Positions 1 to 64,000 of a DNA stretch of 64,000 nucleotides are shown one piece after another; the first letter of the stretch is position 1, and every line of letters starts with the position of its first letter. The stretch is from assembly GCF_009668025.1 (NCBI RefSeq), contig NZ_WJXZ01000014.1:330448-394447 (forward strand), written 5' to 3'. This stretch comes from Larkinella terrae (GTDB taxonomy: Bacteria > Bacteroidota > Bacteroidia > Cytophagales > Spirosomataceae). A program made the position numbers and the translations under genes. Below the pieces are notes generated by a model, which did not search any database, was not told the origin of the DNA, and worked only from the letters and a program-made list of their open reading frames with translations.

Positions 1-283
1 CGACGGTCCCGAAAGCCCGCCAGAGCAAAACCGCCCCAATCGCCTGCCAACCGATAACCCCCGCGAAGAAAATGCCTGCCAGCCACGACGGCGGGTGGTA
101 AATGCCGACCACCGAACGCACCATCTCGTAATTCCCCGAAACAAAAATCCAGTTGGCTGGCAGCCAGCCCAGCACCTTGAGCGCATCGCCGGTATTGCTG
201 CACAGGACAATCGAGAAATAACCCGCCCAGAAAAAGAGTAAAACCGCCTGAATCCGACGGCCTGGAAGACTTTCCTTATCCAT
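1..283 (-). CDS. Hypothetical membrane protein, C-terminus cut by window edge
   Basis: An open minus-strand frame starts at the ATG at 281-283 (MDKESLPGRRIQAVLLFF...) and runs off the left edge after 94 codons. It is strongly hydrophobic: one membrane segment at about residues 12-30 and another at about 68-90, separated by a short stretch rich in Trp, Tyr and Pro. It begins 10 bp after the stop of the hydrolase on the same strand, so the two are probably co-transcribed. I do not recognise the family and the missing C-terminus prevents assignment. Confidence 0.6.
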   Translation of the reverse strand, partial: MDKESLPGRRIQAVLLFFWAGYFSIVLCSNTGDALKVLGWLPANWIFVSGNYEMVRSVVGIYHPPSWLAGIFFAGVIGWQAIGAVLLWRAFGTV

Positions 284-293
284 TGTTAATTCT

Positions 294-1529
294 TCATTTA
301 ATCAGAAAAGGACTGGAGACCGACACATTCCGGTGGTCTTTCAGGTAGAAAAAACCGTATTTGAATCCTTCTTTCGGCATCGGACTGGTGGCGGTTTGGG
401 TGATCGGATCGATCATTGCCTTCTGTTTCGACCAGTTTCGCTGCTCGTTTAGCGAGGTGGTGTCAGCGGAATAATGAAATTCGGCGTTCAGAAGCGAAAC
501 CGGTGACTGATACGAAAAACGGAGCGTGGAATCCTGAACCGTAATCGGTCCGACCTGCACCAGCGGAACGTTCCCGTTCAGGATGCTTTCAAAGAAATAC
601 CGGATTTCGTGCGGAACCCAGCCCGCTTCGTGACCGTGCGCCATGTTCGGAATCAGGCATATTGTCCGTTGGTTCGGAGCAATCAGGCTGTAGGTTTTGT
701 GGTAAGGAACGACGTTGTAAAACCGGTCTTTGTTGCCGTTTACGAACAGAAACTGCGGTTTGGCAAACGGCAGATAAACCGACGGATCAAAATACTTCAT
801 CCATCTTCGGTGGCTGCCCGCCGAAAGCTTCTCGATCGGAACTTTGAAAATATCGGATTCGTCGTAAAACGCGCAGCCATACACCGGCGCAGCCGCCTTA
901 AACCGGTTGTCGAGACTGGCAACGAGGCAGGTCAGGTAACCACCCCAGCTAATGCCGGTTACCGCAGTTTTGGTCGCATCGACTTCGGGGAAACTCAGTA
1001 GGAGGGAGTGCGCCAGAATAGCCGCTGAAACCGCCTGATAGGTCCACATATCCCGGAGATCGGCTTTTTCCAGCTTCGAGAATTTATCGACATCGCCCTG
1101 ATTGGGTCCGGCCTGAGCGAGCGGTTTTCCGGTGGCATCTTTCCCGGCCAGGTCCATCGCAATGGCGGCATAGCCGTCGGCGGCCCATTTTTCCACCCAT
1201 TCCCTGAACGCTTTTCCGCCCCCGCCGTGGATCAGCACCACGCCCGGAAACGTCCGTTTGCTGGCCGGTTTTCCGCGGATCAGGTCGGGGTTGGAATAAT
1301 ACGCAAAAACCTGCGTTGGCTTTCCTTCGTAATCGACGCCTTTGTACAGCAGCGGACGCACGGTTCCGGTTTGGCTGAGCCACTCGACGGCCGGGGCTTT
1401 GCTCAGGGCGTTCAGATCCCACAGCAACGAATCGACTTTGACGACGCTGGCGTCGATGCGGGGAACGGTTTTCTTTTGGGCAAAACCCGCCGTTAGACCG
1501 AGCAGGAGAACGAAAAGCAAAGGTTTCAT
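294..1529 (-). CDS. Secreted alpha/beta hydrolase (prolyl oligopeptidase/acetyl-xylan-esterase-like)
   Basis: I chose the ATG at 1529 (411 aa) over the longer frame to 1571 because it gives a clean signal peptide, MKPLLFVLLLGLTAGFAQ. The fold is visible: the oxyanion strand region VVLIHGGGG at about 98-105, the nucleophile elbow GISWGG with Ser194, a probable acid Asp268 in NGNKDRF, and a His in NMAHGH (298 or 300). This order matches serine hydrolases of the dienelactone hydrolase/acetyl-xylan-esterase clan. The substrate cannot be read from sequence; an ester of a sugar or peptide in the periplasm is likely. The roughly 80 residues after the His look like a small C-terminal beta domain. It is transcribed away from the permease array and shares its upstream region with the first PadR gene. 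Confidence 0.85.
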   Translation of the reverse strand: MKPLLFVLLLGLTAGFAQKKTVPRIDASVVKVDSLLWDLNALSKAPAVEWLSQTGTVRPLLYKGVDYEGKPTQVFAYYSNPDLIRGKPASKRTFPGVVLIHGGGGKAFREWVEKWAADGYAAIAMDLAGKDATGKPLAQAGPNQGDVDKFSKLEKADLRDMWTYQAVSAAILAHSLLLSFPEVDATKTAVTGISWGGYLTCLVASLDNRFKAAAPVYGCAFYDESDIFKVPIEKLSAGSHRRWMKYFDPSVYLPFAKPQFLFVNGNKDRFYNVVPYHKTYSLIAPNQRTICLIPNMAHGHEAGWVPHEIRYFFESILNGNVPLVQVGPITVQDSTLRFSYQSPVSLLNAEFHYSADTTSLNEQRNWSKQKAMIDPITQTATSPMPKEGFKYGFFYLKDHRNVSVSSPFLIK

Positions 1530-1613
1530 CAGGAAAAGCAGGGGACGGTTTAGGAATGGGCGAAAATACACAAATCCCGGCGGGTTTTACGGGAAAGCCC
1601 ATGAAAATCATCC

Positions 1614-1650
1614 TGTTCACAAGCGGACAGCAACTGTCCGATTCCGTACA
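1614..1650 (+). promoter_or_regulatory. Tandem TGTCC-N6-GGACA-type enhancer sites upstream of PadR 1
   Basis: Two 16-bp imperfect palindromes, TGTTCACAAGCGGACA (1614-1629) and TGTCCGATTCCGTACA (1635-1650), are separated by 5 bp, so their starts lie 21 bp apart (two helical turns). The same arrangement recurs before five other units in the array. The right edge is 56 bp before the GG of the -24/-12 element. I infer binding by a sigma54 activator; the regulator is not in the window. Confidence 0.7.
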
Positions 1651-1660
1651 GTGCCTTTTC

Positions 1661-1700
1661 GGAAAAACAGCTAAAATGGCTGTTAAAAGCCGGTTTTTCC
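1661..1700 (+). repeat. Nested hairpin between enhancer and promoter
   Basis: GGAAAAAC (1661-1668) pairs with GTTTTTCC (1693-1700), and inside it AACAGC pairs with GCTGTT. It fills the space between the palindromic sites and the -24/-12 element. It could help DNA looping or end stray upstream transcription; the sequence does not decide. Confidence 0.45.
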
Positions 1701-1703
1701 AAG

Positions 1704-1720
1704 TTGGCAAGGCATTTGAT
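1704..1720 (+). promoter_or_regulatory. Sigma54-type -24/-12 promoter for block A
   Basis: TTGGCAAGGCATTTGAT has GG at 1706-1707 and the -12 G at 1718, the exact 12-bp spacing required by sigma54. The -24 half is good (TTGGCA); the -12 half reads TTTGA instead of the usual TTTGC. Predicted transcription start is about 1730, which supports the ATG at 1748 over the TTG at 1739. Confidence 0.6.
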
Positions 1721-1747
1721 CAGCAAAAATAGAACTAATTGATAGCG

Positions 1748-2086
1748 ATGAAACGAGGCTATTTAGGCGAGTTTGAAGAAATCGTACTGCTGACGGTAGC
1801 CGTCATGGAGGGAGGAGCGTATGGGGTTGCCGTCACGCACGAGATCGCGGAACAAACCGGGCGGTCGGTGCGGCTGAATCAGGTCCACGCGGCTCTCGAA
1901 CGGCTGGAAGACAAAGGCATGCTGAAATCGGAGATGGGCGAGCCCACCGCCGAGCGGGGTGGTCGCCGGAAACGGCTGTTCACGACCACGGCCTATGGTC
2001 GCCGGACGTTGCAGGAAATTCAGGAAGTACGCGAAAGTTTCTGGGCCAAATTACTGAATCCGTTCCGGCCCGCGACGAGCCTTTGA
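1748..2086 (+). CDS. PadR-family transcriptional regulator (block A)
   Basis: A 112-aa winged-helix protein of the short PadR class. After MKRGYLGEFEEIVLL comes the first helix, then a recognition region around residues 35-55 (RLNQVHAALERLEDKG) and a basic wing, TAERGGRRKRLF, at about 66-77. The C-terminal helix is short, so dimerisation through it would be minimal. It is the first gene of the transcript that continues into eight permeases. PadR regulators usually repress adjacent membrane or transport genes in response to a ligand; pairing with the permease prefix domain is my inference. It is closely related to the second PadR at 30332. Confidence 0.9.
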   Translation: MKRGYLGEFEEIVLLTVAVMEGGAYGVAVTHEIAEQTGRSVRLNQVHAALERLEDKGMLKSEMGEPTAERGGRRKRLFTTTAYGRRTLQEIQEVRESFWAKLLNPFRPATSL

Positions 2087-2090
2087 GAAA

Positions 2091-2159
2091 TGAACAATTA
2101 ACAATGAATGTTGGACGCCGGCAGCGCCTGTTCATTGTACATTATTAATTATTCATTCA
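2091..2159 (+). repeat. Intergenic inverted repeat, TGAACAATTAAC family
   Basis: The left arm TGAACAATTAACAATGAAT (2091-2109) pairs with the right arm from 2131 to 2159. The loop carries the sequence GGCAGCGCCTG, also found in the copies before the second, third, fourth and eighth permeases, with one change before the fifth. The right arm stops 7 bp before the next ATG. Confidence 0.75.
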
Positions 2160-2165
2160 AAAAAT

Positions 2166-4784
2166 ATGAACCCGCCCCGACACGCCGACCGCCTTTTGCA
2201 ACTTTTCTGTGCTCCACACCGGCTGGAGGAGATTCAGGGGGATTTGCACGAAGAGTTTCGGTATCAGGTTCGGCGGGTGGGGGTGCAGAAGGCAAAGTGG
2301 CGGTATTGGTGGGACATTGTAGGTTTTCTGAAACCCCGGGCTGGATGGCCATTCGCCATCAAACGCCGAAAACATTCAACAACGAATCAAATGAACGCAA
2401 CCATGATCAGTAACTATTTCAAAATTGCCCGTCGGAATCTGATTCGCAACAAGGCTTTTTCGGGGCTGAACATCGCCGGTCTGGCGCTGGGCATGGCCTG
2501 TAGCCTGCTGATTATGTTGTCGGTGCAGGACGAACGGAGCGTGGACGGTTTTCACGCAAACGGCAGTCGGCTCTATCAGGTTTACGAACGCTCGTCCTAC
2601 GACGGCAAGGTGGAGGCCAGTTACACAACGCAGGGTTTGCTGGCCGACGAACTGAAACGCGTCATTCCCGAGATTGAATTCGCCAGCAGTTACGAAGGAA
2701 ACCACCTGTATCACTCGACGTTTGAGGTGGGCGAAAAGATCAATAAAGTGGAAGGCACGTACGCCGGAGCCGATTTTTTCCGGATGTTCAGCTACCCGCT
2801 GGTACAGGGAACGCCCGAAACAGCCTTGAACACGCCCATCGGCATTGCCATTTCCCGGAAAATAGCGGAACAGTTTTTTGGGAGCCCGGAAAAAGCCGTT
2901 GGCAAAGCCATTCGGTACGAAAACCGGGAAGATTTGATCGTCACGGCGGTTTTCGAAAATGTTCCGGCCAATTCGTCCCAGCAGTTCGATTTTCTGCGCA
3001 GTTGGCAGGCGTATGTGAAAGAAAACCAGTGGGTTACCAACTGGTCAAATACCAGCCCGCATACGCTGGTGCAACTGCGCCCGGCGGCTGATCCCGCCAA
3101 AGTGGAAGCCAAAATCAAGGACTTTATTTATCGCTATAAACCAAAAGATCAGGGTTCGCTGGTTGAACTGGCTTTGCAGCCGTACCCGGAAAAATATTTG
3201 CATTCGACGTTTAAAAACGGCCAGATCGACGGCGGGCGGATCGAATACGTCCGGCTTTTCAGCTTCGTAGCGGTTTTTATCCTGCTGATTGCCTGCATCA
3301 ATTTCATGAATCTGGCCACGGCGCGGTCGACGAAGCGGGCCAAGGAAGTGGGCGTTCGGAAGGTGGTTGGTGCCGCTCGGACGGCGCTGATGGGGCAGTT
3401 TCTGGGCGAGGCCCTGTTGCTGACCTCCGTCTCGATCATCCTGGCCGTGGGGCTGGTTGCGCTGCTCTTACCGGTTTTCAATACGCTCACTGAAAAACAC
3501 CTGGTTTTGCCGGTTGAACAACCGGTTTTCTGGGCCAGTTTGCTGGGATTGGTCGCGCTGACCGGTTTTGTTGCGGGCAGTTACCCCGCCCTTTTCCTTT
3601 CCTCGCTCAATCCGATCCGGGTGCTGAAAGGGAGCCTGAAATTCAGCGGTGGGGCTACGTTTTTCCGGAAAAGCCTGGTGGTTTTTCAGTTCTCGCTGTC
3701 GATTATACTCATCGTGGGCATGATTGTGATGTACCGCCAGATGCAGTTCATCCAGACCAAAAACCTCGGCTATGACCGCGAAAACCTCGTTTACATTCCA
3801 ATTGAGGGCGATCTGATCCAGAAATACAATCTTTTTAAGGAAGAGTCGGGCCGGATTCCGGGCGTACGGTCGGTTTCCCGGATGCGCAATTCGCCGACCG
3901 TCAATGATCACGGCGTCAGCGACATCAGCTGGTCGGGCAAGGACCCCAACGTGGCGGTGTCGTTTTCCGATGAACTGGTTGGGTTTGATTTTGTGAAAAC
4001 CATGAACCTGAAACTGAAGGAAGGACGCGATTTCTCGAAAGAATTCGGCGCCGATTCGGTCAGTTATTCCGGTTTTCTGCTGAACGAAACCGCCCTGAAG
4101 AAAATCGGCTACCAGAACCCGATTGGAAAACCGCTGTGGTGGGGCGGTCGGCAGGGAACGATCATCGGGATTGTGCAGGATTTCCATTTCAATTCGATGC
4201 ACGAAGCCATTCAGCCGCTGGTGATCCGGCTGGATGAAACCAAACCGTACGGCACCATTCTGGTCCGGACCGAAGCCGGTAAGACCCGGGAAGCGCTGGC
4301 CGGGCTGGAAAAAACCGCCAAGGAACTGAATCCGAATTTTCCGTTCACCTACCAGTTTTCCGATCAGGAATACGCCAAGCTGTACAAAAGCGAGCAGATT
4401 GTGAGTCAGTTAGCAAATGCCTTTGCGGTTTTGGCCATTTTCATTTCGTGCCTCGGATTGTTCGGCCTGGCGGCTTTTACCGCCGAACAGCGGACCAAAG
4501 AGATCGGCGTTCGGAAAGCCCTGGGCGCGTCGGTCGCCAGCGTGGTTGCGTTGCTTTCGCAGGATTTCCTGAAACTCGTTGTCATCGCCATTCTGATTGC
4601 CTCGCCTTTGTCGTGGTACGCCATGAACCGCTGGCTCGACGGGTTTGCCTATAAAATCGACATCGGATGGTGGGTTTTTGCCCTCGCCGGTTTCCTCGCC
4701 ATCAGCATCGCCCTGCTGACGGTGAGCTTCCAAAGCATCAAAGCCGCGCTGGTGAATCCGGTGAAGTCACTTCGTTCCGAATGA
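2166..4784 (+). CDS. MacB/FtsX-type ABC permease with HEEF prefix, paralogue 1
   Basis: 872 aa. Residues 1-70 are a soluble prefix with the core EEIQGDLHEEF; residue 80 (MISNYFKIARRN) begins the permease proper. Expected topology is four plus four membrane helices: TM1 at about 100-122, a MacB-type periplasmic domain, the first FtsX block around 360-475 (ACINFMNLATARS at 375, then KEVGVRKVVGA), TM5 at about 505-527, a second periplasmic domain, and a second FtsX block from 745 to the end (KEIGVRKALGAS at 778). The tail NPVKSLRSE is shared by nearly every paralogue. There is no nucleotide-binding domain, so an ATPase must come from elsewhere. The closest relative in the window is paralogue 4, with which it shares a 77-bp identical tract. 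The start follows an A-rich leader, 79 bp after the PadR stop. Confidence 0.93.
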   Translation: MNPPRHADRLLQLFCAPHRLEEIQGDLHEEFRYQVRRVGVQKAKWRYWWDIVGFLKPRAGWPFAIKRRKHSTTNQMNATMISNYFKIARRNLIRNKAFSGLNIAGLALGMACSLLIMLSVQDERSVDGFHANGSRLYQVYERSSYDGKVEASYTTQGLLADELKRVIPEIEFASSYEGNHLYHSTFEVGEKINKVEGTYAGADFFRMFSYPLVQGTPETALNTPIGIAISRKIAEQFFGSPEKAVGKAIRYENREDLIVTAVFENVPANSSQQFDFLRSWQAYVKENQWVTNWSNTSPHTLVQLRPAADPAKVEAKIKDFIYRYKPKDQGSLVELALQPYPEKYLHSTFKNGQIDGGRIEYVRLFSFVAVFILLIACINFMNLATARSTKRAKEVGVRKVVGAARTALMGQFLGEALLLTSVSIILAVGLVALLLPVFNTLTEKHLVLPVEQPVFWASLLGLVALTGFVAGSYPALFLSSLNPIRVLKGSLKFSGGATFFRKSLVVFQFSLSIILIVGMIVMYRQMQFIQTKNLGYDRENLVYIPIEGDLIQKYNLFKEESGRIPGVRSVSRMRNSPTVNDHGVSDISWSGKDPNVAVSFSDELVGFDFVKTMNLKLKEGRDFSKEFGADSVSYSGFLLNETALKKIGYQNPIGKPLWWGGRQGTIIGIVQDFHFNSMHEAIQPLVIRLDETKPYGTILVRTEAGKTREALAGLEKTAKELNPNFPFTYQFSDQEYAKLYKSEQIVSQLANAFAVLAIFISCLGLFGLAAFTAEQRTKEIGVRKALGASVASVVALLSQDFLKLVVIAILIASPLSWYAMNRWLDGFAYKIDIGWWVFALAGFLAISIALLTVSFQSIKAALVNPVKSLRSE

Positions 4785-4857
4785 ACAATGACCAATTAAC
4801 AATGCATGTTGGCCATCGGCAGCGCCTGTTCATTATTCATTGTTAATTGTTCATTCA
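4782..4857 (+). repeat. Intergenic inverted repeat, TGAACAATTAAC family
   Basis: The left arm begins with the TGA stop of paralogue 1 itself (4782) and the right arm (4829-4857) ends 5 bp before the ATG of paralogue 2. The loop contains ATCGGCAGCGCCTG. The copy at 7482-7557 is identical. Confidence 0.75.
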
Positions 4858-4862
4858 AAAAA

Positions 4863-7484
4863 ATGAAACCGCCCCGCTTCGCCGACCATCTTCTCAAACG
4901 CTTCTGCTCCCCCGACCACCTGGAGGAGGTGTTAGGGGATTTGCACGAGGAGTTTGCGTATCAGCTTCGGCGGGGGAGCGAGTGGCGGGCGAGGGGGCGG
5001 TATTGGTGGGATGTGCTGGGATTTGTGCTATCGTTTGCGCTTAAAAGAAGATCAACTGAGTATTCAACAACGCATCTAACGAACCCGATGATGATTCGAA
5101 ATTACTTCAAAATTGCCTCTAGGAATCTGGTTAAAAACCGGACTTACGCCTTAATTAACGTCACGGGACTGGCCCTGGGGATTGGCGCTGCGCTGTTGAT
5201 TTTTGCGCTCGTTCGTTACCATTATGCCATTGATAAACACCATCTGAAATATGAAAGTATTTACCGGGTAACGACCCAGTTTGTGACGCCTGAAGGCAAT
5301 TTTAGCATAACCGGTGTCCCTTATCAACTGGGAAAAGCCCTGAAGAACGACCATCCGGACATCGAAAATCTGGCGATGGTCGATCTATACTATGACCCGA
5401 TCGTGGCGATTCCCGCAGCCAGCGGACCCGACCGGAAATTCAAGGATGCTCACCGAATGGGGGCGTTCGTGCAGCCTTCATATTTCAAAATCTTCGATTA
5501 CGAATGGCTGGCGGGCGGCCCGACGGAACTCACGCAACCCAATACGGTGGTGGTCAGTGCTGAAAATGCCACGAAATATTTTGGTTCGACGCAGGTAATC
5601 GGGAAACTCATCAAAATCAACGCAACCCTGAACGCCCGAATTGTCGGGGTGTTTAAAGACTATCGGGATAACACCGACTTTGCCTATACCATCATGGCGT
5701 CCTGGGCCAGTCTGCCGGAATTTCGTGGCCACCCGCTGAACGAAGATTTTGACAATATTGACAGTGGTACGCAGTGCTTTGTGAGCCTGAATAACCATTT
5801 TACCCAGGCCGACTGGAATCGGCAGATGCCGGCCTTCGTAAAGAAATACAAGCCGCACGGCGTTAAGGATACCCGATTTCCGATGCAGCCCCTGCGTGAT
5901 ATTCACTTCTCAACCGATACCGGTGGAGTTAATCAGGGGTTGATCTGGTCGTTGTTTGCCATCGGTATTTTTCTGCTCATTACCGCCAGCATCAACTTTG
6001 TCAATCTGGCCACGGCGCAGGCGCTGAATCGCTCCCGGGAAGTGGGCGTCCGGAAAGTGCTGGGCAGCACCCGGGGCCAGTTATTCTGGCAATTCATCGG
6101 CGAAACCGCCTTACTGACTCTCACGTCCACGGGCATTGCACTCCTGCTTTTTCAGCTTGGCCAACAACTGGTTCAGGAGTATTTACACGGCGCCTTCCGG
6201 TTTACGTTCTATTTTGACCCCTCCGTTATTGGCTGGTTGGTACTAATGGTGGCCGGGGTGATTTTCCTGTCCGGTTTTTATCCGGCGCTGGTATTGACGG
6301 GCTTCAAACCGGCCCTGGCACTCGCCGGGCGAATCACCAGTCGGCAGGTTGGCGGTTTTTCAGTCCGCCGGAGTCTGGTCGTTGCCCAGTTTGCCATTTC
6401 GCAGATGCTGATTGTTGGTATGATCGTGGTGGCCAATCAGTTGCAATACATTCAGACGAAAGATCTCGGTTTTAGGCAAAACGCCATTCTGACGGTTCGA
6501 TTGCCGCTTTTACCCAAACAGGATATCGGCAAAATGGAGAATTTTCGTCACCGGGTCATGGCGATTCCTGAGGTGGAAAAGTTGAGTTATTCCATGAGCG
6601 GCCCACCCCAAACGGGTTGGATCAGCCAAACCATCATCAAATTTGACAACCGGCCCGAACCGGAAAAATTTACACCCCAGCAAAAGCACGTCGATGCGGC
6701 TTATGTCGATTTATATGGGTTGAAACTGGTGGCCGGGCGTAACCTTCAGCCCGCCGATACGTCCCGCGAAGCGTTGGTTAATGAAACCTTTGTCAGGCAA
6801 CTGGGCATTAGTGACCCGGCCCAGGTGGTGGGCAAAATCCTGCATTCGTCGAGAAAGCTGGAAATCGTGGGCGTGGTGAAAGACTTCAATGAGCGCGATC
6901 TGAGAAATGGAATTGGGCCGCTTTTCATGACCACCCGGGCGACTAATTATTTTATCGCGAGCCTGCAATTACACAACGGCAATTTTGAGCGGGTCATCCA
7001 CCAACTGGAAAAAGAGTATAGTCAGGTGTATCCGGACAGTTATTTCACCGCGCAATTTGTCGATGAGCAATTGCAGGAAAACTATAGCCAGGAACAAACG
7101 ATGGCCAAACTGGTCAATTTCTTCGCCGGAATCGCGGTGGTGATCGGTTGTCTGGGCCTCTACGGGCTGGTGTTGTTCATGGCCGCTCAAAAAACGAAAG
7201 AAATTGGCGTTCGGAAGGTGCTGGGAGCCAGCATCAGCAATATTCTGTGGCTGTTTGGCAAGGAGTTCGCCCGGCTGATTATCGTGGCTTTCGCGGTCGC
7301 AACGCCGGTGGCGTGGTGGGTGATGACGCACTGGTTGCAGGATTTTACCTACAAGATCGATATAGGACCCGGTATTTTCGGAATCGCCCTGCTGGCGACG
7401 GTGGTCGTAGCGGCAGTGACGGTCAGTTTCCAAAGCATCAAAGCCGCCTTGATGAATCCGGTGAAGTCACTTCGTTCCGAATGA
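4863..7484 (+). CDS. MacB/FtsX-type ABC permease with HEEF prefix, paralogue 2
   Basis: 873 aa from the ATG at 4863. The frame is open 57 bp further upstream, but that part translates the intergenic repeat, and MKPPRFADHL matches its neighbours. The prefix (1-62) reads EEVLGDLHEEF and GRYWWDVLGF. The body differs from paralogues 1 and 4: TM1 is followed by HYAIDKHHLKYESIYRV, and the first FtsX block carries TASINFVNLATAQALNRSREVG at 373. Near the end KTKEIGVRKVLGASISNILW with FGKEFARLI resembles the prefix-less paralogues 10 and 15, so this is that clade joined to a block A prefix. Its first 250 bp and the preceding spacer are about 98 percent identical to those of paralogue 3. Confidence 0.93.
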   Translation: MKPPRFADHLLKRFCSPDHLEEVLGDLHEEFAYQLRRGSEWRARGRYWWDVLGFVLSFALKRRSTEYSTTHLTNPMMIRNYFKIASRNLVKNRTYALINVTGLALGIGAALLIFALVRYHYAIDKHHLKYESIYRVTTQFVTPEGNFSITGVPYQLGKALKNDHPDIENLAMVDLYYDPIVAIPAASGPDRKFKDAHRMGAFVQPSYFKIFDYEWLAGGPTELTQPNTVVVSAENATKYFGSTQVIGKLIKINATLNARIVGVFKDYRDNTDFAYTIMASWASLPEFRGHPLNEDFDNIDSGTQCFVSLNNHFTQADWNRQMPAFVKKYKPHGVKDTRFPMQPLRDIHFSTDTGGVNQGLIWSLFAIGIFLLITASINFVNLATAQALNRSREVGVRKVLGSTRGQLFWQFIGETALLTLTSTGIALLLFQLGQQLVQEYLHGAFRFTFYFDPSVIGWLVLMVAGVIFLSGFYPALVLTGFKPALALAGRITSRQVGGFSVRRSLVVAQFAISQMLIVGMIVVANQLQYIQTKDLGFRQNAILTVRLPLLPKQDIGKMENFRHRVMAIPEVEKLSYSMSGPPQTGWISQTIIKFDNRPEPEKFTPQQKHVDAAYVDLYGLKLVAGRNLQPADTSREALVNETFVRQLGISDPAQVVGKILHSSRKLEIVGVVKDFNERDLRNGIGPLFMTTRATNYFIASLQLHNGNFERVIHQLEKEYSQVYPDSYFTAQFVDEQLQENYSQEQTMAKLVNFFAGIAVVIGCLGLYGLVLFMAAQKTKEIGVRKVLGASISNILWLFGKEFARLIIVAFAVATPVAWWVMTHWLQDFTYKIDIGPGIFGIALLATVVVAAVTVSFQSIKAALMNPVKSLRSE

Positions 7485-7557
7485 ACAATGACCAATTAAC
7501 AATGCATGTTGGCCATCGGCAGCGCCTGTTCATTATTCATTGTTAATTGTTCATTCA
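7482..7557 (+). repeat. Intergenic inverted repeat, TGAACAATTAAC family
   Basis: A base-for-base copy of the element at 4782-4857, again starting in the upstream stop codon and ending 5 bp before the next ATG. Confidence 0.75.
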
Positions 7558-7562
7558 AAAAA

Positions 7563-10208
7563 ATGAAACCGCCCCGCTTCGCCGACCATCTTCTCAAATT
7601 CTTCTGCTCCCCCGACCACCTGGAGGAGGTGTTGGGGGATTTGCACGAGGAGTTTGCGTATCAGCTTCGGCGGGGGAGCGAGTGGCGGGCGAGGGGGCGG
7701 TATTGGTGGGATGTGCTGGGATTTGTGCTGTCGTTTGCGCTTAAAAGAAGATCAACTGAGTATTCAACAACGCATCTAACGAACCCGATTATGATCCGAA
7801 ATTACTTCAAAATCGCTTTCCGAAACCTGGCTAAAAACAAGGGGTTTTCGGCCATCAACATCGGCGGATTGGCCGTCGGCATGGCCGTGGCTATGCTGAA
7901 CGGGCTGTGGATCTGGGACGAACTGTCGTTCGATACCTACCACCAGAATTATGACCGCATTGCGCAGGTCATGACGCAGGAAACGGAGGACGGCAATGCC
8001 TGGACGAATAATTCGATGCCGTATCCGCTGTCGACCGAACTCAAGACCAATTACCGGAAAGATTTTGTGCGCATTGTGAACGGGTCCTGGATCAGTGAAT
8101 ACATTCTGTCGGCAGGCGACAACAAAATAGCCCGAAAAGGCCAGTTTCTAGACGAGGAAGCGCCGGATATGTTGAGCCTGAAGATGATTTACGGTTCGCG
8201 GGCCGGTTTGCACGACCCCAATTCCATTCTGCTTTCGGCGTCAACGGCCGAAGCGCTTTTTGGAAAAACCGACCCGACAAACCGGGCGATGCGGCTCAAT
8301 AACAAAATAGATGTGAAAGTAACCGGCGTTTACGAGGATTTGCCCCTGAATACGCAATTCAATGAGATCAAATTTCTCTCTCCTTTTGAGTTGTGGGTGA
8401 GCCAGAATCCGTGGATCAAAGAGCGGTCGCTGCACGACTGGAGCAACCATTTTCTGCGGATTTATGCCGAAATCAAACCCGGCGACAGTTTTGATGCGGT
8501 TTCGGCCCGGATCCAGGATGCGGAGCTGAAAAACCTCGCCGATTTCAAAGAAGATGCGGCCCGCAATCCCCAGGTTTTTCTGTTTCCGATGAGCCAGTGG
8601 CATTTGCACAAATTCAAGCGGGGCACGCCTGATCCGGAGCCCCTGCGGATGGTCTGGATGGTGGGCGTTATCGGCACGTTTGTGCTGCTGCTGGCCTGTA
8701 TCAACTTCATGAACCTCTCAACGGCCCGTTCCGAGAAACGCGCCAAAGAAGTCGGCATTCGGAAGGCGGTGGGCTCGGTACGCACCCAACTGATCAACCA
8801 GTTTTTCAGCGAATCCTTTCTGGTGACGACGTTGGCCCTGCTGGTGGCGCTGGTTTTGGTGACGCTGTCGCTGGACTGGTTCAACAGACTGGCTGCCAAG
8901 CAGATGGCGATGCCCTGGAGTAATCCGTGGTTCTGGGCCGCCAGCCTGGGGTTTGTGTTACTGACCGGTTTGCTGGCGGGTAGTTACCCGGCTTTGTACC
9001 TGTCGTCGTTCCAGCCCGTCAAAGTGCTGAAAGGGACGTTTCGGGTGGGGCGGTTTGCGTCCGTTCCCCGCAAGGTGTTGGTGGTGGTTCAGTTTACGGT
9101 TTCCATTGCGCTGATCATCAGTACCATCGTGGTATACCGGCAGGTTCAGTTCGCCAAAAACCGCCCGGTGGGTTACACCCGGGAAGGGCTGATTACGATG
9201 GCGATGAAATCGAATGATTTCGATGGAAAGTACGAGGTGCTCCGAACGGAATTGAAAAATACGGGGGCGGTCGCCGAAATCTCCCAGTCGATGGGAAAAA
9301 TGACCGAGGTGGTATCCGGCAATGGCGGTTTCGATTGGAAAGGCCGCGATCCCCGGCGGGGCGAAGATAATTTCGGCACGCTGGCGGTGAGTCTGAACCA
9401 CGGAAAAACCGTCGGCTGGCAGTTTGTGCAGGGGCGCGATTTTTCGAGCAAGCTGGCTTCTGATTCCGCCGGCATGGTCATCAACGAATCGGCCGCCCGC
9501 GACATGGGATTGAAAAATCCGGTAGGGAAAACCGTCCGCTGGACGTGGTCGCGAACGGGTAAGGTTCTGACGTATACTATTTTAGGTGTTGTCCGGGACA
9601 TGGTTATGCAGTCGCCCTACGACCCGATTCAACCTGCCATTTTCTATCTGAAGGGACACAACGGTGGTGTCAGTACTATCAACATCAAACTGAATCCGGC
9701 GGTCAGCATCCGGGATGCGATGCCGAAAGTCGAAGCGGTTTTCAACAAAATTGTTCCGCTGGTTCCCTTTGAGTACACGTTTGTCGATCAGGAATATGCG
9801 CTCAAATTCGCAGCCGAGGAACGGGTTAGTAAACTGGCAACTTTCTTTGCGGTTTTGGCCATTTTCATCAGTTGCCTAGGCCTGTTCGGGCTGGCGTCGT
9901 TCGTGGCCGAGCAACGGACGAAAGAGATTGGCATTCGCAAGGTGCTGGGCGCGTCGGTGGCGAATCTGTGGCAGCTATTATCGAAGGATTTTGTGGTACT
10001 GGTGGTGATTTCCTGCCTGATCGCTGGACCGCTGGCCGGGTATTTTATGGATGCGTGGCTGCAGAAATATACGTATCGAGACAACATTGCGTGGTGGATT
10101 TTCGCCGTATCGGGCGTCGGTGCGCTGATGCTTACGCTGCTGACGGTCAGTTACCAGGCCGTCAAAGCCGCGCTGGTGAATCCGGTGAAATCCCTTCGTT
10201 CCGAATGA
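7563..10208 (+). CDS. MacB/FtsX-type ABC permease with HEEF prefix, paralogue 3
   Basis: 881 aa from the ATG at 7563. The prefix is almost identical to that of paralogue 2 (one substitution, F13 for R13), but the rest belongs to another clade, shared with paralogues 7, 9, 13 and 14. Clade marks: LSFDTYHQNYDRIAQVM after TM1; ILLSASTAEALFGKTDP in the first periplasmic domain; MSQWHLHKF just before TM2; FAEERVSKLATFF before the last FtsX block; and a C-terminal helix pair with LQKYTY. The FtsX motifs lie at 377 and 787. The prefix/body mismatch with paralogue 2 is direct evidence that N-terminal segments move between paralogues. Confidence 0.93.
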   Translation: MKPPRFADHLLKFFCSPDHLEEVLGDLHEEFAYQLRRGSEWRARGRYWWDVLGFVLSFALKRRSTEYSTTHLTNPIMIRNYFKIAFRNLAKNKGFSAINIGGLAVGMAVAMLNGLWIWDELSFDTYHQNYDRIAQVMTQETEDGNAWTNNSMPYPLSTELKTNYRKDFVRIVNGSWISEYILSAGDNKIARKGQFLDEEAPDMLSLKMIYGSRAGLHDPNSILLSASTAEALFGKTDPTNRAMRLNNKIDVKVTGVYEDLPLNTQFNEIKFLSPFELWVSQNPWIKERSLHDWSNHFLRIYAEIKPGDSFDAVSARIQDAELKNLADFKEDAARNPQVFLFPMSQWHLHKFKRGTPDPEPLRMVWMVGVIGTFVLLLACINFMNLSTARSEKRAKEVGIRKAVGSVRTQLINQFFSESFLVTTLALLVALVLVTLSLDWFNRLAAKQMAMPWSNPWFWAASLGFVLLTGLLAGSYPALYLSSFQPVKVLKGTFRVGRFASVPRKVLVVVQFTVSIALIISTIVVYRQVQFAKNRPVGYTREGLITMAMKSNDFDGKYEVLRTELKNTGAVAEISQSMGKMTEVVSGNGGFDWKGRDPRRGEDNFGTLAVSLNHGKTVGWQFVQGRDFSSKLASDSAGMVINESAARDMGLKNPVGKTVRWTWSRTGKVLTYTILGVVRDMVMQSPYDPIQPAIFYLKGHNGGVSTINIKLNPAVSIRDAMPKVEAVFNKIVPLVPFEYTFVDQEYALKFAAEERVSKLATFFAVLAIFISCLGLFGLASFVAEQRTKEIGIRKVLGASVANLWQLLSKDFVVLVVISCLIAGPLAGYFMDAWLQKYTYRDNIAWWIFAVSGVGALMLTLLTVSYQAVKAALVNPVKSLRSE

Positions 10209-10280
10209 ACAATTAACAATGAATAATGAATGTTGGACGTCGGCAGCGCCTGTTCATTGTTAATTATTCATTGTTCATTT
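10206..10280 (+). repeat. Intergenic inverted repeat, TGAACAATTAAC family
   Basis: It starts at the stop codon of paralogue 3. The right arm runs from 10252 to 10280, ending 9 bp before the ATG at 10290. The loop is GGACGTCGGCAGCGCCTG. Confidence 0.7.
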
Positions 10281-10289
10281 ATTAAAAAC

Positions 10290-12905
10290 ATGAAACCGCC
10301 CCGCTTCGCCGATCGCATCCTCCAATTCTTCTGCGCTCCCCACAACCTGGAGGAAATTCAGGGGGATTTGTACGAGGAGTTTCAGTATCAACTCCTGCGG
10401 GTGGGCGAACGGCGGGCCAAGTGGCGATATTGGCGGGATGTCCTGGGATTTGTGCTGTCGTCGGCGCTGAAAAAAAGGCCAACTGAGTATTCAACAACAT
10501 ATTTAACGAACCCGATTATGCTTCGGAATTATTTCAAAATTGCTTTTCGAAACCTCGTCAAGAACAAGACGTTCTCGGCGGTGAATATGCTCGGGCTGGC
10601 GTTGGGTCTGGCGTGTAGCCTGATGATCATGCTCTGGGTGCAGGACGAACGAAGTGTGGACGGTTTTCACGCGAACAAGGATCAACTGTACCGGATTTAC
10701 ATGCGTGAATACTTCAGCGGGAAAGTGCAGGGCGTTATCTGGACCCCCGGCCCCCTGGCGGAAGAGTTAACGAAATCGATCCCGGAAATTCAGTATGCAA
10801 CGCCCTACGAGTGGGTCAGTGACCAGACGTTTTCGGTGGGCACGAAAGTCCACAAACAGGCTACCAACAGCGTGGGGCCGGATTTCTTTAAAATGTTTAG
10901 CTACAAACTCCTGGAGGGGACAGCTGAAGCGGCTTTGAAAGATCGCAATGGCCTGGCAATTTCCCGGCGCATGGCCGAACTCTTTTTCGGAAGCCCCGAA
11001 GCCGCCATCGGCAAACCGATCCGGTTCGACAACCGCACGGATTTGCGGGTCACGGCGGTTTTTGAAAATGTTCCGGCGAACAGCACCCTGAAATTTGATT
11101 GCCTGCGGAACTGGGACGCTTATGTGGCCGATGGCAACGACTGGGCGAAAGGATGGGGCAGTACGGACCCGCTCACGTTTTTCATGCTTCGCGCCGACCG
11201 CAACGGCGTACCGGCCGATCCGGCCAAAGTCGAAGCCAAAATACAGCACTTGCTGGACAAGTTTAATCGGGATGAAGGAAAACCGTTTCGCACCGAACTG
11301 GCCATGCAGCCCTTCCACGACTATTACCTCAACAGCAACATCAAGGATGCCCACATGGACGGCGGGCGGATCGAATACGTCCGGCTTTTCAGCTTCGTAG
11401 CGGTTTTTATCCTGCTGATTGCCTGCATCAATTTTATGAATCTGGCCACGGCGCGATCGGCCAAACGGGCCAAAGAAGTGGGCGTTCGGAAGGTGGTCGG
11501 TGCCATGCGGGCGGTTTTGATCGGGCAGTTTGTGGGCGAAGCGATGCTGCTGACGATCTGCTCCGTTTTCCTGGCGGTTTTATTCGTCGGGTTGTTGCTG
11601 CCGTCCTTCAATACGCTGACCGGAAAGCAAATTGAATTACCCATCTACGGTTTTTCGTTTTGGGGCGTTCTGGTCGGGTTGACGTTCCTGACGGGTTTGC
11701 TGGCGGGCAGTTATCCGGCTTTTTTCCTGTCGTCGATGCAGCCGATTCGGGTTCTGAAAGGTAGCTGGAAAGTGGATACGCAATCGACTTGGTTTCGGCA
11801 GGGGCTGGTGGTTTTTCAGTTTTCGCTGTCCATTATTCTGATTGTCGGCATGATCATAATTTACCGGCAAGTGGAGTATGTGCAGACAAAAAATCTGGGC
11901 TACGACCGCGAAAACCTGGTTTATTTCCCGGTCGAAGGCGATTTGAAGAAGAATTATGACGTACTGAAAACGGAGCTGTCGCAACTTCCGACTGTCCGGC
12001 AAGTCTCGCACATGACCGCGTCTCCGGCGTCGAACGGCTCCGGAACGGAGGGAATCAGCTGGGCGGGAAGCGATCCGAACGACAAAGTCCGGTTTACGCC
12101 GGTCGGGGTTGGCTACGATTTCGTAAAAACCATGAATTTAAAACTGGTCGATGGCCGGGACTTCTCGAACGCTTTTCCAACCGACTCCACCGGTTTCCTG
12201 ATCAACGAAGCCGCCCTGAAAGTGATGGGTTTTAAGCATCCGATCGGGCAAACGATTACCTGGGGCGATAAAAAAGGAACCATCGTTGGGGTACTGAAAG
12301 ACTTCCATTTTCAGTCTCTTCACACGACCATCCGCCCGCTCATTGCCTACCTGCGCGAAAAACGACCCGACGGCAATGTACTGGTCCGGATTAAAGCGGG
12401 CAAAACCACCGAAGCCCTTGCGCAACTGGAAGCGGTTTGCAAAAAACTGAATCCGGATTTTCCATTCACGTACCAGTTTACCGATCAGGAATACGCCCGT
12501 CAATACCAGAGTGAACAGGTAGTCAGTCGGTTATCCAATTATTTTGCGTTCCTGGCTATTTTTATTTCCTGCCTCGGTTTGTTCGGACTGGCGACGTTCA
12601 CCGCCGAACAACGCACGAAAGAAATTGGCATCCGCAAAGTGCTGGGCGCGTCGGTGGTGAGTATTGTAGGGCTGCTTTCGCAGAAATTCCTGAAACCGGT
12701 CGCCATTGCCATCGTCATTTCGTCGCCCGTCGCGTGGTGGGCCATGAACCAGTGGTTGCAGGGCTTTGTCTACAAAACCGACATCGAGTGGTGGATTTTC
12801 GCCCTGGCCGGTGCGCTGGCAGTTTTGATCGCCCTGCTCACCGTCAGTTTCCAGAGTATTAAAGCAGCTTTGATGAATCCGGTGAAGTCGCTGCGTTCGG
12901 AATGA
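10290..12905 (+). CDS. MacB/FtsX-type ABC permease with HEEF prefix, paralogue 4
   Basis: 871 aa from the ATG at 10290 (MKPPRFADRIL); the longer frame again only translates the spacer repeat. The prefix reads EEIQGDLYEEF, with Tyr where the others have His. The body pairs with paralogue 1: VQDERSVDGFHAN after TM1, KTMNLKLVDGRDFS in the second periplasmic domain, and first and second FtsX motifs at 377 and 776. The first periplasmic domains differ clearly between the two (for example a GNDWAKGWGS insertion here), while the DNA from 11358 to 11434 is identical to 3228-3304, a likely conversion tract over TM2. Confidence 0.93.
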   Translation: MKPPRFADRILQFFCAPHNLEEIQGDLYEEFQYQLLRVGERRAKWRYWRDVLGFVLSSALKKRPTEYSTTYLTNPIMLRNYFKIAFRNLVKNKTFSAVNMLGLALGLACSLMIMLWVQDERSVDGFHANKDQLYRIYMREYFSGKVQGVIWTPGPLAEELTKSIPEIQYATPYEWVSDQTFSVGTKVHKQATNSVGPDFFKMFSYKLLEGTAEAALKDRNGLAISRRMAELFFGSPEAAIGKPIRFDNRTDLRVTAVFENVPANSTLKFDCLRNWDAYVADGNDWAKGWGSTDPLTFFMLRADRNGVPADPAKVEAKIQHLLDKFNRDEGKPFRTELAMQPFHDYYLNSNIKDAHMDGGRIEYVRLFSFVAVFILLIACINFMNLATARSAKRAKEVGVRKVVGAMRAVLIGQFVGEAMLLTICSVFLAVLFVGLLLPSFNTLTGKQIELPIYGFSFWGVLVGLTFLTGLLAGSYPAFFLSSMQPIRVLKGSWKVDTQSTWFRQGLVVFQFSLSIILIVGMIIIYRQVEYVQTKNLGYDRENLVYFPVEGDLKKNYDVLKTELSQLPTVRQVSHMTASPASNGSGTEGISWAGSDPNDKVRFTPVGVGYDFVKTMNLKLVDGRDFSNAFPTDSTGFLINEAALKVMGFKHPIGQTITWGDKKGTIVGVLKDFHFQSLHTTIRPLIAYLREKRPDGNVLVRIKAGKTTEALAQLEAVCKKLNPDFPFTYQFTDQEYARQYQSEQVVSRLSNYFAFLAIFISCLGLFGLATFTAEQRTKEIGIRKVLGASVVSIVGLLSQKFLKPVAIAIVISSPVAWWAMNQWLQGFVYKTDIEWWIFALAGALAVLIALLTVSFQSIKAALMNPVKSLRSE

Positions 12906-12977
12906 ACAATTAACAATGAACAATTAACAATGAATGCTGGACGGCGGCAACGCCTGTTCATTGTACATTATTCATTA
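12903..12977 (+). repeat. Intergenic inverted repeat, TGAACAATTAAC family
   Basis: The left arm contains the unit AACAATTAACAATGAA twice, starting in the stop codon. The right arm is 12957-12977. The loop is GGACGGCGGCAACGCCTG, one change from the other copies. Confidence 0.7.
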
Positions 12978-12982
12978 AAAAA

Positions 12983-15628
12983 ATGATGAAACCGCCCCGC
13001 TACGCCGCCCGCTTATTGAAATTCTTCTGCGCTCCCGACCGGCTGGAGGAGGTGCTGGGGGATTTGCACGAGGAGTTTGCAGGACGGGTCCGGCAGATGG
13101 GCGCAGGGCGGGCCCGCTGGTACTATTGGTGGGAAGTGCTGGGGTTTCTGAAGCCCCGGTTTTTGATGAAACGAAAAACCGATGCGTATTCAACAACTTA
13201 CGTAAACCCGATTATGATTCAGAACTATTTCAAAATTGCGTGGCGCAACCTCTGGCGAAAAAAGGCGTTTTCGGCCATTAACATTGCCGGGCTGGCCGTT
13301 GGGCTGGCCACCTGCCTGCTCATTGTATTGTTTGTGCAGCACGAGCTGAGTTACGACAGTTACAACACAAAAGCCGACCGGCTGTTCCGCGTGGCGTTGA
13401 GCGTGCGCATTGCCGGCAAGGAAATGGACATGGCCTACGCCCCCGCCCTGACCGGGTCTTCGCTGGTGCGCGATTATCCGGGTGTTGAAGCCACCACGCG
13501 GCTGGAATCGGATGGCAGTTTTGTGGTTAAATACGGTACGGAACGGTTCAAGGAAGACCGGGTGGTGTTTGCGGATTCCAATTTCTTCGAGCTGTTCTCG
13601 ATTCCGTTGCTGAAAGGCAACGTCAAAACCGTTTTGAACGAACCCAATACCATCGTTCTCACCCAAACGACGGCCCGGAAGTATTTTGGCCATCAGGACC
13701 CCGTGGGCAAAAGCCTGACGCTGGGGGACAAGCTTTACCGGGTGACGGGCGTATGCCGGGATGTGCCGTCCAATACGCACTTTCACTACGATTTTTTCGC
13801 TTCGTACACCTCGCTGAAACAGAGTGAAAAGTGGCTGGCCAGCGGTTCACACACGTACGTTTTGCTGCAGAAAAACTACCCGGTAGAGAAACTGCTGGCC
13901 CAAAGCTCCAACTTCATTCGGAAATACATGGGGCCGGAAATTCCGGAGTTCCTCGGCATGACCTACGATGAGTATTTGAAAAAAGGCGACTGGATTGCGT
14001 TTGATTTCCAGCCCGTTACCGCCATTCATCTCGGCCCCAATCGGGAAAACGAACTCGAAGCGAACAGTGATCCCAAATACGTCTACATTTTCTCGGCCAT
14101 TGCGGTTTTTATCCTGCTGCTGGCCTGCATCAATTTTATGAATCTGTCGACGGCAGGTTCGGCAAACCGGGCCAAGGAGGTTGGGATTCGGAAAGTGCTG
14201 GGTTCGGTGCAGCAGCAATTGATTCGTCAGTTTCTGTCCGAATCGGTGCTGATCACGTTTCTGGCGTTGGTGGTGGCCGGTGGACTGGTGGCGATGGCCT
14301 TGCCGACGTTCAATCAACTGGCGAATAAAGAGTTCGATCTGGGGACTTTATTGAATGCCCGGATGATTACGTACACGCTGGTGGGCTGTCTGCTGGTGGG
14401 TTTGCTGGCGGGTAGTTATCCGGCCTTTTTTCTGGCATCCTTCCGGCCGGTCAGCGTTCTGAAAGGCCGGATTCAGGCTGGAATGCGAAGTGGCTGGCTG
14501 CGCAATACGCTGGTAACCATTCAGTTTGTGGTGTCTATCGGCATGATTATCGGAACGCTGGTGGTCTATCAGCAACTGCGGTTTATTCAGAACAAGAAAG
14601 TCGGTTTCGACAAGGAACAGGTGCTCATTCTCCACGATACCTACGTGTTGGGCAATAAACTGAACGCGTTCCGAAATGAGCTAACCAAGCAGTCGTCCAT
14701 CGTCAGCGCGAGTCTGGCGGGTTACCTGCCCGCCGGGAAATCCAACTCCGGCTATGACGGTTTTCGGGATGTGAACGCCCCGACGAAAACGACGCCTTTC
14801 CGGGTGAAAACCTACCGGGTCGACGACCAATACCTGCCGACGCTGGGCATTCAGGTAGGGCTGGGGCGTAACTTCTCCAAAGCTTTTTCGGGCGATACCG
14901 CTGCGGTTTTGGTAAACGAAGCCGCTGTTAAGCAGTTTGGCTGGAAAAACCCGATCGGGCAGCGCATTGCCACTGTGGGCGACGGCTCGCCGGGCGACCG
15001 GCACACGTACACGGTGGTGGGCGTCACGAAGAATTTTCACTTTGAGTCGATGCACGAGCACATTGCCCCGCTGGTCATGTATTACGGCGGAGACTGGTAT
15101 CAACTGGCCCTGCGCATCCGGACGGACAACGTCCCCGCGCTGCTCAAAACGCTGGAGCAGCGCTGGAAAGCCGAAACGGATACGCCATTCTCGTATTCGT
15201 TTCTAAATGAGCGGTTTAACAAAATGTACCAGGCCGAACAGCGCGTCGGGGAGCTCTTCGGCGTTTTCGCGGGCTTGGCGGTTTTCATTGCCTGCCTGGG
15301 CCTTTTTGGCCTGGCGGCTTTCACGACGCTCCAGCGGACCAAAGAAATCGGGGTTCGGAAAGTACTGGGCGCTTCCGTGGCCAGTATTGTGGCGCTGCTG
15401 TCCAGGGATTTTCTGCGGCTGGTGGTGGTCGCCATCGTCATTGCCACGCCAATTGGCTGGTACGCCATGAACCAGTGGCTGGCGGATTTTGCCTACCGCA
15501 TCGATCTCGAATGGTGGGTTTTCGCGCTCGCCGGTTTGCTGGCCGTGGCCGTCGCCCTGCTGACCGTCAGCTACCAAAGCATCAAAGCCGCGCTAGTGAA
15601 TCCGGTTCGCTCGCTGCGCTCGGAATAA
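12983..15628 (+). CDS. MacB/FtsX-type ABC permease with HEEF prefix, paralogue 5
   Basis: 881 aa; two ATGs in a row (12983 and 12986) make the exact start uncertain, and the second would match the MKPP start of its neighbours. The prefix is more divergent than others in the block (FAGRVRQMGAGRARWYYWWEVLGF). The body belongs with paralogue 11 of block B: HELSYDSYNTKADRLFRV after TM1, RSGWLRNTLVTIQF at TM5, FIQNKKVGFDKEQ and LILHDTYVLGN directly after it, and LNERFNKMYQAEQRVG before the last block. FtsX motifs are at 380 and 787. The tail is NPVRSLRSE, with Arg for the usual Lys. Similar bodies carrying different prefixes in blocks A and B again point to domain exchange. Confidence 0.93.
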   Translation: MMKPPRYAARLLKFFCAPDRLEEVLGDLHEEFAGRVRQMGAGRARWYYWWEVLGFLKPRFLMKRKTDAYSTTYVNPIMIQNYFKIAWRNLWRKKAFSAINIAGLAVGLATCLLIVLFVQHELSYDSYNTKADRLFRVALSVRIAGKEMDMAYAPALTGSSLVRDYPGVEATTRLESDGSFVVKYGTERFKEDRVVFADSNFFELFSIPLLKGNVKTVLNEPNTIVLTQTTARKYFGHQDPVGKSLTLGDKLYRVTGVCRDVPSNTHFHYDFFASYTSLKQSEKWLASGSHTYVLLQKNYPVEKLLAQSSNFIRKYMGPEIPEFLGMTYDEYLKKGDWIAFDFQPVTAIHLGPNRENELEANSDPKYVYIFSAIAVFILLLACINFMNLSTAGSANRAKEVGIRKVLGSVQQQLIRQFLSESVLITFLALVVAGGLVAMALPTFNQLANKEFDLGTLLNARMITYTLVGCLLVGLLAGSYPAFFLASFRPVSVLKGRIQAGMRSGWLRNTLVTIQFVVSIGMIIGTLVVYQQLRFIQNKKVGFDKEQVLILHDTYVLGNKLNAFRNELTKQSSIVSASLAGYLPAGKSNSGYDGFRDVNAPTKTTPFRVKTYRVDDQYLPTLGIQVGLGRNFSKAFSGDTAAVLVNEAAVKQFGWKNPIGQRIATVGDGSPGDRHTYTVVGVTKNFHFESMHEHIAPLVMYYGGDWYQLALRIRTDNVPALLKTLEQRWKAETDTPFSYSFLNERFNKMYQAEQRVGELFGVFAGLAVFIACLGLFGLAAFTTLQRTKEIGVRKVLGASVASIVALLSRDFLRLVVVAIVIATPIGWYAMNQWLADFAYRIDLEWWVFALAGLLAVAVALLTVSYQSIKAALVNPVRSLRSE

Positions 15629-15630
15629 TG

Positions 15631-15713
15631 AATTAAGAGTGAAGAGTTGGTTGACGCAAGCTGAAACAACTCATAATTCTTAACTCATAATTCTTAACTC
15701 ATAACTCTTTACT
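15631..15713 (+). repeat. Intergenic repeat, AACTCATAATTCTT family
   Basis: The left arm AATTAAGAGTGAAGAGTT pairs loosely with a right side that repeats the unit AACTCATAATTCTT twice and then ends in AACTCATAACTC. The element fills the whole spacer up to the ATG at 15714. A related, better-paired copy lies at 53860-53924. Confidence 0.6.
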
Positions 15714-18317
15714 ATGAAACCACCCCGCTTCGCCGACCGCCTTCTCAAACTCTTCTGCGCTCCTCACCGCCTGGAGGAAGTGCAGGGAGATCTGCATGAG
15801 GAGTTTGCGTATCAGGTTCGGCGGGTGGGCGAACGGAGGGCACGGTGGCGGTACTGGCGGGATGTGCTGGGGTTCTTAAAACCGTTTGCCATTAAAAGGA
15901 AATCAACTGATTATTCAACAACTACGCTAACGAACCCACTCATGCTTCGCAATCATCTGAAAATTGCCTGGCGGAATCTGCTGAAAGACCGCCAGTTTAC
16001 GCTGCTGAATCTGATCGGTTTATCGACCGGTTTGGCCTGCACGCTGTTGATTTACCTCTGGGTGAACGACGAGCTGCACATCGACAAATACAACGAAAAA
16101 GACGACCAGCTTTTTCAGGTAATGGCTAATCACTTCCACGAAGACGACGTTAAAACGATCAGCCACACGCCCGGTTTGCTGGCGGATGCGCTGGCGGCCG
16201 AACTGCCCGAAGTGGAACACGCCGTGACGGTGGTTCCGGCGTCCTGGTTTGCGAGCAAAGGAGTGATCACGACCGGTGAAAACCACCTGAAAGCGGGCGG
16301 CCAATTTGTGGGCAAAGATTACTTCAATGTCTTTACCTGTCCTTTTTTACAGGGTGATCGGAACAGCATTTTTGCGGATAACCACACCGTTGCCCTCTCC
16401 GAGGAAATGGCGGTAAAACTGTTTGGCAACACGAAAGACGTGCTCGGCAAGGCCGTCAAATGGGATAATGCCGAATTTACCGGAACGTATCGGGTGGGCG
16501 GTATTTTTAAAAATAGTCCGTCCAATTCAACCGAGCCGTTTGACATGCTCTTTAGTTTCAACGTCTTTTTTGTTCGGCGGCCCGGCATGGAAAACTGGGG
16601 AAACAGCGATCCCAGTACCTTCCTGATTTTGCGGAAAGGCACCGATCTGGCCCAATTCAACACCAAAATCCGGAATTTTTTACAGACGAAAGACAAAACG
16701 AAAACGCAGCTATTTGCGATCCACTATTCCGAAAAATACCTCCACGGGCAGTTTGAAAACGGCGTGCAAACCGGTGGACGGATTGCCTACGTACGGCTTT
16801 TTTCGATCATTGCGGTTTTTATCCTGGTCATTGCCTGCATCAATTTCATGAACCTCTCGACGGCCAAAGCCTCGGGCCGGATCAAGGAAGTCGGTATCAA
16901 GAAAGTGGTCGGTGCGTTTCGGAGTTCGCTCGTGGTTCAATACCTCGGCGAGTCCATTCTGATGGCGTTTCTGTCGCTGATCGGTGCGGTTTTTCTCCTG
17001 ATTTTGCTGCTTCCCCAATTCAATACCATTACCGGGAAAAACCTCAGTCTGGGAGTTGACGCCCCGCTGCTGCTATCTGGTTTGGGAATAACGCTGCTAA
17101 CCGGATTGATGGCGGGCAGTTACCCGGCCCTATACCTTTCCGGTTTTAACCCAACGGCGGTTTTGAAAGGCAAACTCAGAACGTCGGTCGGTGAGCTCCT
17201 GGTGCGGAAAGGGCTCGTGGTTTTTCAGTTTGCGGTTTCGATTCTGTTCATTGTCGCCGTGCTGGTCATTTATCGCCAAATCGACTACATCCAGACCAAA
17301 AATCTGGGTTATAACCGCGACAATATCATCCATTTCGAAATTCCGCTCAACAACGACTCGCTCAAACTGAAATCCGCCGAAGCGTTTCTGGCCGAGATCA
17401 AGGCCCTTCCGGGTGTGCTCAATGCCTCGAGTTATTACCACACCTTAACGGGCGATCACGGCGCCATTTCCGGTGTTGAATGGCCGGGCCGGCCAGCGGG
17501 CAAGGACATCGATTTTGCGAACCTGGAAGTGGGCTACAATTTCATGGAAACCGTCGGGATGGAACTGAAGGAAGGGCGCCACTTTTCCAAAAATCAAAAT
17601 GCGGATAATGAGATCATTTTTAACGAAGCCGCCATCAAAAGCATGGGTTTAAAAGACCCGATCGGCAAAACGATCAAGTTCTGGGGCCATGAACGGCAGA
17701 TCGTCGGCGTGGTGAAAAATTTCAATTTCGAATCGCTCTACGAAAACGTCAAACCGTGCTTTTTTCAGGCCGATCCGGTGCTGCCCAACATCATGGTGAA
17801 AGTTCAGGCCGGAACGGAAAAACAGACCATTGAACGCATTCAGAAAACGTTTGAAGCTTACCATGAGGGACTGGTTTTTGACTACCAGTTTCTGGACGAA
17901 AACTACCGGGCACTTTATGCCGCCGAACGCCGGATCGGGGTTTTATCGCGGTATTTTGCCGGACTCACCATTCTGATTTGCTGTCTGGGGCTGTTCGGTC
18001 TGGCGGCTTTCACGGCCCAACGGCGGCAGAAGGAAATCGGCATCCGGAAAGTGGTGGGAGCCACGGTCGGCAACGTCGCCGTCATGCTATCGATGGATTT
18101 CCTGAAACTGCTGCTTATTGCGCTGCTGATCGCTTTCCCGATCATCGGCTGGGTGTTGAGTCGCTGGCTGCAGGAATTTGCGTTTCACGTTGATCTGGGG
18201 ATGGGCGTATTCATCCTCGCCGGACTTTCCATCACGCTCATCACCTTGTTGACCGTCGGTTACCAGGCCATCAAAGCCGCGCTGATGAATCCGGTGAAGT
18301 CACTCCGGAGTGAATAA
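15714..18317 (+). CDS. MacB/FtsX-type ABC permease with HEEF prefix, paralogue 6
   Basis: 867 aa, start MKPPRFADRLLKLF directly at the end of the spacer repeat. The prefix is the cleanest copy of the block A type (EEVQGDLHEEF, RRARWRYWRDVLGFLKP). The body is related to paralogues 1 and 4 but distinct: VNDELHIDKYNEKDDQLF after TM1, a first FtsX motif at 372 with the unusual FMNLSTAKASGRIKEVGIKKVVGA, and QRRQKEIGIRKVVGATVGNVAV at 772. The IKKVVGA/IRKVVGA variant of the coupling-helix region may affect which ATPase it fits (inference). The C-terminus is NPVKSLRSE. Confidence 0.93.
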   Translation: MKPPRFADRLLKLFCAPHRLEEVQGDLHEEFAYQVRRVGERRARWRYWRDVLGFLKPFAIKRKSTDYSTTTLTNPLMLRNHLKIAWRNLLKDRQFTLLNLIGLSTGLACTLLIYLWVNDELHIDKYNEKDDQLFQVMANHFHEDDVKTISHTPGLLADALAAELPEVEHAVTVVPASWFASKGVITTGENHLKAGGQFVGKDYFNVFTCPFLQGDRNSIFADNHTVALSEEMAVKLFGNTKDVLGKAVKWDNAEFTGTYRVGGIFKNSPSNSTEPFDMLFSFNVFFVRRPGMENWGNSDPSTFLILRKGTDLAQFNTKIRNFLQTKDKTKTQLFAIHYSEKYLHGQFENGVQTGGRIAYVRLFSIIAVFILVIACINFMNLSTAKASGRIKEVGIKKVVGAFRSSLVVQYLGESILMAFLSLIGAVFLLILLLPQFNTITGKNLSLGVDAPLLLSGLGITLLTGLMAGSYPALYLSGFNPTAVLKGKLRTSVGELLVRKGLVVFQFAVSILFIVAVLVIYRQIDYIQTKNLGYNRDNIIHFEIPLNNDSLKLKSAEAFLAEIKALPGVLNASSYYHTLTGDHGAISGVEWPGRPAGKDIDFANLEVGYNFMETVGMELKEGRHFSKNQNADNEIIFNEAAIKSMGLKDPIGKTIKFWGHERQIVGVVKNFNFESLYENVKPCFFQADPVLPNIMVKVQAGTEKQTIERIQKTFEAYHEGLVFDYQFLDENYRALYAAERRIGVLSRYFAGLTILICCLGLFGLAAFTAQRRQKEIGIRKVVGATVGNVAVMLSMDFLKLLLIALLIAFPIIGWVLSRWLQEFAFHVDLGMGVFILAGLSITLITLLTVGYQAIKAALMNPVKSLRSE

Positions 18318-18325
18318 ATCGCAAC

Positions 18326-18395
18326 GGGCAAAGGGGCAAGGGCAGAGGATAAAAATCCCGATACGCTTTCCCCTCTGCCCAACGCCCCATGCCCT
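18326..18395 (+). repeat. Intergenic inverted repeat, GGGCAGAGG/CCTCTGCCC family
   Basis: A G-rich left arm (18326-18348, GGGCAAAGGGGCAAGGGCAG) faces a C-rich right arm (from 18371) with CCTCTGCCCAACGCCCC. The right arm runs straight into the ATG of paralogue 7. Related copies lie at 30095-30185, 33325-33396 and 47531-47611. Confidence 0.65.
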
Positions 18396-21008
18396 ATGCA
18401 AAACAGAAAACCGCCCCATCTCGCCGACCGCCTTCTCAAACTCTTCTGCGCTCCCCACCGCCTGGAGGAAGTGCAGGGTGATTTGCATGAGGAGTTTGCG
18501 TACCAGGTTCGGCGCATTGGTGAACGGCGGGCCCGGTGGCGATACTGGCGGGATGTGCTGGGATTCTTAAAACCGTTTGCGACGAAACGCAAGTCAACAC
18601 CTTATTATTCATACTCTTCCTTAAGTCCTGTTATGATCCGTAATTATTTTAAAACCGCTTGGCGGAACCTCCTGAATAACAAGGGATATTCGGCCATCAA
18701 TATCGTTGGTTTATCGGTGGGTATGGGCATTGCCATGCTGATCGGTTTATGGGTGTACGACGAATTGTCGTTCGATCATTACCACCAAAACCACGACCGG
18801 ATTGCGCAGGTGCTGGAAAACCAGACGCTGGAGCAGGGCATCGAAACCTATGGCTCATTGCCCTTTCCGCTAAGCCGCGAACTACGGACTAAATACCCGG
18901 ACGACTTCAAAAGCGTCGTGGCAAATTCCTGGGCGGAACAGATTCTGGCCTATCAGGACCAGAAATTTACCCGGCTCGGGAGTTTTGCCGAACCGGATTT
19001 TCCTGAACTGTTCACGCTGAAAATGCGGAGTGGCACGCGTCAGGGCCTGAAAGATCCCGCTTCGATTTTACTTTCCGAATCGGCCGCCAAAGCCCTTTTT
19101 GGCGATGCGGATCCGCTCCGTAAAGTCATTAAAGTGGGCAACAAATACTCGGTGCGGGTGACGGGCGTCTACGAAGATGTGCCCCACAATACGCAGTTCA
19201 AAGGCATGGCTTTTGTGGCACCCATCGAACTGATTTTCTCCGAGGACAAAGACCGGGTATATGTGAATAACTGGCGCAGCAGTTCCTTCGAAATTTACGC
19301 GCAACTCCAGCCAAACAGCCGCTTTGACGATGTTTCCCGGAAAATCAAGGATGTTTTTCGCCAGCATACGGAAAGTAAATCGAAGCCGGCCCTGTTTTTA
19401 CACCCCATGAACCGCTGGCACCTGTATTCGGACTGGAAAAACGGCGTGAATACCGGCGGGCGCATTCAGTTTGTCTGGTTGTTTGGGATCATTGGCATTT
19501 TTGTGCTGCTGCTGGCCTGCATCAACTTCATGAATCTCAGCACCGCGCGCTCGCAGAAACGGGCGAAGGAGGTCGGTATCCGGAAAGCCATCGGGTCGCA
19601 GCGGAGCCAGATCATCGGTCAGTTTTTTAGCGAATCGTTTCTGGTCGTGGCGCTGTCGTTTGTGTTTTCCTTATTGCTGGTGCAACTCGCCCTGCCGGTT
19701 TTTAACGAAGTGGCCGACAAGCAGATGACAATTCTGTGGTCCGACGTTCGGTTCTGGTTGCTGAGCATCGGTTTTAGCCTTTTCACGGGCATCGTTGCGG
19801 GCAGTTATCCGGCGCTGTATCTTTCTTCGTTTCAGCCCATTAAAGTACTCAAGGGAACGTTCAATATCGGTCGTTTAGCGTCCATTCCGCGCAAAGTGCT
19901 GGTGGTGGTGCAGTTTACAGTTTCGGTCACGCTCATCATCGGAACGATCATTGTGTTCCGCCAGATTCAGTTCGCCAAAAACCGCCCCCTTGGCTACGAC
20001 CACGACGGGTTGGTCAACATCATGATGAATACGCCCGAACTGCAGGGGCGGTATGATGCGCTCCGCAACGAATTGCTGGCTACCGGGGCCGTGGTCAACG
20101 TGGCCGAAGCGTCGAGCCCGGCCACCAATATCTGGTCGTCGGCCAATAACCTGGAATGGCGGGGTAAAGACCCGAACGGAACAGCCGCTTTTGGAACCAT
20201 CTGCGTGACCCCGGAATTCGGAAAAGTCGTAGGCTGGAAAATCAAGGAAGGCCGCGAATTCTCCCGGCAGTTTTCGACGGATTCGATGACGTTTGTCCTG
20301 AACGAAGCGGCCGTGAAACTGACCGGACTCCAACATCCGGTTGGCGAAACCATCCGCTGGCACGATCAGAACTGGAAGGTGATCGGCGTTGTGAAAGACA
20401 TGGTCATGAAATCGCCTTTTGACCCGGCGACCCCGACGATTTTTATGATGAACACCCACGAACGGACGCTCAATTACATTTATATCAAACTGAATCCGGC
20501 GATGAGCGCCGGGCTGGCGCTGGAAAAACTGGAGACGGTTTTCAGGAAGATCAATCCCGATGCGCCGTTCGAGTACAAGTTTGCGGATCAGGAGTTTGCA
20601 GCCAAATTCGCGGCCGAAGAGCGCATTGGCAAACTGGCCACTTTCTTCGCGGGTTTGGCCATTTTTATCAGTTGCCTGGGCATTTTCGGGCTGGCGTCGT
20701 TCATCGCCGAGCAGCGCACGAAAGAAATTGGCGTTCGCAAAGTGCTGGGCGCTTCGGTGGTCAATTTGTGGGGGTTACTGTCGAAAGATTTCGTACTGCT
20801 GGTCATCATTTCCTGCCTGATTTCATCGCCAATTGCCTGGTATTTTCTGGACGATTGGCTCCAGAAATACGAATACCGCACGGAAATCAGCTGGTGGATT
20901 TTCGTAGCCGCCGGTTTGGGCGCGCTGCTGGTCACCCTGTTGACGGTGAGTTTCCAATCGATTAAAGCCGCATTGATGAATCCGGTGAAGTCACTTCGTT
21001 CCGAGTGA
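18396..21008 (+). CDS. MacB/FtsX-type ABC permease with HEEF prefix, paralogue 7
   Basis: 870 aa, start MQNRKPPHLADRLL abutting the GC-rich spacer element. The prefix from residue 5 is nearly the same as in paralogue 6, but the body is of the paralogue 3/9/13/14 clade: LSFDHYHQNHDRIAQVL after TM1, ILLSESAAKALFGDADP, MNRWHLYSDWKNG before TM2, FAAEERIGKLATFF before the last block. FtsX motifs are at 373 and 776. A serine-rich linker (YYSYSSLSP) joins prefix and permease, against STTYLTNP in its neighbours. Confidence 0.93.
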   Translation: MQNRKPPHLADRLLKLFCAPHRLEEVQGDLHEEFAYQVRRIGERRARWRYWRDVLGFLKPFATKRKSTPYYSYSSLSPVMIRNYFKTAWRNLLNNKGYSAINIVGLSVGMGIAMLIGLWVYDELSFDHYHQNHDRIAQVLENQTLEQGIETYGSLPFPLSRELRTKYPDDFKSVVANSWAEQILAYQDQKFTRLGSFAEPDFPELFTLKMRSGTRQGLKDPASILLSESAAKALFGDADPLRKVIKVGNKYSVRVTGVYEDVPHNTQFKGMAFVAPIELIFSEDKDRVYVNNWRSSSFEIYAQLQPNSRFDDVSRKIKDVFRQHTESKSKPALFLHPMNRWHLYSDWKNGVNTGGRIQFVWLFGIIGIFVLLLACINFMNLSTARSQKRAKEVGIRKAIGSQRSQIIGQFFSESFLVVALSFVFSLLLVQLALPVFNEVADKQMTILWSDVRFWLLSIGFSLFTGIVAGSYPALYLSSFQPIKVLKGTFNIGRLASIPRKVLVVVQFTVSVTLIIGTIIVFRQIQFAKNRPLGYDHDGLVNIMMNTPELQGRYDALRNELLATGAVVNVAEASSPATNIWSSANNLEWRGKDPNGTAAFGTICVTPEFGKVVGWKIKEGREFSRQFSTDSMTFVLNEAAVKLTGLQHPVGETIRWHDQNWKVIGVVKDMVMKSPFDPATPTIFMMNTHERTLNYIYIKLNPAMSAGLALEKLETVFRKINPDAPFEYKFADQEFAAKFAAEERIGKLATFFAGLAIFISCLGIFGLASFIAEQRTKEIGVRKVLGASVVNLWGLLSKDFVLLVIISCLISSPIAWYFLDDWLQKYEYRTEISWWIFVAAGLGALLVTLLTVSFQSIKAALMNPVKSLRSE

Positions 21009-21088
21009 ATAATTAACAATGAATAATTAACAATGAACAATGAATGTTGACCATCGGCAGCGCCTGTTCATTATTCATTATTCATTCA
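21006..21088 (+). repeat. Intergenic inverted repeat, TGAACAATTAAC family
   Basis: It starts at the stop codon of paralogue 7. The left arm holds the unit AATTAACAATGAA twice, the right arm is 21067-21088, and the loop has ATCGGCAGCGCCTG. It ends 6 bp before the ATG at 21095. Confidence 0.7.
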
Positions 21089-21094
21089 GAAAAT

Positions 21095-23725
21095 ATGAAA
21101 CCGCCCCGCTTCGCCGACCGTCTCCTCCAGTTCTTCTGTTCTCCCGACCACCTGGAGGAGGTGTTGGGGGATTTGCACGAGGAGTTTGCGTATCAGGTTC
21201 GGCGGGTGGGCGAACGGCGCGCGCGGTGGCGCTACTGGTGGGATGTGGCTGGTTTTATCCTCTCCTTTGCGCTAAAAAGAAAGTCTCAAAATAATTCGAC
21301 AACAATAACGAATCCGATCATGATCCAGAATTATATCAAAATCGCCTGGCGGAATCTGCTTCGCTATCGGCTGAACAGCACATTGACGATCGCCGGGCTG
21401 GCACTGGGGCTGGCCTGCGGTTTACTCATTATTCTGCACGTCAGGGAAGAGTTGAGCTACGACAAAGGATTTGCGAAAGCCGACCGGATTTACCGGCTCA
21501 ATTCGGAGAATATTGGCGAGAAAACCCGGCGCTGGGCGGCCACTTCGCCCATTCTGGGAGTCGAAATGAAACGCCAGATTCCGGCGATTGAAACCGTAGC
21601 CCGTTTCCTTCGCCCGTACCCGGACCGGGTATTCAGCTATGCGCCGTCGGGTGGTGATTCGAAGCAATTTGAGGAAAAAACCGGTTTTTATGCCGATTCG
21701 ACGGCGGTCGACGTGTTTGATCTGTCGTTTGTTGAAGGTGATCCGCAAACGGCTCTGAAACAGCAGGATGCCATTGTGCTGACCGAGACGATGGCCCGGA
21801 AGTACTTTGGGGATGCCGATCCGCTCGGCAAAATCATTCAGGATGATCTGGACAAACGACCGCTGACGGTGACGGGCATAGTCCGGAATTTTGGGTTTCC
21901 GACGCATCTGAAATTCGACTACCTCATTTCCATGTGCACCTATTATAAATACGCCGACAAAGGATCGTTGGAAAGCCGGACCTGGTCGGGATTTTACAAT
22001 TATGTGTTGCTGAACGCAAATGCGTCGCGTCCGGCGGTGGAATCGAAAATTCCGGCGTTCATGGTGAAATTTTACGAGGTGAACGGCGAAAACCGGAAGG
22101 ATATTCTGACCACCCGGAAAACGCTTCTCCAACCGATTACGGATATTCACCTGCACTCAAAACTGGAAAAGGAAATGAGTCCGAACAGCGATATTCTGTA
22201 CGTCTACGTGTTTTCGGTAGCGGCTTTGTTTATCCTGCTGGTGGCGTCGGTTAACTTCATCAACATGGCGACGGCGCAGGCTTTTAACCGGATGAAGGAA
22301 GTGGGCGTTCGGAAAGTGCTGGGCGCCCGCAAAGAACAGCTCGTCAACCAGTTTCTGGGCGAATCGTTCCTGCTGACGCTGGCGGGCGCGTTGCTGGCGC
22401 TGGGGCTGTTCCGGCTGGCGATTCCGTTTTATAACGACCTGACGGCGAAAGATCTGCGTTTTGGGCAGTTGTTTACGGTTTCCAATGGGCTGATGATGTT
22501 CGGACTGGCCGCGTTGATCAGCCTGATTGCCGGTCTGTACCCCGCGTGGTTCATCTCGAATTTCGAACCGGTTACGTCGTTAAAAGGGAGGAGAAGTCCG
22601 GTTTCGTCGGTGACGCTGGTGCGGAAAGGGTTGATTGTCTTTCAGTTTGCGGTTTCGGTTTTCATGATTTTCAGTACGATCGTCGTGTACCGGCAAATGC
22701 AGTTTTTCCAGCGTAAGAAATTGGGTTTCGACCAGGAGCAGGTCGTGGCCGTGAAACTTTACGGCCAGAGTGTGCACGAAAAAGCCGCGTTGATTCAGAA
22801 TGAGTTGCGGCAAAATGCCGCCATCTCGGATGTCGCCCTGACGTCGGTGCTGCCCGGCGACCGGTTTAGTACCGACATGCTCGTTCCGGTGGGAAAAGCG
22901 GACGATGCCAGCCAGATGCGGTTTATGTGGGCCGACGAGCACCTGCTTCCGGTCCTGAAAATGGGCCTGAAAACCGGTGGTAATTTCGTACCGCGAAACG
23001 TCAGTTCTCACTTCGCTTATATCCTGAACGAAGCGGCTGTGAAAGCGCTTAAATTGCAATCGCCGATCGGACAGAAAATGGTTTCACTGGGTGATACGGG
23101 CGAGGTTGTGGGTGTCGTCAATGATTTTCATTTTGCTTCTTTGCACAGTGCAGTCGAACCGCTGGTGATCGTTCAGCACCCGGGACAGGCCAATTATTTC
23201 CTGCTGAAAATCAATGGAAAAAACCTGCCCGAAGTCTTGCAGTTCACCCGGTCGCTCCTCGCCCGCGTTTCGCCGGAGAGTCTGTTCAGCTACACGTTTC
23301 TCGACGAAAAACTGGCCCGGCTGTACGATTCCGAACAACGCGTGGGCAACGTGTTGAAAGTGTTTGCGGTTTTTGCTATTTTCATTTCGTGCCTGGGATT
23401 GTTCGGGCTGTCGGCCTACGCGGCTCAACTGCGAACCAAGGAAGTCGGGATTCGGAAAGTGCTGGGCGCTACGGTTTCGGGGGTGGTCATTCTACTTTCC
23501 AGCGACTTCCTGCGGCTGGTAATCATCGCGACATTGCTGGCGTCTCCGCTGGCGTGGTGGGCGATGGGGCGCTGGCTCGAAGGATTCGCCTACGCCATCG
23601 ATATGGAATGGTGGATGTTCGCGCTGACGGGCTTCCTGGCGGTTTTCGTCGCGATTTTGACCATTGGTTTTCAGTCCATCAAAGCCGCCCTGATGAATCC
23701 GGTGAAGAGCCTGAAAAGTGAGTGA
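21095..23725 (+). CDS. MacB/FtsX-type ABC permease with HEEF prefix, paralogue 8
   Basis: 876 aa from the ATG at 21095; the upstream frame from 21044 translates the repeat. It is the last prefix-bearing gene of block A. TM1 is followed by REELSYDKGFAKADRIYRLNSEN. The first FtsX motif at 383 is variant, VASVNFINMATAQAFNRMKEVG, and the second at 782 reads LRTKEVGIRKVLGATVSGVV. The second periplasmic domain has a GGNFVPRN stretch where most paralogues have GRDFS. The C-terminus is NPVKSLKSE. Its stop lies 1 bp from the stop of the convergent Uma2 gene, with no room for a separate terminator. Confidence 0.93.
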   Translation: MKPPRFADRLLQFFCSPDHLEEVLGDLHEEFAYQVRRVGERRARWRYWWDVAGFILSFALKRKSQNNSTTITNPIMIQNYIKIAWRNLLRYRLNSTLTIAGLALGLACGLLIILHVREELSYDKGFAKADRIYRLNSENIGEKTRRWAATSPILGVEMKRQIPAIETVARFLRPYPDRVFSYAPSGGDSKQFEEKTGFYADSTAVDVFDLSFVEGDPQTALKQQDAIVLTETMARKYFGDADPLGKIIQDDLDKRPLTVTGIVRNFGFPTHLKFDYLISMCTYYKYADKGSLESRTWSGFYNYVLLNANASRPAVESKIPAFMVKFYEVNGENRKDILTTRKTLLQPITDIHLHSKLEKEMSPNSDILYVYVFSVAALFILLVASVNFINMATAQAFNRMKEVGVRKVLGARKEQLVNQFLGESFLLTLAGALLALGLFRLAIPFYNDLTAKDLRFGQLFTVSNGLMMFGLAALISLIAGLYPAWFISNFEPVTSLKGRRSPVSSVTLVRKGLIVFQFAVSVFMIFSTIVVYRQMQFFQRKKLGFDQEQVVAVKLYGQSVHEKAALIQNELRQNAAISDVALTSVLPGDRFSTDMLVPVGKADDASQMRFMWADEHLLPVLKMGLKTGGNFVPRNVSSHFAYILNEAAVKALKLQSPIGQKMVSLGDTGEVVGVVNDFHFASLHSAVEPLVIVQHPGQANYFLLKINGKNLPEVLQFTRSLLARVSPESLFSYTFLDEKLARLYDSEQRVGNVLKVFAVFAIFISCLGLFGLSAYAAQLRTKEVGIRKVLGATVSGVVILLSSDFLRLVIIATLLASPLAWWAMGRWLEGFAYAIDMEWWMFALTGFLAVFVAILTIGFQSIKAALMNPVKSLKSE

Positions 23726-23726
23726 A

Positions 23727-24194
23727 TTATTTGAATAACCGGGCCAGATCCAGTTCAATGCCTGTGGCCGGATCTCGTAAAATTCCTGTTGAAAATGGCT
23801 TTTTCGAGCCATCAGGCAACAAAAGATGAATGGTCTGTAGAACGGGAATAATCAGCCAGACGCTTTGGACGCCAGCCGGAAAATATTGCTTGTAAGCCTT
23901 GTCAGTCAATTCATTGACGGCCTGTTTGGGAGAAAGGATTTCAATGGCTGTAACCGGTGGCTGGTTGTAATAAATGATGTCATTCAGCCAGTCAACCGGT
24001 AAATTGTGATAAATACTGATATCCGGTTTGCATTTGCCGGTGGATAGCTCCAGTTCGAGTTCCGGTAAGATGTCGAACTGTTCATCATAACGACTAAAAG
24101 CAACGCTGATCCGGTGAATAGTGCGCGAATGATTAACAGACATAATGTCTTCCGATTGGTATTCTTCGATTAGATCATGGTAGGGAGTTTCCAT
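23727..24194 (-). CDS. Uma2-family (DUF820) putative PD-(D/E)XK nuclease
   Basis: 155 aa. The Uma2 signature is visible as KPDISIYHNLP (about residues 55-65) followed by PVTAIEILSPKQ (about 79-90) and the C-terminal segment AGVQSVWLIIP. In this family the Asp of PD and the Glu of the next strand are the metal-binding pair; the usual Lys is absent, as is common in Uma2 proteins. Their biological role is not established. It converges on paralogue 8 and is followed upstream by a permease remnant, so it marks a break in the array. A TATATTTG -7 box lies just before the start. Confidence 0.85.
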   Translation of the reverse strand: METPYHDLIEEYQSEDIMSVNHSRTIHRISVAFSRYDEQFDILPELELELSTGKCKPDISIYHNLPVDWLNDIIYYNQPPVTAIEILSPKQAVNELTDKAYKQYFPAGVQSVWLIIPVLQTIHLLLPDGSKKPFSTGILRDPATGIELDLARLFK

Positions 24195-24219
24195 CGCGCA
24201 GTAATTTTTCGGGAGAGTT

Positions 24220-24227
24220 CAAATATA
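24220..24227 (-). promoter_or_regulatory. Bacteroidota -7 box (TAnnTTTG) for the Uma2 gene
   Basis: Reading the minus strand, TATATTTG lies 25 bp before the ATG at 24194, a perfect match to the Bacteroidota primary-sigma -7 consensus. No clear TTTG -33 box was found. The same box precedes the DUF820-like genes at 29611 and 56501. Confidence 0.55.
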
Positions 24228-24265
24228 ACTAAATTTTAAGTGAAACCCGGTACCCAATCGCCCCG

Positions 24266-24284
24266 AACGTCTTTTGACGTTTTT
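24266..24284 (+). terminator. Possible weak hairpin terminator
   Basis: AACGTC-TTTT-GACGTT followed by TTT. The stem is only 6 bp and it sits just before the permease remnant, so it may be a leftover rather than an active terminator. Confidence 0.3.
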
Positions 24285-24289
24285 CTGTG

Positions 24290-24358
24290 CTGGCTATCAG
24301 TTTCCAAAGCATCAAAGCCGCGCTGATGAATCCGGTGAAGAGCCTGAAAGCGGAATAA
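24290..24358 (+). pseudogene. 3' remnant of a deleted permease gene
   Basis: In frame, 24290-24358 translates to LAISFQSIKAALMNPVKSL followed by KAE and a stop, the universal C-terminus of the permease family. No open permease frame precedes it; the sequence upstream is the promoter region of the Uma2 gene. This is what remains of an array member lost by deletion or displaced when the Uma2 gene arrived. It lies 107 bp before the intact paralogue 9. Confidence 0.8.
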
Positions 24359-24363
24359 AACTA

Positions 24364-24428
24364 AATATCGAACACGGAATAAGGAATATCGAAGTAATGG
24401 TAGGTCATCCTTTCGATATTCGATATTT
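24364..24428 (+). repeat. Inverted repeat with ATATCGAA units
   Basis: AATATCGAAC and GGAATATCGAA (24364-24393) face TTCGATATTCGATATT (24412-24427). It fills the spacer between the remnant and paralogue 9 and is unlike the other spacer families. No sigma54-type element was found here. Confidence 0.5.
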
Positions 24429-24464
24429 TGCAAAGGAATTGCTAACGCTTAATCCAGTCATACC

Positions 24465-26858
24465 ATGATCCAGAATTACCTCAAAATCGCTTTCCGAAAC
24501 CTGACGAAAAACAAGGGATATTCGGCCATTAACATCGGCGGTTTGGCCGTCGGAATGGCCGTTGCGCTGCTGATCGGATTGTGGATTTATGACGAGTTTT
24601 CTTTTGATCAATACCATGAAAACTACGACCGAATTGCGCAGGTGATGCAGCAGCAAACGCTGAATAGCGAGGTGAAAACGTCACCGGCGGTTCCCATTCC
24701 GCTGGCACGGGAGCTGCGCAACAGTTTTGATGCGGATTTTAAACACCTCGTTTTGTCGTCCTGGACCAACCGCCACGTGCTGACGTTCGGGGATGCGAAA
24801 TTTACCCGGACCGGCAACTACATGTCGCCCGAAGCACCGGCGGTTTTATCCCTGAATATGCGGAAAGGGACGTGGAAAGGACTGAACGAACCGGCTTCCA
24901 TTCTGCTCTCCGAATCGACGGCCAACGCCCTTTTCGGAAAAGCCGATCCGCTGGGGAAGATGATGAAAATCGACAACAAACTCGATGTGAAAGTCACCGG
25001 CGTTTATGAAGATTTACCGTACAACACCGAGCTTCGTGATCTGCGGTTTATTGCGCCTTGGGAGTTGTACGTAGCCTCGACCGACTGGGTAAAAACAGCT
25101 CAGGACAACAGCGAATGGGGCAACAACTCCTTTCAGATTTTTGCCCAGATTTCCGATAAGGCCGATATGGGAGCGGTTTCGGCAAAAATAAAAAACATCA
25201 AATCGAATAAAGGCGATAAGGAAGAACTCAAGTTCAAACCCGAAATCCTGTTGCATCCGATGAGCCGCTGGCATTTGTATTCGGAATGGGAAAACGGCGT
25301 CAATGCCGGTGGCCGCATTCAATTTGTCTGGCTTTTCGGGATTATTGGAGCTTTTGTGCTGCTGTTGGCGTGCATCAATTTTATGAACCTGAGCACAGCC
25401 CGGTCGGAAAAACGCGCCAAGGAAGTCGGCATCCGCAAAGCCATCGGCTCAGCCCGGACGCAGTTGATCGGCCAGTTTTTCAGCGAATCGCTGCTGGTCG
25501 TTGCCATCGCGTTTGTCGTTTCTTTGCTGCTGGCGCAACTGAGCCTGCCGTTTTTCAACGAAGTGGCCGACAAGAAAATGATTCTTTTATGGTCAAATCC
25601 CTACTTCTGGCTGGCCGGTCTGGGTTTCAGTCTGCTGACGGGTTTGCTGGCGGGCAGCTATCCGGCTTTTTATCTGTCGTCGTTTCAGCCGATTAAAACG
25701 CTCAAAGGAACCCGGTTTCGGACGGGCCGGATGGCGGCTCTGCCCCGCAAGGTGCTGGTGGTTTTGCAATTTACGGTTTCGGTCACGCTCATCATCGGCA
25801 CGGTGGTGGTCTACCGCCAGATTCTGCACGCTAAAAACCGCCCCATCGGGTACACGCGCGAAGGGCTGGTGTCGATGCACGTCAGCACCCCGGATATTCA
25901 CGACCACATTGACGCCATTCGCAACGAGTTACAGAAAACCGGTACGGTACTGGAGCTGGCCGAATCGCAAAGCCCGACTACCGATGTCTGGTCGAACAAT
26001 ACCGGTTTTAGCTGGGCCGGTAAAAGCCCCGGTTTGCAGGCCGATTTTGCGACCATTGGCGTCTCGCATGCGTTTGGCCGGACGGTAGGCTGGAAGTTTA
26101 TCGATGGCCGGGATTTCTCCAGAGCCTTCTCCTCGGATTCGTCGGGCTTCGTGTTGAACGAGACGGCGGTGAAATTTATGGGGCTAAAAAACCCCGTCGG
26201 CGAAACCATCCAGTGGAACGATCGCCGTTTCAAAGTCGTCGGCGTCGTGAAAGACATGCTCATGTCGTCACCTTACGAGCCGGTGAAGCAAACCATCTAT
26301 TTCATTGCCCGACGGGCCGGAAATTTCGTCACGATTCGCATCAATCCGGGTTCCAGTACGAGCGCGGCCCTGGAAACTATTGAGAAAGTTCTCAAAAAAT
26401 ACAGCCCAACTTCCCCGTTTGAATACGATTTTGTCGACGTGGAATATGCGCTCAAATTTGCGGCTGAAGAACGCATTGGTAAACTGGCACTGGTCATTAC
26501 GGTCCTCGCCATTCTTATTTCCTGTCTGGGCTTGTTTAGTCTGGCGTCGTTCATGGCCGAGCAGCGCACGAAGGAAATTGGCGTCCGGAAAGTGCTGGGG
26601 GCGTCGGTGGCTAATCTCTGGGGATTGCTATCGAAAGATTTTGTGATTCTGGTACTGGTGTCGAGCCTGCTTTCCGGCCCGATTGCGTATTATTTCCTGA
26701 ACGACTGGTTGCAGAAATACGAATACCGCACGGATCTGTCCTGGTGGATTTTCATTGCCGCCGGATTGGGTGCCCTGCTCATTACATTGTTGACCATCAG
26801 TTATCAGGCCATTAAAGTGGCTTTGATGAATCCGGTGAAGTCGTTGCGGAGTGAGTAG
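24465..26858 (+). CDS. MacB/FtsX-type ABC permease without prefix, paralogue 9
   Basis: 797 aa beginning directly at MIQNYLKIAFRN, the point where prefixed relatives have residue 77 or so. The body is of the paralogue 3/7/13/14 clade: FSFDQYHENYDRIAQVM after TM1, ILLSESTANALFGKADP, SRWHLYSEWENG before TM2, FAAEERIGKLALV before the last block, LQKYEYRTD near the end. FtsX motifs are at 301 and 703. All other members of this clade carry a prefix, so this one has probably lost it, in keeping with the permease remnant and Uma2 gene just upstream. The DNA 25252-25297 is identical to 39831-39876 in paralogue 14. Confidence 0.93.
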   Translation: MIQNYLKIAFRNLTKNKGYSAINIGGLAVGMAVALLIGLWIYDEFSFDQYHENYDRIAQVMQQQTLNSEVKTSPAVPIPLARELRNSFDADFKHLVLSSWTNRHVLTFGDAKFTRTGNYMSPEAPAVLSLNMRKGTWKGLNEPASILLSESTANALFGKADPLGKMMKIDNKLDVKVTGVYEDLPYNTELRDLRFIAPWELYVASTDWVKTAQDNSEWGNNSFQIFAQISDKADMGAVSAKIKNIKSNKGDKEELKFKPEILLHPMSRWHLYSEWENGVNAGGRIQFVWLFGIIGAFVLLLACINFMNLSTARSEKRAKEVGIRKAIGSARTQLIGQFFSESLLVVAIAFVVSLLLAQLSLPFFNEVADKKMILLWSNPYFWLAGLGFSLLTGLLAGSYPAFYLSSFQPIKTLKGTRFRTGRMAALPRKVLVVLQFTVSVTLIIGTVVVYRQILHAKNRPIGYTREGLVSMHVSTPDIHDHIDAIRNELQKTGTVLELAESQSPTTDVWSNNTGFSWAGKSPGLQADFATIGVSHAFGRTVGWKFIDGRDFSRAFSSDSSGFVLNETAVKFMGLKNPVGETIQWNDRRFKVVGVVKDMLMSSPYEPVKQTIYFIARRAGNFVTIRINPGSSTSAALETIEKVLKKYSPTSPFEYDFVDVEYALKFAAEERIGKLALVITVLAILISCLGLFSLASFMAEQRTKEIGVRKVLGASVANLWGLLSKDFVILVLVSSLLSGPIAYYFLNDWLQKYEYRTDLSWWIFIAAGLGALLITLLTISYQAIKVALMNPVKSLRSE

Positions 26859-27128
26859 GGGCAGAGGGGCAATTTTTATTACAAATCCATTACTTTAAAA
26901 GCGGGAATTGTCACTGGCATACAGCTATTAGCGGTTTGGCTAACTATAAACTCATGTAATTATTTTTTACTAATTATATATATTACTAACCTTTATATTG
27001 AAATTTCTTATCTTGGATCGATTGAGTATAATATTACCAAAACCGGTACTCAACAATTGAATTTCTAAATTCAATTTAATGACTAAGCAGGCCGGATAGC
27101 TAACCGATTTTTATCCCTAAATCCCAAT
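26859..27128 (+). other. AT-rich intergenic stretch with no gene
   Basis: After a short GGGGCAGAGGGGC remnant of the GC-rich spacer family, the sequence turns strongly AT-rich (runs such as TAATTATATATATTAC) and stays so to the start of paralogue 10. There is no ORF of note, no sigma54-type element and no TGTCC-N6-GGACA site. It contains one perfect palindrome, listed separately. It looks like foreign or degenerated DNA between two array segments. Confidence 0.6.
27055..27076 (+). repeat. Perfect 22-bp palindrome upstream of paralogue 10
   Basis: AATTGAATTT-CT-AAATTCAATT, ten base pairs per arm and a 2-nt centre, 53 bp before the ATG at 27129. The short centre favours a protein-binding operator over an RNA hairpin. 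No second copy was noticed in the window. Confidence 0.5.
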
Positions 27129-29528
27129 ATGCTAAACAATTACCTCAAAATTTCGCTGCGTAATCTCTGGCGCAACCGGCTTTCGAGCGCCATCAGTACT
27201 TTTGGATTGGCCGTCGGGCTGGCGAGTGGTCTGCTGATTTTTCTACTGGTGAGCTGGCTGTTCAGCTTCGACCGCTACCACGCCAAAGCCGATCGGACCT
27301 ACTGGATTGTGACCGATGTGCAGCACGACAATGTTATTCCGAGTGATGCCACACCGCGGCCGTTGGGGGAGGTTCTGCGCCGGGATTATCTCTTTGTGGA
27401 AAGTGCCGTTCGCATGGAACTGGCCTTCGGAAAAATTATCGGTACGCCGGACGGAAAAGGCGGTTTAGCGAAGAAGTTTGAAGAATCCCGGAACGTTTGT
27501 TTTACCGAGCCGCAGTTTTTTGAGGTATTCGACGTCGAATGGGCGGAAGGAAATCCAAAAACCGCTCTGAATGAACCCAATACGGTCGTCTTATCGGAGC
27601 GATATGCTCAAAAATACTTTGACGGTGCCGACCCGATCGGGCGGACAATCCGGTTTGACAATCAGGCCAATCTGACGGTTACGGGCGTTATCCGGAATCC
27701 GCCTTCCAATACAAAGCTTGGTGTCGAAGTACTTATTTCCTACGCGACACTTCCCGGTCTGACTGGTAATCCTCAACTCCTGCAGCAGTGGGGGAGCCCC
27801 GGCTCCCTGTGTTTCGTTGCGCTCCGGGAAGGAACGCCCGTCGAACGGCTAACCAGCACGTTCCCCATCATCCGCCGGAATTATTTAGCCCCTCAGGAAG
27901 CCAAGCGCCTTGATTTTCACGCCCTACCACTCAGCGATTTGAACCACAATCCGCAGTATGGTGGTCGGGCTCCGCGTCCTATCCTGTACGCACTCATCAT
28001 CGTGGGCGTGTTTCTGGTTGTTGCGGCCTGTATCAACTTCATCAATGTCGCCACGGCGCGGGCCATCAAACGGTCCAAAGAAGTCGGTATTCGGAAAGCC
28101 GTTGGAAGCACACGCGGGCAATTGATCGGGCAATTTCTGACGGAAACCACCCTGGTGACGCTGGCGGCTGTTGTGCTGGCGCTGGTGCTCACGCAACTCA
28201 ATCTGCCGTTGCTGAATAACGCGCTGGCGATGCTGAAAGCCGATCTTTCCGTGCTGGACGTATTCCGGCCCGATTCGCTGCGGTGGTTTAGCGGGTTGAT
28301 TCTGGGCGTCGTTCTGATGGCGGGGTTTTATCCTTCGCTGGTGCTGTCGCGGTTTAATCCGGTAGCGGCTTTGCGCGGACGACTCACGACGCAGCAGATC
28401 GGGGGCTTGTCGGTTCGGCGGGGGCTGGTGATCGTGCAGTTTTTCATTACGCAGCTTTTTGTGATCGGTGCCATCGTGATGACGATGCAGGTGCGGCACC
28501 TGCAGCAGGCCGATCTGGGATTTGATAAAGAGTCGGTTCTGACGGTTCCCGTGCCAACCACAAATGGGTTAAAGCAGCAAACCCTGCGCGAGCGGCTGGG
28601 GCAGATTCCCGGCGTAACCCAGGTGGCGCTGGCGGGCGATCCACCGGCTTCGTTCCGTCGACCGCCGGTGCCGTTCACGTTCGACAGCCATACCGAGCCG
28701 GAGAAGTTTCCAATCACCGTGAAAGTGGGCGACAAAGATTATGTTTCGCTGTTCAAACTGAAGCTGGTTGCCGGACGTGATTTTCGCACCAACGATTCGA
28801 CGGTGAACGAACTGCTGGTCAATCAGGCGATGATCAAACAGTTGGGGCTGCGCTCGCCCGCCGATATTCTGGGCAAACGACTGACGGTTTTTGGAACCCC
28901 CCGAACCATCGTTGGCGTGGTAAATGATTTCCAGTTGGGCGAAGCCCACGGCAGTATTCCGCCCACGGCGTTGATCAATCTTTCTACCGAAATGACGATT
29001 GCTGCCCTCAAAGTGGCCCCGACCAATCTGCCAGCAACGGTTCAGGCGGTTGAAAAGGTCTGGAATGAACAGTTTCCGGAGAACGTCTTCAAGGCGGTTT
29101 TTGTGGATGACCTGATCGATCAGTTTTACACCACCGAAAAGATTTTGCTGGGGCTGATCCAGGTGTTCTCCCTGATCGCCATTTTGATTGGCAGCCTGGG
29201 CGTCTACGGCTTGGTCACGTTTATGGCCGAATCGAAAACGAAGGAAATTGGAGTACGCAAGGTGCTGGGAGCCACCCGCTCCCAACTGCTCTGGCTGTTT
29301 GGCCGGGAGTTTGGCAAACTGGTGTTGTTCGGGTTTCTGGTGGCCGCACCGCTGGGTTGGTGGCTGATGAACAACTGGCTCCGGGGCTACGAATACCGGG
29401 TTGAACTCAGTTGGTGGATTTTCGCCCTGACGATTCTGCTGACCGGAGGCATTACCTTCCTGACGGTTTCGTATGAATCCATCAAGGCGTCGTTGACGAA
29501 TCCGGTTGCCTCACTGCGTTCGGAATGA
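27129..29528 (+). CDS. MacB/FtsX-type ABC permease without prefix, paralogue 10
   Basis: 799 aa, start MLNNYLKISLRNLWRN. It forms a clade with paralogue 15 and the body of paralogue 2: FSFDRYHAKADRTYWIV after TM1, VLRRDYLFVESAVRM, ACINFINVATARAIKRSKEVG at 298, GLSVRRGLVIVQFFITQLF at TM5, and ESKTKEIGVRKVLGATRSQLLW with FGREFGKLV at 705. The C-terminus is NPVASLRSE, where Ala replaces the usual Lys. It sits alone between the AT-rich stretch and a minus-strand DUF820-like gene and has no sigma54-type promoter, so its control differs from the rest of the array. Confidence 0.93.
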   Translation: MLNNYLKISLRNLWRNRLSSAISTFGLAVGLASGLLIFLLVSWLFSFDRYHAKADRTYWIVTDVQHDNVIPSDATPRPLGEVLRRDYLFVESAVRMELAFGKIIGTPDGKGGLAKKFEESRNVCFTEPQFFEVFDVEWAEGNPKTALNEPNTVVLSERYAQKYFDGADPIGRTIRFDNQANLTVTGVIRNPPSNTKLGVEVLISYATLPGLTGNPQLLQQWGSPGSLCFVALREGTPVERLTSTFPIIRRNYLAPQEAKRLDFHALPLSDLNHNPQYGGRAPRPILYALIIVGVFLVVAACINFINVATARAIKRSKEVGIRKAVGSTRGQLIGQFLTETTLVTLAAVVLALVLTQLNLPLLNNALAMLKADLSVLDVFRPDSLRWFSGLILGVVLMAGFYPSLVLSRFNPVAALRGRLTTQQIGGLSVRRGLVIVQFFITQLFVIGAIVMTMQVRHLQQADLGFDKESVLTVPVPTTNGLKQQTLRERLGQIPGVTQVALAGDPPASFRRPPVPFTFDSHTEPEKFPITVKVGDKDYVSLFKLKLVAGRDFRTNDSTVNELLVNQAMIKQLGLRSPADILGKRLTVFGTPRTIVGVVNDFQLGEAHGSIPPTALINLSTEMTIAALKVAPTNLPATVQAVEKVWNEQFPENVFKAVFVDDLIDQFYTTEKILLGLIQVFSLIAILIGSLGVYGLVTFMAESKTKEIGVRKVLGATRSQLLWLFGREFGKLVLFGFLVAAPLGWWLMNNWLRGYEYRVELSWWIFALTILLTGGITFLTVSYESIKASLTNPVASLRSE

Positions 29529-29591
29529 ATAATGAACAATGAACAATGAACAGACTCTGTACTTTCATTATTCATTGTTAATTATTCATTA
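29526..29591 (+). repeat. Intergenic inverted repeat, TGAACAAT family
   Basis: It starts at the stop codon of paralogue 10. The left arm has three AATGAACAATGAA-like units and the right arm is 29564-29591. The GGCAGCGCCTG loop is absent. A small hairpin, CTATTG-N5-CAATAG (29593-29609), follows, just before the end of the convergent gene. Confidence 0.6.
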
Positions 29592-29610
29592 TCTATTGCT
29601 TATCAATAGA

Positions 29611-30054
29611 TTATAGAAACTCATTCAAGTCCAATTGAAGCACTTCCGAAAACGAAGACGCTGAGATGACGCTTTCGTCACCTTTGCGATACCGAAACCA
29701 TTGGCGGGCGGTATAGTCATAGACGAAGCTTTCCAGAATACCGTAGTTGTCTTCATTCGTCAGTTGAACCACTTTTTTCAGGTCTTTCTTCAGTCCTTCG
29801 GTGTGGCAGACCTCGATAATGATCGGCGTCTGCCGGGTTTCGTTATCATAGAGAATTAAATCAGGTACCGGACTAACCTCGCCTTCGTTGAGCATCGTTT
29901 CGGGCAGTGGTTCCAGCGTGATTTGTCGTTCGTGGTAAAAAAGCGGACCTAAACCGGAGTTTAATTTTGAAATGATCCGCTGGTGAGCCTTGGGGCCGTA
30001 GATGGCAATTTCTTCGCTAACAAAAGGGAGGTGAGGTGTGGAGGAGATATACAT
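29611..30054 (-). CDS. DUF820/Uma2-like putative nuclease
   Basis: 147 aa from the ATG at 30054. The frame is open further upstream, but the ATG at 30084 would lie on the -7 box (TAAATTTG), and the chosen start aligns with that of the paralogue at 56501. Visible motifs: VPDLILYDN (about 77-85) followed by TPIIIEVCHTEG, giving the Asp/Glu pair of a PD-(D/E)XK-like fold, then TNEDNYGILESFVYDY and QWFRYRKGD. It is close to the 56501 protein and only distantly like the 23727 one. It separates paralogue 10 from block B. Confidence 0.75.
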   Translation of the reverse strand: MYISSTPHLPFVSEEIAIYGPKAHQRIISKLNSGLGPLFYHERQITLEPLPETMLNEGEVSPVPDLILYDNETRQTPIIIEVCHTEGLKKDLKKVVQLTNEDNYGILESFVYDYTARQWFRYRKGDESVISASSFSEVLQLDLNEFL

Positions 30055-30072
30055 ATACGTGCCGGGTTTGAA

Positions 30073-30080
30073 CAAATTTA
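30073..30080 (-). promoter_or_regulatory. Bacteroidota -7 box (TAnnTTTG)
   Basis: Minus-strand TAAATTTG lies 18 bp before the chosen ATG of the DUF820-like gene; this short spacing decides against the longer start. Confidence 0.5.
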
Positions 30081-30094
30081 GCATAAAACCGTGT

Positions 30095-30185
30095 GGGGGC
30101 AAAGGGCGTGGGGCGGTGGGCATAGGAGGAAGGGTCGAGTAGAAAGTATTGACCCTCTGCCCAACGCCCCATGCCCTCTGCCCCT
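30095..30185 (+). repeat. Intergenic inverted repeat, GGGCAGAGG/CCTCTGCCC family
   Basis: GGGGGCAAAGGGCGTGGGGC on the left faces CCTCTGCCCAACGCCCC and ATGCCCTCTGCCCC on the right. It lies between the DUF820-like gene and the enhancer sites of block B. Confidence 0.65.
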
Positions 30186-30222
30186 TGTCCGTTTTGGTAC
30201 ATCGATTGTCCGCTTTTGGACA
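30186..30222 (+). promoter_or_regulatory. Tandem TGTCC-N6-GGACA-type enhancer sites upstream of PadR 2
   Basis: TGTCCGTTTTGGTACA (30186-30201) and the perfect site TGTCCGCTTTTGGACA (30207-30222), 5 bp apart. The right edge is 66 bp before the -24 GG, one helical turn more than in most other copies. Confidence 0.72.
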
Positions 30223-30261
30223 CGTTTCTCTTTTGATATTTTCTAAAACCGCTGTTTGAAG

Positions 30262-30280
30262 CCCCTGCAGGGGTTTTTTT
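30262..30280 (+). terminator. Hairpin plus T-run upstream of the block B promoter
   Basis: CCCCTGCAGGGG (30262-30273) is followed by seven T. It has the form of an intrinsic terminator reading rightward and sits between enhancer and promoter, where it would stop read-through into block B from the left. Confidence 0.5.
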
Positions 30281-30285
30281 GTTGG

Positions 30286-30302
30286 TTGGCACTGCATTTG
30301 AT
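30286..30302 (+). promoter_or_regulatory. Sigma54-type -24/-12 promoter for block B
   Basis: TTGGCACTGCATTTGAT: a perfect TTGGCAC -24 half with GG at 30288-30289 and the -12 G at 30300. The -12 half is TTTGA. Predicted start is about 30312, giving a 20-nt leader to the PadR ATG. Confidence 0.68.
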
Positions 30303-30331
30303 CGACATTATCGTATAAAATAACCTTTATC

Positions 30332-30670
30332 ATGAAAAGGGCTTTTTTGGGTGAATTTGAAGAGGTGGTTCTGCTGACCGTGGCCGTTCTGGACGAGAGC
30401 GCGTATGGGGTTACCATTACGCAGGAAATCGAGCAGAAAACCGGTCGGGCGGTGGGTTTCAGCACCGTGCATACGACGCTGCAGCGGCTGGAAGAAAAAG
30501 GCTACCTGTCTTCGAAAATGAGCGGAGCGACGGCCGAGCGCGGTGGTCGCCGGAAGCGGTTTTTTACGGTGACAACGGCCGGTCGGAAAGCCCTGATGGA
30601 GGTGAAAAATATTCGCGAACAATTGTGGGATGCGCTTCCTCCGCAGACCCTGCAATTGATGGGAGGGTGA
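30332..30670 (+). CDS. PadR-family transcriptional regulator (block B)
   Basis: 112 aa, MKRAFLGEFEEVVLLTVAVL. It aligns end to end with the first PadR: winged-helix region with FSTVHTTLQRLEEKGYL at about 46-62 and the basic wing TAERGGRRKRFF at about 69-80. It stands 5 bp before the first block B permease, so the two are translationally close. Block A and block B each have their own PadR and their own prefix type, which suggests that regulator and prefix evolve as a pair (inference). Confidence 0.9.
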   Translation: MKRAFLGEFEEVVLLTVAVLDESAYGVTITQEIEQKTGRAVGFSTVHTTLQRLEEKGYLSSKMSGATAERGGRRKRFFTVTTAGRKALMEVKNIREQLWDALPPQTLQLMGG

Positions 30671-30675
30671 AGGGA

Positions 30676-33324
30676 ATGAAAAAAAATCCGCCCCGCTGGG
30701 CTTCAAAACTGCTGGAATGGTGGGGCGATCCCGAAACCGCCGAGGAAGTGCAGGGCGATTTGCTCGAACTGTACGCGTATTGGGCCGAAACCGTGGGCGA
30801 GCGCGAAGCCCGCTGGCGGTATGGCCTGAGTGTATTGAAGTTAATGCGGCCCCTGGCCAAATGGAAAGAAACAGAATCTTCAACCCCCTTTTTCCTGCGT
30901 CCCGATATGATCCGAAATTATCTGAAAATCGCCTGGCGGAATCTGGTTCTTCACAAAGCCTTTACCTTCATTAACATCATCGGGCTGGCCGTTGGCATGG
31001 CGACCTGCCTGCTCATTGTGCTGTTTGTGACCCACGAACTGAGCTACGATCGGTATCACGCTAAATCGGACCGGACGTACCGGATGACTATTTACGGTCA
31101 GATTGGCGGAAAAGAGATCAAAGCCGCTCAGGTCAGCGTACCGGCGGGCCCGACGCTGGCGCACGACTACGCGGGCGTTGAAATGCTGACCCGTTTGACA
31201 CCGGACGGGACGTTTATTGTCAAACAGGGGCCGAACAGTTTCAAGGAGGAACGCGTCGTTTTTGCTGATTCTAACTTTTTCGAGGTTTTTTCAATCCCGC
31301 TGCTGAAAGGAAACCGGAAAACCGCCCTGCTGGAGCCGAATACGATCGTCCTGACAGAAACCGTAGCCCGGAAATATTTTGGCGAACAGGACCCCATCGG
31401 CCAGTCGCTGAAACTGGGCAACCGGGGCGTTTTTCGGGTAACGGGCGTGTGTCAGGATGTTCCCGCCAACACCCATTTTCACTACGATATGTTCGGGTCG
31501 CTGCGCTCGATTCAGTTGCGCGATACCTGGCTGTCGAGCGGCATTCTGACGTATATCGTGCTGCAACCGGGCTATTCGATTCACCAGCTGGAAGTGAAAA
31601 TGCCGGAGATGATAAAGAAATATGTCGGTCCTGAAGTTCAGCAACTTCTGGGCATGAGTCTGTCTGATTTTAACCAGAAAGGCAACCGTTTCGAGTTTCG
31701 GTTTCAGCCCATTACCGACATTCACCTGCATTCTGACTACGAAGGCGAAATCGAGGCCAACAGTGACATCAAGTACATCTATATTTTTTCCCTCATTGCG
31801 GTTTTTATTCTGCTGGTGGCCTGTATCAATTTCATGAACCTGGCCACGGCGGGTTCGGCGGGCCGGGCCAAAGAAGTAGGGATTCGGAAAGTGCTGGGTT
31901 CGCTGCAGAAGCAGCTTATCGGGCAGTTTCTGAGTGAGTCGGTTTTGGTCACGATGCTCTCGCTGATCGGGGCGCTGTTGCTGGTGTGGGCCGCTCTGCC
32001 GGTTTTTAACCAGCTGACCGGGAAGGAATTTGGACTGAGCGAAATAACCGGCGGCTGGATGTTGCCGGGAATCCTGCTGACCAGCCTGCTCATCGGTTTG
32101 CTGGCGGGGAGTTATCCGGCTTTTTTCCTGTCGGCTTTTAAACCGGTCAGCGTACTGAAAGGCAGCATCCGGGCCGGTTTTAAGAGCGGCTGGCTGCGCA
32201 ACTTGCTGGTAACCATTCAATTTGCGGTTTCGATTGGCATGATCATCGGAACGATGGTCGTGTATCAGCAACTGCAATTTATCCAGAACAAAAAAGTCGG
32301 GTTCGAAAAAGATCAGGTGCTTATTCTGCACGATACCTACACGCTTGGCAAACAGATCAATGCCTTCAAAACTGAACTGAAAAAACTGACGCCGGTGCTG
32401 AACGTTACGCTGGCGGGTTACCTGCCCGCCGGGGCTACCAACAACGGAACCGACGGTTTTCAGCCCGACAACGGCGACCCGCAGGCGACGGTTTACCGCG
32501 AGAAAAGTTATTACATCGACGAAGATTACCTGCCCACGATGGGCATCAAACTGGCGCAGGGCCGAAACTTCTCGAAAGCTTTTCTGTCTGATAGCGTGGG
32601 GATTCTGGTCAACGAAGCGGCTGTCAAGCGGTTTGGTTGGAAAAAACCGATCGGCCAGCAACTCTGGCGAATAGGAAATGGCAACCCGGACAGTCACCGG
32701 AAATTCACCGTCGTTGGGGTGGTGAAAGACTTCCACTTCGAGTCGATGCACCAGCACATTGCGCCACTGGTGATGTTTTACGGCTCCGATAACTTTCAGA
32801 TGGCGCTCCGGATTCGCACTGAAAACCTGCCGGAATTGCTGAAAATGGTGGAGCAGAGATGGAAAGCGCAAACCGATAATCCCTTTGCTTATTCGTTCCT
32901 GAACGACCGGTTTAACAAGATGTACCGCTCCGAACAGGTTGTTAGTCAGTTGTTTGGTATTTTTGCCGGACTGACGGTGATCATTTCGTGCCTCGGTTTG
33001 TTCGGGCTGGCGATGTTCACGGCCCAGCAACGGACGAAGGAGATCGGTGTTCGGAAAGTGCTCGGCGCTTCCGTCGCCAGTGTCGTAGCCCTGCTGTCGA
33101 AAGATTTCCTGAAACTGGTGCTGGTGGCCATCCTGATCGCGACGCCGATTGCCTGGTACGCCATGAATCGCTGGTTGCAGGATTTTGCCTACAAGATCGA
33201 TCTCGCGTGGTGGGTTTTCGCCCTGGCGGGTTTGCTGGCGGTTCTGATCGCGCTGCTCACCGTGAGTTTCCAAAGCATCAAAACCGCGCTGGTGAATCCG
33301 GTGAAGTCGCTGCGCAGTGAATAA
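30676..33324 (+). CDS. MacB/FtsX-type ABC permease with LLELY prefix, paralogue 11
   Basis: 882 aa from the ATG at 30676; the frame overlapping the PadR gene from 30625 is not used because MKKNPPRWASKLL matches the block B pattern. The prefix (1-62) is the second type: GDPETAEEVQGDLLELYAYW and ARWRYGLSVLKLMRPL. The body resembles paralogue 5 (HELSYDRYHAKSDRTYRM; SGWLRNLLVTIQF; FIQNKKVGFEKDQ; LNDRFNKMYRSEQ), with FtsX motifs at 381 and 788. The antisense strand carries a 705-codon open frame that I regard as a composition shadow. Confidence 0.93.
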   Translation: MKKNPPRWASKLLEWWGDPETAEEVQGDLLELYAYWAETVGEREARWRYGLSVLKLMRPLAKWKETESSTPFFLRPDMIRNYLKIAWRNLVLHKAFTFINIIGLAVGMATCLLIVLFVTHELSYDRYHAKSDRTYRMTIYGQIGGKEIKAAQVSVPAGPTLAHDYAGVEMLTRLTPDGTFIVKQGPNSFKEERVVFADSNFFEVFSIPLLKGNRKTALLEPNTIVLTETVARKYFGEQDPIGQSLKLGNRGVFRVTGVCQDVPANTHFHYDMFGSLRSIQLRDTWLSSGILTYIVLQPGYSIHQLEVKMPEMIKKYVGPEVQQLLGMSLSDFNQKGNRFEFRFQPITDIHLHSDYEGEIEANSDIKYIYIFSLIAVFILLVACINFMNLATAGSAGRAKEVGIRKVLGSLQKQLIGQFLSESVLVTMLSLIGALLLVWAALPVFNQLTGKEFGLSEITGGWMLPGILLTSLLIGLLAGSYPAFFLSAFKPVSVLKGSIRAGFKSGWLRNLLVTIQFAVSIGMIIGTMVVYQQLQFIQNKKVGFEKDQVLILHDTYTLGKQINAFKTELKKLTPVLNVTLAGYLPAGATNNGTDGFQPDNGDPQATVYREKSYYIDEDYLPTMGIKLAQGRNFSKAFLSDSVGILVNEAAVKRFGWKKPIGQQLWRIGNGNPDSHRKFTVVGVVKDFHFESMHQHIAPLVMFYGSDNFQMALRIRTENLPELLKMVEQRWKAQTDNPFAYSFLNDRFNKMYRSEQVVSQLFGIFAGLTVIISCLGLFGLAMFTAQQRTKEIGVRKVLGASVASVVALLSKDFLKLVLVAILIATPIAWYAMNRWLQDFAYKIDLAWWVFALAGLLAVLIALLTVSFQSIKTALVNPVKSLRSE

Positions 33325-33396
33325 ATGGCATTGGGCTTGGGGCATAGGGTGAAAGAACTCTAAGCCCTGCGCCCTCTGCTCCATGCCCTTACCCCC
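33325..33396 (+). repeat. Intergenic repeat, GGGCAGAGG/CCTCTGCCC family (degenerate)
   Basis: GGGCTTGGGGCATAGGG faces CCCTGCGCCCTCTGC with several mismatches. It covers the whole spacer from stop to ATG. Confidence 0.5.
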
Positions 33397-36027
33397 ATGC
33401 AAAATCAAAAACCGCCCCGCTGGCTTTCCCTTCTGCTCTCCCGGTTAGGCGACCCCAACACGCTGGAAGAAGTGCAGGGTGACCTGCTCGAACTGTACGC
33501 ACACTGGGTCGAAACTGTGGGTGAGCGGAAGGCCCGCTGGCGGTATGGCCTGAGTGTCCTGAAGTTAATGCGGCCTTTTGCCCAACGAAACGAAGAGTAT
33601 TCAACATCATTATTGAGCCCTGTCATGATCCGTAATTATGTAAAAATCGCCTTTCGAAACCTTGCCAAAAGCAAGGGATATTCCTTCATCAACGTCACGG
33701 GGCTGGCCGTCGGGATGGCTTGTACCGTCGTGTTGTTTCTGGTGGTCAAACACGAAACGAGCTACGACCGGCACTACGCCAACGGCGACCGGATTTACCG
33801 GTTAGAAACCGAAAATATCAAGGAAAAACATTCGTATCCGGGCACGTATACGGGTATGGCCAACGCCCTGCACGCCGACCTGCCCGAAGCGGAACGGGTG
33901 GTGCCGCTGCTCCAGGTTGGAGGGACCACGTTTGCCGATCCTTCGTCCGAAAACCGGTATAAGGAAAAATTCGTGTTTGCCGGGAATGAGTTGTTTCAAC
34001 TGCTGGATTATCAGTGGCTGGCGGGAAATCCCAAAACCGCTCTGTCGCAACCGAACACGATCGTTTTAACCCGGACGTATGCCGAAAAATATTTCGGCAG
34101 CACCGATGTGATGGGAAAAACGATACGGCTCGATGACAAGCAAAACCTGCAGGTGGCTGGCATTTTGGAAGACTACCCCGTTACGACCAGTTTCCCGTTC
34201 AACATGCTGGTGTCGTTCTCCACGATCAAAAACGTTAATCCGGATTATGACCTCAACAGATGGAACGGCTGGAACGACAATTTTCAGGTGTATGTACTGC
34301 TCAAAAAAGGTATTGACCCGGAATCGCTAACGAAGCGGTTTCAGGGAATTGTGGTAAAATACATGGGCAAAGAAGCCTTGCCGGACAAGCGGTTTTTTCT
34401 GAATTCGGTATCCAACCTGCATTATGGCATGAACATGAGTGGCCGGACGGCGAACGTAAGCCTGCTCAAAACGCTGTCGTTCATCGGTTTGCTGGTGTTG
34501 CTGATTGCCTGTTTCAACTTCATTAACCTCAGCACCGCACAGGCATTCAAGCGCGCCAAAGAAGTCGGCATCCGGAAGGCGGTGGGCAGCAACCGCTGGT
34601 CGCTGGTGTATCAGTTTCTGACCGAAGCCGGTTTGCTGACGTGCCTGGCGATTCTGATTGCGGTTTTGCTGGCCCAACTGGTTCTGCCGATTGCGGCTGG
34701 CGCACTGGCCGTTCCGATCACCGCCACCGATTTGTTCTCGTGGCAGACGGGTTTGTTTACCGTCGCGCTGGCGGGCCTGACCACCTTGCTGGCGGGCGTT
34801 TATCCGGCGTTCCGGCTGTCGGGCATGGAGCCGATCTGGGCGCTGAAAAACAACACGCTGGCGCAGGGAAGACCCTGGTTTTCACTGCGACAGGGGCTGG
34901 TGGTCGTGCAGTTTACGGTTTCACTGATTCTCATTAGCTGTGCGATGCTCATCAACCAGCAGCTCACCTTTTTCCAGAAAGCGGATCTGGGTTTCAACAA
35001 AGAAGCCATCATTACCGTCGGATTGCCCAACAATAAGCCCGAAAAACTGCAAACGTTTCGGAACCAGTTGGCGGAACTTCCGCAGATAAAAGACGTGAGC
35101 TTTTCGTTCAACAGCGCATCGGCCGAAAGCAACTGGATGCAGAGCATGCAATACCGCAAGGGTGCCGAAGCCATCGACGTCAAGACCCAGATGAAAATGG
35201 GCGACTCCCGTTTTCTGGATACCTACGGCATTCAGTTGCTGGCCGGCGAGAAACTCAGGGATTCCGATACCTCTTCCACCTCGTTTAAACTCCTGGCCAA
35301 TGAAATATTCCTGGACCGGATCGGCATCAAACACCCGGCCGATGCCATTGGGGAAAAGGTGTATTACGGTGATGGTAAGGAGTTTGCAACGATTGTTGGG
35401 GTTGTGAAAAACTTTAATGTCAATTCCCTGCACCAGAAAATCGATCCGACGGTGATACAGGTTGTCCCGAATAATTTTTACCAGGCCGGTATCAAATTAC
35501 AAAGCGAAAAACCGACCGCCGAGACGATTCAGGCGGCCTTGGCGCGCATCGAAGAAGCCTGGACCGCCACGTTCCCGAATCAGGTTTTTGACTACAGTTT
35601 TCTGGACGAAACACTGAAACAGGCCTACCAGTCGGAAACCCGGACGGCGAAACTGATCGAAGTATCGACCTTTTTAGCGGTTTTGATTGCCTGCCTCGGT
35701 CTGTTCGGTCTGGCGACGTTCACCGCCGAACAGCGGACGAAAGAGATCGGCGTCCGCAAAGTGCTGGGCGCGTCGGTGGGCAGCATCATCGGGTTGCTGA
35801 GCCGGGATTTCCTGAAACTGGTGCTGATCGCCGTTGTGCTGGCGTCGCCGATTGCCTGGTACGCGATGAGCGAGTGGCTCCGGAATTTCGAGTTCAAGAT
35901 TGAAATCCAGTGGTGGATTTTTGCGCTAACCGGTTTATTGATGGCCGCCATTGCCCTGCTGACGGTTTCGTTCCAAAGCGTGAAAGCCGCGCTGATGAAT
36001 CCGGTGAAGTCGCTGCGGTCGGAATGA
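33397..36027 (+). CDS. MacB/FtsX-type ABC permease with LLELY prefix, paralogue 12
   Basis: 876 aa, MQNQKPPRWLSLLL. The prefix has GDPNTLEEVQGDLLELYAHW and is close to those of paralogues 13 and 14, but the body stands apart: KHETSYDRHYANGDRIYRL after TM1; IACFNFINLSTAQAFKRAKEVG at 370; a second membrane block with AYRL-type replacement (VYPAFRLSGMEPIWALK) where most have SYPAFFLSS; and QRTKEIGVRKVLGASVGSII at 781. The second periplasmic domain has LLAGEKLRDSDTS in place of GRDFS. It is a distinct lineage inside block B. Confidence 0.93.
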   Translation: MQNQKPPRWLSLLLSRLGDPNTLEEVQGDLLELYAHWVETVGERKARWRYGLSVLKLMRPFAQRNEEYSTSLLSPVMIRNYVKIAFRNLAKSKGYSFINVTGLAVGMACTVVLFLVVKHETSYDRHYANGDRIYRLETENIKEKHSYPGTYTGMANALHADLPEAERVVPLLQVGGTTFADPSSENRYKEKFVFAGNELFQLLDYQWLAGNPKTALSQPNTIVLTRTYAEKYFGSTDVMGKTIRLDDKQNLQVAGILEDYPVTTSFPFNMLVSFSTIKNVNPDYDLNRWNGWNDNFQVYVLLKKGIDPESLTKRFQGIVVKYMGKEALPDKRFFLNSVSNLHYGMNMSGRTANVSLLKTLSFIGLLVLLIACFNFINLSTAQAFKRAKEVGIRKAVGSNRWSLVYQFLTEAGLLTCLAILIAVLLAQLVLPIAAGALAVPITATDLFSWQTGLFTVALAGLTTLLAGVYPAFRLSGMEPIWALKNNTLAQGRPWFSLRQGLVVVQFTVSLILISCAMLINQQLTFFQKADLGFNKEAIITVGLPNNKPEKLQTFRNQLAELPQIKDVSFSFNSASAESNWMQSMQYRKGAEAIDVKTQMKMGDSRFLDTYGIQLLAGEKLRDSDTSSTSFKLLANEIFLDRIGIKHPADAIGEKVYYGDGKEFATIVGVVKNFNVNSLHQKIDPTVIQVVPNNFYQAGIKLQSEKPTAETIQAALARIEEAWTATFPNQVFDYSFLDETLKQAYQSETRTAKLIEVSTFLAVLIACLGLFGLATFTAEQRTKEIGVRKVLGASVGSIIGLLSRDFLKLVLIAVVLASPIAWYAMSEWLRNFEFKIEIQWWIFALTGLLMAAIALLTVSFQSVKAALMNPVKSLRSE

Positions 36028-36113
36028 ACAATTAACAATGAATGTGAATTGGTTGAGTGGTTGATTATCAATGGTGTTATGGGCCGTTCATTGTTAATTA
36101 TTCATTGTTCATT
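36025..36113 (+). repeat. Intergenic inverted repeat, TGAACAATTAAC family, second loop type
   Basis: Starts at the stop codon of paralogue 12 and ends at the ATG of paralogue 13. Arms are as in the other family members, but the loop is different (TTGGTTGAGTGGTTGATTAT and GTTATGGGCC). The copy at 38739-38827 is nearly identical. Confidence 0.7.
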
Positions 36114-38741
36114 ATGACAAAACCGCCCCGCTGGCTTTCCTTTCTGCTTTCCTGCTTCGGCGACCCCAACACGCTGGAAGAAGTGCAGGGCGACCTGCTC
36201 GAACTGTATGCGTATTGGGTCGAAACCGTGGGGGAGCGCAAAGCTCGCTGGCGGTATGGCCTGAGTGTGTTGAAATTGTTGCGACCCCTGGCCCGCCGAA
36301 ACGAAACTGATTCAATAACCCATTTCCTGAGTCCCGCTATGTTACACAACTATCTGAAAATTGCTTTTCGAAACCTGACCAGAAACAAGGCTTATTCGTT
36401 CATCAACATTGGCGGACTGGCGGTGGGCATGGCCGTGGCCATTCTCAATGGTCTGTGGATTTACGACGAACTGTCGTTCAATACCTACCACAAAAACTAC
36501 GACAGTATTGCCCAGGTTACTGAGCGGGGCATTCGCAAGGAGGGAAACCGGTATTCGGGAACATCACTTCCGTATCCGCTGGCTACCGAACTGAAAGCGA
36601 ACTACCAAAACTATTTCAAACACATTCTGATTTCGCAGCAGCCCGAAGATTATATTCTGGCAACAGGCGACACGAAACTGACCAGAAAGGGTCAATTTAT
36701 CGAAGCCGGAGCTCCGGAAATGCTCAGTCTGAAAATGATCCGGGGCACCTGGTCGGGGCTGAACGATCCGCATTCCATCTTACTGTCCGCATCAGCCGCT
36801 GAAGCCCTGTTTGGCAAAACTGATCCGCTCGGTAAGCCCGTCCAGATCAATACTAAAATGGACGCGAAAGTGACGGGCGTTTACGAAGACCTGCCTCACA
36901 ACACCGGTTTTTACGATATTAAGTTTCTGGCTCCCTTTGACTTATGGACTTCGGTCAATCCCTGGGTGAAGGAACAGCAGTGGGACAACTGGTTCCTGTT
37001 TATCTACGCCCAGATTCAACCCAATGCGGATTTTGATCGGGTTTCGGCCCTCATCAAAGACATTGAACTGAATAAACTGAAGAGTCTGAAGGGCCGCCAG
37101 GAAATGATCGACCGCCAACCGCAGATTCACCTGCTGCCGATGAGGGATTGGCATTTGCACGGGCATTACAATATGGATGATACGGGCCCGGTGCAGATGG
37201 TGTGGCTGATTGGCCTGATTGGTATTTTTGTGTTGCTGCTGGCCTGCATCAACTTCATGAATCTCAGCACGGCCCGGTCGGAAAAACGCGCCAAAGAGGT
37301 CGGAATTCGTAAATCCGTCGGGTCGTTGCGAACGCAGCTGGTAAGCCAGTTTTTTAGCGAATCGTTTCTGGTGGTGCTGCTGGCTTTCGGGCTGTCGCTG
37401 CTGCTGGCGACGCTGTCGCTGCCTTGGTTTAATACCATTGCTGCCAAGCAGTTGAGCGTTCCCTGGGCGAACCCTTCCTTCTGGCTGGCGAGCCTTGGGT
37501 TCACGCTGCTGACCGGTTTTGTTGCGGGTAGCTACCCGGCCCTGTATTTGTCGTCGTTTCAGCCGGTCAAAGTGCTCAAGGGCGTTATTCGCGTGGGGCG
37601 GTTTGCTTCGGTGCCGCGCAAGGTGCTGGTGGTGATTCAGTTTACGGTTTCGGTCACACTCATCATCAGTACAAGTATCGTCTATCGACAGATTCAATAC
37701 GCGAAAAACCGCCCGATCGGTTACAATCGCGATGGGTTGCTGCTGGTTCAGAAGAAAACGGCGGAGTTTTCGGGGAAATTTGATGTGCTGCGAACCGAGC
37801 TGAAAAACTCCGGCGCGGTGGTCGAAGTGGCCGAATCCCGCAGCTCGGTCGCCAACATCACCATGTGGAATGCCGGTTTTTCCCGGAAAGGAAAAGAAAT
37901 TCCCTGCCCCAATGGCTGCGGTACACTCTCGGTGACGCCGGAATACGGTAAAACCGTGGGTTGGGAATTTTTGGCAGGCCGGGATTTCGACCGAAGATTT
38001 TCAACCGATTCGTCGGGACTGGTCGTCAATGAATCATTTGCCAAAATGATCGGACTGAAAAAACCCGTCGGTGAAGCGCTTGCCTGGAATCCGGGTTGGC
38101 GTAATACGAAGTATTTCAATGTTTTAGGTGTCGTCAAAGACATGGTGGCGATGTCGCCTTACGAAAAAACCGTGCCGACGGTTTTCTTTCTGGAAAACTA
38201 CCACGACTGGATTAACATTCGCATCAATCCGGCGATGAGTCCGGCGGAAGCGCTGCCCAAAATTGAAGCGGTTTTTAAGAAAATCATCCCCAGCGCACCC
38301 TTCGACTACAAATTTGCCGATCAGGAATACGCGCTGAAGTTTGCCGCCGAAGAGCGGATCGGCAAACTGGCGGGTGTTTTCGCCGGTCTGGCCATTTTCA
38401 TTTCCTGTCTGGGGCTATTCGGGCTGGCGTCGTTCATGGCTGAGCAGCGCACCAAAGAGATTGGCGTTCGCAAAGTGCTGGGCGCTTCGGTGCTGAATCT
38501 CTGGGGATTGCTGTCGAAAGACTTTGTGATTCTGGTGCTCATCGGTTTTGGCATTGCGACGCCCATCGCCTATTATTCCCTCAGCGACTGGCTTCGGAAC
38601 TACCAATACCACACCGACATCTCCTGGTGGATTTTTGCCGCATCCGGCATCGGCGCGCTGATCATTACCTTATTGACGGTTAGTTTCCAAAGCATCAAAG
38701 CCGCGCTGGTGAATCCGGTGAAGTCGCTGCGGTCGGAATGA
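36114..38741 (+). CDS. MacB/FtsX-type ABC permease with LLELY prefix, paralogue 13
   Basis: 875 aa from the ATG at 36114 (MTKPPRWLSFLLSCFGD); the frame from 36057 is repeat sequence. The body belongs to the paralogue 3/7/9/14 clade: LSFNTYHKNYDSIAQVT, ILLSASAAEALFGKTDP, MRDWHLHGHYN before TM2, FAAEERIGKLAGVF before the last block, FtsX motifs at 375 and 780. Compared with paralogue 14, prefix, TM1 and the last 330 bp are near-identical, while the two periplasmic domains are clearly different, so only the exported parts have diverged or been replaced. Confidence 0.93.
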   Translation: MTKPPRWLSFLLSCFGDPNTLEEVQGDLLELYAYWVETVGERKARWRYGLSVLKLLRPLARRNETDSITHFLSPAMLHNYLKIAFRNLTRNKAYSFINIGGLAVGMAVAILNGLWIYDELSFNTYHKNYDSIAQVTERGIRKEGNRYSGTSLPYPLATELKANYQNYFKHILISQQPEDYILATGDTKLTRKGQFIEAGAPEMLSLKMIRGTWSGLNDPHSILLSASAAEALFGKTDPLGKPVQINTKMDAKVTGVYEDLPHNTGFYDIKFLAPFDLWTSVNPWVKEQQWDNWFLFIYAQIQPNADFDRVSALIKDIELNKLKSLKGRQEMIDRQPQIHLLPMRDWHLHGHYNMDDTGPVQMVWLIGLIGIFVLLLACINFMNLSTARSEKRAKEVGIRKSVGSLRTQLVSQFFSESFLVVLLAFGLSLLLATLSLPWFNTIAAKQLSVPWANPSFWLASLGFTLLTGFVAGSYPALYLSSFQPVKVLKGVIRVGRFASVPRKVLVVIQFTVSVTLIISTSIVYRQIQYAKNRPIGYNRDGLLLVQKKTAEFSGKFDVLRTELKNSGAVVEVAESRSSVANITMWNAGFSRKGKEIPCPNGCGTLSVTPEYGKTVGWEFLAGRDFDRRFSTDSSGLVVNESFAKMIGLKKPVGEALAWNPGWRNTKYFNVLGVVKDMVAMSPYEKTVPTVFFLENYHDWINIRINPAMSPAEALPKIEAVFKKIIPSAPFDYKFADQEYALKFAAEERIGKLAGVFAGLAIFISCLGLFGLASFMAEQRTKEIGVRKVLGASVLNLWGLLSKDFVILVLIGFGIATPIAYYSLSDWLRNYQYHTDISWWIFAASGIGALIITLLTVSFQSIKAALVNPVKSLRSE

Positions 38742-38827
38742 ACAATTAACGATGAATGTGAATTGGTTGAGTGGCTGATTATCAATGGTGTTATGGATCG
38801 TTCAATGTTAATTATTCATTGTTCATT
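38739..38827 (+). repeat. Intergenic inverted repeat, TGAACAATTAAC family, second loop type
   Basis: Near-identical copy of 36025-36113, again running from the stop codon of one permease to the ATG of the next. Confidence 0.7.
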
Positions 38828-41434
38828 ATGACAAAACCGCCCCGCTGGCTTTCTTTTCTGCTTTCCTGCTTCGGAGACCCCAACACGCTGGAAGAAGTGC
38901 AGGGTGATTTGCTCGAACTGTATGCGTATTGGGTGAAAACCGTGGGGGAGCGCAAAGCCCGCTGGCGGTACGGTTGGAGTGTGCTGAAACTGTTGAGGCC
39001 CCTGGCCCGCCGAAAAAAAGATGATTCAATAAACCATTTCCTGAGTCCTGCTATGTTACGCAACTATCTGAAAATTGCTTTTCGAAACCTGACCAGAAAT
39101 AAGGCTTATTCGTTCATCAACATTGGCGGACTGGCAGTCGGCATGGCCGTAGCCATGCTGATTGGCCTGTGGGTGTACGACGAACTTTCTTTTGATAAAA
39201 CCGTCCCGAACTACGCCCGGATTGCCAAACCCATGCTGCACCAAACCGTAGATGGGATGACAACGACGAGCGAATGGGTGCCTATTCCGTTGAGTACAGC
39301 TCTGAAGAACGACTACGGCAGTGATTTCAGCCGCGTGATTCTCGCGCATTCAAGCGGGGAGCAGATTCTGGCGCACGGCACAAGCCAGTTCACCAAACGG
39401 GGCAGTTACGTAGAACCGGGGTTTACGGAGATGCTGTCGTTGCCCATGCAGCGGGGAATCCGCAGCGGACTGAACGACCCGGCGTCCATTTTGCTATCGG
39501 CCTCGGTGGCGGATGCGTTGTTTGGCAAAACCGATCCGATTAACCAGATCGTCAAAGTCAACAATAAAGTAGCCGTTAAAGTGGCTGGGGTTTACGACGA
39601 TTTTTCGACCAATTCGGAGTTCCGCGACATGGCTTATTTGCTGCCGTGGGCGCAGTTCGTGGCCGATCAGGAGTGGGTAAAACGCAGTGAGGATAACTGG
39701 AGTGTCAATGCGTTTCAGCTATTCGTCGAAATGGCACCCAACACCAATCTGGACCAGGTTTCGGCCAAAATTGAATCCGTGAAGGCAAGGCACGCCAAAG
39801 ACGAGGCTAAATACAATCCCAGGGCGTTCCTGCATCCGATGAGCCGCTGGCATTTGTATTCGGAATGGGAAAACGGAATTCCGGTTCGGGGGCGTATTCA
39901 GTTTGTCTGGCTGTTCGGAATTATCGGCGGTTTTGTGCTATTGCTGGCCTGCATCAACTTCATGAATCTCAGCACGGCCCGGTCGGAGAAGCGCGCCAAA
40001 GAAGTCGGGATTCGCAAAGCCGTGGGGTCGGTTCGCAGCCAGCTGGTGAGCCAGTTTTTTGGCGAATCGTTTCTGGTCGTATTTTTTGCCTTCGCGCTGG
40101 CTCTGCTGCTGGTTCAACTGACGCTACCGGCATTCAACGAAATCGCCGACAAAACCATGGGGATTTTATGGGATAATCCGCTGTTCTGGGCCATTGGCAT
40201 CGGTTTTAGCCTGATTACCGGTTTGGTAGCAGGCAGTTATCCCGCTTTTTATCTGTCCGGTTTTCAACCCGTGAAAGTGCTGAAAGGCACGTTTCGGGTC
40301 GGGCGGTTTGCGTCATTGCCACGAAAGGTATTGGTGGTGATGCAGTTTACGGTTTCGGTTACGCTGATCATCGGAACCATCATCGTTTTTCGCCAGATTC
40401 AGTACGCCAAAAACCGCCCGCTGGGATTTGATCGGAACGGGATGGTGACGGTTCGGATGAATACGCCGGATCTGATGACGAATTACCCGATTATCCATAC
40501 GGAATTACTGCAAACCGGTGCTGTTCAGCATGTAGCCGAATCCAACAACACGACTTCCGGCGTTTACTCGAGCGACAGTCGGCTGGACTGGAAAGGGCGG
40601 GACCCCAATCGGCCGGTCGATTTTAACGTGGTAACCTGCACGCACGATTTTGGCAAAACCGTCGGCTGGCAGATTAAGGAAGGGCGCGATTTTTCGCGGG
40701 CGTTCTCCACCGATTCGGTCGGGCTGATCATGAACGAAAGCGCGATCAAGTACATGGGACTAAAGAAACCAATCGGTGAGCGGGTCAAATGGGGCGAAGA
40801 AATGTACACCATCATTGGCGTGGTCAAGGATCTGGTGACGGATTCACCCTTTGAACCTGTTAAGCAGACGGTTTTCCGGCTGAATTACACCTGGACGAAT
40901 TTCATTACGATCCGGCTTAATCCGCAACTGAGCGCCCGCGAAGCGCTGGATAAAATCGAACCGGTTTTCCGGAAATACAACCCCGGCGGCCCTTTCGATT
41001 ATAAATTCATGAGCGACGAATACGATCAGAAATTCCGCGCTGAAGAACGGATCGGCAAACTCGCGACCCTGTTTGCCATCCTGGCCATTTTTATCAGTTG
41101 TCTGGGACTATTCGGGCTGGCGTCGTTCATGGCTGAGCAGCGCACCAAAGAGATTGGCGTTCGCAAAGTGCTGGGTGCTTCGGTGCTGAATCTCTGGGGA
41201 TTACTATCGAAAGACTTTGTGTTTCTGGTGTTGATCGGTTTCGGCATTGCGACGCCCATCGCCTATTATTCCCTCAGCGACTGGCTCCGCCATTACCAAT
41301 ACCGCACCGACATCTCCTGGTGGATTTTTGCCGCATCCGGCATCGGCGCACTGGCAATTACGTTGCTGACGGTCAGTTTCCAGAGCATCAAAGCCGCGCT
41401 GATGAATCCGGTGAAGTCGCTGCGGTCGGAGTAA
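38828..41434 (+). CDS. MacB/FtsX-type ABC permease with LLELY prefix, paralogue 14
   Basis: 868 aa from the ATG at 38828. The prefix differs from that of paralogue 13 at only a few residues (KTVGERKARWRYGWSVLKLL). After TM1 it reads LSFDKTVPNYARIAKPM, then ILLSASVADALFGKTDP, MSRWHLYSEWENG before TM2, and FRAEERIGKLATLF before the last block; FtsX motifs are at 373 and 774. Two short DNA tracts are shared exactly with other members: 39831-39876 with paralogue 9 and 41108-41175 with paralogue 13. It is the last gene of block B and converges on an unknown minus-strand gene 20 bp away. Confidence 0.93.
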   Translation: MTKPPRWLSFLLSCFGDPNTLEEVQGDLLELYAYWVKTVGERKARWRYGWSVLKLLRPLARRKKDDSINHFLSPAMLRNYLKIAFRNLTRNKAYSFINIGGLAVGMAVAMLIGLWVYDELSFDKTVPNYARIAKPMLHQTVDGMTTTSEWVPIPLSTALKNDYGSDFSRVILAHSSGEQILAHGTSQFTKRGSYVEPGFTEMLSLPMQRGIRSGLNDPASILLSASVADALFGKTDPINQIVKVNNKVAVKVAGVYDDFSTNSEFRDMAYLLPWAQFVADQEWVKRSEDNWSVNAFQLFVEMAPNTNLDQVSAKIESVKARHAKDEAKYNPRAFLHPMSRWHLYSEWENGIPVRGRIQFVWLFGIIGGFVLLLACINFMNLSTARSEKRAKEVGIRKAVGSVRSQLVSQFFGESFLVVFFAFALALLLVQLTLPAFNEIADKTMGILWDNPLFWAIGIGFSLITGLVAGSYPAFYLSGFQPVKVLKGTFRVGRFASLPRKVLVVMQFTVSVTLIIGTIIVFRQIQYAKNRPLGFDRNGMVTVRMNTPDLMTNYPIIHTELLQTGAVQHVAESNNTTSGVYSSDSRLDWKGRDPNRPVDFNVVTCTHDFGKTVGWQIKEGRDFSRAFSTDSVGLIMNESAIKYMGLKKPIGERVKWGEEMYTIIGVVKDLVTDSPFEPVKQTVFRLNYTWTNFITIRLNPQLSAREALDKIEPVFRKYNPGGPFDYKFMSDEYDQKFRAEERIGKLATLFAILAIFISCLGLFGLASFMAEQRTKEIGVRKVLGASVLNLWGLLSKDFVFLVLIGFGIATPIAYYSLSDWLRHYQYRTDISWWIFAASGIGALAITLLTVSFQSIKAALMNPVKSLRSE

Positions 41435-41454
41435 CGAAACCTGCCAGGCGGTTT

Positions 41455-42072
41455 TTAGGTAATCAAGCGGCAGCGGGAAATGAAAATCGTCAGCAGACGG
41501 AGCATGTCGGTTTTGAATTTGGAAAACCGGAATTTTGATTTGATAGCCGCCTGTCGACGCGTCAATTTGTCCGGAGGAATAGACCAGAAAAACGTGTCGT
41601 AACAATAATCGAAGAACAACTGGAGTTGTGGTTTTCGGTACGGTTTAAAAAGAAAATCCTCTTCAAGCTGATATGCATAATCCCCGTAAAGATTAAAAAA
41701 ACCAATCAATTCGCTGGTTATATCCGGATTTTGTAGAATCTGTTCCTCTTTTAAGGCACTACTCAAGAGTGTTTGAAGGTAATCAAGATCGTAGGCGGTA
41801 TAGGCATCCGATCCGGTTAATGCGGCAAGCCACGGATGAAAATTGCTTTCATCAAACACGGAAATAGAATTCGCGGCAATGAAATCGGCAATTTGATCGA
41901 TCCGAGAAAACAGCAGAATCCGGTTTTCCGGATCGAGCAGGAGCTTGTCCTGCTGCTCGCTGTCCGCCATATCCGTACCCCACATCATGTAGTAGAATGC
42001 CTCATTTAGTTTAACCTTGATGAGGTATTTGCGGTATGTCTCCGATACGGCATTATTGTGCGTTTCTTCCAT
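41455..42072 (-). CDS. Hypothetical protein at the end of block B
   Basis: 205 aa, MEETHNNAVSETYRKYLIKVKLNEAFYYMMWGTD. I do not recognise the family. It is soluble, rich in Tyr, Phe, Leu and Asp, probably mostly helical, with a basic C-terminal 35 residues (TRRQAAIKSKFRFSKFKTD). There is no signal peptide or membrane segment. Its base composition is more AT-rich than the permeases. It lies on the opposite strand between two permease blocks, the same kind of position as the three DUF820-like genes. Confidence 0.6.
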   Translation of the reverse strand: MEETHNNAVSETYRKYLIKVKLNEAFYYMMWGTDMADSEQQDKLLLDPENRILLFSRIDQIADFIAANSISVFDESNFHPWLAALTGSDAYTAYDLDYLQTLLSSALKEEQILQNPDITSELIGFFNLYGDYAYQLEEDFLFKPYRKPQLQLFFDYCYDTFFWSIPPDKLTRRQAAIKSKFRFSKFKTDMLRLLTIFISRCRLIT

Positions 42073-42183
42073 TGGTTTCGGGTAGGAACAAGTCGTTCAG
42101 AAGAGCCAGTCCGGCATTGCTTAAATGTAGGTATTTTAACGAATTCCATTTATTTTCTCCCTGTCCGGTTTTGATTCATTCGT

Positions 42184-42220
42184 TGTCCAAAAGCGGACAG
42201 GAATTGTCTGTGCAATTTTC
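42184..42220 (+). promoter_or_regulatory. TGTCC-N6-GGACA enhancer site plus half-site
   Basis: A perfect site TGTCCAAAAGCGGACA (42184-42199) is followed, 5 bp on, by a degenerate second site that keeps only its left half, TGTCT (42205). The 21-bp period is retained. The right edge is 44 bp from the -24 GG. Confidence 0.62.
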
Positions 42221-42261
42221 AAAATCGACTTCTATTGCGTATTTAGCGCGTTTTTGCCTGA

Positions 42262-42278
42262 CTGGCACTTCATTTGTC
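42262..42278 (+). promoter_or_regulatory. Sigma54-type -24/-12 promoter for paralogue 15
   Basis: CTGGCACTTCATTTGTC: GG at 42264-42265, -12 G at 42276. Good -24 half; -12 reads TTTGT. Predicted start about 42288, leaving a 95-nt leader in which I see no other feature. Confidence 0.6.
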
Positions 42279-42382
42279 CGATACCGTTGAAAGAGTAACA
42301 AAACGAAATCAGTGGAAGGCAGCAGATTACTCTTTTCATTCGGGACCGCCCGGCGTTCATTCTCCATTGTTCATCAAAAACC

Positions 42383-44801
42383 ATGATCCGCAACTATCTG
42401 ACCGTCACGCTCCGCACTTTGCGCCGGTATCGCACCTACAGCCTGTTGAACATCACCGGTTTGGCGGTGGGGCTGGCGTGCGGGATTCTGATTTTTCTGG
42501 TGGTGAATTTTCAACTGGGTTTTGATCAGTACCACCGGAAAGCCGACCGGACGTACCGCATCGTCACGGAACTCCGGCACGAAATCGTTTCTTACAACCG
42601 GGGAACGCCCAAGGCGCTGGCCGAAGTCCTGCGCCGGGATTATCCGCTGATCGAAACCGCAGCCCGGATCAAGCGCGTTCGGAGCGGAATGCTGAGCTTG
42701 CCCCGTCCCGATGACGGTTTTCAGCAGAAATTCCAGGAAGACCGGGCGATTTGTTTTGCCGATCCCGAATTGTTCAACGTCTTTGATTTTCAGTGGAAAA
42801 CCGGTTCACCTTCGTCCAGTTTGACGAGGCCGAATTCGGCAGTCCTGACGGAAAAATACGCCCGAAAATATTTTGGCGATGCCGATCCGATCGGTCGTGT
42901 CCTCCGGCTGGATAACCAGTGGAACCTGACCGTCACCGGTGTTTTGAAGGATCATCCGGTCAACACTAACCTGGGCGATGACGTCTATATTTCCTACAGT
43001 ACGCTGGCCGGTTTGAGTGACGAAATGGCGCAGTCGCTCCGGAACTGGCCGGATCTCGACAGTGAAGAAATGACGTATATCACCCTGCCCGAAACCGCTG
43101 CCGTTGAACCGGTAAATGCGGTTTTTCCGGCCATTGCCCGAAAATATTATAATTCGGAAGATGCCCGGGTGTATCATTTCCGCTTGCAGCCGTTGACAGC
43201 CGTTGAGCGATGTGCATTTTAACGGTCAGTTCGGGGGTCGGATGCAGAAGAAATTCCTGTATGCAATGGCGTTTGTGGGCCTGTTCCTGATCGTCGCAGC
43301 CTGCATCAACTTCGTCAATATGGCCACGGCCCAGGCGCTTCGGCGGTCGAAGGAAGTGGGCGTTCGGAAGGCGATGGGCAGCACGCGCGTACAGTTGTTC
43401 GGGCAGTTTATGGCCGAAACCGCCCTGATCACGGTGGTTGCGGTCGTGGTGGCGCTGGGACTGGCGCAGACGGCCATGCCGCTGATCAACCTGTCAATGT
43501 CGGTTTTTAACGCCAATCTGGGCCTGACGGATCTGTTACAACCCAAACCACTGGCGCTGTTGCTGGCACTGGTGCTGCTGGTAATTCTGCTGGCCGGTTT
43601 TTATCCGTCGATCGTCCTGTCCGGTTTCAATCCGATTGCGGCTCTGCGGGGGCGGGTCAGCACGACGCAGGTTGGCGGAATTTCGGTTCGGCGCGGGTTG
43701 GTGGTCGTGCAGTTTTTTATCACCATTCTGTTCACTATCAGCATGCTCGTGATCATGTCGCAGCTGCGGTTTGTGCGGCAGGCCGATCTGGGTTTTACCA
43801 AAGATGCGGTTTTAACGGTTCCGCTTCCGACGGCCGACCCCATCAAACAGCAGACGTTGCGAAACCGCCTGCTGCAAATCGGGGCGATTGAAGAGGTGGC
43901 TTTTGACAACGCGCCACCGGCATCCAGCAACATCAACCAGTCGTCGTTTACGTACGATACCCGCACGGAACCGGAGAAATTTGAAACCCAGACCAAAATT
44001 GCCGATAAAAGTTACCTGACGCTATTCGACCTGAAACTGCGGGCCGGGCGCAACTTTTTCTCCAACGATACGGTCAGTAACGAGGTCATTGTCAATGAAA
44101 TGATGGTGAAAAGGCTGGGGCTCAAATCGGCGAACGAGATACTGGGTAAACGGCTGAACGTCTGGGATGCCGACCGGACGGTGGTGGGGGTCGTCAAAGA
44201 TTTTCACGTCAATTCCCTGCGGATGCCCGTCGGACCGCTTGTCATTTTCAAAAAGGCTTCGGCCAATCGAATGGCCGCCCTGAAAGTGGGCGCGGGCAAC
44301 CTGCCCGAAACGATCAAAACCGTTGAAGCGACCTGGAATGAACTGTTTCCCGAAAACGTCTTCACCTATCAGTTTCTGGACCAAATCCTCGAGCGGTTTT
44401 ACACCGCCGAAAACATTCTGCTGGTGTTTGCACAGGTCTTTTCCGTAATCGCCATTCTGATCGGTTGCCTGGGTTTATACGGTTTGATGGCATTCCTAGC
44501 CGAATCGAAAACGAAAGAAATCGGTGTTCGGAAAGTGTTGGGTGCCAATATGTTGCAAATTCTGTGGCTGTTTGGTCGGGAGTTTAGCCTGCTCATTCTG
44601 GCGGGTTTTGCGGTAGCGGCTCCGCTGGCGGGCTGGCTGATGAGCAAGTGGTTGCAGGATTATACGTACCGGATTGAGCTGGAGTGGTGGGTTTTCGGGC
44701 TGGCGATCCTCCTGGTTACGGGCATTACAATCCTCACGGTTTCGTATCAATCGATCAAAGCCGCACTCACGAATCCGGTCACTTCCCTTCGGGCGGAATA
44801 G
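42383..44801 (+). pseudogene. MacB/FtsX-type ABC permease without prefix, paralogue 15, frameshifted
   Basis: Two overlapping frames, 42383-43222 and 43203-44801, are one permease broken by an exact 10-bp tandem duplication: CAGCCGTTGA occurs at 43187-43196 and again at 43197-43206. Removing one copy joins HFRLQPL directly to SDVHFNGQFGGRM and gives an 802-aa protein, the normal length for its clade (paralogue 10 is 799 aa). The break lies just before TM2, so the first fragment would make only TM1 and the first periplasmic domain. The rest is intact: ACINFVNMATAQALRRSKEVG and ESKTKEIGVRKVLGANMLQILW, with FGREF. The C-terminus is NPVTSLRAE. It may be a recent null allele, a switch, or a sequencing error; the intact remainder argues for something recent. 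Confidence 0.88.
43187..43206 (+). repeat. 10-bp tandem duplication causing the frameshift
   Basis: CAGCCGTTGA twice, head to tail, with no spacer. Ten is not a multiple of three, so gain or loss of one copy switches the reading frame. Confidence 0.9.
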
Positions 44802-44842
44802 CAAATACCCTATGTCTAAATTTTAAAATTTACCTTTTCCGG

Positions 44843-44915
44843 TTTGCCCCCAACCCCCTAAAGGGGGCTTTTGCCACTAGATGCGAAAAGTCCCCTTTAG
44901 GGGGTTGGGGGCAAA
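44843..44915 (+). repeat. Large inverted repeat, CCCCCAACCCCCTAAAGGGGG type
   Basis: Two 30-nt arms (44843-44872 and 44886-44915), nearly perfectly complementary, around a 13-nt loop; each arm itself contains the small palindrome CCCCCTAAAGGGGG. It lies 42 bp after the stop of paralogue 15 and could act as a terminator in both directions. From memory such elements are common between genes in Bacteroidota. Confidence 0.75.
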
Positions 44916-44954
44916 GCGAAGAAAGGGGAAATCTGAATTTTAGATAGTCTCAAA

Positions 44955-44988
44955 AAACCTGTAAGGTCTTTTTAAACCTTACAGGTTT
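44955..44988 (+). repeat. Inverted repeat AAACCTGTAAGG/CCTTACAGGTTT
   Basis: Perfect 12-bp arms (44955-44966, 44977-44988) with a 10-nt T-rich loop. It stands 15 bp before the enhancer sites of block C. No other copy was found in the window. Confidence 0.7.
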
Positions 44989-45002
44989 ACTTACTTCAAT
45001 GC

Positions 45003-45039
45003 TGTTCAACTGCGGACAGGAATTGTACGATTTCGGACA
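45003..45039 (+). promoter_or_regulatory. Tandem TGTCC-N6-GGACA-type enhancer sites of block C
   Basis: TGTTCAACTGCGGACA (45003-45018) and TGTACGATTTCGGACA (45024-45039), 5 bp apart; the right edge is 55 bp before the -24 GG. Confidence 0.7.
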
Positions 45040-45091
45040 AAGGAGCAAAGGTTGGTCTGGTAATTCATTGTAAATCAGCGTAGTTTTAGGT

Positions 45092-45108
45092 ACGGCACAG
45101 ATGTTGAG
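45092..45108 (+). promoter_or_regulatory. Sigma54-type -24/-12 promoter for block C
   Basis: ACGGCACAGATGTTGAG: GG at 45094-45095, -12 G at 45106. The ATG at 45101 lies inside this element, which rules it out as the start of paralogue 16. Confidence 0.52.
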
Positions 45109-45145
45109 CGACTCAAACCAGCCTAACCTATTTTTTCCTGATCCT

Positions 45146-47530
45146 ATGCTAAAAAATTACCTGACCATTGCCTGGCGGAATATTCTCAAGGACAAATTCT
45201 ACAGCCTGATTAATATTCTGGGACTGACCATCGGCGTCACCTGCGGTCTGTTGCTGCTGCTCTACGTGACGGATGAGTTAAGCTACGATCGGTACCATAA
45301 AAAAGCCGACCAGATCTACCGCATCGTCTCGTACATCACCGAGCCGGACAAAATCAATAACTGGTCGAGCACGCAGCCTCCGCTGGCGAAATCGTTGAAA
45401 CAGGACTATCCGTTCGTCGAAAACTACGTGCGGTTTTTTTCCAACGGCCGGGTGCCCTTCCGGAAGGGTGAGAAGCGGTTTTACGAAGAAGATGTCTACG
45501 GGGCCGATTCCACCGTGTTCGACGTGTTTACCTATAAATTTATTGAGGGTGATCCCAAAACCGCATTGGCCCGTCCCGGCAGCCTGGTGTTGACCGAGAA
45601 AACCGCCCGGAAGTTTTTCGGAGAAGGTAGTGCGCTGGGCCAGACGCTACAAACCAACGATACGACCTCCTATCAGGTGACGGGCGTGATCGAAGATGTA
45701 CCCCGAAATTCTCATTTCACGTTCAACGCGCTGATGTCGTTGAACCCGAATCAACGCCGGGCCGACGGCTGGGGCGGTTTTTATATCCTTAGCTACCTGG
45801 TTCTGCAGAAAAACTTCGATACGAGAATTCTGGAGAGCAAGTTTCCGCAACTGTACGACAAAAATATGGCGTCGATCTTCAAGCGGATGGGCATCAAGAT
45901 CACCTACCGACTGCAGCCGTTGACGAGCATTCACCTGCATTCAAAAATGGACGGTGAAGCGGGTGGCGACATCAGTTACGTCTACATTTTCAGTGCGGTC
46001 GCCTTCTTTATGTTGCTGTTGGCCAGCATTAATTACATGAATCTCGCCACCGCCCGCTCGGCCAAACGATCCAAGGAGGTTGGCTTGCGGAAAGTGATGG
46101 GGTCGCTTCGAAGCGCGCTCATGGGGCAGTTCCTGACGGAGTCGGTGTTGATGACGGTGCTGGCGCTGACGGCAAGTTTTATCCTGGTGGCCCTACTGCT
46201 GCCATTTTTCAATACGGTTTCGGGCAAGGAAATCCACTTTTCAGAGTTGCTGCGGCCACAATTTATCCTGATTGCCCTGTCAATTGTGGTGTTTACCGGT
46301 TTTGTCAGCGGCAGTTATCCGGCGTTTTATCTGTCTTCGTTTGAACCGGCAACGGTTTTGAAAGGCTCGTTCAATTCCAAAGGCGGCAGTTTTTTCCGGA
46401 AAACGCTGGTAGTGATTCAGTTTGCGATTTCGCTCATCATGCTGATTTGCACCTGGATCGTCTACGAGCAGTTGAATTACATGCGGGACAAGGATATGGG
46501 CTACAACCGCGAACAGGTGTTGACGATTGATTACCAGAACGGTCAACCCCGGGATCGCTATAACCTGCTGCGCAACAGCTTGATGGCCAATCCGAACATC
46601 CGCAGTGTGGCCACGGCTTCGTCGCCCACGAGCAACATTGGCGGGCGGATTATTTTTGGCGTTGAATCCAATACCGGGCTGAAAGAAATGGGCTTCAAAC
46701 CCATGGGCATCGATCACGATTTCCTGAAAACGATGGGGATGAAGGTGGTGGCCGGGCGCGATTTTTCGGATAAAATTCCGGCCGATACGTCCAATGGCGT
46801 GCTGGTGAATCAGGCTGCCGTCAAACGCATGGGCTGGAAAGAACCGATCGGCAAAAAAGTGGTGTTGGGGGGCTTACCGCAGGCGGGTCAGCCCGCTCCG
46901 CCGGAGGCAAAGGTCGTGGGCGTGGTGAAGGATTTTCACCAGCAGTCGCTCTACAGCCCCATCGAGCCAATGATTATGCTGTACCGGCCGAATAACGGCG
47001 TGATCCACATTAAGATCGATGCGAAAAACGCCGACAAAGCGATTGAGTTTATCGGTCAGAAATGGCGCGAAACTTACCCGGATAAGTTGTTCGAATACCG
47101 GTTTCTGGACCAGGATTTCGAATCGGCCTACCGCGCGGATGAGCTGCGTGGCCGGATTTTCACGGCGTTCTCCGCCCTGACCATCCTGATTGCCTGTCTG
47201 GGTCTGTTCGGACTGGCGACCTTTACGACCGAACAGCGTGTCAAGGAAATTGGCGTCCGGAAGGTGATGGGCGCGTCGGTGTCGAGCGTGGTGATGCTGC
47301 TCTCGAAAGACTTTACGAAACTGGTATTGTTCTCGTTTCCCATCGCGATTCCGGTTGCCTGGTACTCGATGGATCGCTGGCTGCAGCATTTTCCGTACAA
47401 AACGAGCATTGGCGTCGGAATATTTGTTGCCGCCTGTGTCATTACGCTCCTGATCTGCTGGATCACTGTCGTGTATCAGTCCGTCAAAGCCGCCATCGCC
47501 AATCCGGTGAAGTCACTTCGTTCGGAATAA
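45146..47530 (+). CDS. MacB/FtsX-type ABC permease without prefix, paralogue 16
   Basis: 794 aa from the ATG at 45146 (MLKNYLTIAWRNILKD); the longer frame overlaps the promoter. After TM1: TDELSYDRYHKKADQIYRIV. The first FtsX motif is at 292 (LASINYMNLATARSAKRSKEVGLRKVMGS), the second at 700 (TEQRVKEIGVRKVMGASVSSVV). The second periplasmic domain carries a small Pro/Ala-rich insertion (GLPQAGQPAPPEAKV) before VGVVKDFHQ. The C-terminus is NPVKSLRSE although there is no prefix. First gene of a three-permease block, 81 bp before the next. Confidence 0.93.
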   Translation: MLKNYLTIAWRNILKDKFYSLINILGLTIGVTCGLLLLLYVTDELSYDRYHKKADQIYRIVSYITEPDKINNWSSTQPPLAKSLKQDYPFVENYVRFFSNGRVPFRKGEKRFYEEDVYGADSTVFDVFTYKFIEGDPKTALARPGSLVLTEKTARKFFGEGSALGQTLQTNDTTSYQVTGVIEDVPRNSHFTFNALMSLNPNQRRADGWGGFYILSYLVLQKNFDTRILESKFPQLYDKNMASIFKRMGIKITYRLQPLTSIHLHSKMDGEAGGDISYVYIFSAVAFFMLLLASINYMNLATARSAKRSKEVGLRKVMGSLRSALMGQFLTESVLMTVLALTASFILVALLLPFFNTVSGKEIHFSELLRPQFILIALSIVVFTGFVSGSYPAFYLSSFEPATVLKGSFNSKGGSFFRKTLVVIQFAISLIMLICTWIVYEQLNYMRDKDMGYNREQVLTIDYQNGQPRDRYNLLRNSLMANPNIRSVATASSPTSNIGGRIIFGVESNTGLKEMGFKPMGIDHDFLKTMGMKVVAGRDFSDKIPADTSNGVLVNQAAVKRMGWKEPIGKKVVLGGLPQAGQPAPPEAKVVGVVKDFHQQSLYSPIEPMIMLYRPNNGVIHIKIDAKNADKAIEFIGQKWRETYPDKLFEYRFLDQDFESAYRADELRGRIFTAFSALTILIACLGLFGLATFTTEQRVKEIGVRKVMGASVSSVVMLLSKDFTKLVLFSFPIAIPVAWYSMDRWLQHFPYKTSIGVGIFVAACVITLLICWITVVYQSVKAAIANPVKSLRSE

Positions 47531-47611
47531 ATGGCGGGGGCATAGGGGTGAGGGCAGAGGGCAAATAAATAAACCCCTGCCCCGCTCCCTCTGCCCCGCT
47601 CCCTCTGCCCC
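47531..47611 (+). repeat. Intergenic repeat, GGGCAGAGG/CCTCTGCCC family
   Basis: GGGGGCATAGGGGTGAGGGC on the left, then CCCCGCTCCCTCTG repeated twice in tandem on the right, ending at the ATG of paralogue 17. Fills the whole spacer. Confidence 0.65.
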
Positions 47612-50005
47612 ATGCTAAAAAACTACCTCAAAATCGCTTTACGGAATTTGACCAAAAACCGGTTTTATTCCGTGATCAAAATTGCCGGACTAGCCGTGGG
47701 CCTCGCGGCTGGCATTTTGATCGCTTTGTTTGTCTACGAAGATTTCTCGTACGACGGTTTTAATACCAAAAAAGACCGGATTGTGCGGGTGCTGACCATC
47801 GATCAGGCCGAGGGCGTCAAGAGCAAGCTGGTGGGAGTGAGCTATCCCGGTTTGGCCCCGGCCATCACGCGCGACCTGCCCGAAGTGGTCAATAGCGTCC
47901 GGATTTCGGAGCAGGGGCGGGTGCCGCTGAAAGTGGGCGATAACCTGATTAGTTCCGAAGGAACGTTCCGCACCGAAAGCTCTTTCTTCGAAATCTTTGA
48001 TTATAAAGTACTGACCGGGCCGTCGGAAGGCATTCTGGACGAACCGCAAACCGTGGTGCTGACCGAAACGCTGGCGAAAAAGCTGTTTGCCGGTGAAAAT
48101 CCGGTCGGCAAAACCATTCAGTCGGGCACGCAAAACTTCAAAGTGAAAGCCGTTATGGCCGATCCGCCGACTAATTCGCACCTGCGGTTCGACATGCTGC
48201 GGTCGATGGTGCCCGCGCAGGGTGATACGAATTACGCCCGGTTTCTGACTTCCTTCAACGGCATCAGCGTCTACAGCTATCTGTTGCTCGATCGGGCCCG
48301 CGATCTGAACACGATTATTCCGAAACTGAAACAGGTGGCCGATAAAAACCAGGGCTACGCCTTTTTTGTCCCGACTCTGCAGTACCTGAAAGACGTTCAC
48401 CTCAATTCGGGCGAAATTCTGTTCGAACACAATACAAACAAAACCGATGCGGCCAACCTGTACGTTCTGGGCACGATTGCGCTGCTGGTGGTGTTACTGG
48501 CCGCCGTCAACTTCATGAATCTGGTAACGGCCCACGCCACCGGGCGGGCCAAGGAAGTCGGTTTGCGGAAAGTGGCCGGGGCCGTGCGAACGCAGCTGAT
48601 CTGGCAGCACTTGCTGGAATCCATCGTCGTGACGGCCATTTCAGCGGTTCTGGCGGTTGGGCTGGCGGTGGTTTTGTTGCCGGTCTTGAACAACATTTAC
48701 CAGCGAAACGCCAATCTGGTCAAACTGCTGACGCCCGAAGCGATTCTGGGGATAACCGGTTTTGTGCTGATAATTGGCTTAGTGGCCGGTAGTTATCCGG
48801 CTTTTGTGCTGTCGAAATTTCGGCCGGTCGTGGTGCTGAAAGGCGCTTTCAAAAATACCAACAGCGGTATTCCGCTCCGGCAGTCGCTGGTGGTGATTCA
48901 GTTCACGATTTCCATTGCGCTGATGGTCGGCACGGGCGTAGTTTTCCGGCAGATGCGCTACATTCAGAACAAAGACCTCGGATTTAGTCGCGAGCAGATC
49001 ATTTCCGTTCCGTTCAAAGGACAACTGGCCATTCAGCGCGCGCGGACATTTCAGGCCGAACTAAAGCAGAATCCGAATGTAATTGGCACCGGCACCACCA
49101 GCAACCGAATGGGGCAGCAATTGGGCCGCACGACCTTTGTGCCGGAAGGAAAACCGTCGACCACGAATTACATCGCCAGCGTGATGGCCGTCGATGAATC
49201 GTTTGTGCCGACGATGGGTATGCACATCCTGAAAGGTCGCAATTTCTCACTGGATTTTCCGGCCGATTCAGCTTCGTCGATGGTGATCAACGAAGAAATG
49301 GCGAAGATGCTGGGCTGGAAAGAGCCGATCGGGAAAATTGTTAGACTGCCGTCCGGCCCCAACCCAACCGATGCGACGCCCTACACCGTGATTGGTCTGG
49401 TCAAAGATTTCCATTTTGCCACGATTCGGCACAAGGTGGAGCCGTTGTTCATGCTGTATAACAAAAACAATAACCAGCTCGCTGTCAAAATCAATATCGC
49501 CAACGCGCCCGAAACGCTGGCGTTTATCGAGAAAACCTGGAAGCAGATTAACCCGGAAACGCCGTACGAATACAGTTTTCTGGATGCGGATTTCGGGAAA
49601 CTCTACCGCAGCGAACAGGCGTTTGCAACGATGTTCAGCCATTTTACGGTTTTAGCGCTGTTCATTGCGGTGTTGGGCCTGTTCGGGCTGGCGGCTTTTA
49701 CGGCCGAGCAACGCCGGAAAGAGATTGGGATTCGCCGGGTGCTGGGCGCCGAAACCGGGTCGCTGCTGTACCTACTATCCCGCGAATTCATCAAGCTGGT
49801 TGTGATTGCCTTCGTGATTGCCAGTCCGCTGGCGTGGTACCTGATGAATCGCTGGCTCGACGGTTTTGCCTACCGCACCGACCAAAGCGCACTTCTGTTT
49901 GCCGTCGCTGGCGTTGCTGCGGTTCTGGTTACGCTAATCACCGTCAATCTCCAGGTTTTCAAAGCCGTCAATACGAATCCGGTTACTTCGCTACGCTCAG
50001 AATGA
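47612..50005 (+). CDS. MacB/FtsX-type ABC permease without prefix, paralogue 17
   Basis: 797 aa, MLKNYLKIALRNLTKNRFYSVIKIAG. After TM1: EDFSYDGFNTKKDRIVRVL. The first FtsX motif at 296 is variant, AAVNFMNLVTAHATGRAKEVGLRKVAGA; the second at 703 reads QRRKEIGIRRVLGAETGSLLYLLS. The last helix departs from the family (VTLITVNLQVFKAVNTNPVTSLRSE where most have TVSFQSIKAALMNPVKS), which makes it one of the most divergent members. It lies in the middle of block C with no promoter of its own seen. Confidence 0.93.
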   Translation: MLKNYLKIALRNLTKNRFYSVIKIAGLAVGLAAGILIALFVYEDFSYDGFNTKKDRIVRVLTIDQAEGVKSKLVGVSYPGLAPAITRDLPEVVNSVRISEQGRVPLKVGDNLISSEGTFRTESSFFEIFDYKVLTGPSEGILDEPQTVVLTETLAKKLFAGENPVGKTIQSGTQNFKVKAVMADPPTNSHLRFDMLRSMVPAQGDTNYARFLTSFNGISVYSYLLLDRARDLNTIIPKLKQVADKNQGYAFFVPTLQYLKDVHLNSGEILFEHNTNKTDAANLYVLGTIALLVVLLAAVNFMNLVTAHATGRAKEVGLRKVAGAVRTQLIWQHLLESIVVTAISAVLAVGLAVVLLPVLNNIYQRNANLVKLLTPEAILGITGFVLIIGLVAGSYPAFVLSKFRPVVVLKGAFKNTNSGIPLRQSLVVIQFTISIALMVGTGVVFRQMRYIQNKDLGFSREQIISVPFKGQLAIQRARTFQAELKQNPNVIGTGTTSNRMGQQLGRTTFVPEGKPSTTNYIASVMAVDESFVPTMGMHILKGRNFSLDFPADSASSMVINEEMAKMLGWKEPIGKIVRLPSGPNPTDATPYTVIGLVKDFHFATIRHKVEPLFMLYNKNNNQLAVKINIANAPETLAFIEKTWKQINPETPYEYSFLDADFGKLYRSEQAFATMFSHFTVLALFIAVLGLFGLAAFTAEQRRKEIGIRRVLGAETGSLLYLLSREFIKLVVIAFVIASPLAWYLMNRWLDGFAYRTDQSALLFAVAGVAAVLVTLITVNLQVFKAVNTNPVTSLRSE

Positions 50006-50087
50006 ATAATGAACAATTAACAATGAACATTGGACAATGAAAGTCGGCAGGTTACTCTGTTCATTTTTCATTGTTAATTGTTCATTC
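50003..50087 (+). repeat. Intergenic inverted repeat, TGAACAATTAAC family
   Basis: Starts at the stop codon of paralogue 17; the right arm is 50060-50087 and ends 8 bp before the ATG at 50096. The loop keeps only AAGTCGGCAGG of the common loop sequence. Confidence 0.65.
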
Positions 50088-50095
50088 GAAAGAAT

Positions 50096-52522
50096 ATGCT
50101 AAAAAACTACCTCAAAATCGCCTTACGAAACCTCCGCAAGCAGCGCGGGTTTGCATTTATCAACATCCTGGGGCTGGCGATGGGCCTGGCCTGTTGCCTG
50201 CTGATTACGCTCTACGTCGTCGATGAATTGAGCTACGACCGGTTTCACGAAAAAGCCAACCGGATTTATCGGATCAATTCCGACATCAAGTTTGGCGGCA
50301 ACGACATGCACATGGCGGTTTCGCCCGATCCGATGGGGCCAACCTTGCTGAAGGATTATCCGCAGGTGGAGAACTTCGTCCGGCTGCACGGCCGGGGAAC
50401 CTGGCTCGTCAAGCAGACGGGGAAAGCGAATAGCCTGCGGGAAAGTGATATCCTTTTTGCCGATTCCACGCTATTCGATGTGTTTACGCTGCCGCTGGTA
50501 CACGGTAACCCGAAACGGGCGCTGGTGGAACCGAATACCGTGGTGATCAGCGAATCGGCGGCCCGGCGTCACTTCGGCAACCAGAACCCGATGGGAAAAA
50601 CGCTGCTGTTCGACAATCGGCTGACCTTCCGGGTGACGGGCGTTATGCGCGACATGCCGACCAACTCCCATTTCCGCACCGATTTTTTCCTCTGCATGCG
50701 GAGCGACAATTATGAGTGGGGAAGATGGCTTAGCAATAACCACCAAACCTATATTCTCCTGAAAGATGGCGTTGATCCAAAACAGTTTAGCAAGAATTTT
50801 GAAACCATCATTCAGAAATACGTCGGGCCGCAGGCGTTTCAGTTTATTGGAACAACGATGAACGAGTTTCGGAAAGCCGGAAACCGGATCGACTACTCGT
50901 TTATTCCGCTGACCGACATTCACCTGCATTCGAAACAGAACATCGAACTGGCTCCCAACAGCGACATTCAGTACGTGTACGCGTTCTCGGCGGTAGCGGT
51001 TTTTATCCTGCTCATTGCCTGCATCAACTTCATGAATCTGTCGACGGCGCGCTCGGCAAACCGGGCGAAGGAAGTGGGCGTTCGGAAAGTGCTGGGCTCT
51101 GTGCAGCATCAACTGGTCGGGCAGTTCATGACCGAATCGATTCTACTGACGGTTTTGTCGATGGTCCTGGCGCTGGTGATCGTTCAACTGGCCATCCCGT
51201 TCTTCAACGACATTTCGACCAAACAACTGACGATCAGCAACCTGTTTGTTCCGCAGTTCCTACCGATTTTGCTTCTTTTGCCGCTGGTGGTTGGACTGCT
51301 GGCGGGCAGCTACCCGGCTTTTTTCCTGTCGTCGTTCCGGCCGATCAGCGTGCTCAAGGGAAAAATTAATCTGGGGTTGAAAAGCGCTGGTTTGCGGAGC
51401 GGTCTGGTGGTTTTCCAGTTTATGATGTCCGTGATTCTGATCGTTGGCGCGATGGTGGTCTATCGCCAGATCAATTTTATTCAGACGACCAAAGTGGGTT
51501 TCAACCGCGATCAGGTGCTGACCATCAACGAAGCTTATGCCCTGGGTAATCAGACGCAGACGTTCAAAGAAGAAGTCCTGAAACTGCCGGGTGTCCTGAA
51601 CGGTTCGGTATCCGGTTATCTGCCGGTGCCCTCAAACCGGAGCGATAGTCCGCTGTTTCCGGAAGGAGAGATCAACCAGAGCGGGGCGGTTTCGACGCAG
51701 CAATGGGGTGTCGATTATGATTACATCCCAACGCTGGGCATGGAACTGGTGAAGGGCCGTAATTTCTCGCGGGAATTTGGTTCCGACTCAACCGGAGTCA
51801 TTCTGAACGAAACCGCCGTGAAGGTTTTCGGTTTTAAAAACCCCATCGGAAAGCGGGTGATGCAAATGCAGGACAATGAAGGGAAAAAATACAAGGCTTA
51901 CACCGTGATTGGAGTGGTGAAAAACTTCCATTTCGAGTCGCTGCGGCAGAACATCGGTTCGGTTGCTCTGTTCATGGATCCTAACCGGGGAGCCGTGTCC
52001 TTTCGGCTCAGCAACCAGGATATTCCGGCTTTGGTGAAACAGATTGAAGGAAAATGGGAGCAAATGGCGCCGGGCATGCCGTTTAGCTATTCGTTTCTGG
52101 AAGACAGTTTCGATGCCATGTACCGCGCCGAACAGCGCGTCGGCCAGATTGTGCTGACGTTCTCGGTTTTGGCGATTCTGATTGCCTGTCTGGGCCTGTT
52201 CGGTCTGGCGGCTTTTATGGCCGAACAGCGGACGAAGGAAATTGGCGTTCGGAAAGTGCTGGGCGCCAGCACCTCCAGCATTGTGGGTCTGTTGTCGAAA
52301 GATTTTCTGCGCCTGGTACTGATCGCGATCCTGATTGCCACGCCGATTGCCTGGTACGGCATGAACCAGTGGTTGCAGGATTTTGCCTATAAAATCGACG
52401 TTCCGTGGTGGGTTTTCGTGCTGGCGGGCCTGGTTGCCATTCTGATTGCGTTCGCAACGGTTTCGTTCCAGTCCATCAAAGCCGCTCTGACCAATCCGGT
52501 GAAATCGTTAAAAGCCGAGTAA
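50096..52522 (+). CDS. MacB/FtsX-type ABC permease without prefix, paralogue 18
   Basis: 808 aa from the ATG at 50096; the ATG at 50078 lies in the repeat arm. The body is near paralogues 5 and 11: VDELSYDRFHEKANRIYRI after TM1, ACINFMNLSTARSANRAKEVG at 307, SAGLRSGLVVFQFMMSVIL at TM5, LEDSFDAMYRAEQRVG before the last block and QRTKEIGVRKVLGASTSSIV at 714. It lacks the prefix those two carry. The C-terminus is NPVKSLKAE, the same ending as the remnant at 24290. Last gene of block C. Confidence 0.93.
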   Translation: MLKNYLKIALRNLRKQRGFAFINILGLAMGLACCLLITLYVVDELSYDRFHEKANRIYRINSDIKFGGNDMHMAVSPDPMGPTLLKDYPQVENFVRLHGRGTWLVKQTGKANSLRESDILFADSTLFDVFTLPLVHGNPKRALVEPNTVVISESAARRHFGNQNPMGKTLLFDNRLTFRVTGVMRDMPTNSHFRTDFFLCMRSDNYEWGRWLSNNHQTYILLKDGVDPKQFSKNFETIIQKYVGPQAFQFIGTTMNEFRKAGNRIDYSFIPLTDIHLHSKQNIELAPNSDIQYVYAFSAVAVFILLIACINFMNLSTARSANRAKEVGVRKVLGSVQHQLVGQFMTESILLTVLSMVLALVIVQLAIPFFNDISTKQLTISNLFVPQFLPILLLLPLVVGLLAGSYPAFFLSSFRPISVLKGKINLGLKSAGLRSGLVVFQFMMSVILIVGAMVVYRQINFIQTTKVGFNRDQVLTINEAYALGNQTQTFKEEVLKLPGVLNGSVSGYLPVPSNRSDSPLFPEGEINQSGAVSTQQWGVDYDYIPTLGMELVKGRNFSREFGSDSTGVILNETAVKVFGFKNPIGKRVMQMQDNEGKKYKAYTVIGVVKNFHFESLRQNIGSVALFMDPNRGAVSFRLSNQDIPALVKQIEGKWEQMAPGMPFSYSFLEDSFDAMYRAEQRVGQIVLTFSVLAILIACLGLFGLAAFMAEQRTKEIGVRKVLGASTSSIVGLLSKDFLRLVLIAILIATPIAWYGMNQWLQDFAYKIDVPWWVFVLAGLVAILIAFATVSFQSIKAALTNPVKSLKAE

Positions 52523-52526
52523 AGAT

Positions 52527-52640
52527 TCTGAACTGGGATTACGCAGATTCAAGAATTAACCAGGATTGCTACGCAATCAATTTTATCCTCTTAATCCCGC
52601 TACGGCGGACCGTTTTAATCCTTGTAATCCCAGTTCAAGA
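52527..52640 (+). repeat. Inverted repeat TGAACTGGGATTAC/GTAATCCCAGTTCA
   Basis: TGAACTGGGATTAC (52529-52542) and its exact complement GTAATCCCAGTTCA (52624-52637) enclose about 80 bp that contain further AATCC/GGATT units. It lies just after paralogue 18 and before the enhancer-like site of the DUF4097 gene. It encodes nothing I can see. Confidence 0.65.
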
Positions 52641-52645
52641 CGGTC

Positions 52646-52661
52646 CGTCCGTTCCCGGACA
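52646..52661 (+). promoter_or_regulatory. Single TGTCC-N6-GGACA-type enhancer site
   Basis: CGTCCGTTCCCGGACA, one mismatch from the perfect palindrome, 56 bp before the -24 GG. No convincing second site lies 21 bp away. Confidence 0.5.
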
Positions 52662-52714
52662 ATTTTAGAAAATCAATTACTAGTAACTTGTTGAAAAATA
52701 GCGTATTACGGCTT

Positions 52715-52731
52715 ATGGCCTGTTATTTGCA
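52715..52731 (+). promoter_or_regulatory. Sigma54-type -24/-12 promoter for the DUF4097 gene
   Basis: ATGGCCTGTTATTTGCA: GG at 52717-52718, GC at 52729-52730. This copy has the canonical -12 TTTGC and supports reading the other five as the same promoter class. Predicted start about 52742, a 77-nt leader. Confidence 0.6.
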
Positions 52732-52818
52732 AAGCTCTAAAACGGAACTGGTGCAACTTAACCTACCTATTCTGCATCTTTCCGGCAAACTCTCTCTCAA
52801 TCTCACAACACAAATACC

Positions 52819-53859
52819 ATGAAACGTTCATCTTTCCTGTTAACCGCTCTCGGAGCACTCGCCATCTCTTTCAATACCCTAGCTCAGGACAAAGACGAAA
52901 CCCCTTACGAAACCAAAAATTTCAACGGCAGTCTGAATAACGTCCGGGTGGAAACGTCCGGCGGCAGCATCTCGGTAGAAGGGAGTCAGTCGAGTGGCGT
53001 GAAGGTAGAAATGTACGTGCGGGGCAACAACTGGCCGAGTAATAAACTTTCCAAAGACGAAATCGAAGAACGACTGAAAGAATACGAAATCAAACTGGGC
53101 GTCGAAAACAATACAGTCATCGCAACCGCCAAGCGGAGAAAGAACGACGACTGGGATTGGAAACGATCGATCAATATTTCGTTTAAGGTGTACACCCCCA
53201 AAAACTTTGCAACCGATCTGCACACCAGCGGTGGCAGCATTCGCCTGAGCAATCTGGTAGGTAGCCAGAACTTCGCGACCAGCGGAGGAAGCCTGCACCT
53301 GACCGGCGTGGAAGGTCTGATCAAAGGCCGGACGTCGGGTGGCAGCATTCACCTCGATCGGTGCCGCAAAGATATCGATCTGTCGACCAGTGGCGGTTCG
53401 ATCCACGCCGAAGATTCGGATGGCAACCTGGATCTGCGGACCTCCGGTGGCAGTGTCAACCTGACCAATCTGAGCGGTAAAGTCAACGCCCGCACCAGTG
53501 GCGGCAGCGTCAGAGGTGACGGCGTCAAAGGCGAATTGGTAGCCGGTACGAGTGGAGGTTCGGTTCGGTTGTCCGGCATTTCGGGCAGCGTCGAAGCCAG
53601 CACCAGCGGTGGGGGCATGGATGTTGAAATCACGAAACTGGGCGAATACGTCCGGCTGTCGGGTGGTCCGGGCAGCGTAAATGTCAAAATGCCACTCGAT
53701 CAGGGCATTGACCTGGATCTGTCTGGAAACCGGGTGGATATTCCCCTGAGCAAGTTCGACGGAACCGTTGAAAAAGACCGCGTTCGGGGTCGTCTGAACG
53801 GTGGCGGTGTGCCCGTCCGCATTTCCGCCGGTAGCGGGAGTGTACACGTAAACAGGTAA
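52819..53859 (+). CDS. Exported DUF4097/toastrack-like beta-repeat protein
   Basis: 346 aa with a signal peptide (MKRSSFLLTALGALAISFNTLAQ). After an N-terminal strand region and a charged segment (about 75-95) comes a run of about eight repeats of roughly 20 residues, each with the motif TSGGS(I/V/L), typical of DUF4097/head-GIN proteins that fold as a stacked beta-solenoid. The last part (about 300-346) lacks the motif. It would sit in the periplasm or at the outer membrane. DUF4097 ('toastrack') domains are often found with envelope-stress genes such as PspC and LiaI families, and with PadR regulators. Here it lies within the permease array and has the same promoter class, so a role with the permeases is likely but not shown. 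Confidence 0.85.
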   Translation: MKRSSFLLTALGALAISFNTLAQDKDETPYETKNFNGSLNNVRVETSGGSISVEGSQSSGVKVEMYVRGNNWPSNKLSKDEIEERLKEYEIKLGVENNTVIATAKRRKNDDWDWKRSINISFKVYTPKNFATDLHTSGGSIRLSNLVGSQNFATSGGSLHLTGVEGLIKGRTSGGSIHLDRCRKDIDLSTSGGSIHAEDSDGNLDLRTSGGSVNLTNLSGKVNARTSGGSVRGDGVKGELVAGTSGGSVRLSGISGSVEASTSGGGMDVEITKLGEYVRLSGGPGSVNVKMPLDQGIDLDLSGNRVDIPLSKFDGTVEKDRVRGRLNGGGVPVRISAGSGSVHVNR

Positions 53860-53924
53860 GAGTTAAGCGTTATGAGTGAAGAGTTGGCTGACGCGTTTAA
53901 CTCTTCACTCATAACGCTTAATTC
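53860..53924 (+). repeat. Inverted repeat, AACTCATAAC family; possible terminator
   Basis: Arms of 26 nt (53860-53885 and 53899-53924), almost fully complementary, around a 13-nt loop, immediately after the DUF4097 stop. Related in sequence to the spacer at 15631-15713. Confidence 0.65.
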
Positions 53925-53938
53925 ATAACTCCTTTTCC

Positions 53939-53976
53939 TGTCCGTTTGTGAACAAAAGAGTGTCCGGTGACGGACA
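53939..53976 (+). promoter_or_regulatory. Tandem TGTCC-N6-GGACA-type enhancer sites upstream of paralogue 19
   Basis: TGTCCGTTTGTGAACA (53939-53954) and the perfect site TGTCCGGTGACGGACA (53961-53976), whose symmetry continues outward to AGAGTGTCC/GGACACTCT. Spacing is 6 bp here against 5 elsewhere. The right edge is 54 bp before the -24 GG. Confidence 0.7.
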
Positions 53977-54027
53977 CTCTTTTGTTTTTAATGCGTCTAT
54001 TCGGTTAATTACCAGCCTTTTGGTTTT

Positions 54028-54044
54028 CTGGCATAAGCCTTGAG
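54028..54044 (+). promoter_or_regulatory. Sigma54-type -24/-12 promoter for paralogue 19
   Basis: CTGGCATAAGCCTTGAG: GG at 54030-54031, -12 G at 54042. Predicted start about 54054, upstream of the ATG at 54079 but downstream of the TTG at 54040, which decides the start of the gene. Confidence 0.58.
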
Positions 54045-54078
54045 TCTTAGGTTAGCATTCCGCTCATTCGTTACTCGC

Positions 54079-56463
54079 ATGTTTCGTAATTACGTCCTCA
54101 TCGCTTTTCGAAATCTCTGGAAACATAAACTGTTTTCCTTCATTAATATCGTCGGATTGGCGTCCGGGATTATGGTGTGTTTGCTGGCGCTGATCGATAT
54201 CAAAGGCGCTTTCGACTACGGTAATTTCCACCCGAATTCCGACCGGACGTACCGGATTCTGACCGATGTTACTGCCAATGACAATCAGACGGCGGCTTTT
54301 GCAACTACGCCCCTGCCGCTGGCCGAAGGCTTGAAGCGGGAGTATGGTTTTGTGGAGAATACCACCCGGGTGATTCGGGAATACACGGAGTTTACCGTTG
54401 ATCAGAAAAAGCTGGGGGACTATTACTGCGCCGTCGACCCCGGTTTTTTTACCATTTTAGGCTATAAGCTGGCGACCGGACAACCGGCGACCGAACCGCA
54501 TACGGCGGTTGTGACACCCCAAACAGCCGAGAAATTCTTCGGACTGTCGAACCCGATTGGCAAGGTGATTCACACCAAAGAATTTGGTTCAATAACGATC
54601 ACGGGTGTATTCAAGGAACTTCCAATCCGCTCGCACCTTCGCTTCGGGCTGGTGATTTCGATGCCGACGCTTTTGACGGAAAACCGGAAACAGCAGCAAA
54701 CCGATTGGAAACAATACACGAGCGGCTATACGTATGTTCTGCTGAAAAAAGGTTCGTCGGCCGCCCAATTGGAAAAAGTCCTGCCGACCATTGCCGCGCG
54801 GGCTACCAAAGACATTCGTTTCAAGTCCGAGAAAGGATACACCTTTCGCGCCCAGTCCATGATCAGGCTTTCACCTTCCCGCGAAGATCTGGAGATGGGA
54901 ACCTGGGAGCAGACCTGGGGCAAACTGGTGACGGAAATGGCCGTTGGCTTGCTGACGCTGTTGCTGGCGGTTTTCAATTACGTCAACCTGACACTGGCCC
55001 GCTCGCTGAGTCGCGCCCGCGAAGTCGGGATCCGGAAAGTCTCCGGGGCGGTGCGCTGGCAACTGATGGGGCAGTTTATGGCCGAATCGGTCGTCTTATC
55101 CATGTTTGCGCTGGGCGTCGCGTACCTGTTCCTGATGCTGATCGAACCGATGCCGTTTGTGCAGCAGTGGCTGATCGGGGGCGTGGAACTGGATACGTCG
55201 CTCTGGGCGGTTTTTGTTGGATTCAGCGTTCTGACCGGTTTGCTGGCGGGATTCGTTCCGGCGCGGGTTTTGTCCGGTTTTCGGCCGGCGCAGGTATTGC
55301 GGAGCCAGACCGGTTTGAAAGTTTTCCGGGGTATTACCCTGCGTAAGTCATTGATCGTGGCCCAATTCGCGATTGCACTGATCGCCATGATTGCGCTGTT
55401 GTCGATGGCGCGGCAGCAACAGTACATGGCGACGGCCGACTACGGTTTTCGGAGTGAACGCATTTTGAATATTCCCCTGAACAATATTCCCTACCAGCGG
55501 CTGGCGAATGAGTTGAACCGAATTCCGGGCGTCGAGCGCGTATCGGCAACCTCGGAACTGTTCGGTAGCCACGGTGGCGATCTTCGGAAAGTACGTCATC
55601 AGAAAACCGGCGGAGATTCGGTGACGGTCTTCGTGACGGCCATTGATCCGCATTTTATCGACAACATGGAGCTGACGTTGCTGGTGGGCCAGAATTTGCC
55701 CGAGATGGCAGTCGATACCGCCGGTGAAGGTTCGTCGGGGCGGTTTGTACTGGTCAATGAAGAGGCCGTTAAATCCTTCCGAATGGGTAATCCACGGGAG
55801 GTAGTGGGGCAGTCGCTCTGGCTAAACGATAGCACGGAAGTGCAGATTGCCGGGGTCATCAAAGATTTCCGATTTACCACCTTTAACTGGCCCATCAAAC
55901 CCCTTATTCTGAAATACCAGCCCAAACGGTTTCGGTACGTCAATGTCCGGATTGCCGAGGGAACCACCGATGCCACGCTGGCCGGGGTGCAGCGCGTCTG
56001 GAAAAATTTGAATCCGCGCGAGCCATTTGTGGGCGAGTGGTACAGCGATTTTCTCTACAAACGGCACAGTCACGAAGATGATGTTAACTTCATGAGTCTA
56101 TTGACAGCGCTGGCTTTTTCCATTGCCTGTCTGGGATTGCTGGGAATGGTTACGTACACGACCGAAACCCGCATCAAGGAAGTCGGCATCCGGAAAGTAA
56201 TGGGCGCGCAGGTTCGGCAGATCATCTGGCTGTTATCCTGGGATTTTGTTAAATTACTGCTCATTGCGGGCGGAATCGCCCTACCGCTGGGGTATCTGGC
56301 GGGAATGGCTTTTCTGATTAATTTTGCCTATCACGTTTCAATCGGTTTTGAAACACTGGGCGGTTGCATCGGCCTGTTGCTGGGCCTTGGTGGCCTAACC
56401 ATCGGTTTCCGAACCTACCGGGCCGCCTTGTCAAATCCGGCCGACAGTTTGCGGAGCGAGTAG
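54079..56463 (+). CDS. MacB/FtsX-type ABC permease without prefix, paralogue 19
   Basis: 794 aa from the ATG at 54079 (MFRNYVLIAFRNLWKHK). It is the most divergent array member: IDIKGAFDYGNFHPNSDRTYRIL after TM1; LLAVFNYVNLTLARSLSRAREVGIRKVSGA at 296; SGFRPAQVLRSQTGLKVFRG before TM5; TYTTETRIKEVGIRKVMGAQVRQIIWLLS at 699; C-terminus NPADSLRSE. The segment that reads SYPAFFLSS in most members is FVPARVLSG here. It has its own sigma54-type promoter with paired enhancer sites and is the permease nearest to the stand-alone ATPase, 522 bp away. Confidence 0.92.
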   Translation: MFRNYVLIAFRNLWKHKLFSFINIVGLASGIMVCLLALIDIKGAFDYGNFHPNSDRTYRILTDVTANDNQTAAFATTPLPLAEGLKREYGFVENTTRVIREYTEFTVDQKKLGDYYCAVDPGFFTILGYKLATGQPATEPHTAVVTPQTAEKFFGLSNPIGKVIHTKEFGSITITGVFKELPIRSHLRFGLVISMPTLLTENRKQQQTDWKQYTSGYTYVLLKKGSSAAQLEKVLPTIAARATKDIRFKSEKGYTFRAQSMIRLSPSREDLEMGTWEQTWGKLVTEMAVGLLTLLLAVFNYVNLTLARSLSRAREVGIRKVSGAVRWQLMGQFMAESVVLSMFALGVAYLFLMLIEPMPFVQQWLIGGVELDTSLWAVFVGFSVLTGLLAGFVPARVLSGFRPAQVLRSQTGLKVFRGITLRKSLIVAQFAIALIAMIALLSMARQQQYMATADYGFRSERILNIPLNNIPYQRLANELNRIPGVERVSATSELFGSHGGDLRKVRHQKTGGDSVTVFVTAIDPHFIDNMELTLLVGQNLPEMAVDTAGEGSSGRFVLVNEEAVKSFRMGNPREVVGQSLWLNDSTEVQIAGVIKDFRFTTFNWPIKPLILKYQPKRFRYVNVRIAEGTTDATLAGVQRVWKNLNPREPFVGEWYSDFLYKRHSHEDDVNFMSLLTALAFSIACLGLLGMVTYTTETRIKEVGIRKVMGAQVRQIIWLLSWDFVKLLLIAGGIALPLGYLAGMAFLINFAYHVSIGFETLGGCIGLLLGLGGLTIGFRTYRAALSNPADSLRSE

Positions 56464-56465
56464 CA

Positions 56466-56505
56466 AATGATGAATGACGAATTAAAAGACTGTTCATTCA
56501 TCATT
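56466..56505 (+). terminator. Hairpin between convergent genes
   Basis: AATGATGAATGA (56466-56477) and TCATTCATCATT (56494-56505) are perfectly complementary around a 16-nt loop. It sits between the stop of paralogue 19 and overlaps the last codons of the minus-strand gene. No T-run follows, so termination is not certain. Confidence 0.4.
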
Positions 56506-56947
56506 CTAAAAAGTTGTTGAGGTCGAGTTGGAGGATTTCTGAGTAAGAAGATTCGGTAGTCAAACCGGCGTCACCTTTGCCGTACCGAAACCACTGCTGG
56601 GTTTTATAATTGTAAACAAAGGCTTCAAGGATGCCGTAATTATTTTTGTCCGTGAGCCAGATTACTTTTTCAATGTCATTTTGTAAACCAGCCGTATGGC
56701 AGATTTCAATAATAAGTGGGGTTTGATCAGTAGAATTGTCGTAGAGTAAGAGATCAGGTGTTGGGCTGCTTTTTCCTTCATCAAGCATTGTTTCAACAAA
56801 CGGCTCGAATGGAATTTTCTTTTCGAAGTAGTAAAGAGAACCTAAACCCAACATTAATTTACCAATAATCCGTTGATGTTGTTTCGGAGCGTTGGTCCCC
56901 ATTTCTTCACGGGCGAGAAAGGGAACATCATCACCAGTGTAATACAT
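56501..56947 (-). CDS. DUF820/Uma2-like putative nuclease
   Basis: 148 aa, MYYTGDDVPFLAREEMG. Aligns along its whole length with the protein at 29611: QHQRIIGKLMLGLGSLYYFE, TPDLLLYDN, TPLIIEICHTAG, TDKNNYGILEAFVYNYKTQQ and the C-terminus LQLDLNNFLE. The Asp and Glu expected of a PD-(D/E)XK-like site are present; the Lys position is Cys. It is the boundary gene between the permease array and the ATPase, from which it is divergently transcribed. Confidence 0.75.
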   Translation of the reverse strand: MYYTGDDVPFLAREEMGTNAPKQHQRIIGKLMLGLGSLYYFEKKIPFEPFVETMLDEGKSSPTPDLLLYDNSTDQTPLIIEICHTAGLQNDIEKVIWLTDKNNYGILEAFVYNYKTQQWFRYGKGDAGLTTESSYSEILQLDLNNFLE

Positions 56948-56970
56948 AGTTAAATGGATTTACAGTTTTT

Positions 56971-56978
56971 CAAATATA
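56971..56978 (-). promoter_or_regulatory. Bacteroidota -7 box (TAnnTTTG) for the DUF820-like gene
   Basis: Minus-strand TATATTTG, 23 bp before the ATG at 56947, in the 38-bp gap shared with the divergent ATPase gene. Confidence 0.5.
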
Positions 56979-56985
56979 CCCAAAT

Positions 56986-57675
56986 ATGATTTCACTACAT
57001 AACGTTTCCAAGTACTACCCTGCCGGTTTCGGTAAGACATACGTGCTTCGTAATATATCCCTCGATATCAACGAAGGCGAGTTCGTTTCCATCATGGGCC
57101 CATCAGGATCGGGTAAATCCACCCTGCTGCACATTCTGGGCATGCTGGAAGAGCCGTCGGAAGGAGAGTACCTGTTTTTTGACCAGCCGGTACAGAAATT
57201 GTCGGAAAAGCGCCGGACGGAATTACACCGGAACTACATTGGTTTCGTGTTTCAGGCTTACCACCTGATCGACGAACTGACGGTGTACGAAAACATCGAA
57301 ACGCCCCTGTTGTACAAAGGTCTGTCGTCGTCGGAACGGAAAAGCCGGGTGGCCGAACTGCTCGACCGGTTTAACATGGTGGCGAAAAAAGACCTGTTCC
57401 CAACGCAGTTGTCGGGCGGACAGCAGCAACTGGTCGGGATTGCCCGCGCCGTAGCGTCGGAACCCAAGGTGATTTTTGCCGATGAACCTACCGGAAACCT
57501 CCATTCCGACCACGCAAAGGAGATCATGGAACTGTTCAAAAAGCTGAATAAGGAAGACGGGGTAACCATCGTTCAGGTGACGCACTCGGAAACCAACGCG
57601 GAATACGGCAACCGGATTTTGCGCCTGAAAGACGGCTGGCTGGAATCGTTCCCGGTTTCGGTGGAGCGGCAGTAA
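56986..57675 (+). CDS. ABC transporter ATP-binding protein (LolD/MacB-type)
   Basis: 229 aa, a single nucleotide-binding domain. Walker A GPSGSGKST at 38-46, Q-loop Gln90 in FVFQAYHLID, signature LSGGQQQ at 142-148, Walker B VIFADEPTGNL at 162-171, H-loop His200. The VFQxxxLI and LSGGQQQ pattern is that of ATPases serving lipoprotein-releasing or MacB-type permeases. It energises such exporters from the cytoplasmic face. It is the only ABC ATPase in the window against 19 permeases, and it is followed by TolC- and HlyD-type genes, so I infer it serves several of them. Upstream there is no TGTCC site, so it is controlled separately. Confidence 0.93.
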   Translation: MISLHNVSKYYPAGFGKTYVLRNISLDINEGEFVSIMGPSGSGKSTLLHILGMLEEPSEGEYLFFDQPVQKLSEKRRTELHRNYIGFVFQAYHLIDELTVYENIETPLLYKGLSSSERKSRVAELLDRFNMVAKKDLFPTQLSGGQQQLVGIARAVASEPKVIFADEPTGNLHSDHAKEIMELFKKLNKEDGVTIVQVTHSETNAEYGNRILRLKDGWLESFPVSVERQ

Positions 57676-57681
57676 AAATGA

Positions 57682-58515
57682 TTACAACTCCGCAAAAACC
57701 GGTTGGAGCCGGTTTTGCGGTGATTCATCGAAAATGGTCTCACCAATTTGCCGAATCCACTGGATTCCGCTAACATTGGTACAGAAAACCGAGTCGGCTT
57801 TGGTGAGAACGTCCGGCAAAAAAAGGCCCTGATGAACCGTCAGACCATGTTGGGGAGCCAGCCGAATCAGTTGCCGACGCAGAATTCCCTCGATGCAACC
57901 ACTGTCGGGGGAAGGCGTAATGAGCTGATTGCCAATGAGCCAGAACAGGTTTGAAGCAATGCATTCGGACAAATGGCCGTGTGTATCCAGCAAAATCATG
58001 TCATCGGCCTGTTGCTTCTGCCTGGCAATTCCGGCCAGCACGTAAGGCAGGGCGTTGAGGGTTTTGTAAGCCGAAACCGGCGAAGGCGATAACCGGACGG
58101 CATCGAAAAAACCGACTGCGGTTTTTTCCGTGACGGCAAACGCTGACCCGGATCGGGCGGTAATCAGGAAATTGGTTTGGAAACTGGTCGGCGTGTATAG
58201 GCCACCGGGTTGCCGCCAGACCTGGAGTTTGATGCGGGCAGTCTGCTGGGTCAGGCCATTGAGGTGAAGAAGTTTGTGAATCTGAGGTAGCACTAAATCC
58301 CGGTCGAACCGGGGAGGAAGCCGGAGCGCAAGGGCGTCCATGCCGCGGGTGACCCGGTCGTAATGATCCGGCCAGAACCGGACTTCGTTTTGCTCGTAAC
58401 GGAGGGTTTCAAACAAGCCGTCGCCGTATTGGAATGCCCGGTCATTTGGGGAAAGGCAAATGGCCTCTTCCGGCAGTACATCCCCGTTTAAAACCACGTT
58501 CATTTGTATTTTCAC
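57682..58515 (-). CDS. Class IV aminotransferase (PabC/IlvE-like, PLP-dependent)
   Basis: 277 aa, normal for the family. Visible: DRAFQYGDGLFETLR (25-39), the PLP lysine Lys151 in SAYKTLNALPYVL, the LSECIASNLFW segment with Glu184, and GCIEGILRR at 207-215. The group contains 4-amino-4-deoxychorismate lyase, branched-chain and D-amino-acid aminotransferases; the short length and SAYKTLN context lean towards the PabC-like or a general class IV enzyme, but substrate is open. It converges on the ATPase gene with 6 bp between stops and diverges from the TolC-type gene. A second ATG at codon 5 is possible. Confidence 0.85.
   Translation of the reverse strand: MKIQMNVVLNGDVLPEEAICLSPNDRAFQYGDGLFETLRYEQNEVRFWPDHYDRVTRGMDALALRLPPRFDRDLVLPQIHKLLHLNGLTQQTARIKLQVWRQPGGLYTPTSFQTNFLITARSGSAFAVTEKTAVGFFDAVRLSPSPVSAYKTLNALPYVLAGIARQKQQADDMILLDTHGHLSECIASNLFWLIGNQLITPSPDSGCIEGILRRQLIRLAPQHGLTVHQGLFLPDVLTKADSVFCTNVSGIQWIRQIGETIFDESPQNRLQPVFAEL
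57690..57720 (+). terminator. Hairpin overlapping the end of the aminotransferase gene
   Basis: CCGCAAAAACCGG (57690-57702) and CCGGTTTTGCGG (57709-57720) pair with one bulged A and a 6-nt loop. It follows the ATPase stop by 14 bp and lies inside the last codons of the convergent gene (RLQPVFAEL). No long T-run follows on the plus strand. Confidence 0.45.
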
Positions 58516-58570
58516 CGTTTATCTAAAATAATTCATCAGTACGCAAGATACTTTGTAACATTGAACAACC

Positions 58571-60088
58571 ATGAAGCGATTTACAAATAACAACGGCCCG
58601 GCGATCCGGTTTAAGTTTACGATCCTGGCATCGCTACTGGGGCTTATCGTCAATGCAACGAATGCCCAGACAACCGTGCAGGGTAATCAGCCAGCTCCGG
58701 CAGCCCAGCGGTATTCGTTACGGCAGTGTATCGATATTGCGCTGCAAAACAACCTGCAGATCAAGCAGGGAGAGTTGAACGTGCAAAACAGTGAGTTGCT
58801 ATACCGGCAGTCGAAATTGAATTTATTTCCTACTGTGAGCGGTTTTGCCAATCAGTCGTTCAGTTCAGGCCGAAATATCAACCCTGGTACCAACTCGTTT
58901 ATTACCTCATCGGTTCGGTCAAACAATTACCAGCTTCAGGGACAAGCAACCGTATTCAACGGATTTGCCCTGCAAAATACGATCAAGCAGAACGATTTAT
59001 TTTTGCAATCGACCGAGCAGAATTTGCGGGCTACCCAAAATAACGTTTCCATTCTCGTTGTGCAGAACTACCTGAACGTTCTGACGTATCAGGAACAACT
59101 CGATATTGCCCGTCGTCAAGTTGAAACAACCCGTGGTCAACTGGATCGCACAACGAAACTGGTTGATGCTGGTACGCTGGCTGAAGCCCAGCTTTACGAT
59201 TTGCGGGCGCAGGTCGCCAATGATGAACTGGCGATTGTCAATGCGCAGAATAACCTGGATTTGGCAAAACTGGCGTTGTTACAGGCAATGAACCTGCCCG
59301 CCGGGAATAGCGGTGCACCAACACCCGGTACGCTGGAAGTGGAAAGATACCAACTTGATGATCCAACGTTGGAACCGTATTCCATTAGCGCTCAGCAAGT
59401 TTTTGAGACGGCTACTCAGTTTATGCCGGATGTGAAAGCCGCAGAACTCCGGGTTCAGAGTGATGCCGTGGGTGTAAAAGTGGCGAAAGCGGGTCTACTC
59501 CCGACTTTGACGTTAAGCGGTAGCATCAGTACCTTGTATTCAAATGTTGGTCTGCAAAAAAGGATTGCGGATGGACAAACCCAGACTCGTATCCCCATCA
59601 TTCTGCCTGATGGGACTCAGACGGAAATCATTACCTTACAAGATAATTTTCGGTCAGAAAATTATACCTATGGAGAACAACTTAACAATAACCTGAACCG
59701 CGGGGCTTCTTTAAACTTGAATATCCCCATATTTGGACGCTTTCAGGCACGAAATCGAATTACGACTGCCATAATTACCCAGAAAACGTCAGAAATTAAT
59801 GCGGACAATGTTAAGTTGACCCTCCGCCAGAATATCGAAACCGCTTATACCAACATGCTGGCGGCTTCCAATCGCTACCGGGCTACCCAGATTCAGGTGG
59901 AATCATTGGTGAAAGCATTCCAGGCCGCTGAAAGCCGGTTTAACGCCGGAGCCTTGAACTCGGTCGATTACAACATCGCCAAAAATAACCTGGATAAATC
60001 CAGGGCCAATCTGGTGCAGGCCAAGTATGATTACGTATTCCGGACCAAGATTCTAGACTTTTACCAAAATAAACCATTATCTTTTTAA
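58571..60088 (+). CDS. TolC-family outer-membrane efflux protein
   Basis: 505 aa. A long signal peptide ends near ATNAQ (33). Then two outer-membrane-efflux repeats, each with long coiled-coil helices: RYSLRQCIDIALQNNLQIKQ (about 47-66) is the typical first-helix signature, and the second half begins near VFETATQFMPDVKAAELRV (about 277-295). It would trimerise as the outer-membrane channel for the HlyD-type adaptor and ABC permease. A loop at about 330-380 (KRIADGQTQTRIPIILPDGTQ) is an insertion of the kind seen in Bacteroidota. 123 bp before the adaptor gene. Confidence 0.92.
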   Translation: MKRFTNNNGPAIRFKFTILASLLGLIVNATNAQTTVQGNQPAPAAQRYSLRQCIDIALQNNLQIKQGELNVQNSELLYRQSKLNLFPTVSGFANQSFSSGRNINPGTNSFITSSVRSNNYQLQGQATVFNGFALQNTIKQNDLFLQSTEQNLRATQNNVSILVVQNYLNVLTYQEQLDIARRQVETTRGQLDRTTKLVDAGTLAEAQLYDLRAQVANDELAIVNAQNNLDLAKLALLQAMNLPAGNSGAPTPGTLEVERYQLDDPTLEPYSISAQQVFETATQFMPDVKAAELRVQSDAVGVKVAKAGLLPTLTLSGSISTLYSNVGLQKRIADGQTQTRIPIILPDGTQTEIITLQDNFRSENYTYGEQLNNNLNRGASLNLNIPIFGRFQARNRITTAIITQKTSEINADNVKLTLRQNIETAYTNMLAASNRYRATQIQVESLVKAFQAAESRFNAGALNSVDYNIAKNNLDKSRANLVQAKYDYVFRTKILDFYQNKPLSF

Positions 60089-60206
60089 TGAATAATGAAC
60101 AATGAAAAATGAATAATTTGCGGGCTCGTATGTAACCAGTCGATTACCCGCATGTTCATTCCGGTTCGCCGGTGTTCATATTCGTTATTCATTGTTCCTT
60201 GTTCAT
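60089..60206 (+). repeat. Intergenic inverted repeat, TGAATAATGAACAATG family
   Basis: The left arm begins 1 bp after the TolC-type stop (AATAATGAACAATGAAAAATG) and pairs with the right side TTATTCATTGTTCCTTGTTC. Between them are two further hairpins, GCGGG/CCCGC (60120-60151) and CCGG-TTCG-CCGG (60161-60172). Same general family as the permease spacers, so this element is not limited to the array. Confidence 0.6.
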
Positions 60207-60211
60207 CTCTT

Positions 60212-61633
60212 ATGAAACGTAAATCGAACCGCATCTGGTGGATACTGGGTGGTATTGTTATTCTGTTGGTAGGCGGATTGGTAGCCGCGAAGCAAACCGG
60301 CCTGATCGGTAAAGCAAAACCGGCTGAAGTTGATTTTACCGCAGTTAAAAAAGTAGACATCATCGAACGGGTAAGTGCTTCGGGTCGGGTGCAACCGGAA
60401 GTAGAGGTTAAAATCAGCCCGGATGTTTCAGGAGAAATCATTGCCTTATACGTTGCTGAAGGCGATTCGGTTAAACAGGGGCAATTGCTGCTTAAAATCC
60501 GCCCCGACAACTACGAGTCGCTGCTGGCCCGCGCCCGCGCTACCGTCAACTCCAGCCGGGCTCAATACCTGCAAACCAAGGCATTGGCCGCTCAGGGCCG
60601 CGCCCGCCTGATCCGCTCAAAAGCGAATTACGATCGGAACAAGAAACTGCTGGCCGACAAGGTCATTTCGGCCTCCGATTTTGAGCAGATCGAAGCCGAT
60701 TATAACGTGGCCCAACAGGAAATCGAATCGACCGAGGCTAATGTAAAAGCCGCCGAGTTCAACGTTGCCGGTGCCGAAGCCGGTTTGCGCGATGCCACCG
60801 AAAACCTTCGCAAAACCACTATTTACGCGCCGGTAAACGGTACGGTATCCAAACTCAATGTCGAATTGGGCGAACGCGTCGTGGGAACGTCGCAGATGGC
60901 GGGTACGGAAATGCTCCGGATTGCCAACCTGAACAACATGGAAGTACGGGTGAACGTCAACGAAAACGACATCGTTCGGGTGAGCCTGGGCGATACGGCA
61001 GACATTGATGTGGATTCGTATTCGACCACCGGCCGGAAGTTCAAAGGAATTGTTACCGAAATCGCCAATACCGCCAACGGTCTGGCTGCCACCGGTACAA
61101 CGGGCTCCACGTCGAGTATGTCGACGGATGCGGTCACGGAGTTCGAGGTGCGGATCAAGGTGCTGAACAGCTCGTATAAGGATTTGATGGCGAGCCGGGC
61201 TAAACGTACTTATCCGCTCAAACCGGGGATGACGGCTTCCGTTGAAGTCATCACCGACCGCCGTCCGGGCGTTCTGGCGGTTCCGATTGCCGCCGTTACC
61301 ACGCGGGGAGCCGCTCAGGAAGCCATGAACCGCAATCCGAACGACGATAATAACGATAACAACAATGGGGGAAAACCGGCCAATCAGGCCCCGGCCAAAA
61401 AGGAGGAAGTTAAAGAAATCGTTTTTGTTCACCAGAATGGCAAAGTCGTACAGCGTGAAGTAAAAACCGGTATCAGCGATTTCGAAAATATCGAGATAAA
61501 ATCAGGACTGAAAGCGGGTGAAGAAGTGGTATCCGGCCCCTTTATCGCGGTTTCGAAGCGTCTGAAAGATGGCGATCCCGTAGTCAAACACGATCCGGCT
61601 AAAGACAAGAAACCGGAAAAAACGGATCAATAA
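60212..61633 (+). CDS. HlyD/MacA-type periplasmic adaptor protein
   Basis: 473 aa from the ATG at 60212 (MKRKSNRIWWILGGIVILLV); the frame from 60152 is spacer. One membrane anchor at about 9-28; lipoyl half-domain KISPDVSGEIIALYVAEGDS with KQGQLLLKI (about 68-98); a coiled-coil hairpin at about 100-195; the second lipoyl half with YAPVNGTVSKLNVELGERVVG; then beta-barrel and membrane-proximal domains. An Asn/Asp-rich insertion (NPNDDNNDNNNGG) at about 373-385 splits the C-terminal domain. MacA-like adaptors bridge a MacB-type permease and TolC. With the ATPase and TolC-type gene it supplies every non-permease part of such a pump. Confidence 0.92.
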   Translation: MKRKSNRIWWILGGIVILLVGGLVAAKQTGLIGKAKPAEVDFTAVKKVDIIERVSASGRVQPEVEVKISPDVSGEIIALYVAEGDSVKQGQLLLKIRPDNYESLLARARATVNSSRAQYLQTKALAAQGRARLIRSKANYDRNKKLLADKVISASDFEQIEADYNVAQQEIESTEANVKAAEFNVAGAEAGLRDATENLRKTTIYAPVNGTVSKLNVELGERVVGTSQMAGTEMLRIANLNNMEVRVNVNENDIVRVSLGDTADIDVDSYSTTGRKFKGIVTEIANTANGLAATGTTGSTSSMSTDAVTEFEVRIKVLNSSYKDLMASRAKRTYPLKPGMTASVEVITDRRPGVLAVPIAAVTTRGAAQEAMNRNPNDDNNDNNNGGKPANQAPAKKEEVKEIVFVHQNGKVVQREVKTGISDFENIEIKSGLKAGEEVVSGPFIAVSKRLKDGDPVVKHDPAKDKKPEKTDQ

Positions 61634-61660
61634 CAACACTCGTGCGCGTCGATAGCGAAC

Positions 61661-61706
61661 ACGAAAACGCCTGCCCTGTTAAAAGGTGCAGGCGTTTTCG
61701 TATTTT
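61661..61706 (+). terminator. Rho-independent terminator after the adaptor gene
   Basis: ACGAAAACGCCTGC (61661-61674) and GCAGGCGTTTTCGT (61688-61701), a perfect 14-bp stem, 13-nt loop, followed by ATTTT. 27 bp after the stop. Confidence 0.85.
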
Positions 61707-61818
61707 GCGGCATCAAATGGCTTAGGCAAAAGAGAAAAGACAAGAGAATAGAGACGTAACCAATTGGCAGTCAAAAGTCTCATTTCGCTTGTCTTCCATC
61801 TATTTTCTCCACAAATTT

Positions 61819-62817
61819 ATGAATCAACCCGCTCGGATTACCGTCGTGGGCGGTGGCAGTTGGGCCACTGCAATTATTAAAATTCTGTCGGAAGGAAATA
61901 ACCACATTCGCTGGTGGCTGCGGAGCCAGCGCGATGCCGGTCATATTAAAAAATTCCACCACAATCCCAGTTACCTCAGCGACGTGCAAATCAGCCCGCG
62001 CAAGGTTCGGGTGTGCACGAAAATCAAAGACGCCCTGAGCGACAGTCAATACATTATTCTGGCGGTTCCGGCGGCTTTTATTGGCGATGCGTTGCAGGGC
62101 GTGAAACCGGAACAACTCGCCGGAAAAAGCATCATATCAGCCATTAAAGGCATGATTCCCGGTAAAAATCAGTTGGTGACCGACTGGGCCGAACAGGAGT
62201 TTGGCGTTCCGGCCGATCGGGTTGCGGTGATTGCCGGGCCTTGTCACGCCGAAGAAGTGGCACTCGAAAAACAGTCCTACCTGACCATCGCTTCGCAGGA
62301 TCTGGCATTTGCTTCGGAAGTGGCCCAGTTCCTCAACGGACGCTTTGTCCAGACCTCTCCGCTTGACGATATTTACGGGGTAGAATACTGCGCGGTGATG
62401 AAAAACATCATTGCGCTGGCTTGTGGAATGACGCACGGTTTGGGTTACGGCGATAATTTTCAGGCGGTTTTAGTCTCCAACGCCATGCAGGAAATCCGGC
62501 GGTTTGTCGACAAGGTGTATCCGATGCAACGCGACCTGAGTGCGTCGGCGTACCTGGGTGATTTGCTCGTTACGGCCTATTCGCCCTTCAGCCGGAACCG
62601 GACGTTTGGGCACCTGATCGGGCGCGGCTACAACGTGCAGTCGGCACAGATGGAGATGAACATGATTGCGGAAGGGTATTACGCCGTCAAAAGCATTTAC
62701 GAAATCAATCGGCAACATGGTGTCCGGATGCCGATTATGGAGATGGTGTATACGGTTTTATACGAAAAAACGTCACCGGTTCTGGCAACGAATGCGTTAA
62801 AAACCGTCCTGAAATAA
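61819..62817 (+). CDS. gpsA: NAD(P)H-dependent glycerol-3-phosphate dehydrogenase
   Basis: 332 aa from the ATG at 61819; the start at 61789 adds ten residues that spoil the usual N-terminus. Rossmann motif VVGGGSWATA (9-18), with GGG for the common GAG; LAVPAAF at 81-87; SAIKGM with Lys110; AGPCHAEEVA at 139-148 and the catalytic lysine Lys195 in VMKNIIALACGM. It makes sn-glycerol-3-phosphate for phospholipids in the cytoplasm. Single gene after the adaptor terminator; not connected with the export genes. Confidence 0.9.
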   Translation: MNQPARITVVGGGSWATAIIKILSEGNNHIRWWLRSQRDAGHIKKFHHNPSYLSDVQISPRKVRVCTKIKDALSDSQYIILAVPAAFIGDALQGVKPEQLAGKSIISAIKGMIPGKNQLVTDWAEQEFGVPADRVAVIAGPCHAEEVALEKQSYLTIASQDLAFASEVAQFLNGRFVQTSPLDDIYGVEYCAVMKNIIALACGMTHGLGYGDNFQAVLVSNAMQEIRRFVDKVYPMQRDLSASAYLGDLLVTAYSPFSRNRTFGHLIGRGYNVQSAQMEMNMIAEGYYAVKSIYEINRQHGVRMPIMEMVYTVLYEKTSPVLATNALKTVLK

Positions 62818-62849
62818 CGTACCCACGGTTGGACGGCCGTGGCCGTCCA

Positions 62850-63239
62850 TCAGAGAAAGCTCCGGATTTTGGCGGCTATTTCCGTGAATTCTTCCGGACT
62901 CAATTTCAGCTTGTTATTGAAATTCATGTCGGCCATGCTGTTCAGCGGGATCAGGTGAACGTGGGCGTGGGGCACTTCCAGGCCAACGACGGCTACGCCA
63001 ATGCGTTTACAGGGAACGGCTTTTTCGATAGCGGGCGCAATCTGTTTGGCAAACTTCATCAGTCCGGCGTACAGATCGTCGTCGAGGTCGAACAGGTAAT
63101 CGATTTCCTGCTTAGGAATGACCAGCGTGTGTCCTTTTGCGGCCGGAAAGACGTCGAGGAAGGCCAGGTAATCGTCGGTTTCGGCAATTTTATAAGCCGG
63201 AATTTCACCATTGACGATACGGGAGAAGATGGAAGGCAT
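62850..63239 (-). CDS. HIT-family nucleotide-binding protein
   Basis: 129 aa from the ATG at 63239 (MPSIFSRIVNGEIPAYKI), preferred to 63263 because this is the usual HIT start. The histidine triad is at PHAHVHLIPL with His91, His93 and His95. C-terminal helix SPEEFTEIAAKIRSFL. The family hydrolyses or transfers nucleotidyl groups (Hint-like). It lies downstream of greA on the same strand, 95 bp apart, and converges with gpsA. Confidence 0.92.
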   Translation of the reverse strand: MPSIFSRIVNGEIPAYKIAETDDYLAFLDVFPAAKGHTLVIPKQEIDYLFDLDDDLYAGLMKFAKQIAPAIEKAVPCKRIGVAVVGLEVPHAHVHLIPLNSMADMNFNNKLKLSPEEFTEIAAKIRSFL

Positions 63240-63249
63240 GGGCGTTAAA

Positions 63250-63328
63250 TGAACAATGAACAATTAATAATGAACAATGAATAGTTGGTTCTCAGAAACT
63301 TTCATTGTTCATTATTAATTGTTCATTT
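63250..63328 (-). repeat. Intergenic inverted repeat, TGAACAATTAAT family
   Basis: TGAACAATGAACAATTAATA (from 63250) faces TTCATTGTTCATTATTAATTG (63301-63328) around a 19-nt loop. It fills the spacer between greA and the HIT gene, again nearly from stop to start. Confidence 0.65.
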
Positions 63329-63334
63329 AAAAAA

Positions 63335-63808
63335 CTATCGTCCAATTTCGAGTACTTCGAATTCAATGGTTCCGGCGGGTACTTTTATTTCGGTCGTGTC
63401 GCCGACTTTTTTGCCCAGCAGTCCTTTCCCGATAGGAGAACCAACAGAAATCCGGCCCAGTTTCAAATCTGCTTCTTCTTCCGAAACCAGCGTATACGTC
63501 ATCGTAGCGCCATTTTTTCGATTTTTGATCTTCACCGTCGATAAAACGGATACGAGCGAAGCGTCAATCGACGATTCGTCCAGCAGCCGGGCATTGGAAA
63601 CAATTTCTTCCATTTTGGAAATCTTCATTTCAAGCAGACCCTGGGCATCTTTTGCCGCGTCATACTCGGCATTTTCGCTCAGGTCACCCTTATCGCGCGC
63701 TTCAGCAATCTGGCGGGACATGTCGCTCCGTCCCTTGGTTTTCAGATCGTTCAGTTCGGCTTTCAGCCGGTTTAGACCTTCTTCAGTGTAATACGAAATT
63801 TTACCCAT
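63335..63808 (-). CDS. greA: Transcription elongation factor GreA
   Basis: 157 aa, the usual length. N-terminal coiled coil (about 1-75) with the acidic tip GDLSENAEYDAAK at 41-53; Asp42 and Glu45 are the residues that reach the RNA polymerase active site to stimulate cleavage of backtracked RNA. C-terminal FKBP-like domain with SPIGKGLLGKKVGD at about 123-136 and VPAGTIEFEVLEI at the end. Start MGKISYYTEEG is typical of Bacteroidota GreA. Confidence 0.96.
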   Translation of the reverse strand: MGKISYYTEEGLNRLKAELNDLKTKGRSDMSRQIAEARDKGDLSENAEYDAAKDAQGLLEMKISKMEEIVSNARLLDESSIDASLVSVLSTVKIKNRKNGATMTYTLVSEEEADLKLGRISVGSPIGKGLLGKKVGDTTEIKVPAGTIEFEVLEIGR

Positions 63809-63913
63809 GTTACATCTACTCTATAATTTTCTTTGCCTTTGGTTTCGCTGTCCCAAGACCCTACAAATCCTGCTGTGGCCGATTATCAGGGGTAACTGGC
63901 CACAAAAAAGAAA

Positions 63914-63935
63914 AGAACGGTTCGCTGACCGTTCT
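63914..63935 (-). terminator. Rho-independent terminator reading leftward
   Basis: AGAACGG (63914-63920) and CCGTTCT (63929-63935) around an 8-nt loop; on the minus strand it is followed by TTTCTTTTTTG. It should end a minus-strand gene lying to the right, mostly or wholly outside the window. I see no convincing coding start in 63936-64000. Confidence 0.65.
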
Positions 63936-64000
63936 CCATACAAAATCTTGTTTCTTTGTAGGAAGCGTCAGGAGCCTTTCTGCGGAATTGTATGTATAGC

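Follow-up and report, generated by a model that had tools for sequence, protein, structure and literature searches.

Six promoters in a 64,000-nucleotide stretch of the Larkinella terrae genome (the window) very likely belong to a single sigma-54 regulon, predicted from the sequence to be controlled by an NtrC-type response regulator and the kinase encoded beside it. Genome comparisons suggest that a single conserved two-component activator probably induces dozens of membrane permease genes jointly. The case is made by a recurring DNA site, a promoter element, the spacing between the two, their linkage to particular genes, their conservation and their co-occurrence with the activator, all of which are read directly from the sequences. 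The genes behind the six promoters, called as longest open reading frames (ORFs) rather than taken from a curated annotation, are the following.

1739..2086, plus strand: PadR-type regulator 1 (PF03551, 36.1 bits, cut-off 27)
2166..23725, plus strand: eight MacB_PCD/FtsX permease genes after PadR 1 (domains checked in the first one)
30332..30670, plus strand: PadR-type regulator 2 (TIGR03433, 38.6 bits, below the cut-off of 101.8; matched by the PadR 1 search)
30625..41434, plus strand: four permease genes after PadR 2
42383..44801, plus strand: permease paralogue 15 (two overlapping ORFs, 42383-43222 and 43203-44801)
45101..52522, plus strand: three permease genes, paralogues 16-18
52819..53859, plus strand: LiaG-like gene (LiaG NF049997, 37.9 bits, below the cut-off of 285)
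54040..56463, plus strand: permease paralogue 19 (MacB_PCD and FtsX)

Both MacB_PCD and FtsX domains occur in all three window permeases that were scanned, which score 316.7, 253.6 and 271.3 bits with the ADOP duplicated permease model TIGR03434, under its cut-off of 622.3. The LiaG-like gene had been labeled DUF4097 in the original prediction, a label that stays unconfirmed because a Pfam search of this gene at E 0.1 gave no match; it is retained below as the name of the promoter. The candidate sites and elements are listed by promoter; palindromes are given without strand, and mismatches are counted out of 10 positions.

1614..1629: distal activator palindrome, PadR 1 promoter, TGTTCACAAGCGGACA, 1 mismatch
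1635..1650: proximal activator palindrome, PadR 1 promoter, TGTCCGATTCCGTACA, 1 mismatch, 21-bp pitch
1704..1721, plus strand: sigma-54-type -24/-12 element, PadR 1 promoter, TTGGCAAGGCATTTGATC, GG at 1706
30186..30201: distal activator palindrome, PadR 2 promoter, TGTCCGTTTTGGTACA, 1 mismatch
30207..30222: proximal activator palindrome, PadR 2 promoter, TGTCCGCTTTTGGACA, exact, 21-bp pitch
30286..30303, plus strand: sigma-54-type element, PadR 2 promoter, TTGGCACTGCATTTGATC, GG at 30288
42162..42166: half-site TGTCC, paralogue 15 promoter, 22 bp upstream of the palindrome at 42184
42184..42199: activator palindrome, paralogue 15 promoter, TGTCCAAAAGCGGACA, exact
42262..42279, plus strand: sigma-54-type element, paralogue 15 promoter, CTGGCACTTCATTTGTCC, GG at 42264
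45003..45018: distal activator palindrome, paralogue 16 promoter, TGTTCAACTGCGGACA, 1 mismatch
45024..45039: proximal activator palindrome, paralogue 16 promoter, TGTACGATTTCGGACA, 1 mismatch, 21-bp pitch
45092..45109, plus strand: sigma-54-type element, paralogue 16 promoter, ACGGCACAGATGTTGAGC, the weakest (CGGC), GG at 45094; overlaps the listed ORF start at 45101
52646..52661: single activator palindrome, DUF4097 promoter, CGTCCGTTCCCGGACA, 1 mismatch
52715..52732, plus strand: sigma-54-type element, DUF4097 promoter, ATGGCCTGTTATTTGCAA, GG at 52717
53939..53954: distal activator palindrome, paralogue 19 promoter, TGTCCGTTTGTGAACA, 1 mismatch
53961..53976: proximal activator palindrome, paralogue 19 promoter, TGTCCGGTGACGGACA, exact, 22-bp pitch
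54028..54045, plus strand: sigma-54-type element, paralogue 19 promoter, CTGGCATAAGCCTTGAGT, GG at 54030; overlaps the listed ORF start at 54040

All six promoters carry the GG-N10-G element that had been proposed, although the positions first quoted for it fall two bases before the GG itself. Palindromes lie upstream of every element, as four full pairs, one palindrome with a half-site (paralogue 15) and one single palindrome (DUF4097), and the pitches of the full pairs (21, 21, 21 and 22 bp) agree with those claimed. From the end of the palindrome to the GG the six distances are, in order, 56, 66, 65, 55, 56 and 54 bp. The four values of 54-56 and the one of 66 therefore stand as predicted, but the 44 bp given for paralogue 15 was wrong; with 65 bp the outlier disappears and the six promoters form two classes that differ by one helical turn. 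The -24 motif is TGGC in five promoters and CGGC in that of paralogue 16, and the -12 dinucleotides are, as had been reported, GA in four cases, GT in one and GC in one, so that the GC typical of sigma-54 is found at a single promoter of the six. This variation, named at the outset as the weak point, is real; it is of little concern, because GG-N10-G with TTTG followed by any base recurs across the genome set, where the -12 form is TTTG or TTG and then A, T, C or G. On the plus strand no TAnnTTTG box lies within 150 bp of the six elements.

The palindrome pairs are not scattered at random over the genome. A search of its 7.85 Mb for TGTCC-N6-GGACA pairs, with up to 3 mismatches and a pitch of 21 or 22 bp, found 26 (17 at 21 bp and 9 at 22 bp; three of them with zero mismatches), against 0 and 0 for the same pattern read backwards. 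The window holds four of these pairs and two further sites, and 21 of the 26 head permease operons. Exact single palindromes number 23 against 2 reversed; one of the 23, at C20:91312, was set aside as a chance occurrence because it lies inside an ORF with no element in the distance band; single palindromes with at most 1 mismatch are mostly chance (142 against 120 reversed in the whole genome, not significant). For 24 of the 26 pairs a TGGY-N7-TTG element lies 52-56 or 63-65 bp past the palindrome, the other two having variant elements at 54 and 66 bp, and outside the band this motif matched at 2 of 14,092 positions. This count is not blind, since the band of 52-66 was chosen after a first look; the relatives described below were examined later. 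With the variants included, 13 distances are 52-56 bp, 13 are 63-66 bp and none is 57-62 bp. A looser pattern, one half-site and TGGY-N7-TTG 48-70 bp apart, was uninformative (62 against 68 reversed, both strands summed). The stretch 60-220 bp downstream of each of the 26 pairs contains no TAnnTTTG box. With such boxes absent and the pairs linked to permease operons, the sigma-54 reading withstands the sequence-level observations that could have overturned it.

The genome encodes one RpoN (PF04552, 185.9 bits) and has eight strong and four weak matches to the sigma-54 activator domain PF00158. An enhancer-binding protein encoded outside the window had been postulated, and a candidate with the site in its own promoter was indeed found: of the eight strong loci, each inspected with about 1.5 kb of flanking sequence, L008 alone lies close to a palindrome pair, one free of mismatches. 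The two genes concerned are as follows.

C6:230751-232148, minus strand: NtrC-type response regulator, the candidate activator, about 98 kb upstream of the window
C6:228821-230149: kinase, adjoining the activator gene

The candidate combines a receiver (PF00072, 64.8 bits), a sigma-54 AAA+ domain (PF00158, 222.9 bits) and a Fis-type helix-turn-helix (HTH_8, PF02954, 53.9 bits), the architecture of the NtrC family. Its gene is divergent to those of an HlyD adaptor and an ABC ATPase at the head of the permease cluster to which the array in the window belongs, and the intergenic region between them holds the zero-mismatch pair, at C6:232294, and the element TGGCACGTCAATTGG. The cluster comprises at least 40 full-length permease ORFs, and its tail is followed by another ATPase, an OEP outer-membrane protein and an adaptor; an 814-codon frame lies at C6:309525-311966 (L224). 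The contact loop reads GAFTDA instead of GAFTGA at 121 of 130 loci, some species being counted twice (GSFTDA at 2, no loop found at 7), and GAFTDA is among the variants expected to keep activity in the available text of one study (PMC4641369). The kinase has two membrane spans predicted from hydropathy (residues 3-31 and 33-51) joined by a very short loop, and this adjacent two-span layout occurs in 12 of 14 kinase orthologues compared, being absent in L147 and L201. Seven further strong activators are encoded in the genome, among them L005 (C6:910706, 41% identical), whose recognition helix, RFALYRRLEKYGI, is similar to the candidate's; in this comparison the helix of L007 was unreadable, and no HTH was found in the last 60 residues of L003.

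The divergent activator promoter, with pair and -24/-12 element, is conserved in relatives, and the layout of activator and HlyD-ATPase genes recurs in Spirosomataceae and Chitinophaga. Among the activator promoters of 31 relatives, 20 distances fall at 52-56 bp, 11 at 63-66 bp and none at 57-62 bp. Pairs occur in 38 of 80 named orthologue loci (reversed control 0), and a survey of 121 family genomes gave 524 pairs against 20 controls. They are present in 80 of 92 genomes with a strong match to the activator and in 2 of 18 without a match, a comparison that ignores kinship and in which nine of the 18 come from one genus and most are small; three of the 12 strong-match genomes without a 21-bp pair have weaker pairs of 20-bp pitch, with 3-4 mismatches, at the activator. 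In several Chitinophaga genomes the number of pairs genome-wide barely exceeds the control (2 against 1, 3 against 1, 3 against 3 and 2 against 2), so that support there for a large regulon is confined to the activator operon. Five of six named Spirosoma loci are pairless and the sixth (L154) has a 3-mismatch pair lacking an element; one of these genomes carries 22 pairs elsewhere. The recognition helix TRTALYRRL is found in all nine compared site-less loci of Mucilaginibacter type and in none of 21 compared site-bearing ones. The fit is imperfect: L156, L169, L170, L173 and L177 are pairless with other helices, those of L169 and L170 resembling that of site-bearing L152. For 21 loci of Mucilaginibacter, Hymenobacter and similar orthologues (L168-L170 and L189-L206), a search for a TGGC-type element over 650 bp upstream of the activator gave a single poor match, in L201.

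From this sequence evidence the activator of the pairs is very probably the response regulator 98 kb upstream. That another enhancer-binding protein binds them is improbable; one such protein would be L005, given its similar helix, but a search of its 3.5-kb locus at up to 2 mismatches found no palindrome. Among 11 genomes with only a weak or partial match to the candidate, grouped by that match alone, six are pairless and four have one, the remaining genome (G089) having 12 pairs and a partial, 68%-identical match that apparently lies at a contig end. It is very unlikely that the palindromes serve as operators for autorepression by the PadR-type repressors whose genes lie behind several of them. 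PadR genes do lie downstream of a pair at several promoters, and 434 pairs fall in the 56 strong-activator genomes that have a PadR match, against 72 in the 36 that have none. However, 26 of those 36 keep pairs (72 against 1 control), a figure obtained with a single PadR query at E 1e-8, so that diverged PadRs may be missed; at E 1e-3 neither the surroundings of this genome's activator-adaptor promoter nor any of the 80 named orthologue loci, of which 38 carry a pair, gave a PadR match, and a phased, fixed distance far upstream of -24 suits an activator better than a repressor. A CRP/FNR-type regulator acting with an ordinary sigma factor is the least credible binder: the CooA consensus TGTC-N8-GACA has the same arm spacing in the portion of the source available (PMC7306483), but the 26 pairs are tightly tied to GG-N10-G with TAnnTTTG boxes absent from the 60-220 bp downstream, the midpoints of the tandem pairs lie about 85-120 bp ahead of the expected start, and the pair is linked to an enhancer-binding protein gene.

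With the NtrC-type response regulator as activator, the kinase would phosphorylate it and it would bind the paired palindromes, two turns apart on one face of the DNA, with the end of the proximal palindrome 52-56 or 63-66 bp upstream of the -24 GG; as these classes differ by one helical turn, the same face would be kept. The bound activator would then act on RNA polymerase-sigma-54 at the -24/-12 element and switch on the HlyD-ATPase-permease operon at the cluster head, no fewer than 20 other permease operons inside and outside the cluster, the PadR genes, the LiaG-like gene and genes for small secreted proteins. Joint control of the array and the DUF4097 gene, as originally envisaged, is supported by these sequence data, whereas binding, phosphorylation, sigma-54 dependence, the extent of the operons and their coordinated induction are predictions. 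The signal may be envelope damage or an antimicrobial peptide.

The kind of regulon is already known; this one is new and unusually large. Predicted sigma-54 promoters upstream of FtsX-like permeases (COG0577), enriched in Bacteroidia among others, were presented as first evidence of such a link in a 2025 PLoS One article (PMC12316311); the pairing is the same as here, and the available parts of that article name no activator, activator site or array, whereas an array and a candidate activator and site were found here. QseF/GlrR, which affects envelope homeostasis (PMC6075780), resembles the present system, as far as the accessible text describes it, in being a two-component NtrC-type activator with TGTC/GACA dyads, sigma-54 and putative IHF sites (PMC8745638; PMC4987338), but the arms of its site TGTC-N10-GACA are two bases further apart than in TGTC-N8-GACA here and its targets differ; the candidate scores 272.5 bits with the GlrR model, under the cut-off of 763. 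The best NCBIfam match of the activator is PrsR of the XrtA/PEP-CTERM system (TIGR02915, residues 4-465), at 385.1 bits below the equivalog cut-off of 502.6, and the kinase reaches 88.0 with PrsK (TIGR02916; cut-off 300); the targets here, unlike those of PrsK/PrsR, are permeases. Darobactin-type (DarBCD) and MacAB-type exporters likewise combine an HlyD adaptor, a MacB/LolD-like ATPase and MacB_PCD/FtsX permeases, but all scores here are under the equivalog cut-offs and at least 40 permease ORFs share one cluster. Bce/Lia-type intramembrane-sensing modules pair a two-span kinase that has almost no outside loop with FtsX-type permeases. Both features recur here with a weak LiaG-like match, although the response regulator here is of the NtrC type and works as a predicted sigma-54 activator. 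It is conceivable, if rather speculative, that the system is a sigma-54 counterpart of Bce/Lia detection, in which MacB/FtsX-type permeases tell the kinase of envelope damage or antimicrobial peptides and its NtrC-type partner induces dozens of diversified permeases.

To our knowledge, a defined site is known for few sigma-54 activators of Bacteroidota. Neither this activator nor its site is named in the portions of the literature searched, in which subscription papers are thinly covered (PMC9723704, PMC12316311, PMC8745638, PMC4987338, PMC7306483, PMC4641369 and PMC2941729 included). The analysis puts forward candidates for the activator, kinase, DNA site and targets of a large Bacteroidota regulon that had been unassigned, and adds a candidate activator with its site to the statistical association of sigma-54 with FtsX-like permeases recently reported in the accessible part of PMC12316311. 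With one regulator and about 32 promoters, the role of large MacB-type permease expansions becomes directly testable. If the proposed counterpart of Bce/Lia detection is real, Spirosomataceae would possess a combinatorial repertoire for sensing and export, with some 40 permeases in one cluster, under one master switch.

Six promoters in the window combine TGTCC-N6-GGACA palindromes with a sigma-54-type -24/-12 element (GG-N10-G); they precede PadR 1, PadR 2, paralogues 15, 16 and 19 of the MacB_PCD/FtsX permease array, and the LiaG-like gene. When the window was re-read, palindromes and elements lay within two bases of the positions originally predicted. The 44 bp previously given for paralogue 15 had to be amended, its GG lying 65 bases past the palindrome end by the same counting. 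Palindrome end-to-GG distances (coordinate differences) are 54-56 in four promoters and 65-66 in two and, with this correction, form two classes one helical turn apart. Paralogue 15 itself (window 42383-44801) appears split into two ORFs that overlap in different frames, either a broken gene or a sequence error. Counting it once, and taking operon extent from same-strand adjacency, the six promoters would cover 17 of the 19 window permeases; those at 24465 and 27129 have no preceding palindrome with up to two mismatches.

The whole 7.85-Mb genome, in which the window occupies C6:330448-394447, was searched for palindrome pairs (up to three mismatches, pitch 21 or 22 bp), with the reversed patterns as control. 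The genome scan proposed in the original prediction recovered 26 pairs (17 at 21-bp and 9 at 22-bp pitch) and no reversed ones. Exact single palindromes numbered 23 versus 2 reversed, but with up to one mismatch the genome-wide counts were 142 versus 120, so only exact or paired sites are informative. One exact palindrome (contig position C20:91312) has no element and sits within an ORF. In a scan of 300 bp outward on both sides of each of the 26 pairs, TGGY-N7-TTG occurred 24 times at 52-56 or 63-65 bases from palindrome end to GG, a count that is not blind because the spacing band was suggested by a preliminary look at the same pairs; it was absent at 57-62 bases and occurred twice in the other 14,092 flanking positions. 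These genome-wide spacings count the bases between, so each is one lower than a coordinate difference as used for the window promoters. In the remaining two pairs, which lack a strict match, GG-N10-G variants lie at 54 (C6:375450, inside the window) and at 66 (C4:211800). Overall, 13 pairs fall at 52-56 and 13 at 63-66, with none between and class means 10.3 bp apart. TAnnTTTG boxes, the competing promoter signal, are absent from the plus strand within 150 bp of the six window elements and from the region 60-220 bp downstream of all 26 pairs. Together with further promoters that carry a single or degenerate site, the pairs bring the total to about 32:
window 42262
window 52715
C6:852388
near C6:309.4 kb
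C19 near 337.7 kb
C19 near 338.6 kb

The palindromes are not scattered without regard to permeases, since 21 of the 26 pairs head permease operons, including HlyD-ATPase-permease and PadR-permease operons. One (C19:202840) precedes a lone PadR gene and four lie ahead of genes for small secreted-looking proteins, three of which give marginal DUF3244 matches (24.6, 24.9 and 25.4 bits; cut-off 25) and one no significant domain match. DUF3244-like small proteins with the same promoter architecture (24.6-26.5 bits), possibly envelope or exported partners, are encoded in these extracted loci:
L038:4278-4652
L029:8709-9095
L039:4932-5309
L040:5837-6544

The permease cluster begins upstream of the window and is laid out as follows:
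C6:228821-230149, minus, kinase, at the cluster head with the response regulator
C6:230751-232148, minus, response regulator, cluster head
C6:232480-233727, divergent to the regulator, HlyD adaptor, cluster head
C6:233857-234534, divergent to the regulator, ABC ATPase, followed by permeases
C6:234947 to 386910, plus, permease ORFs, with three gaps of more than 3 kb occupied by other genes
window 56986-57675, second ABC ATPase, past the cluster tail
window 58571-60088, outer-membrane efflux protein, past the tail
window 60152-61633, second adaptor, past the tail

The longest-ORF gene list holds 45 permease-like ORFs in the cluster (40 of at least 700 aa), and one additional full-length ORF appears once a split at a sequence boundary is rejoined. 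Between permease genes lie short ORFs on the minus strand, about 150-175 aa long (window 23727-24194, with similar-looking ones in C6:242-322 kb); that at 23727-24194 encodes a putative nuclease of the Uma2 family (38.1 bits against a cut-off of 27), and the window ORF 56501-56947 has no Pfam match.

NtrC-type activators reach the sigma-54 polymerase from one DNA face, through paired dyads two turns apart, phased upstream of the -24/-12 element. A search for an activator gene preceded by the site had been proposed, and among the genome's eight strong PF00158 loci the response regulator at the cluster head (L008) alone has a nearby pair. The regulator-adaptor intergenic region contains a pair of exact palindromes at 21-bp pitch, separated by 56 bases from CTGGCACGTCAATTGGCA; only three pairs in the genome, this one included, are free of mismatches. 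In the adjoining kinase, as in 12 of the 14 orthologues compared, hardly any loop separates the two membrane spans, which is the build of intramembrane-sensing kinases; together with the FtsX-type permeases and the LiaG-like gene, this architecture may indicate sensing of the envelope or of antimicrobial peptides. The candidate regulator comprises a receiver, a sigma-54 activation domain and HTH_8; its nearest NCBIfam models are PrsR, AtoC, NtrC and ZraR, although it scores below cut-off for all 25 models shown, and its solved structural relatives include NtrC-family activators and ZraR. The sigma-54 loop reads GAFTDA here and in 121 of 130 orthologue loci. According to the available parts of the sources, GAFTDA is among the variants expected to keep activity (PMC4641369), and NorR GAFTGA-loop variants, G266D included, retain open-complex activity (PMC2941729).

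Of 25 spacers between palindromes and -24, five, each of them AT-rich, contain an IHF consensus (mean 0.19 and maximum 2 in 500 shuffles); it is absent from the remaining 20, so that the pair-headed promoters may comprise two sub-types. The IHF-bearing spacers are:
C6:232294
C6:259558
C6:277467
C12:83755
C20:94519
Perfect terminator-like hairpins with 15- and 14-nt arms lie between palindromes and -24 at L020:5195-5230 and L025:5100-5134, respectively.

Among 121 family genomes (own included), 103 have a regulator match at E 1e-100, a count that includes paralogue-only and partial matches. Fifty orthologue loci, our own and others picked from these 103 genomes, were inspected; 31 have an adaptor match, and 29 of these carry a pair (up to four mismatches, pitch 20-22 bp, no more than 900 bp from where the regulator gene starts), 23 of the 31 with pair plus element at 55, 56 or 66. 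A weak pair occurs in one of 19 adaptor-less loci. The 80 best named loci include 38 with a pair (up to three mismatches; reversed control 0), 33 of them with an element by a slightly looser pattern; among these pair-bearing loci are Larkinella (classified in Spirosomataceae), Emticicia, Runella, Dyadobacter, Persicitalea, Chitinophaga and Ferruginibacter. In three Runella loci (L131, L135, L144) an element stands on either side of the pair, which suggests that the regulator gene is also controlled, possibly bidirectionally with the adaptor operon. No such pair was found in 21 distant orthologue loci (L186-L206; Mucilaginibacter, Hymenobacter, Sediminibacterium, Solitalea and others), most of which keep the gene order. 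The recognition helix is TRTALYRRL in all nine distant orthologues compared and (S/T)R(Q/A)(A/S)LYRR in the 21 site-bearing ones compared; five other site-less loci (L156, L169, L170, L173, L177) have other helices, some resembling site-bearing ones. Regulator orthologues 57-58% identical, with an adjoining kinase match, also occur outside Bacteroidota in Latescibacterota MAGs (L173, L177-L179), possibly by transfer or misbinning. Ferruginibacter paludis has five TGTAC..GGACA pairs at intervals of roughly 5 kb (G133:C31:119788-140531), perhaps a separate tandem array.

Regulator and pairs also co-occur. Graded by regulator match, 92 of the 121 genomes were strong, 11 weak or partial and 18 without a match; pairs at 21-bp pitch were present in 80, 5 and 2 of them, respectively, totalling 506, 16 and 2 against 19, 1 and 0 reversed controls (Fisher p = 5e-10 for strong versus none, uncorrected for kinship, nine of the 18 no-match genomes being of one genus). 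Pairs occurred in 17 of 20 named genomes, some shared with the 121 (118 versus 12 controls); none turned up in those of Mucilaginibacter, Hymenobacter and Solitalea, and several Chitinophaga genomes barely exceeded control. Thirty pair loci, one per relative, had an adjoining permease, PadR or adaptor match in 23 and a recognized element in 15. That PadR proteins bind the palindromes is disfavoured, since, of the 36 strong-match genomes in which one PadR query at E 1e-8 gave no match, 26 have pairs nonetheless, and a PadR match is likewise absent from all 80 named orthologue loci.

Predicted sigma-54 promoters are reported to be enriched upstream of COG0577 permeases, in Bacteroidia among other classes, by PMC12316311 (2025), which presents this as first evidence, and Flavobacterium psychrophilum is reported to have a sigma-54 regulon with envelope-stress functions (PMC9723704); the available parts of these papers name neither regulator, site nor array. 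What sets the proposed regulon apart is its size, together with the assignment of a candidate regulator to its site.
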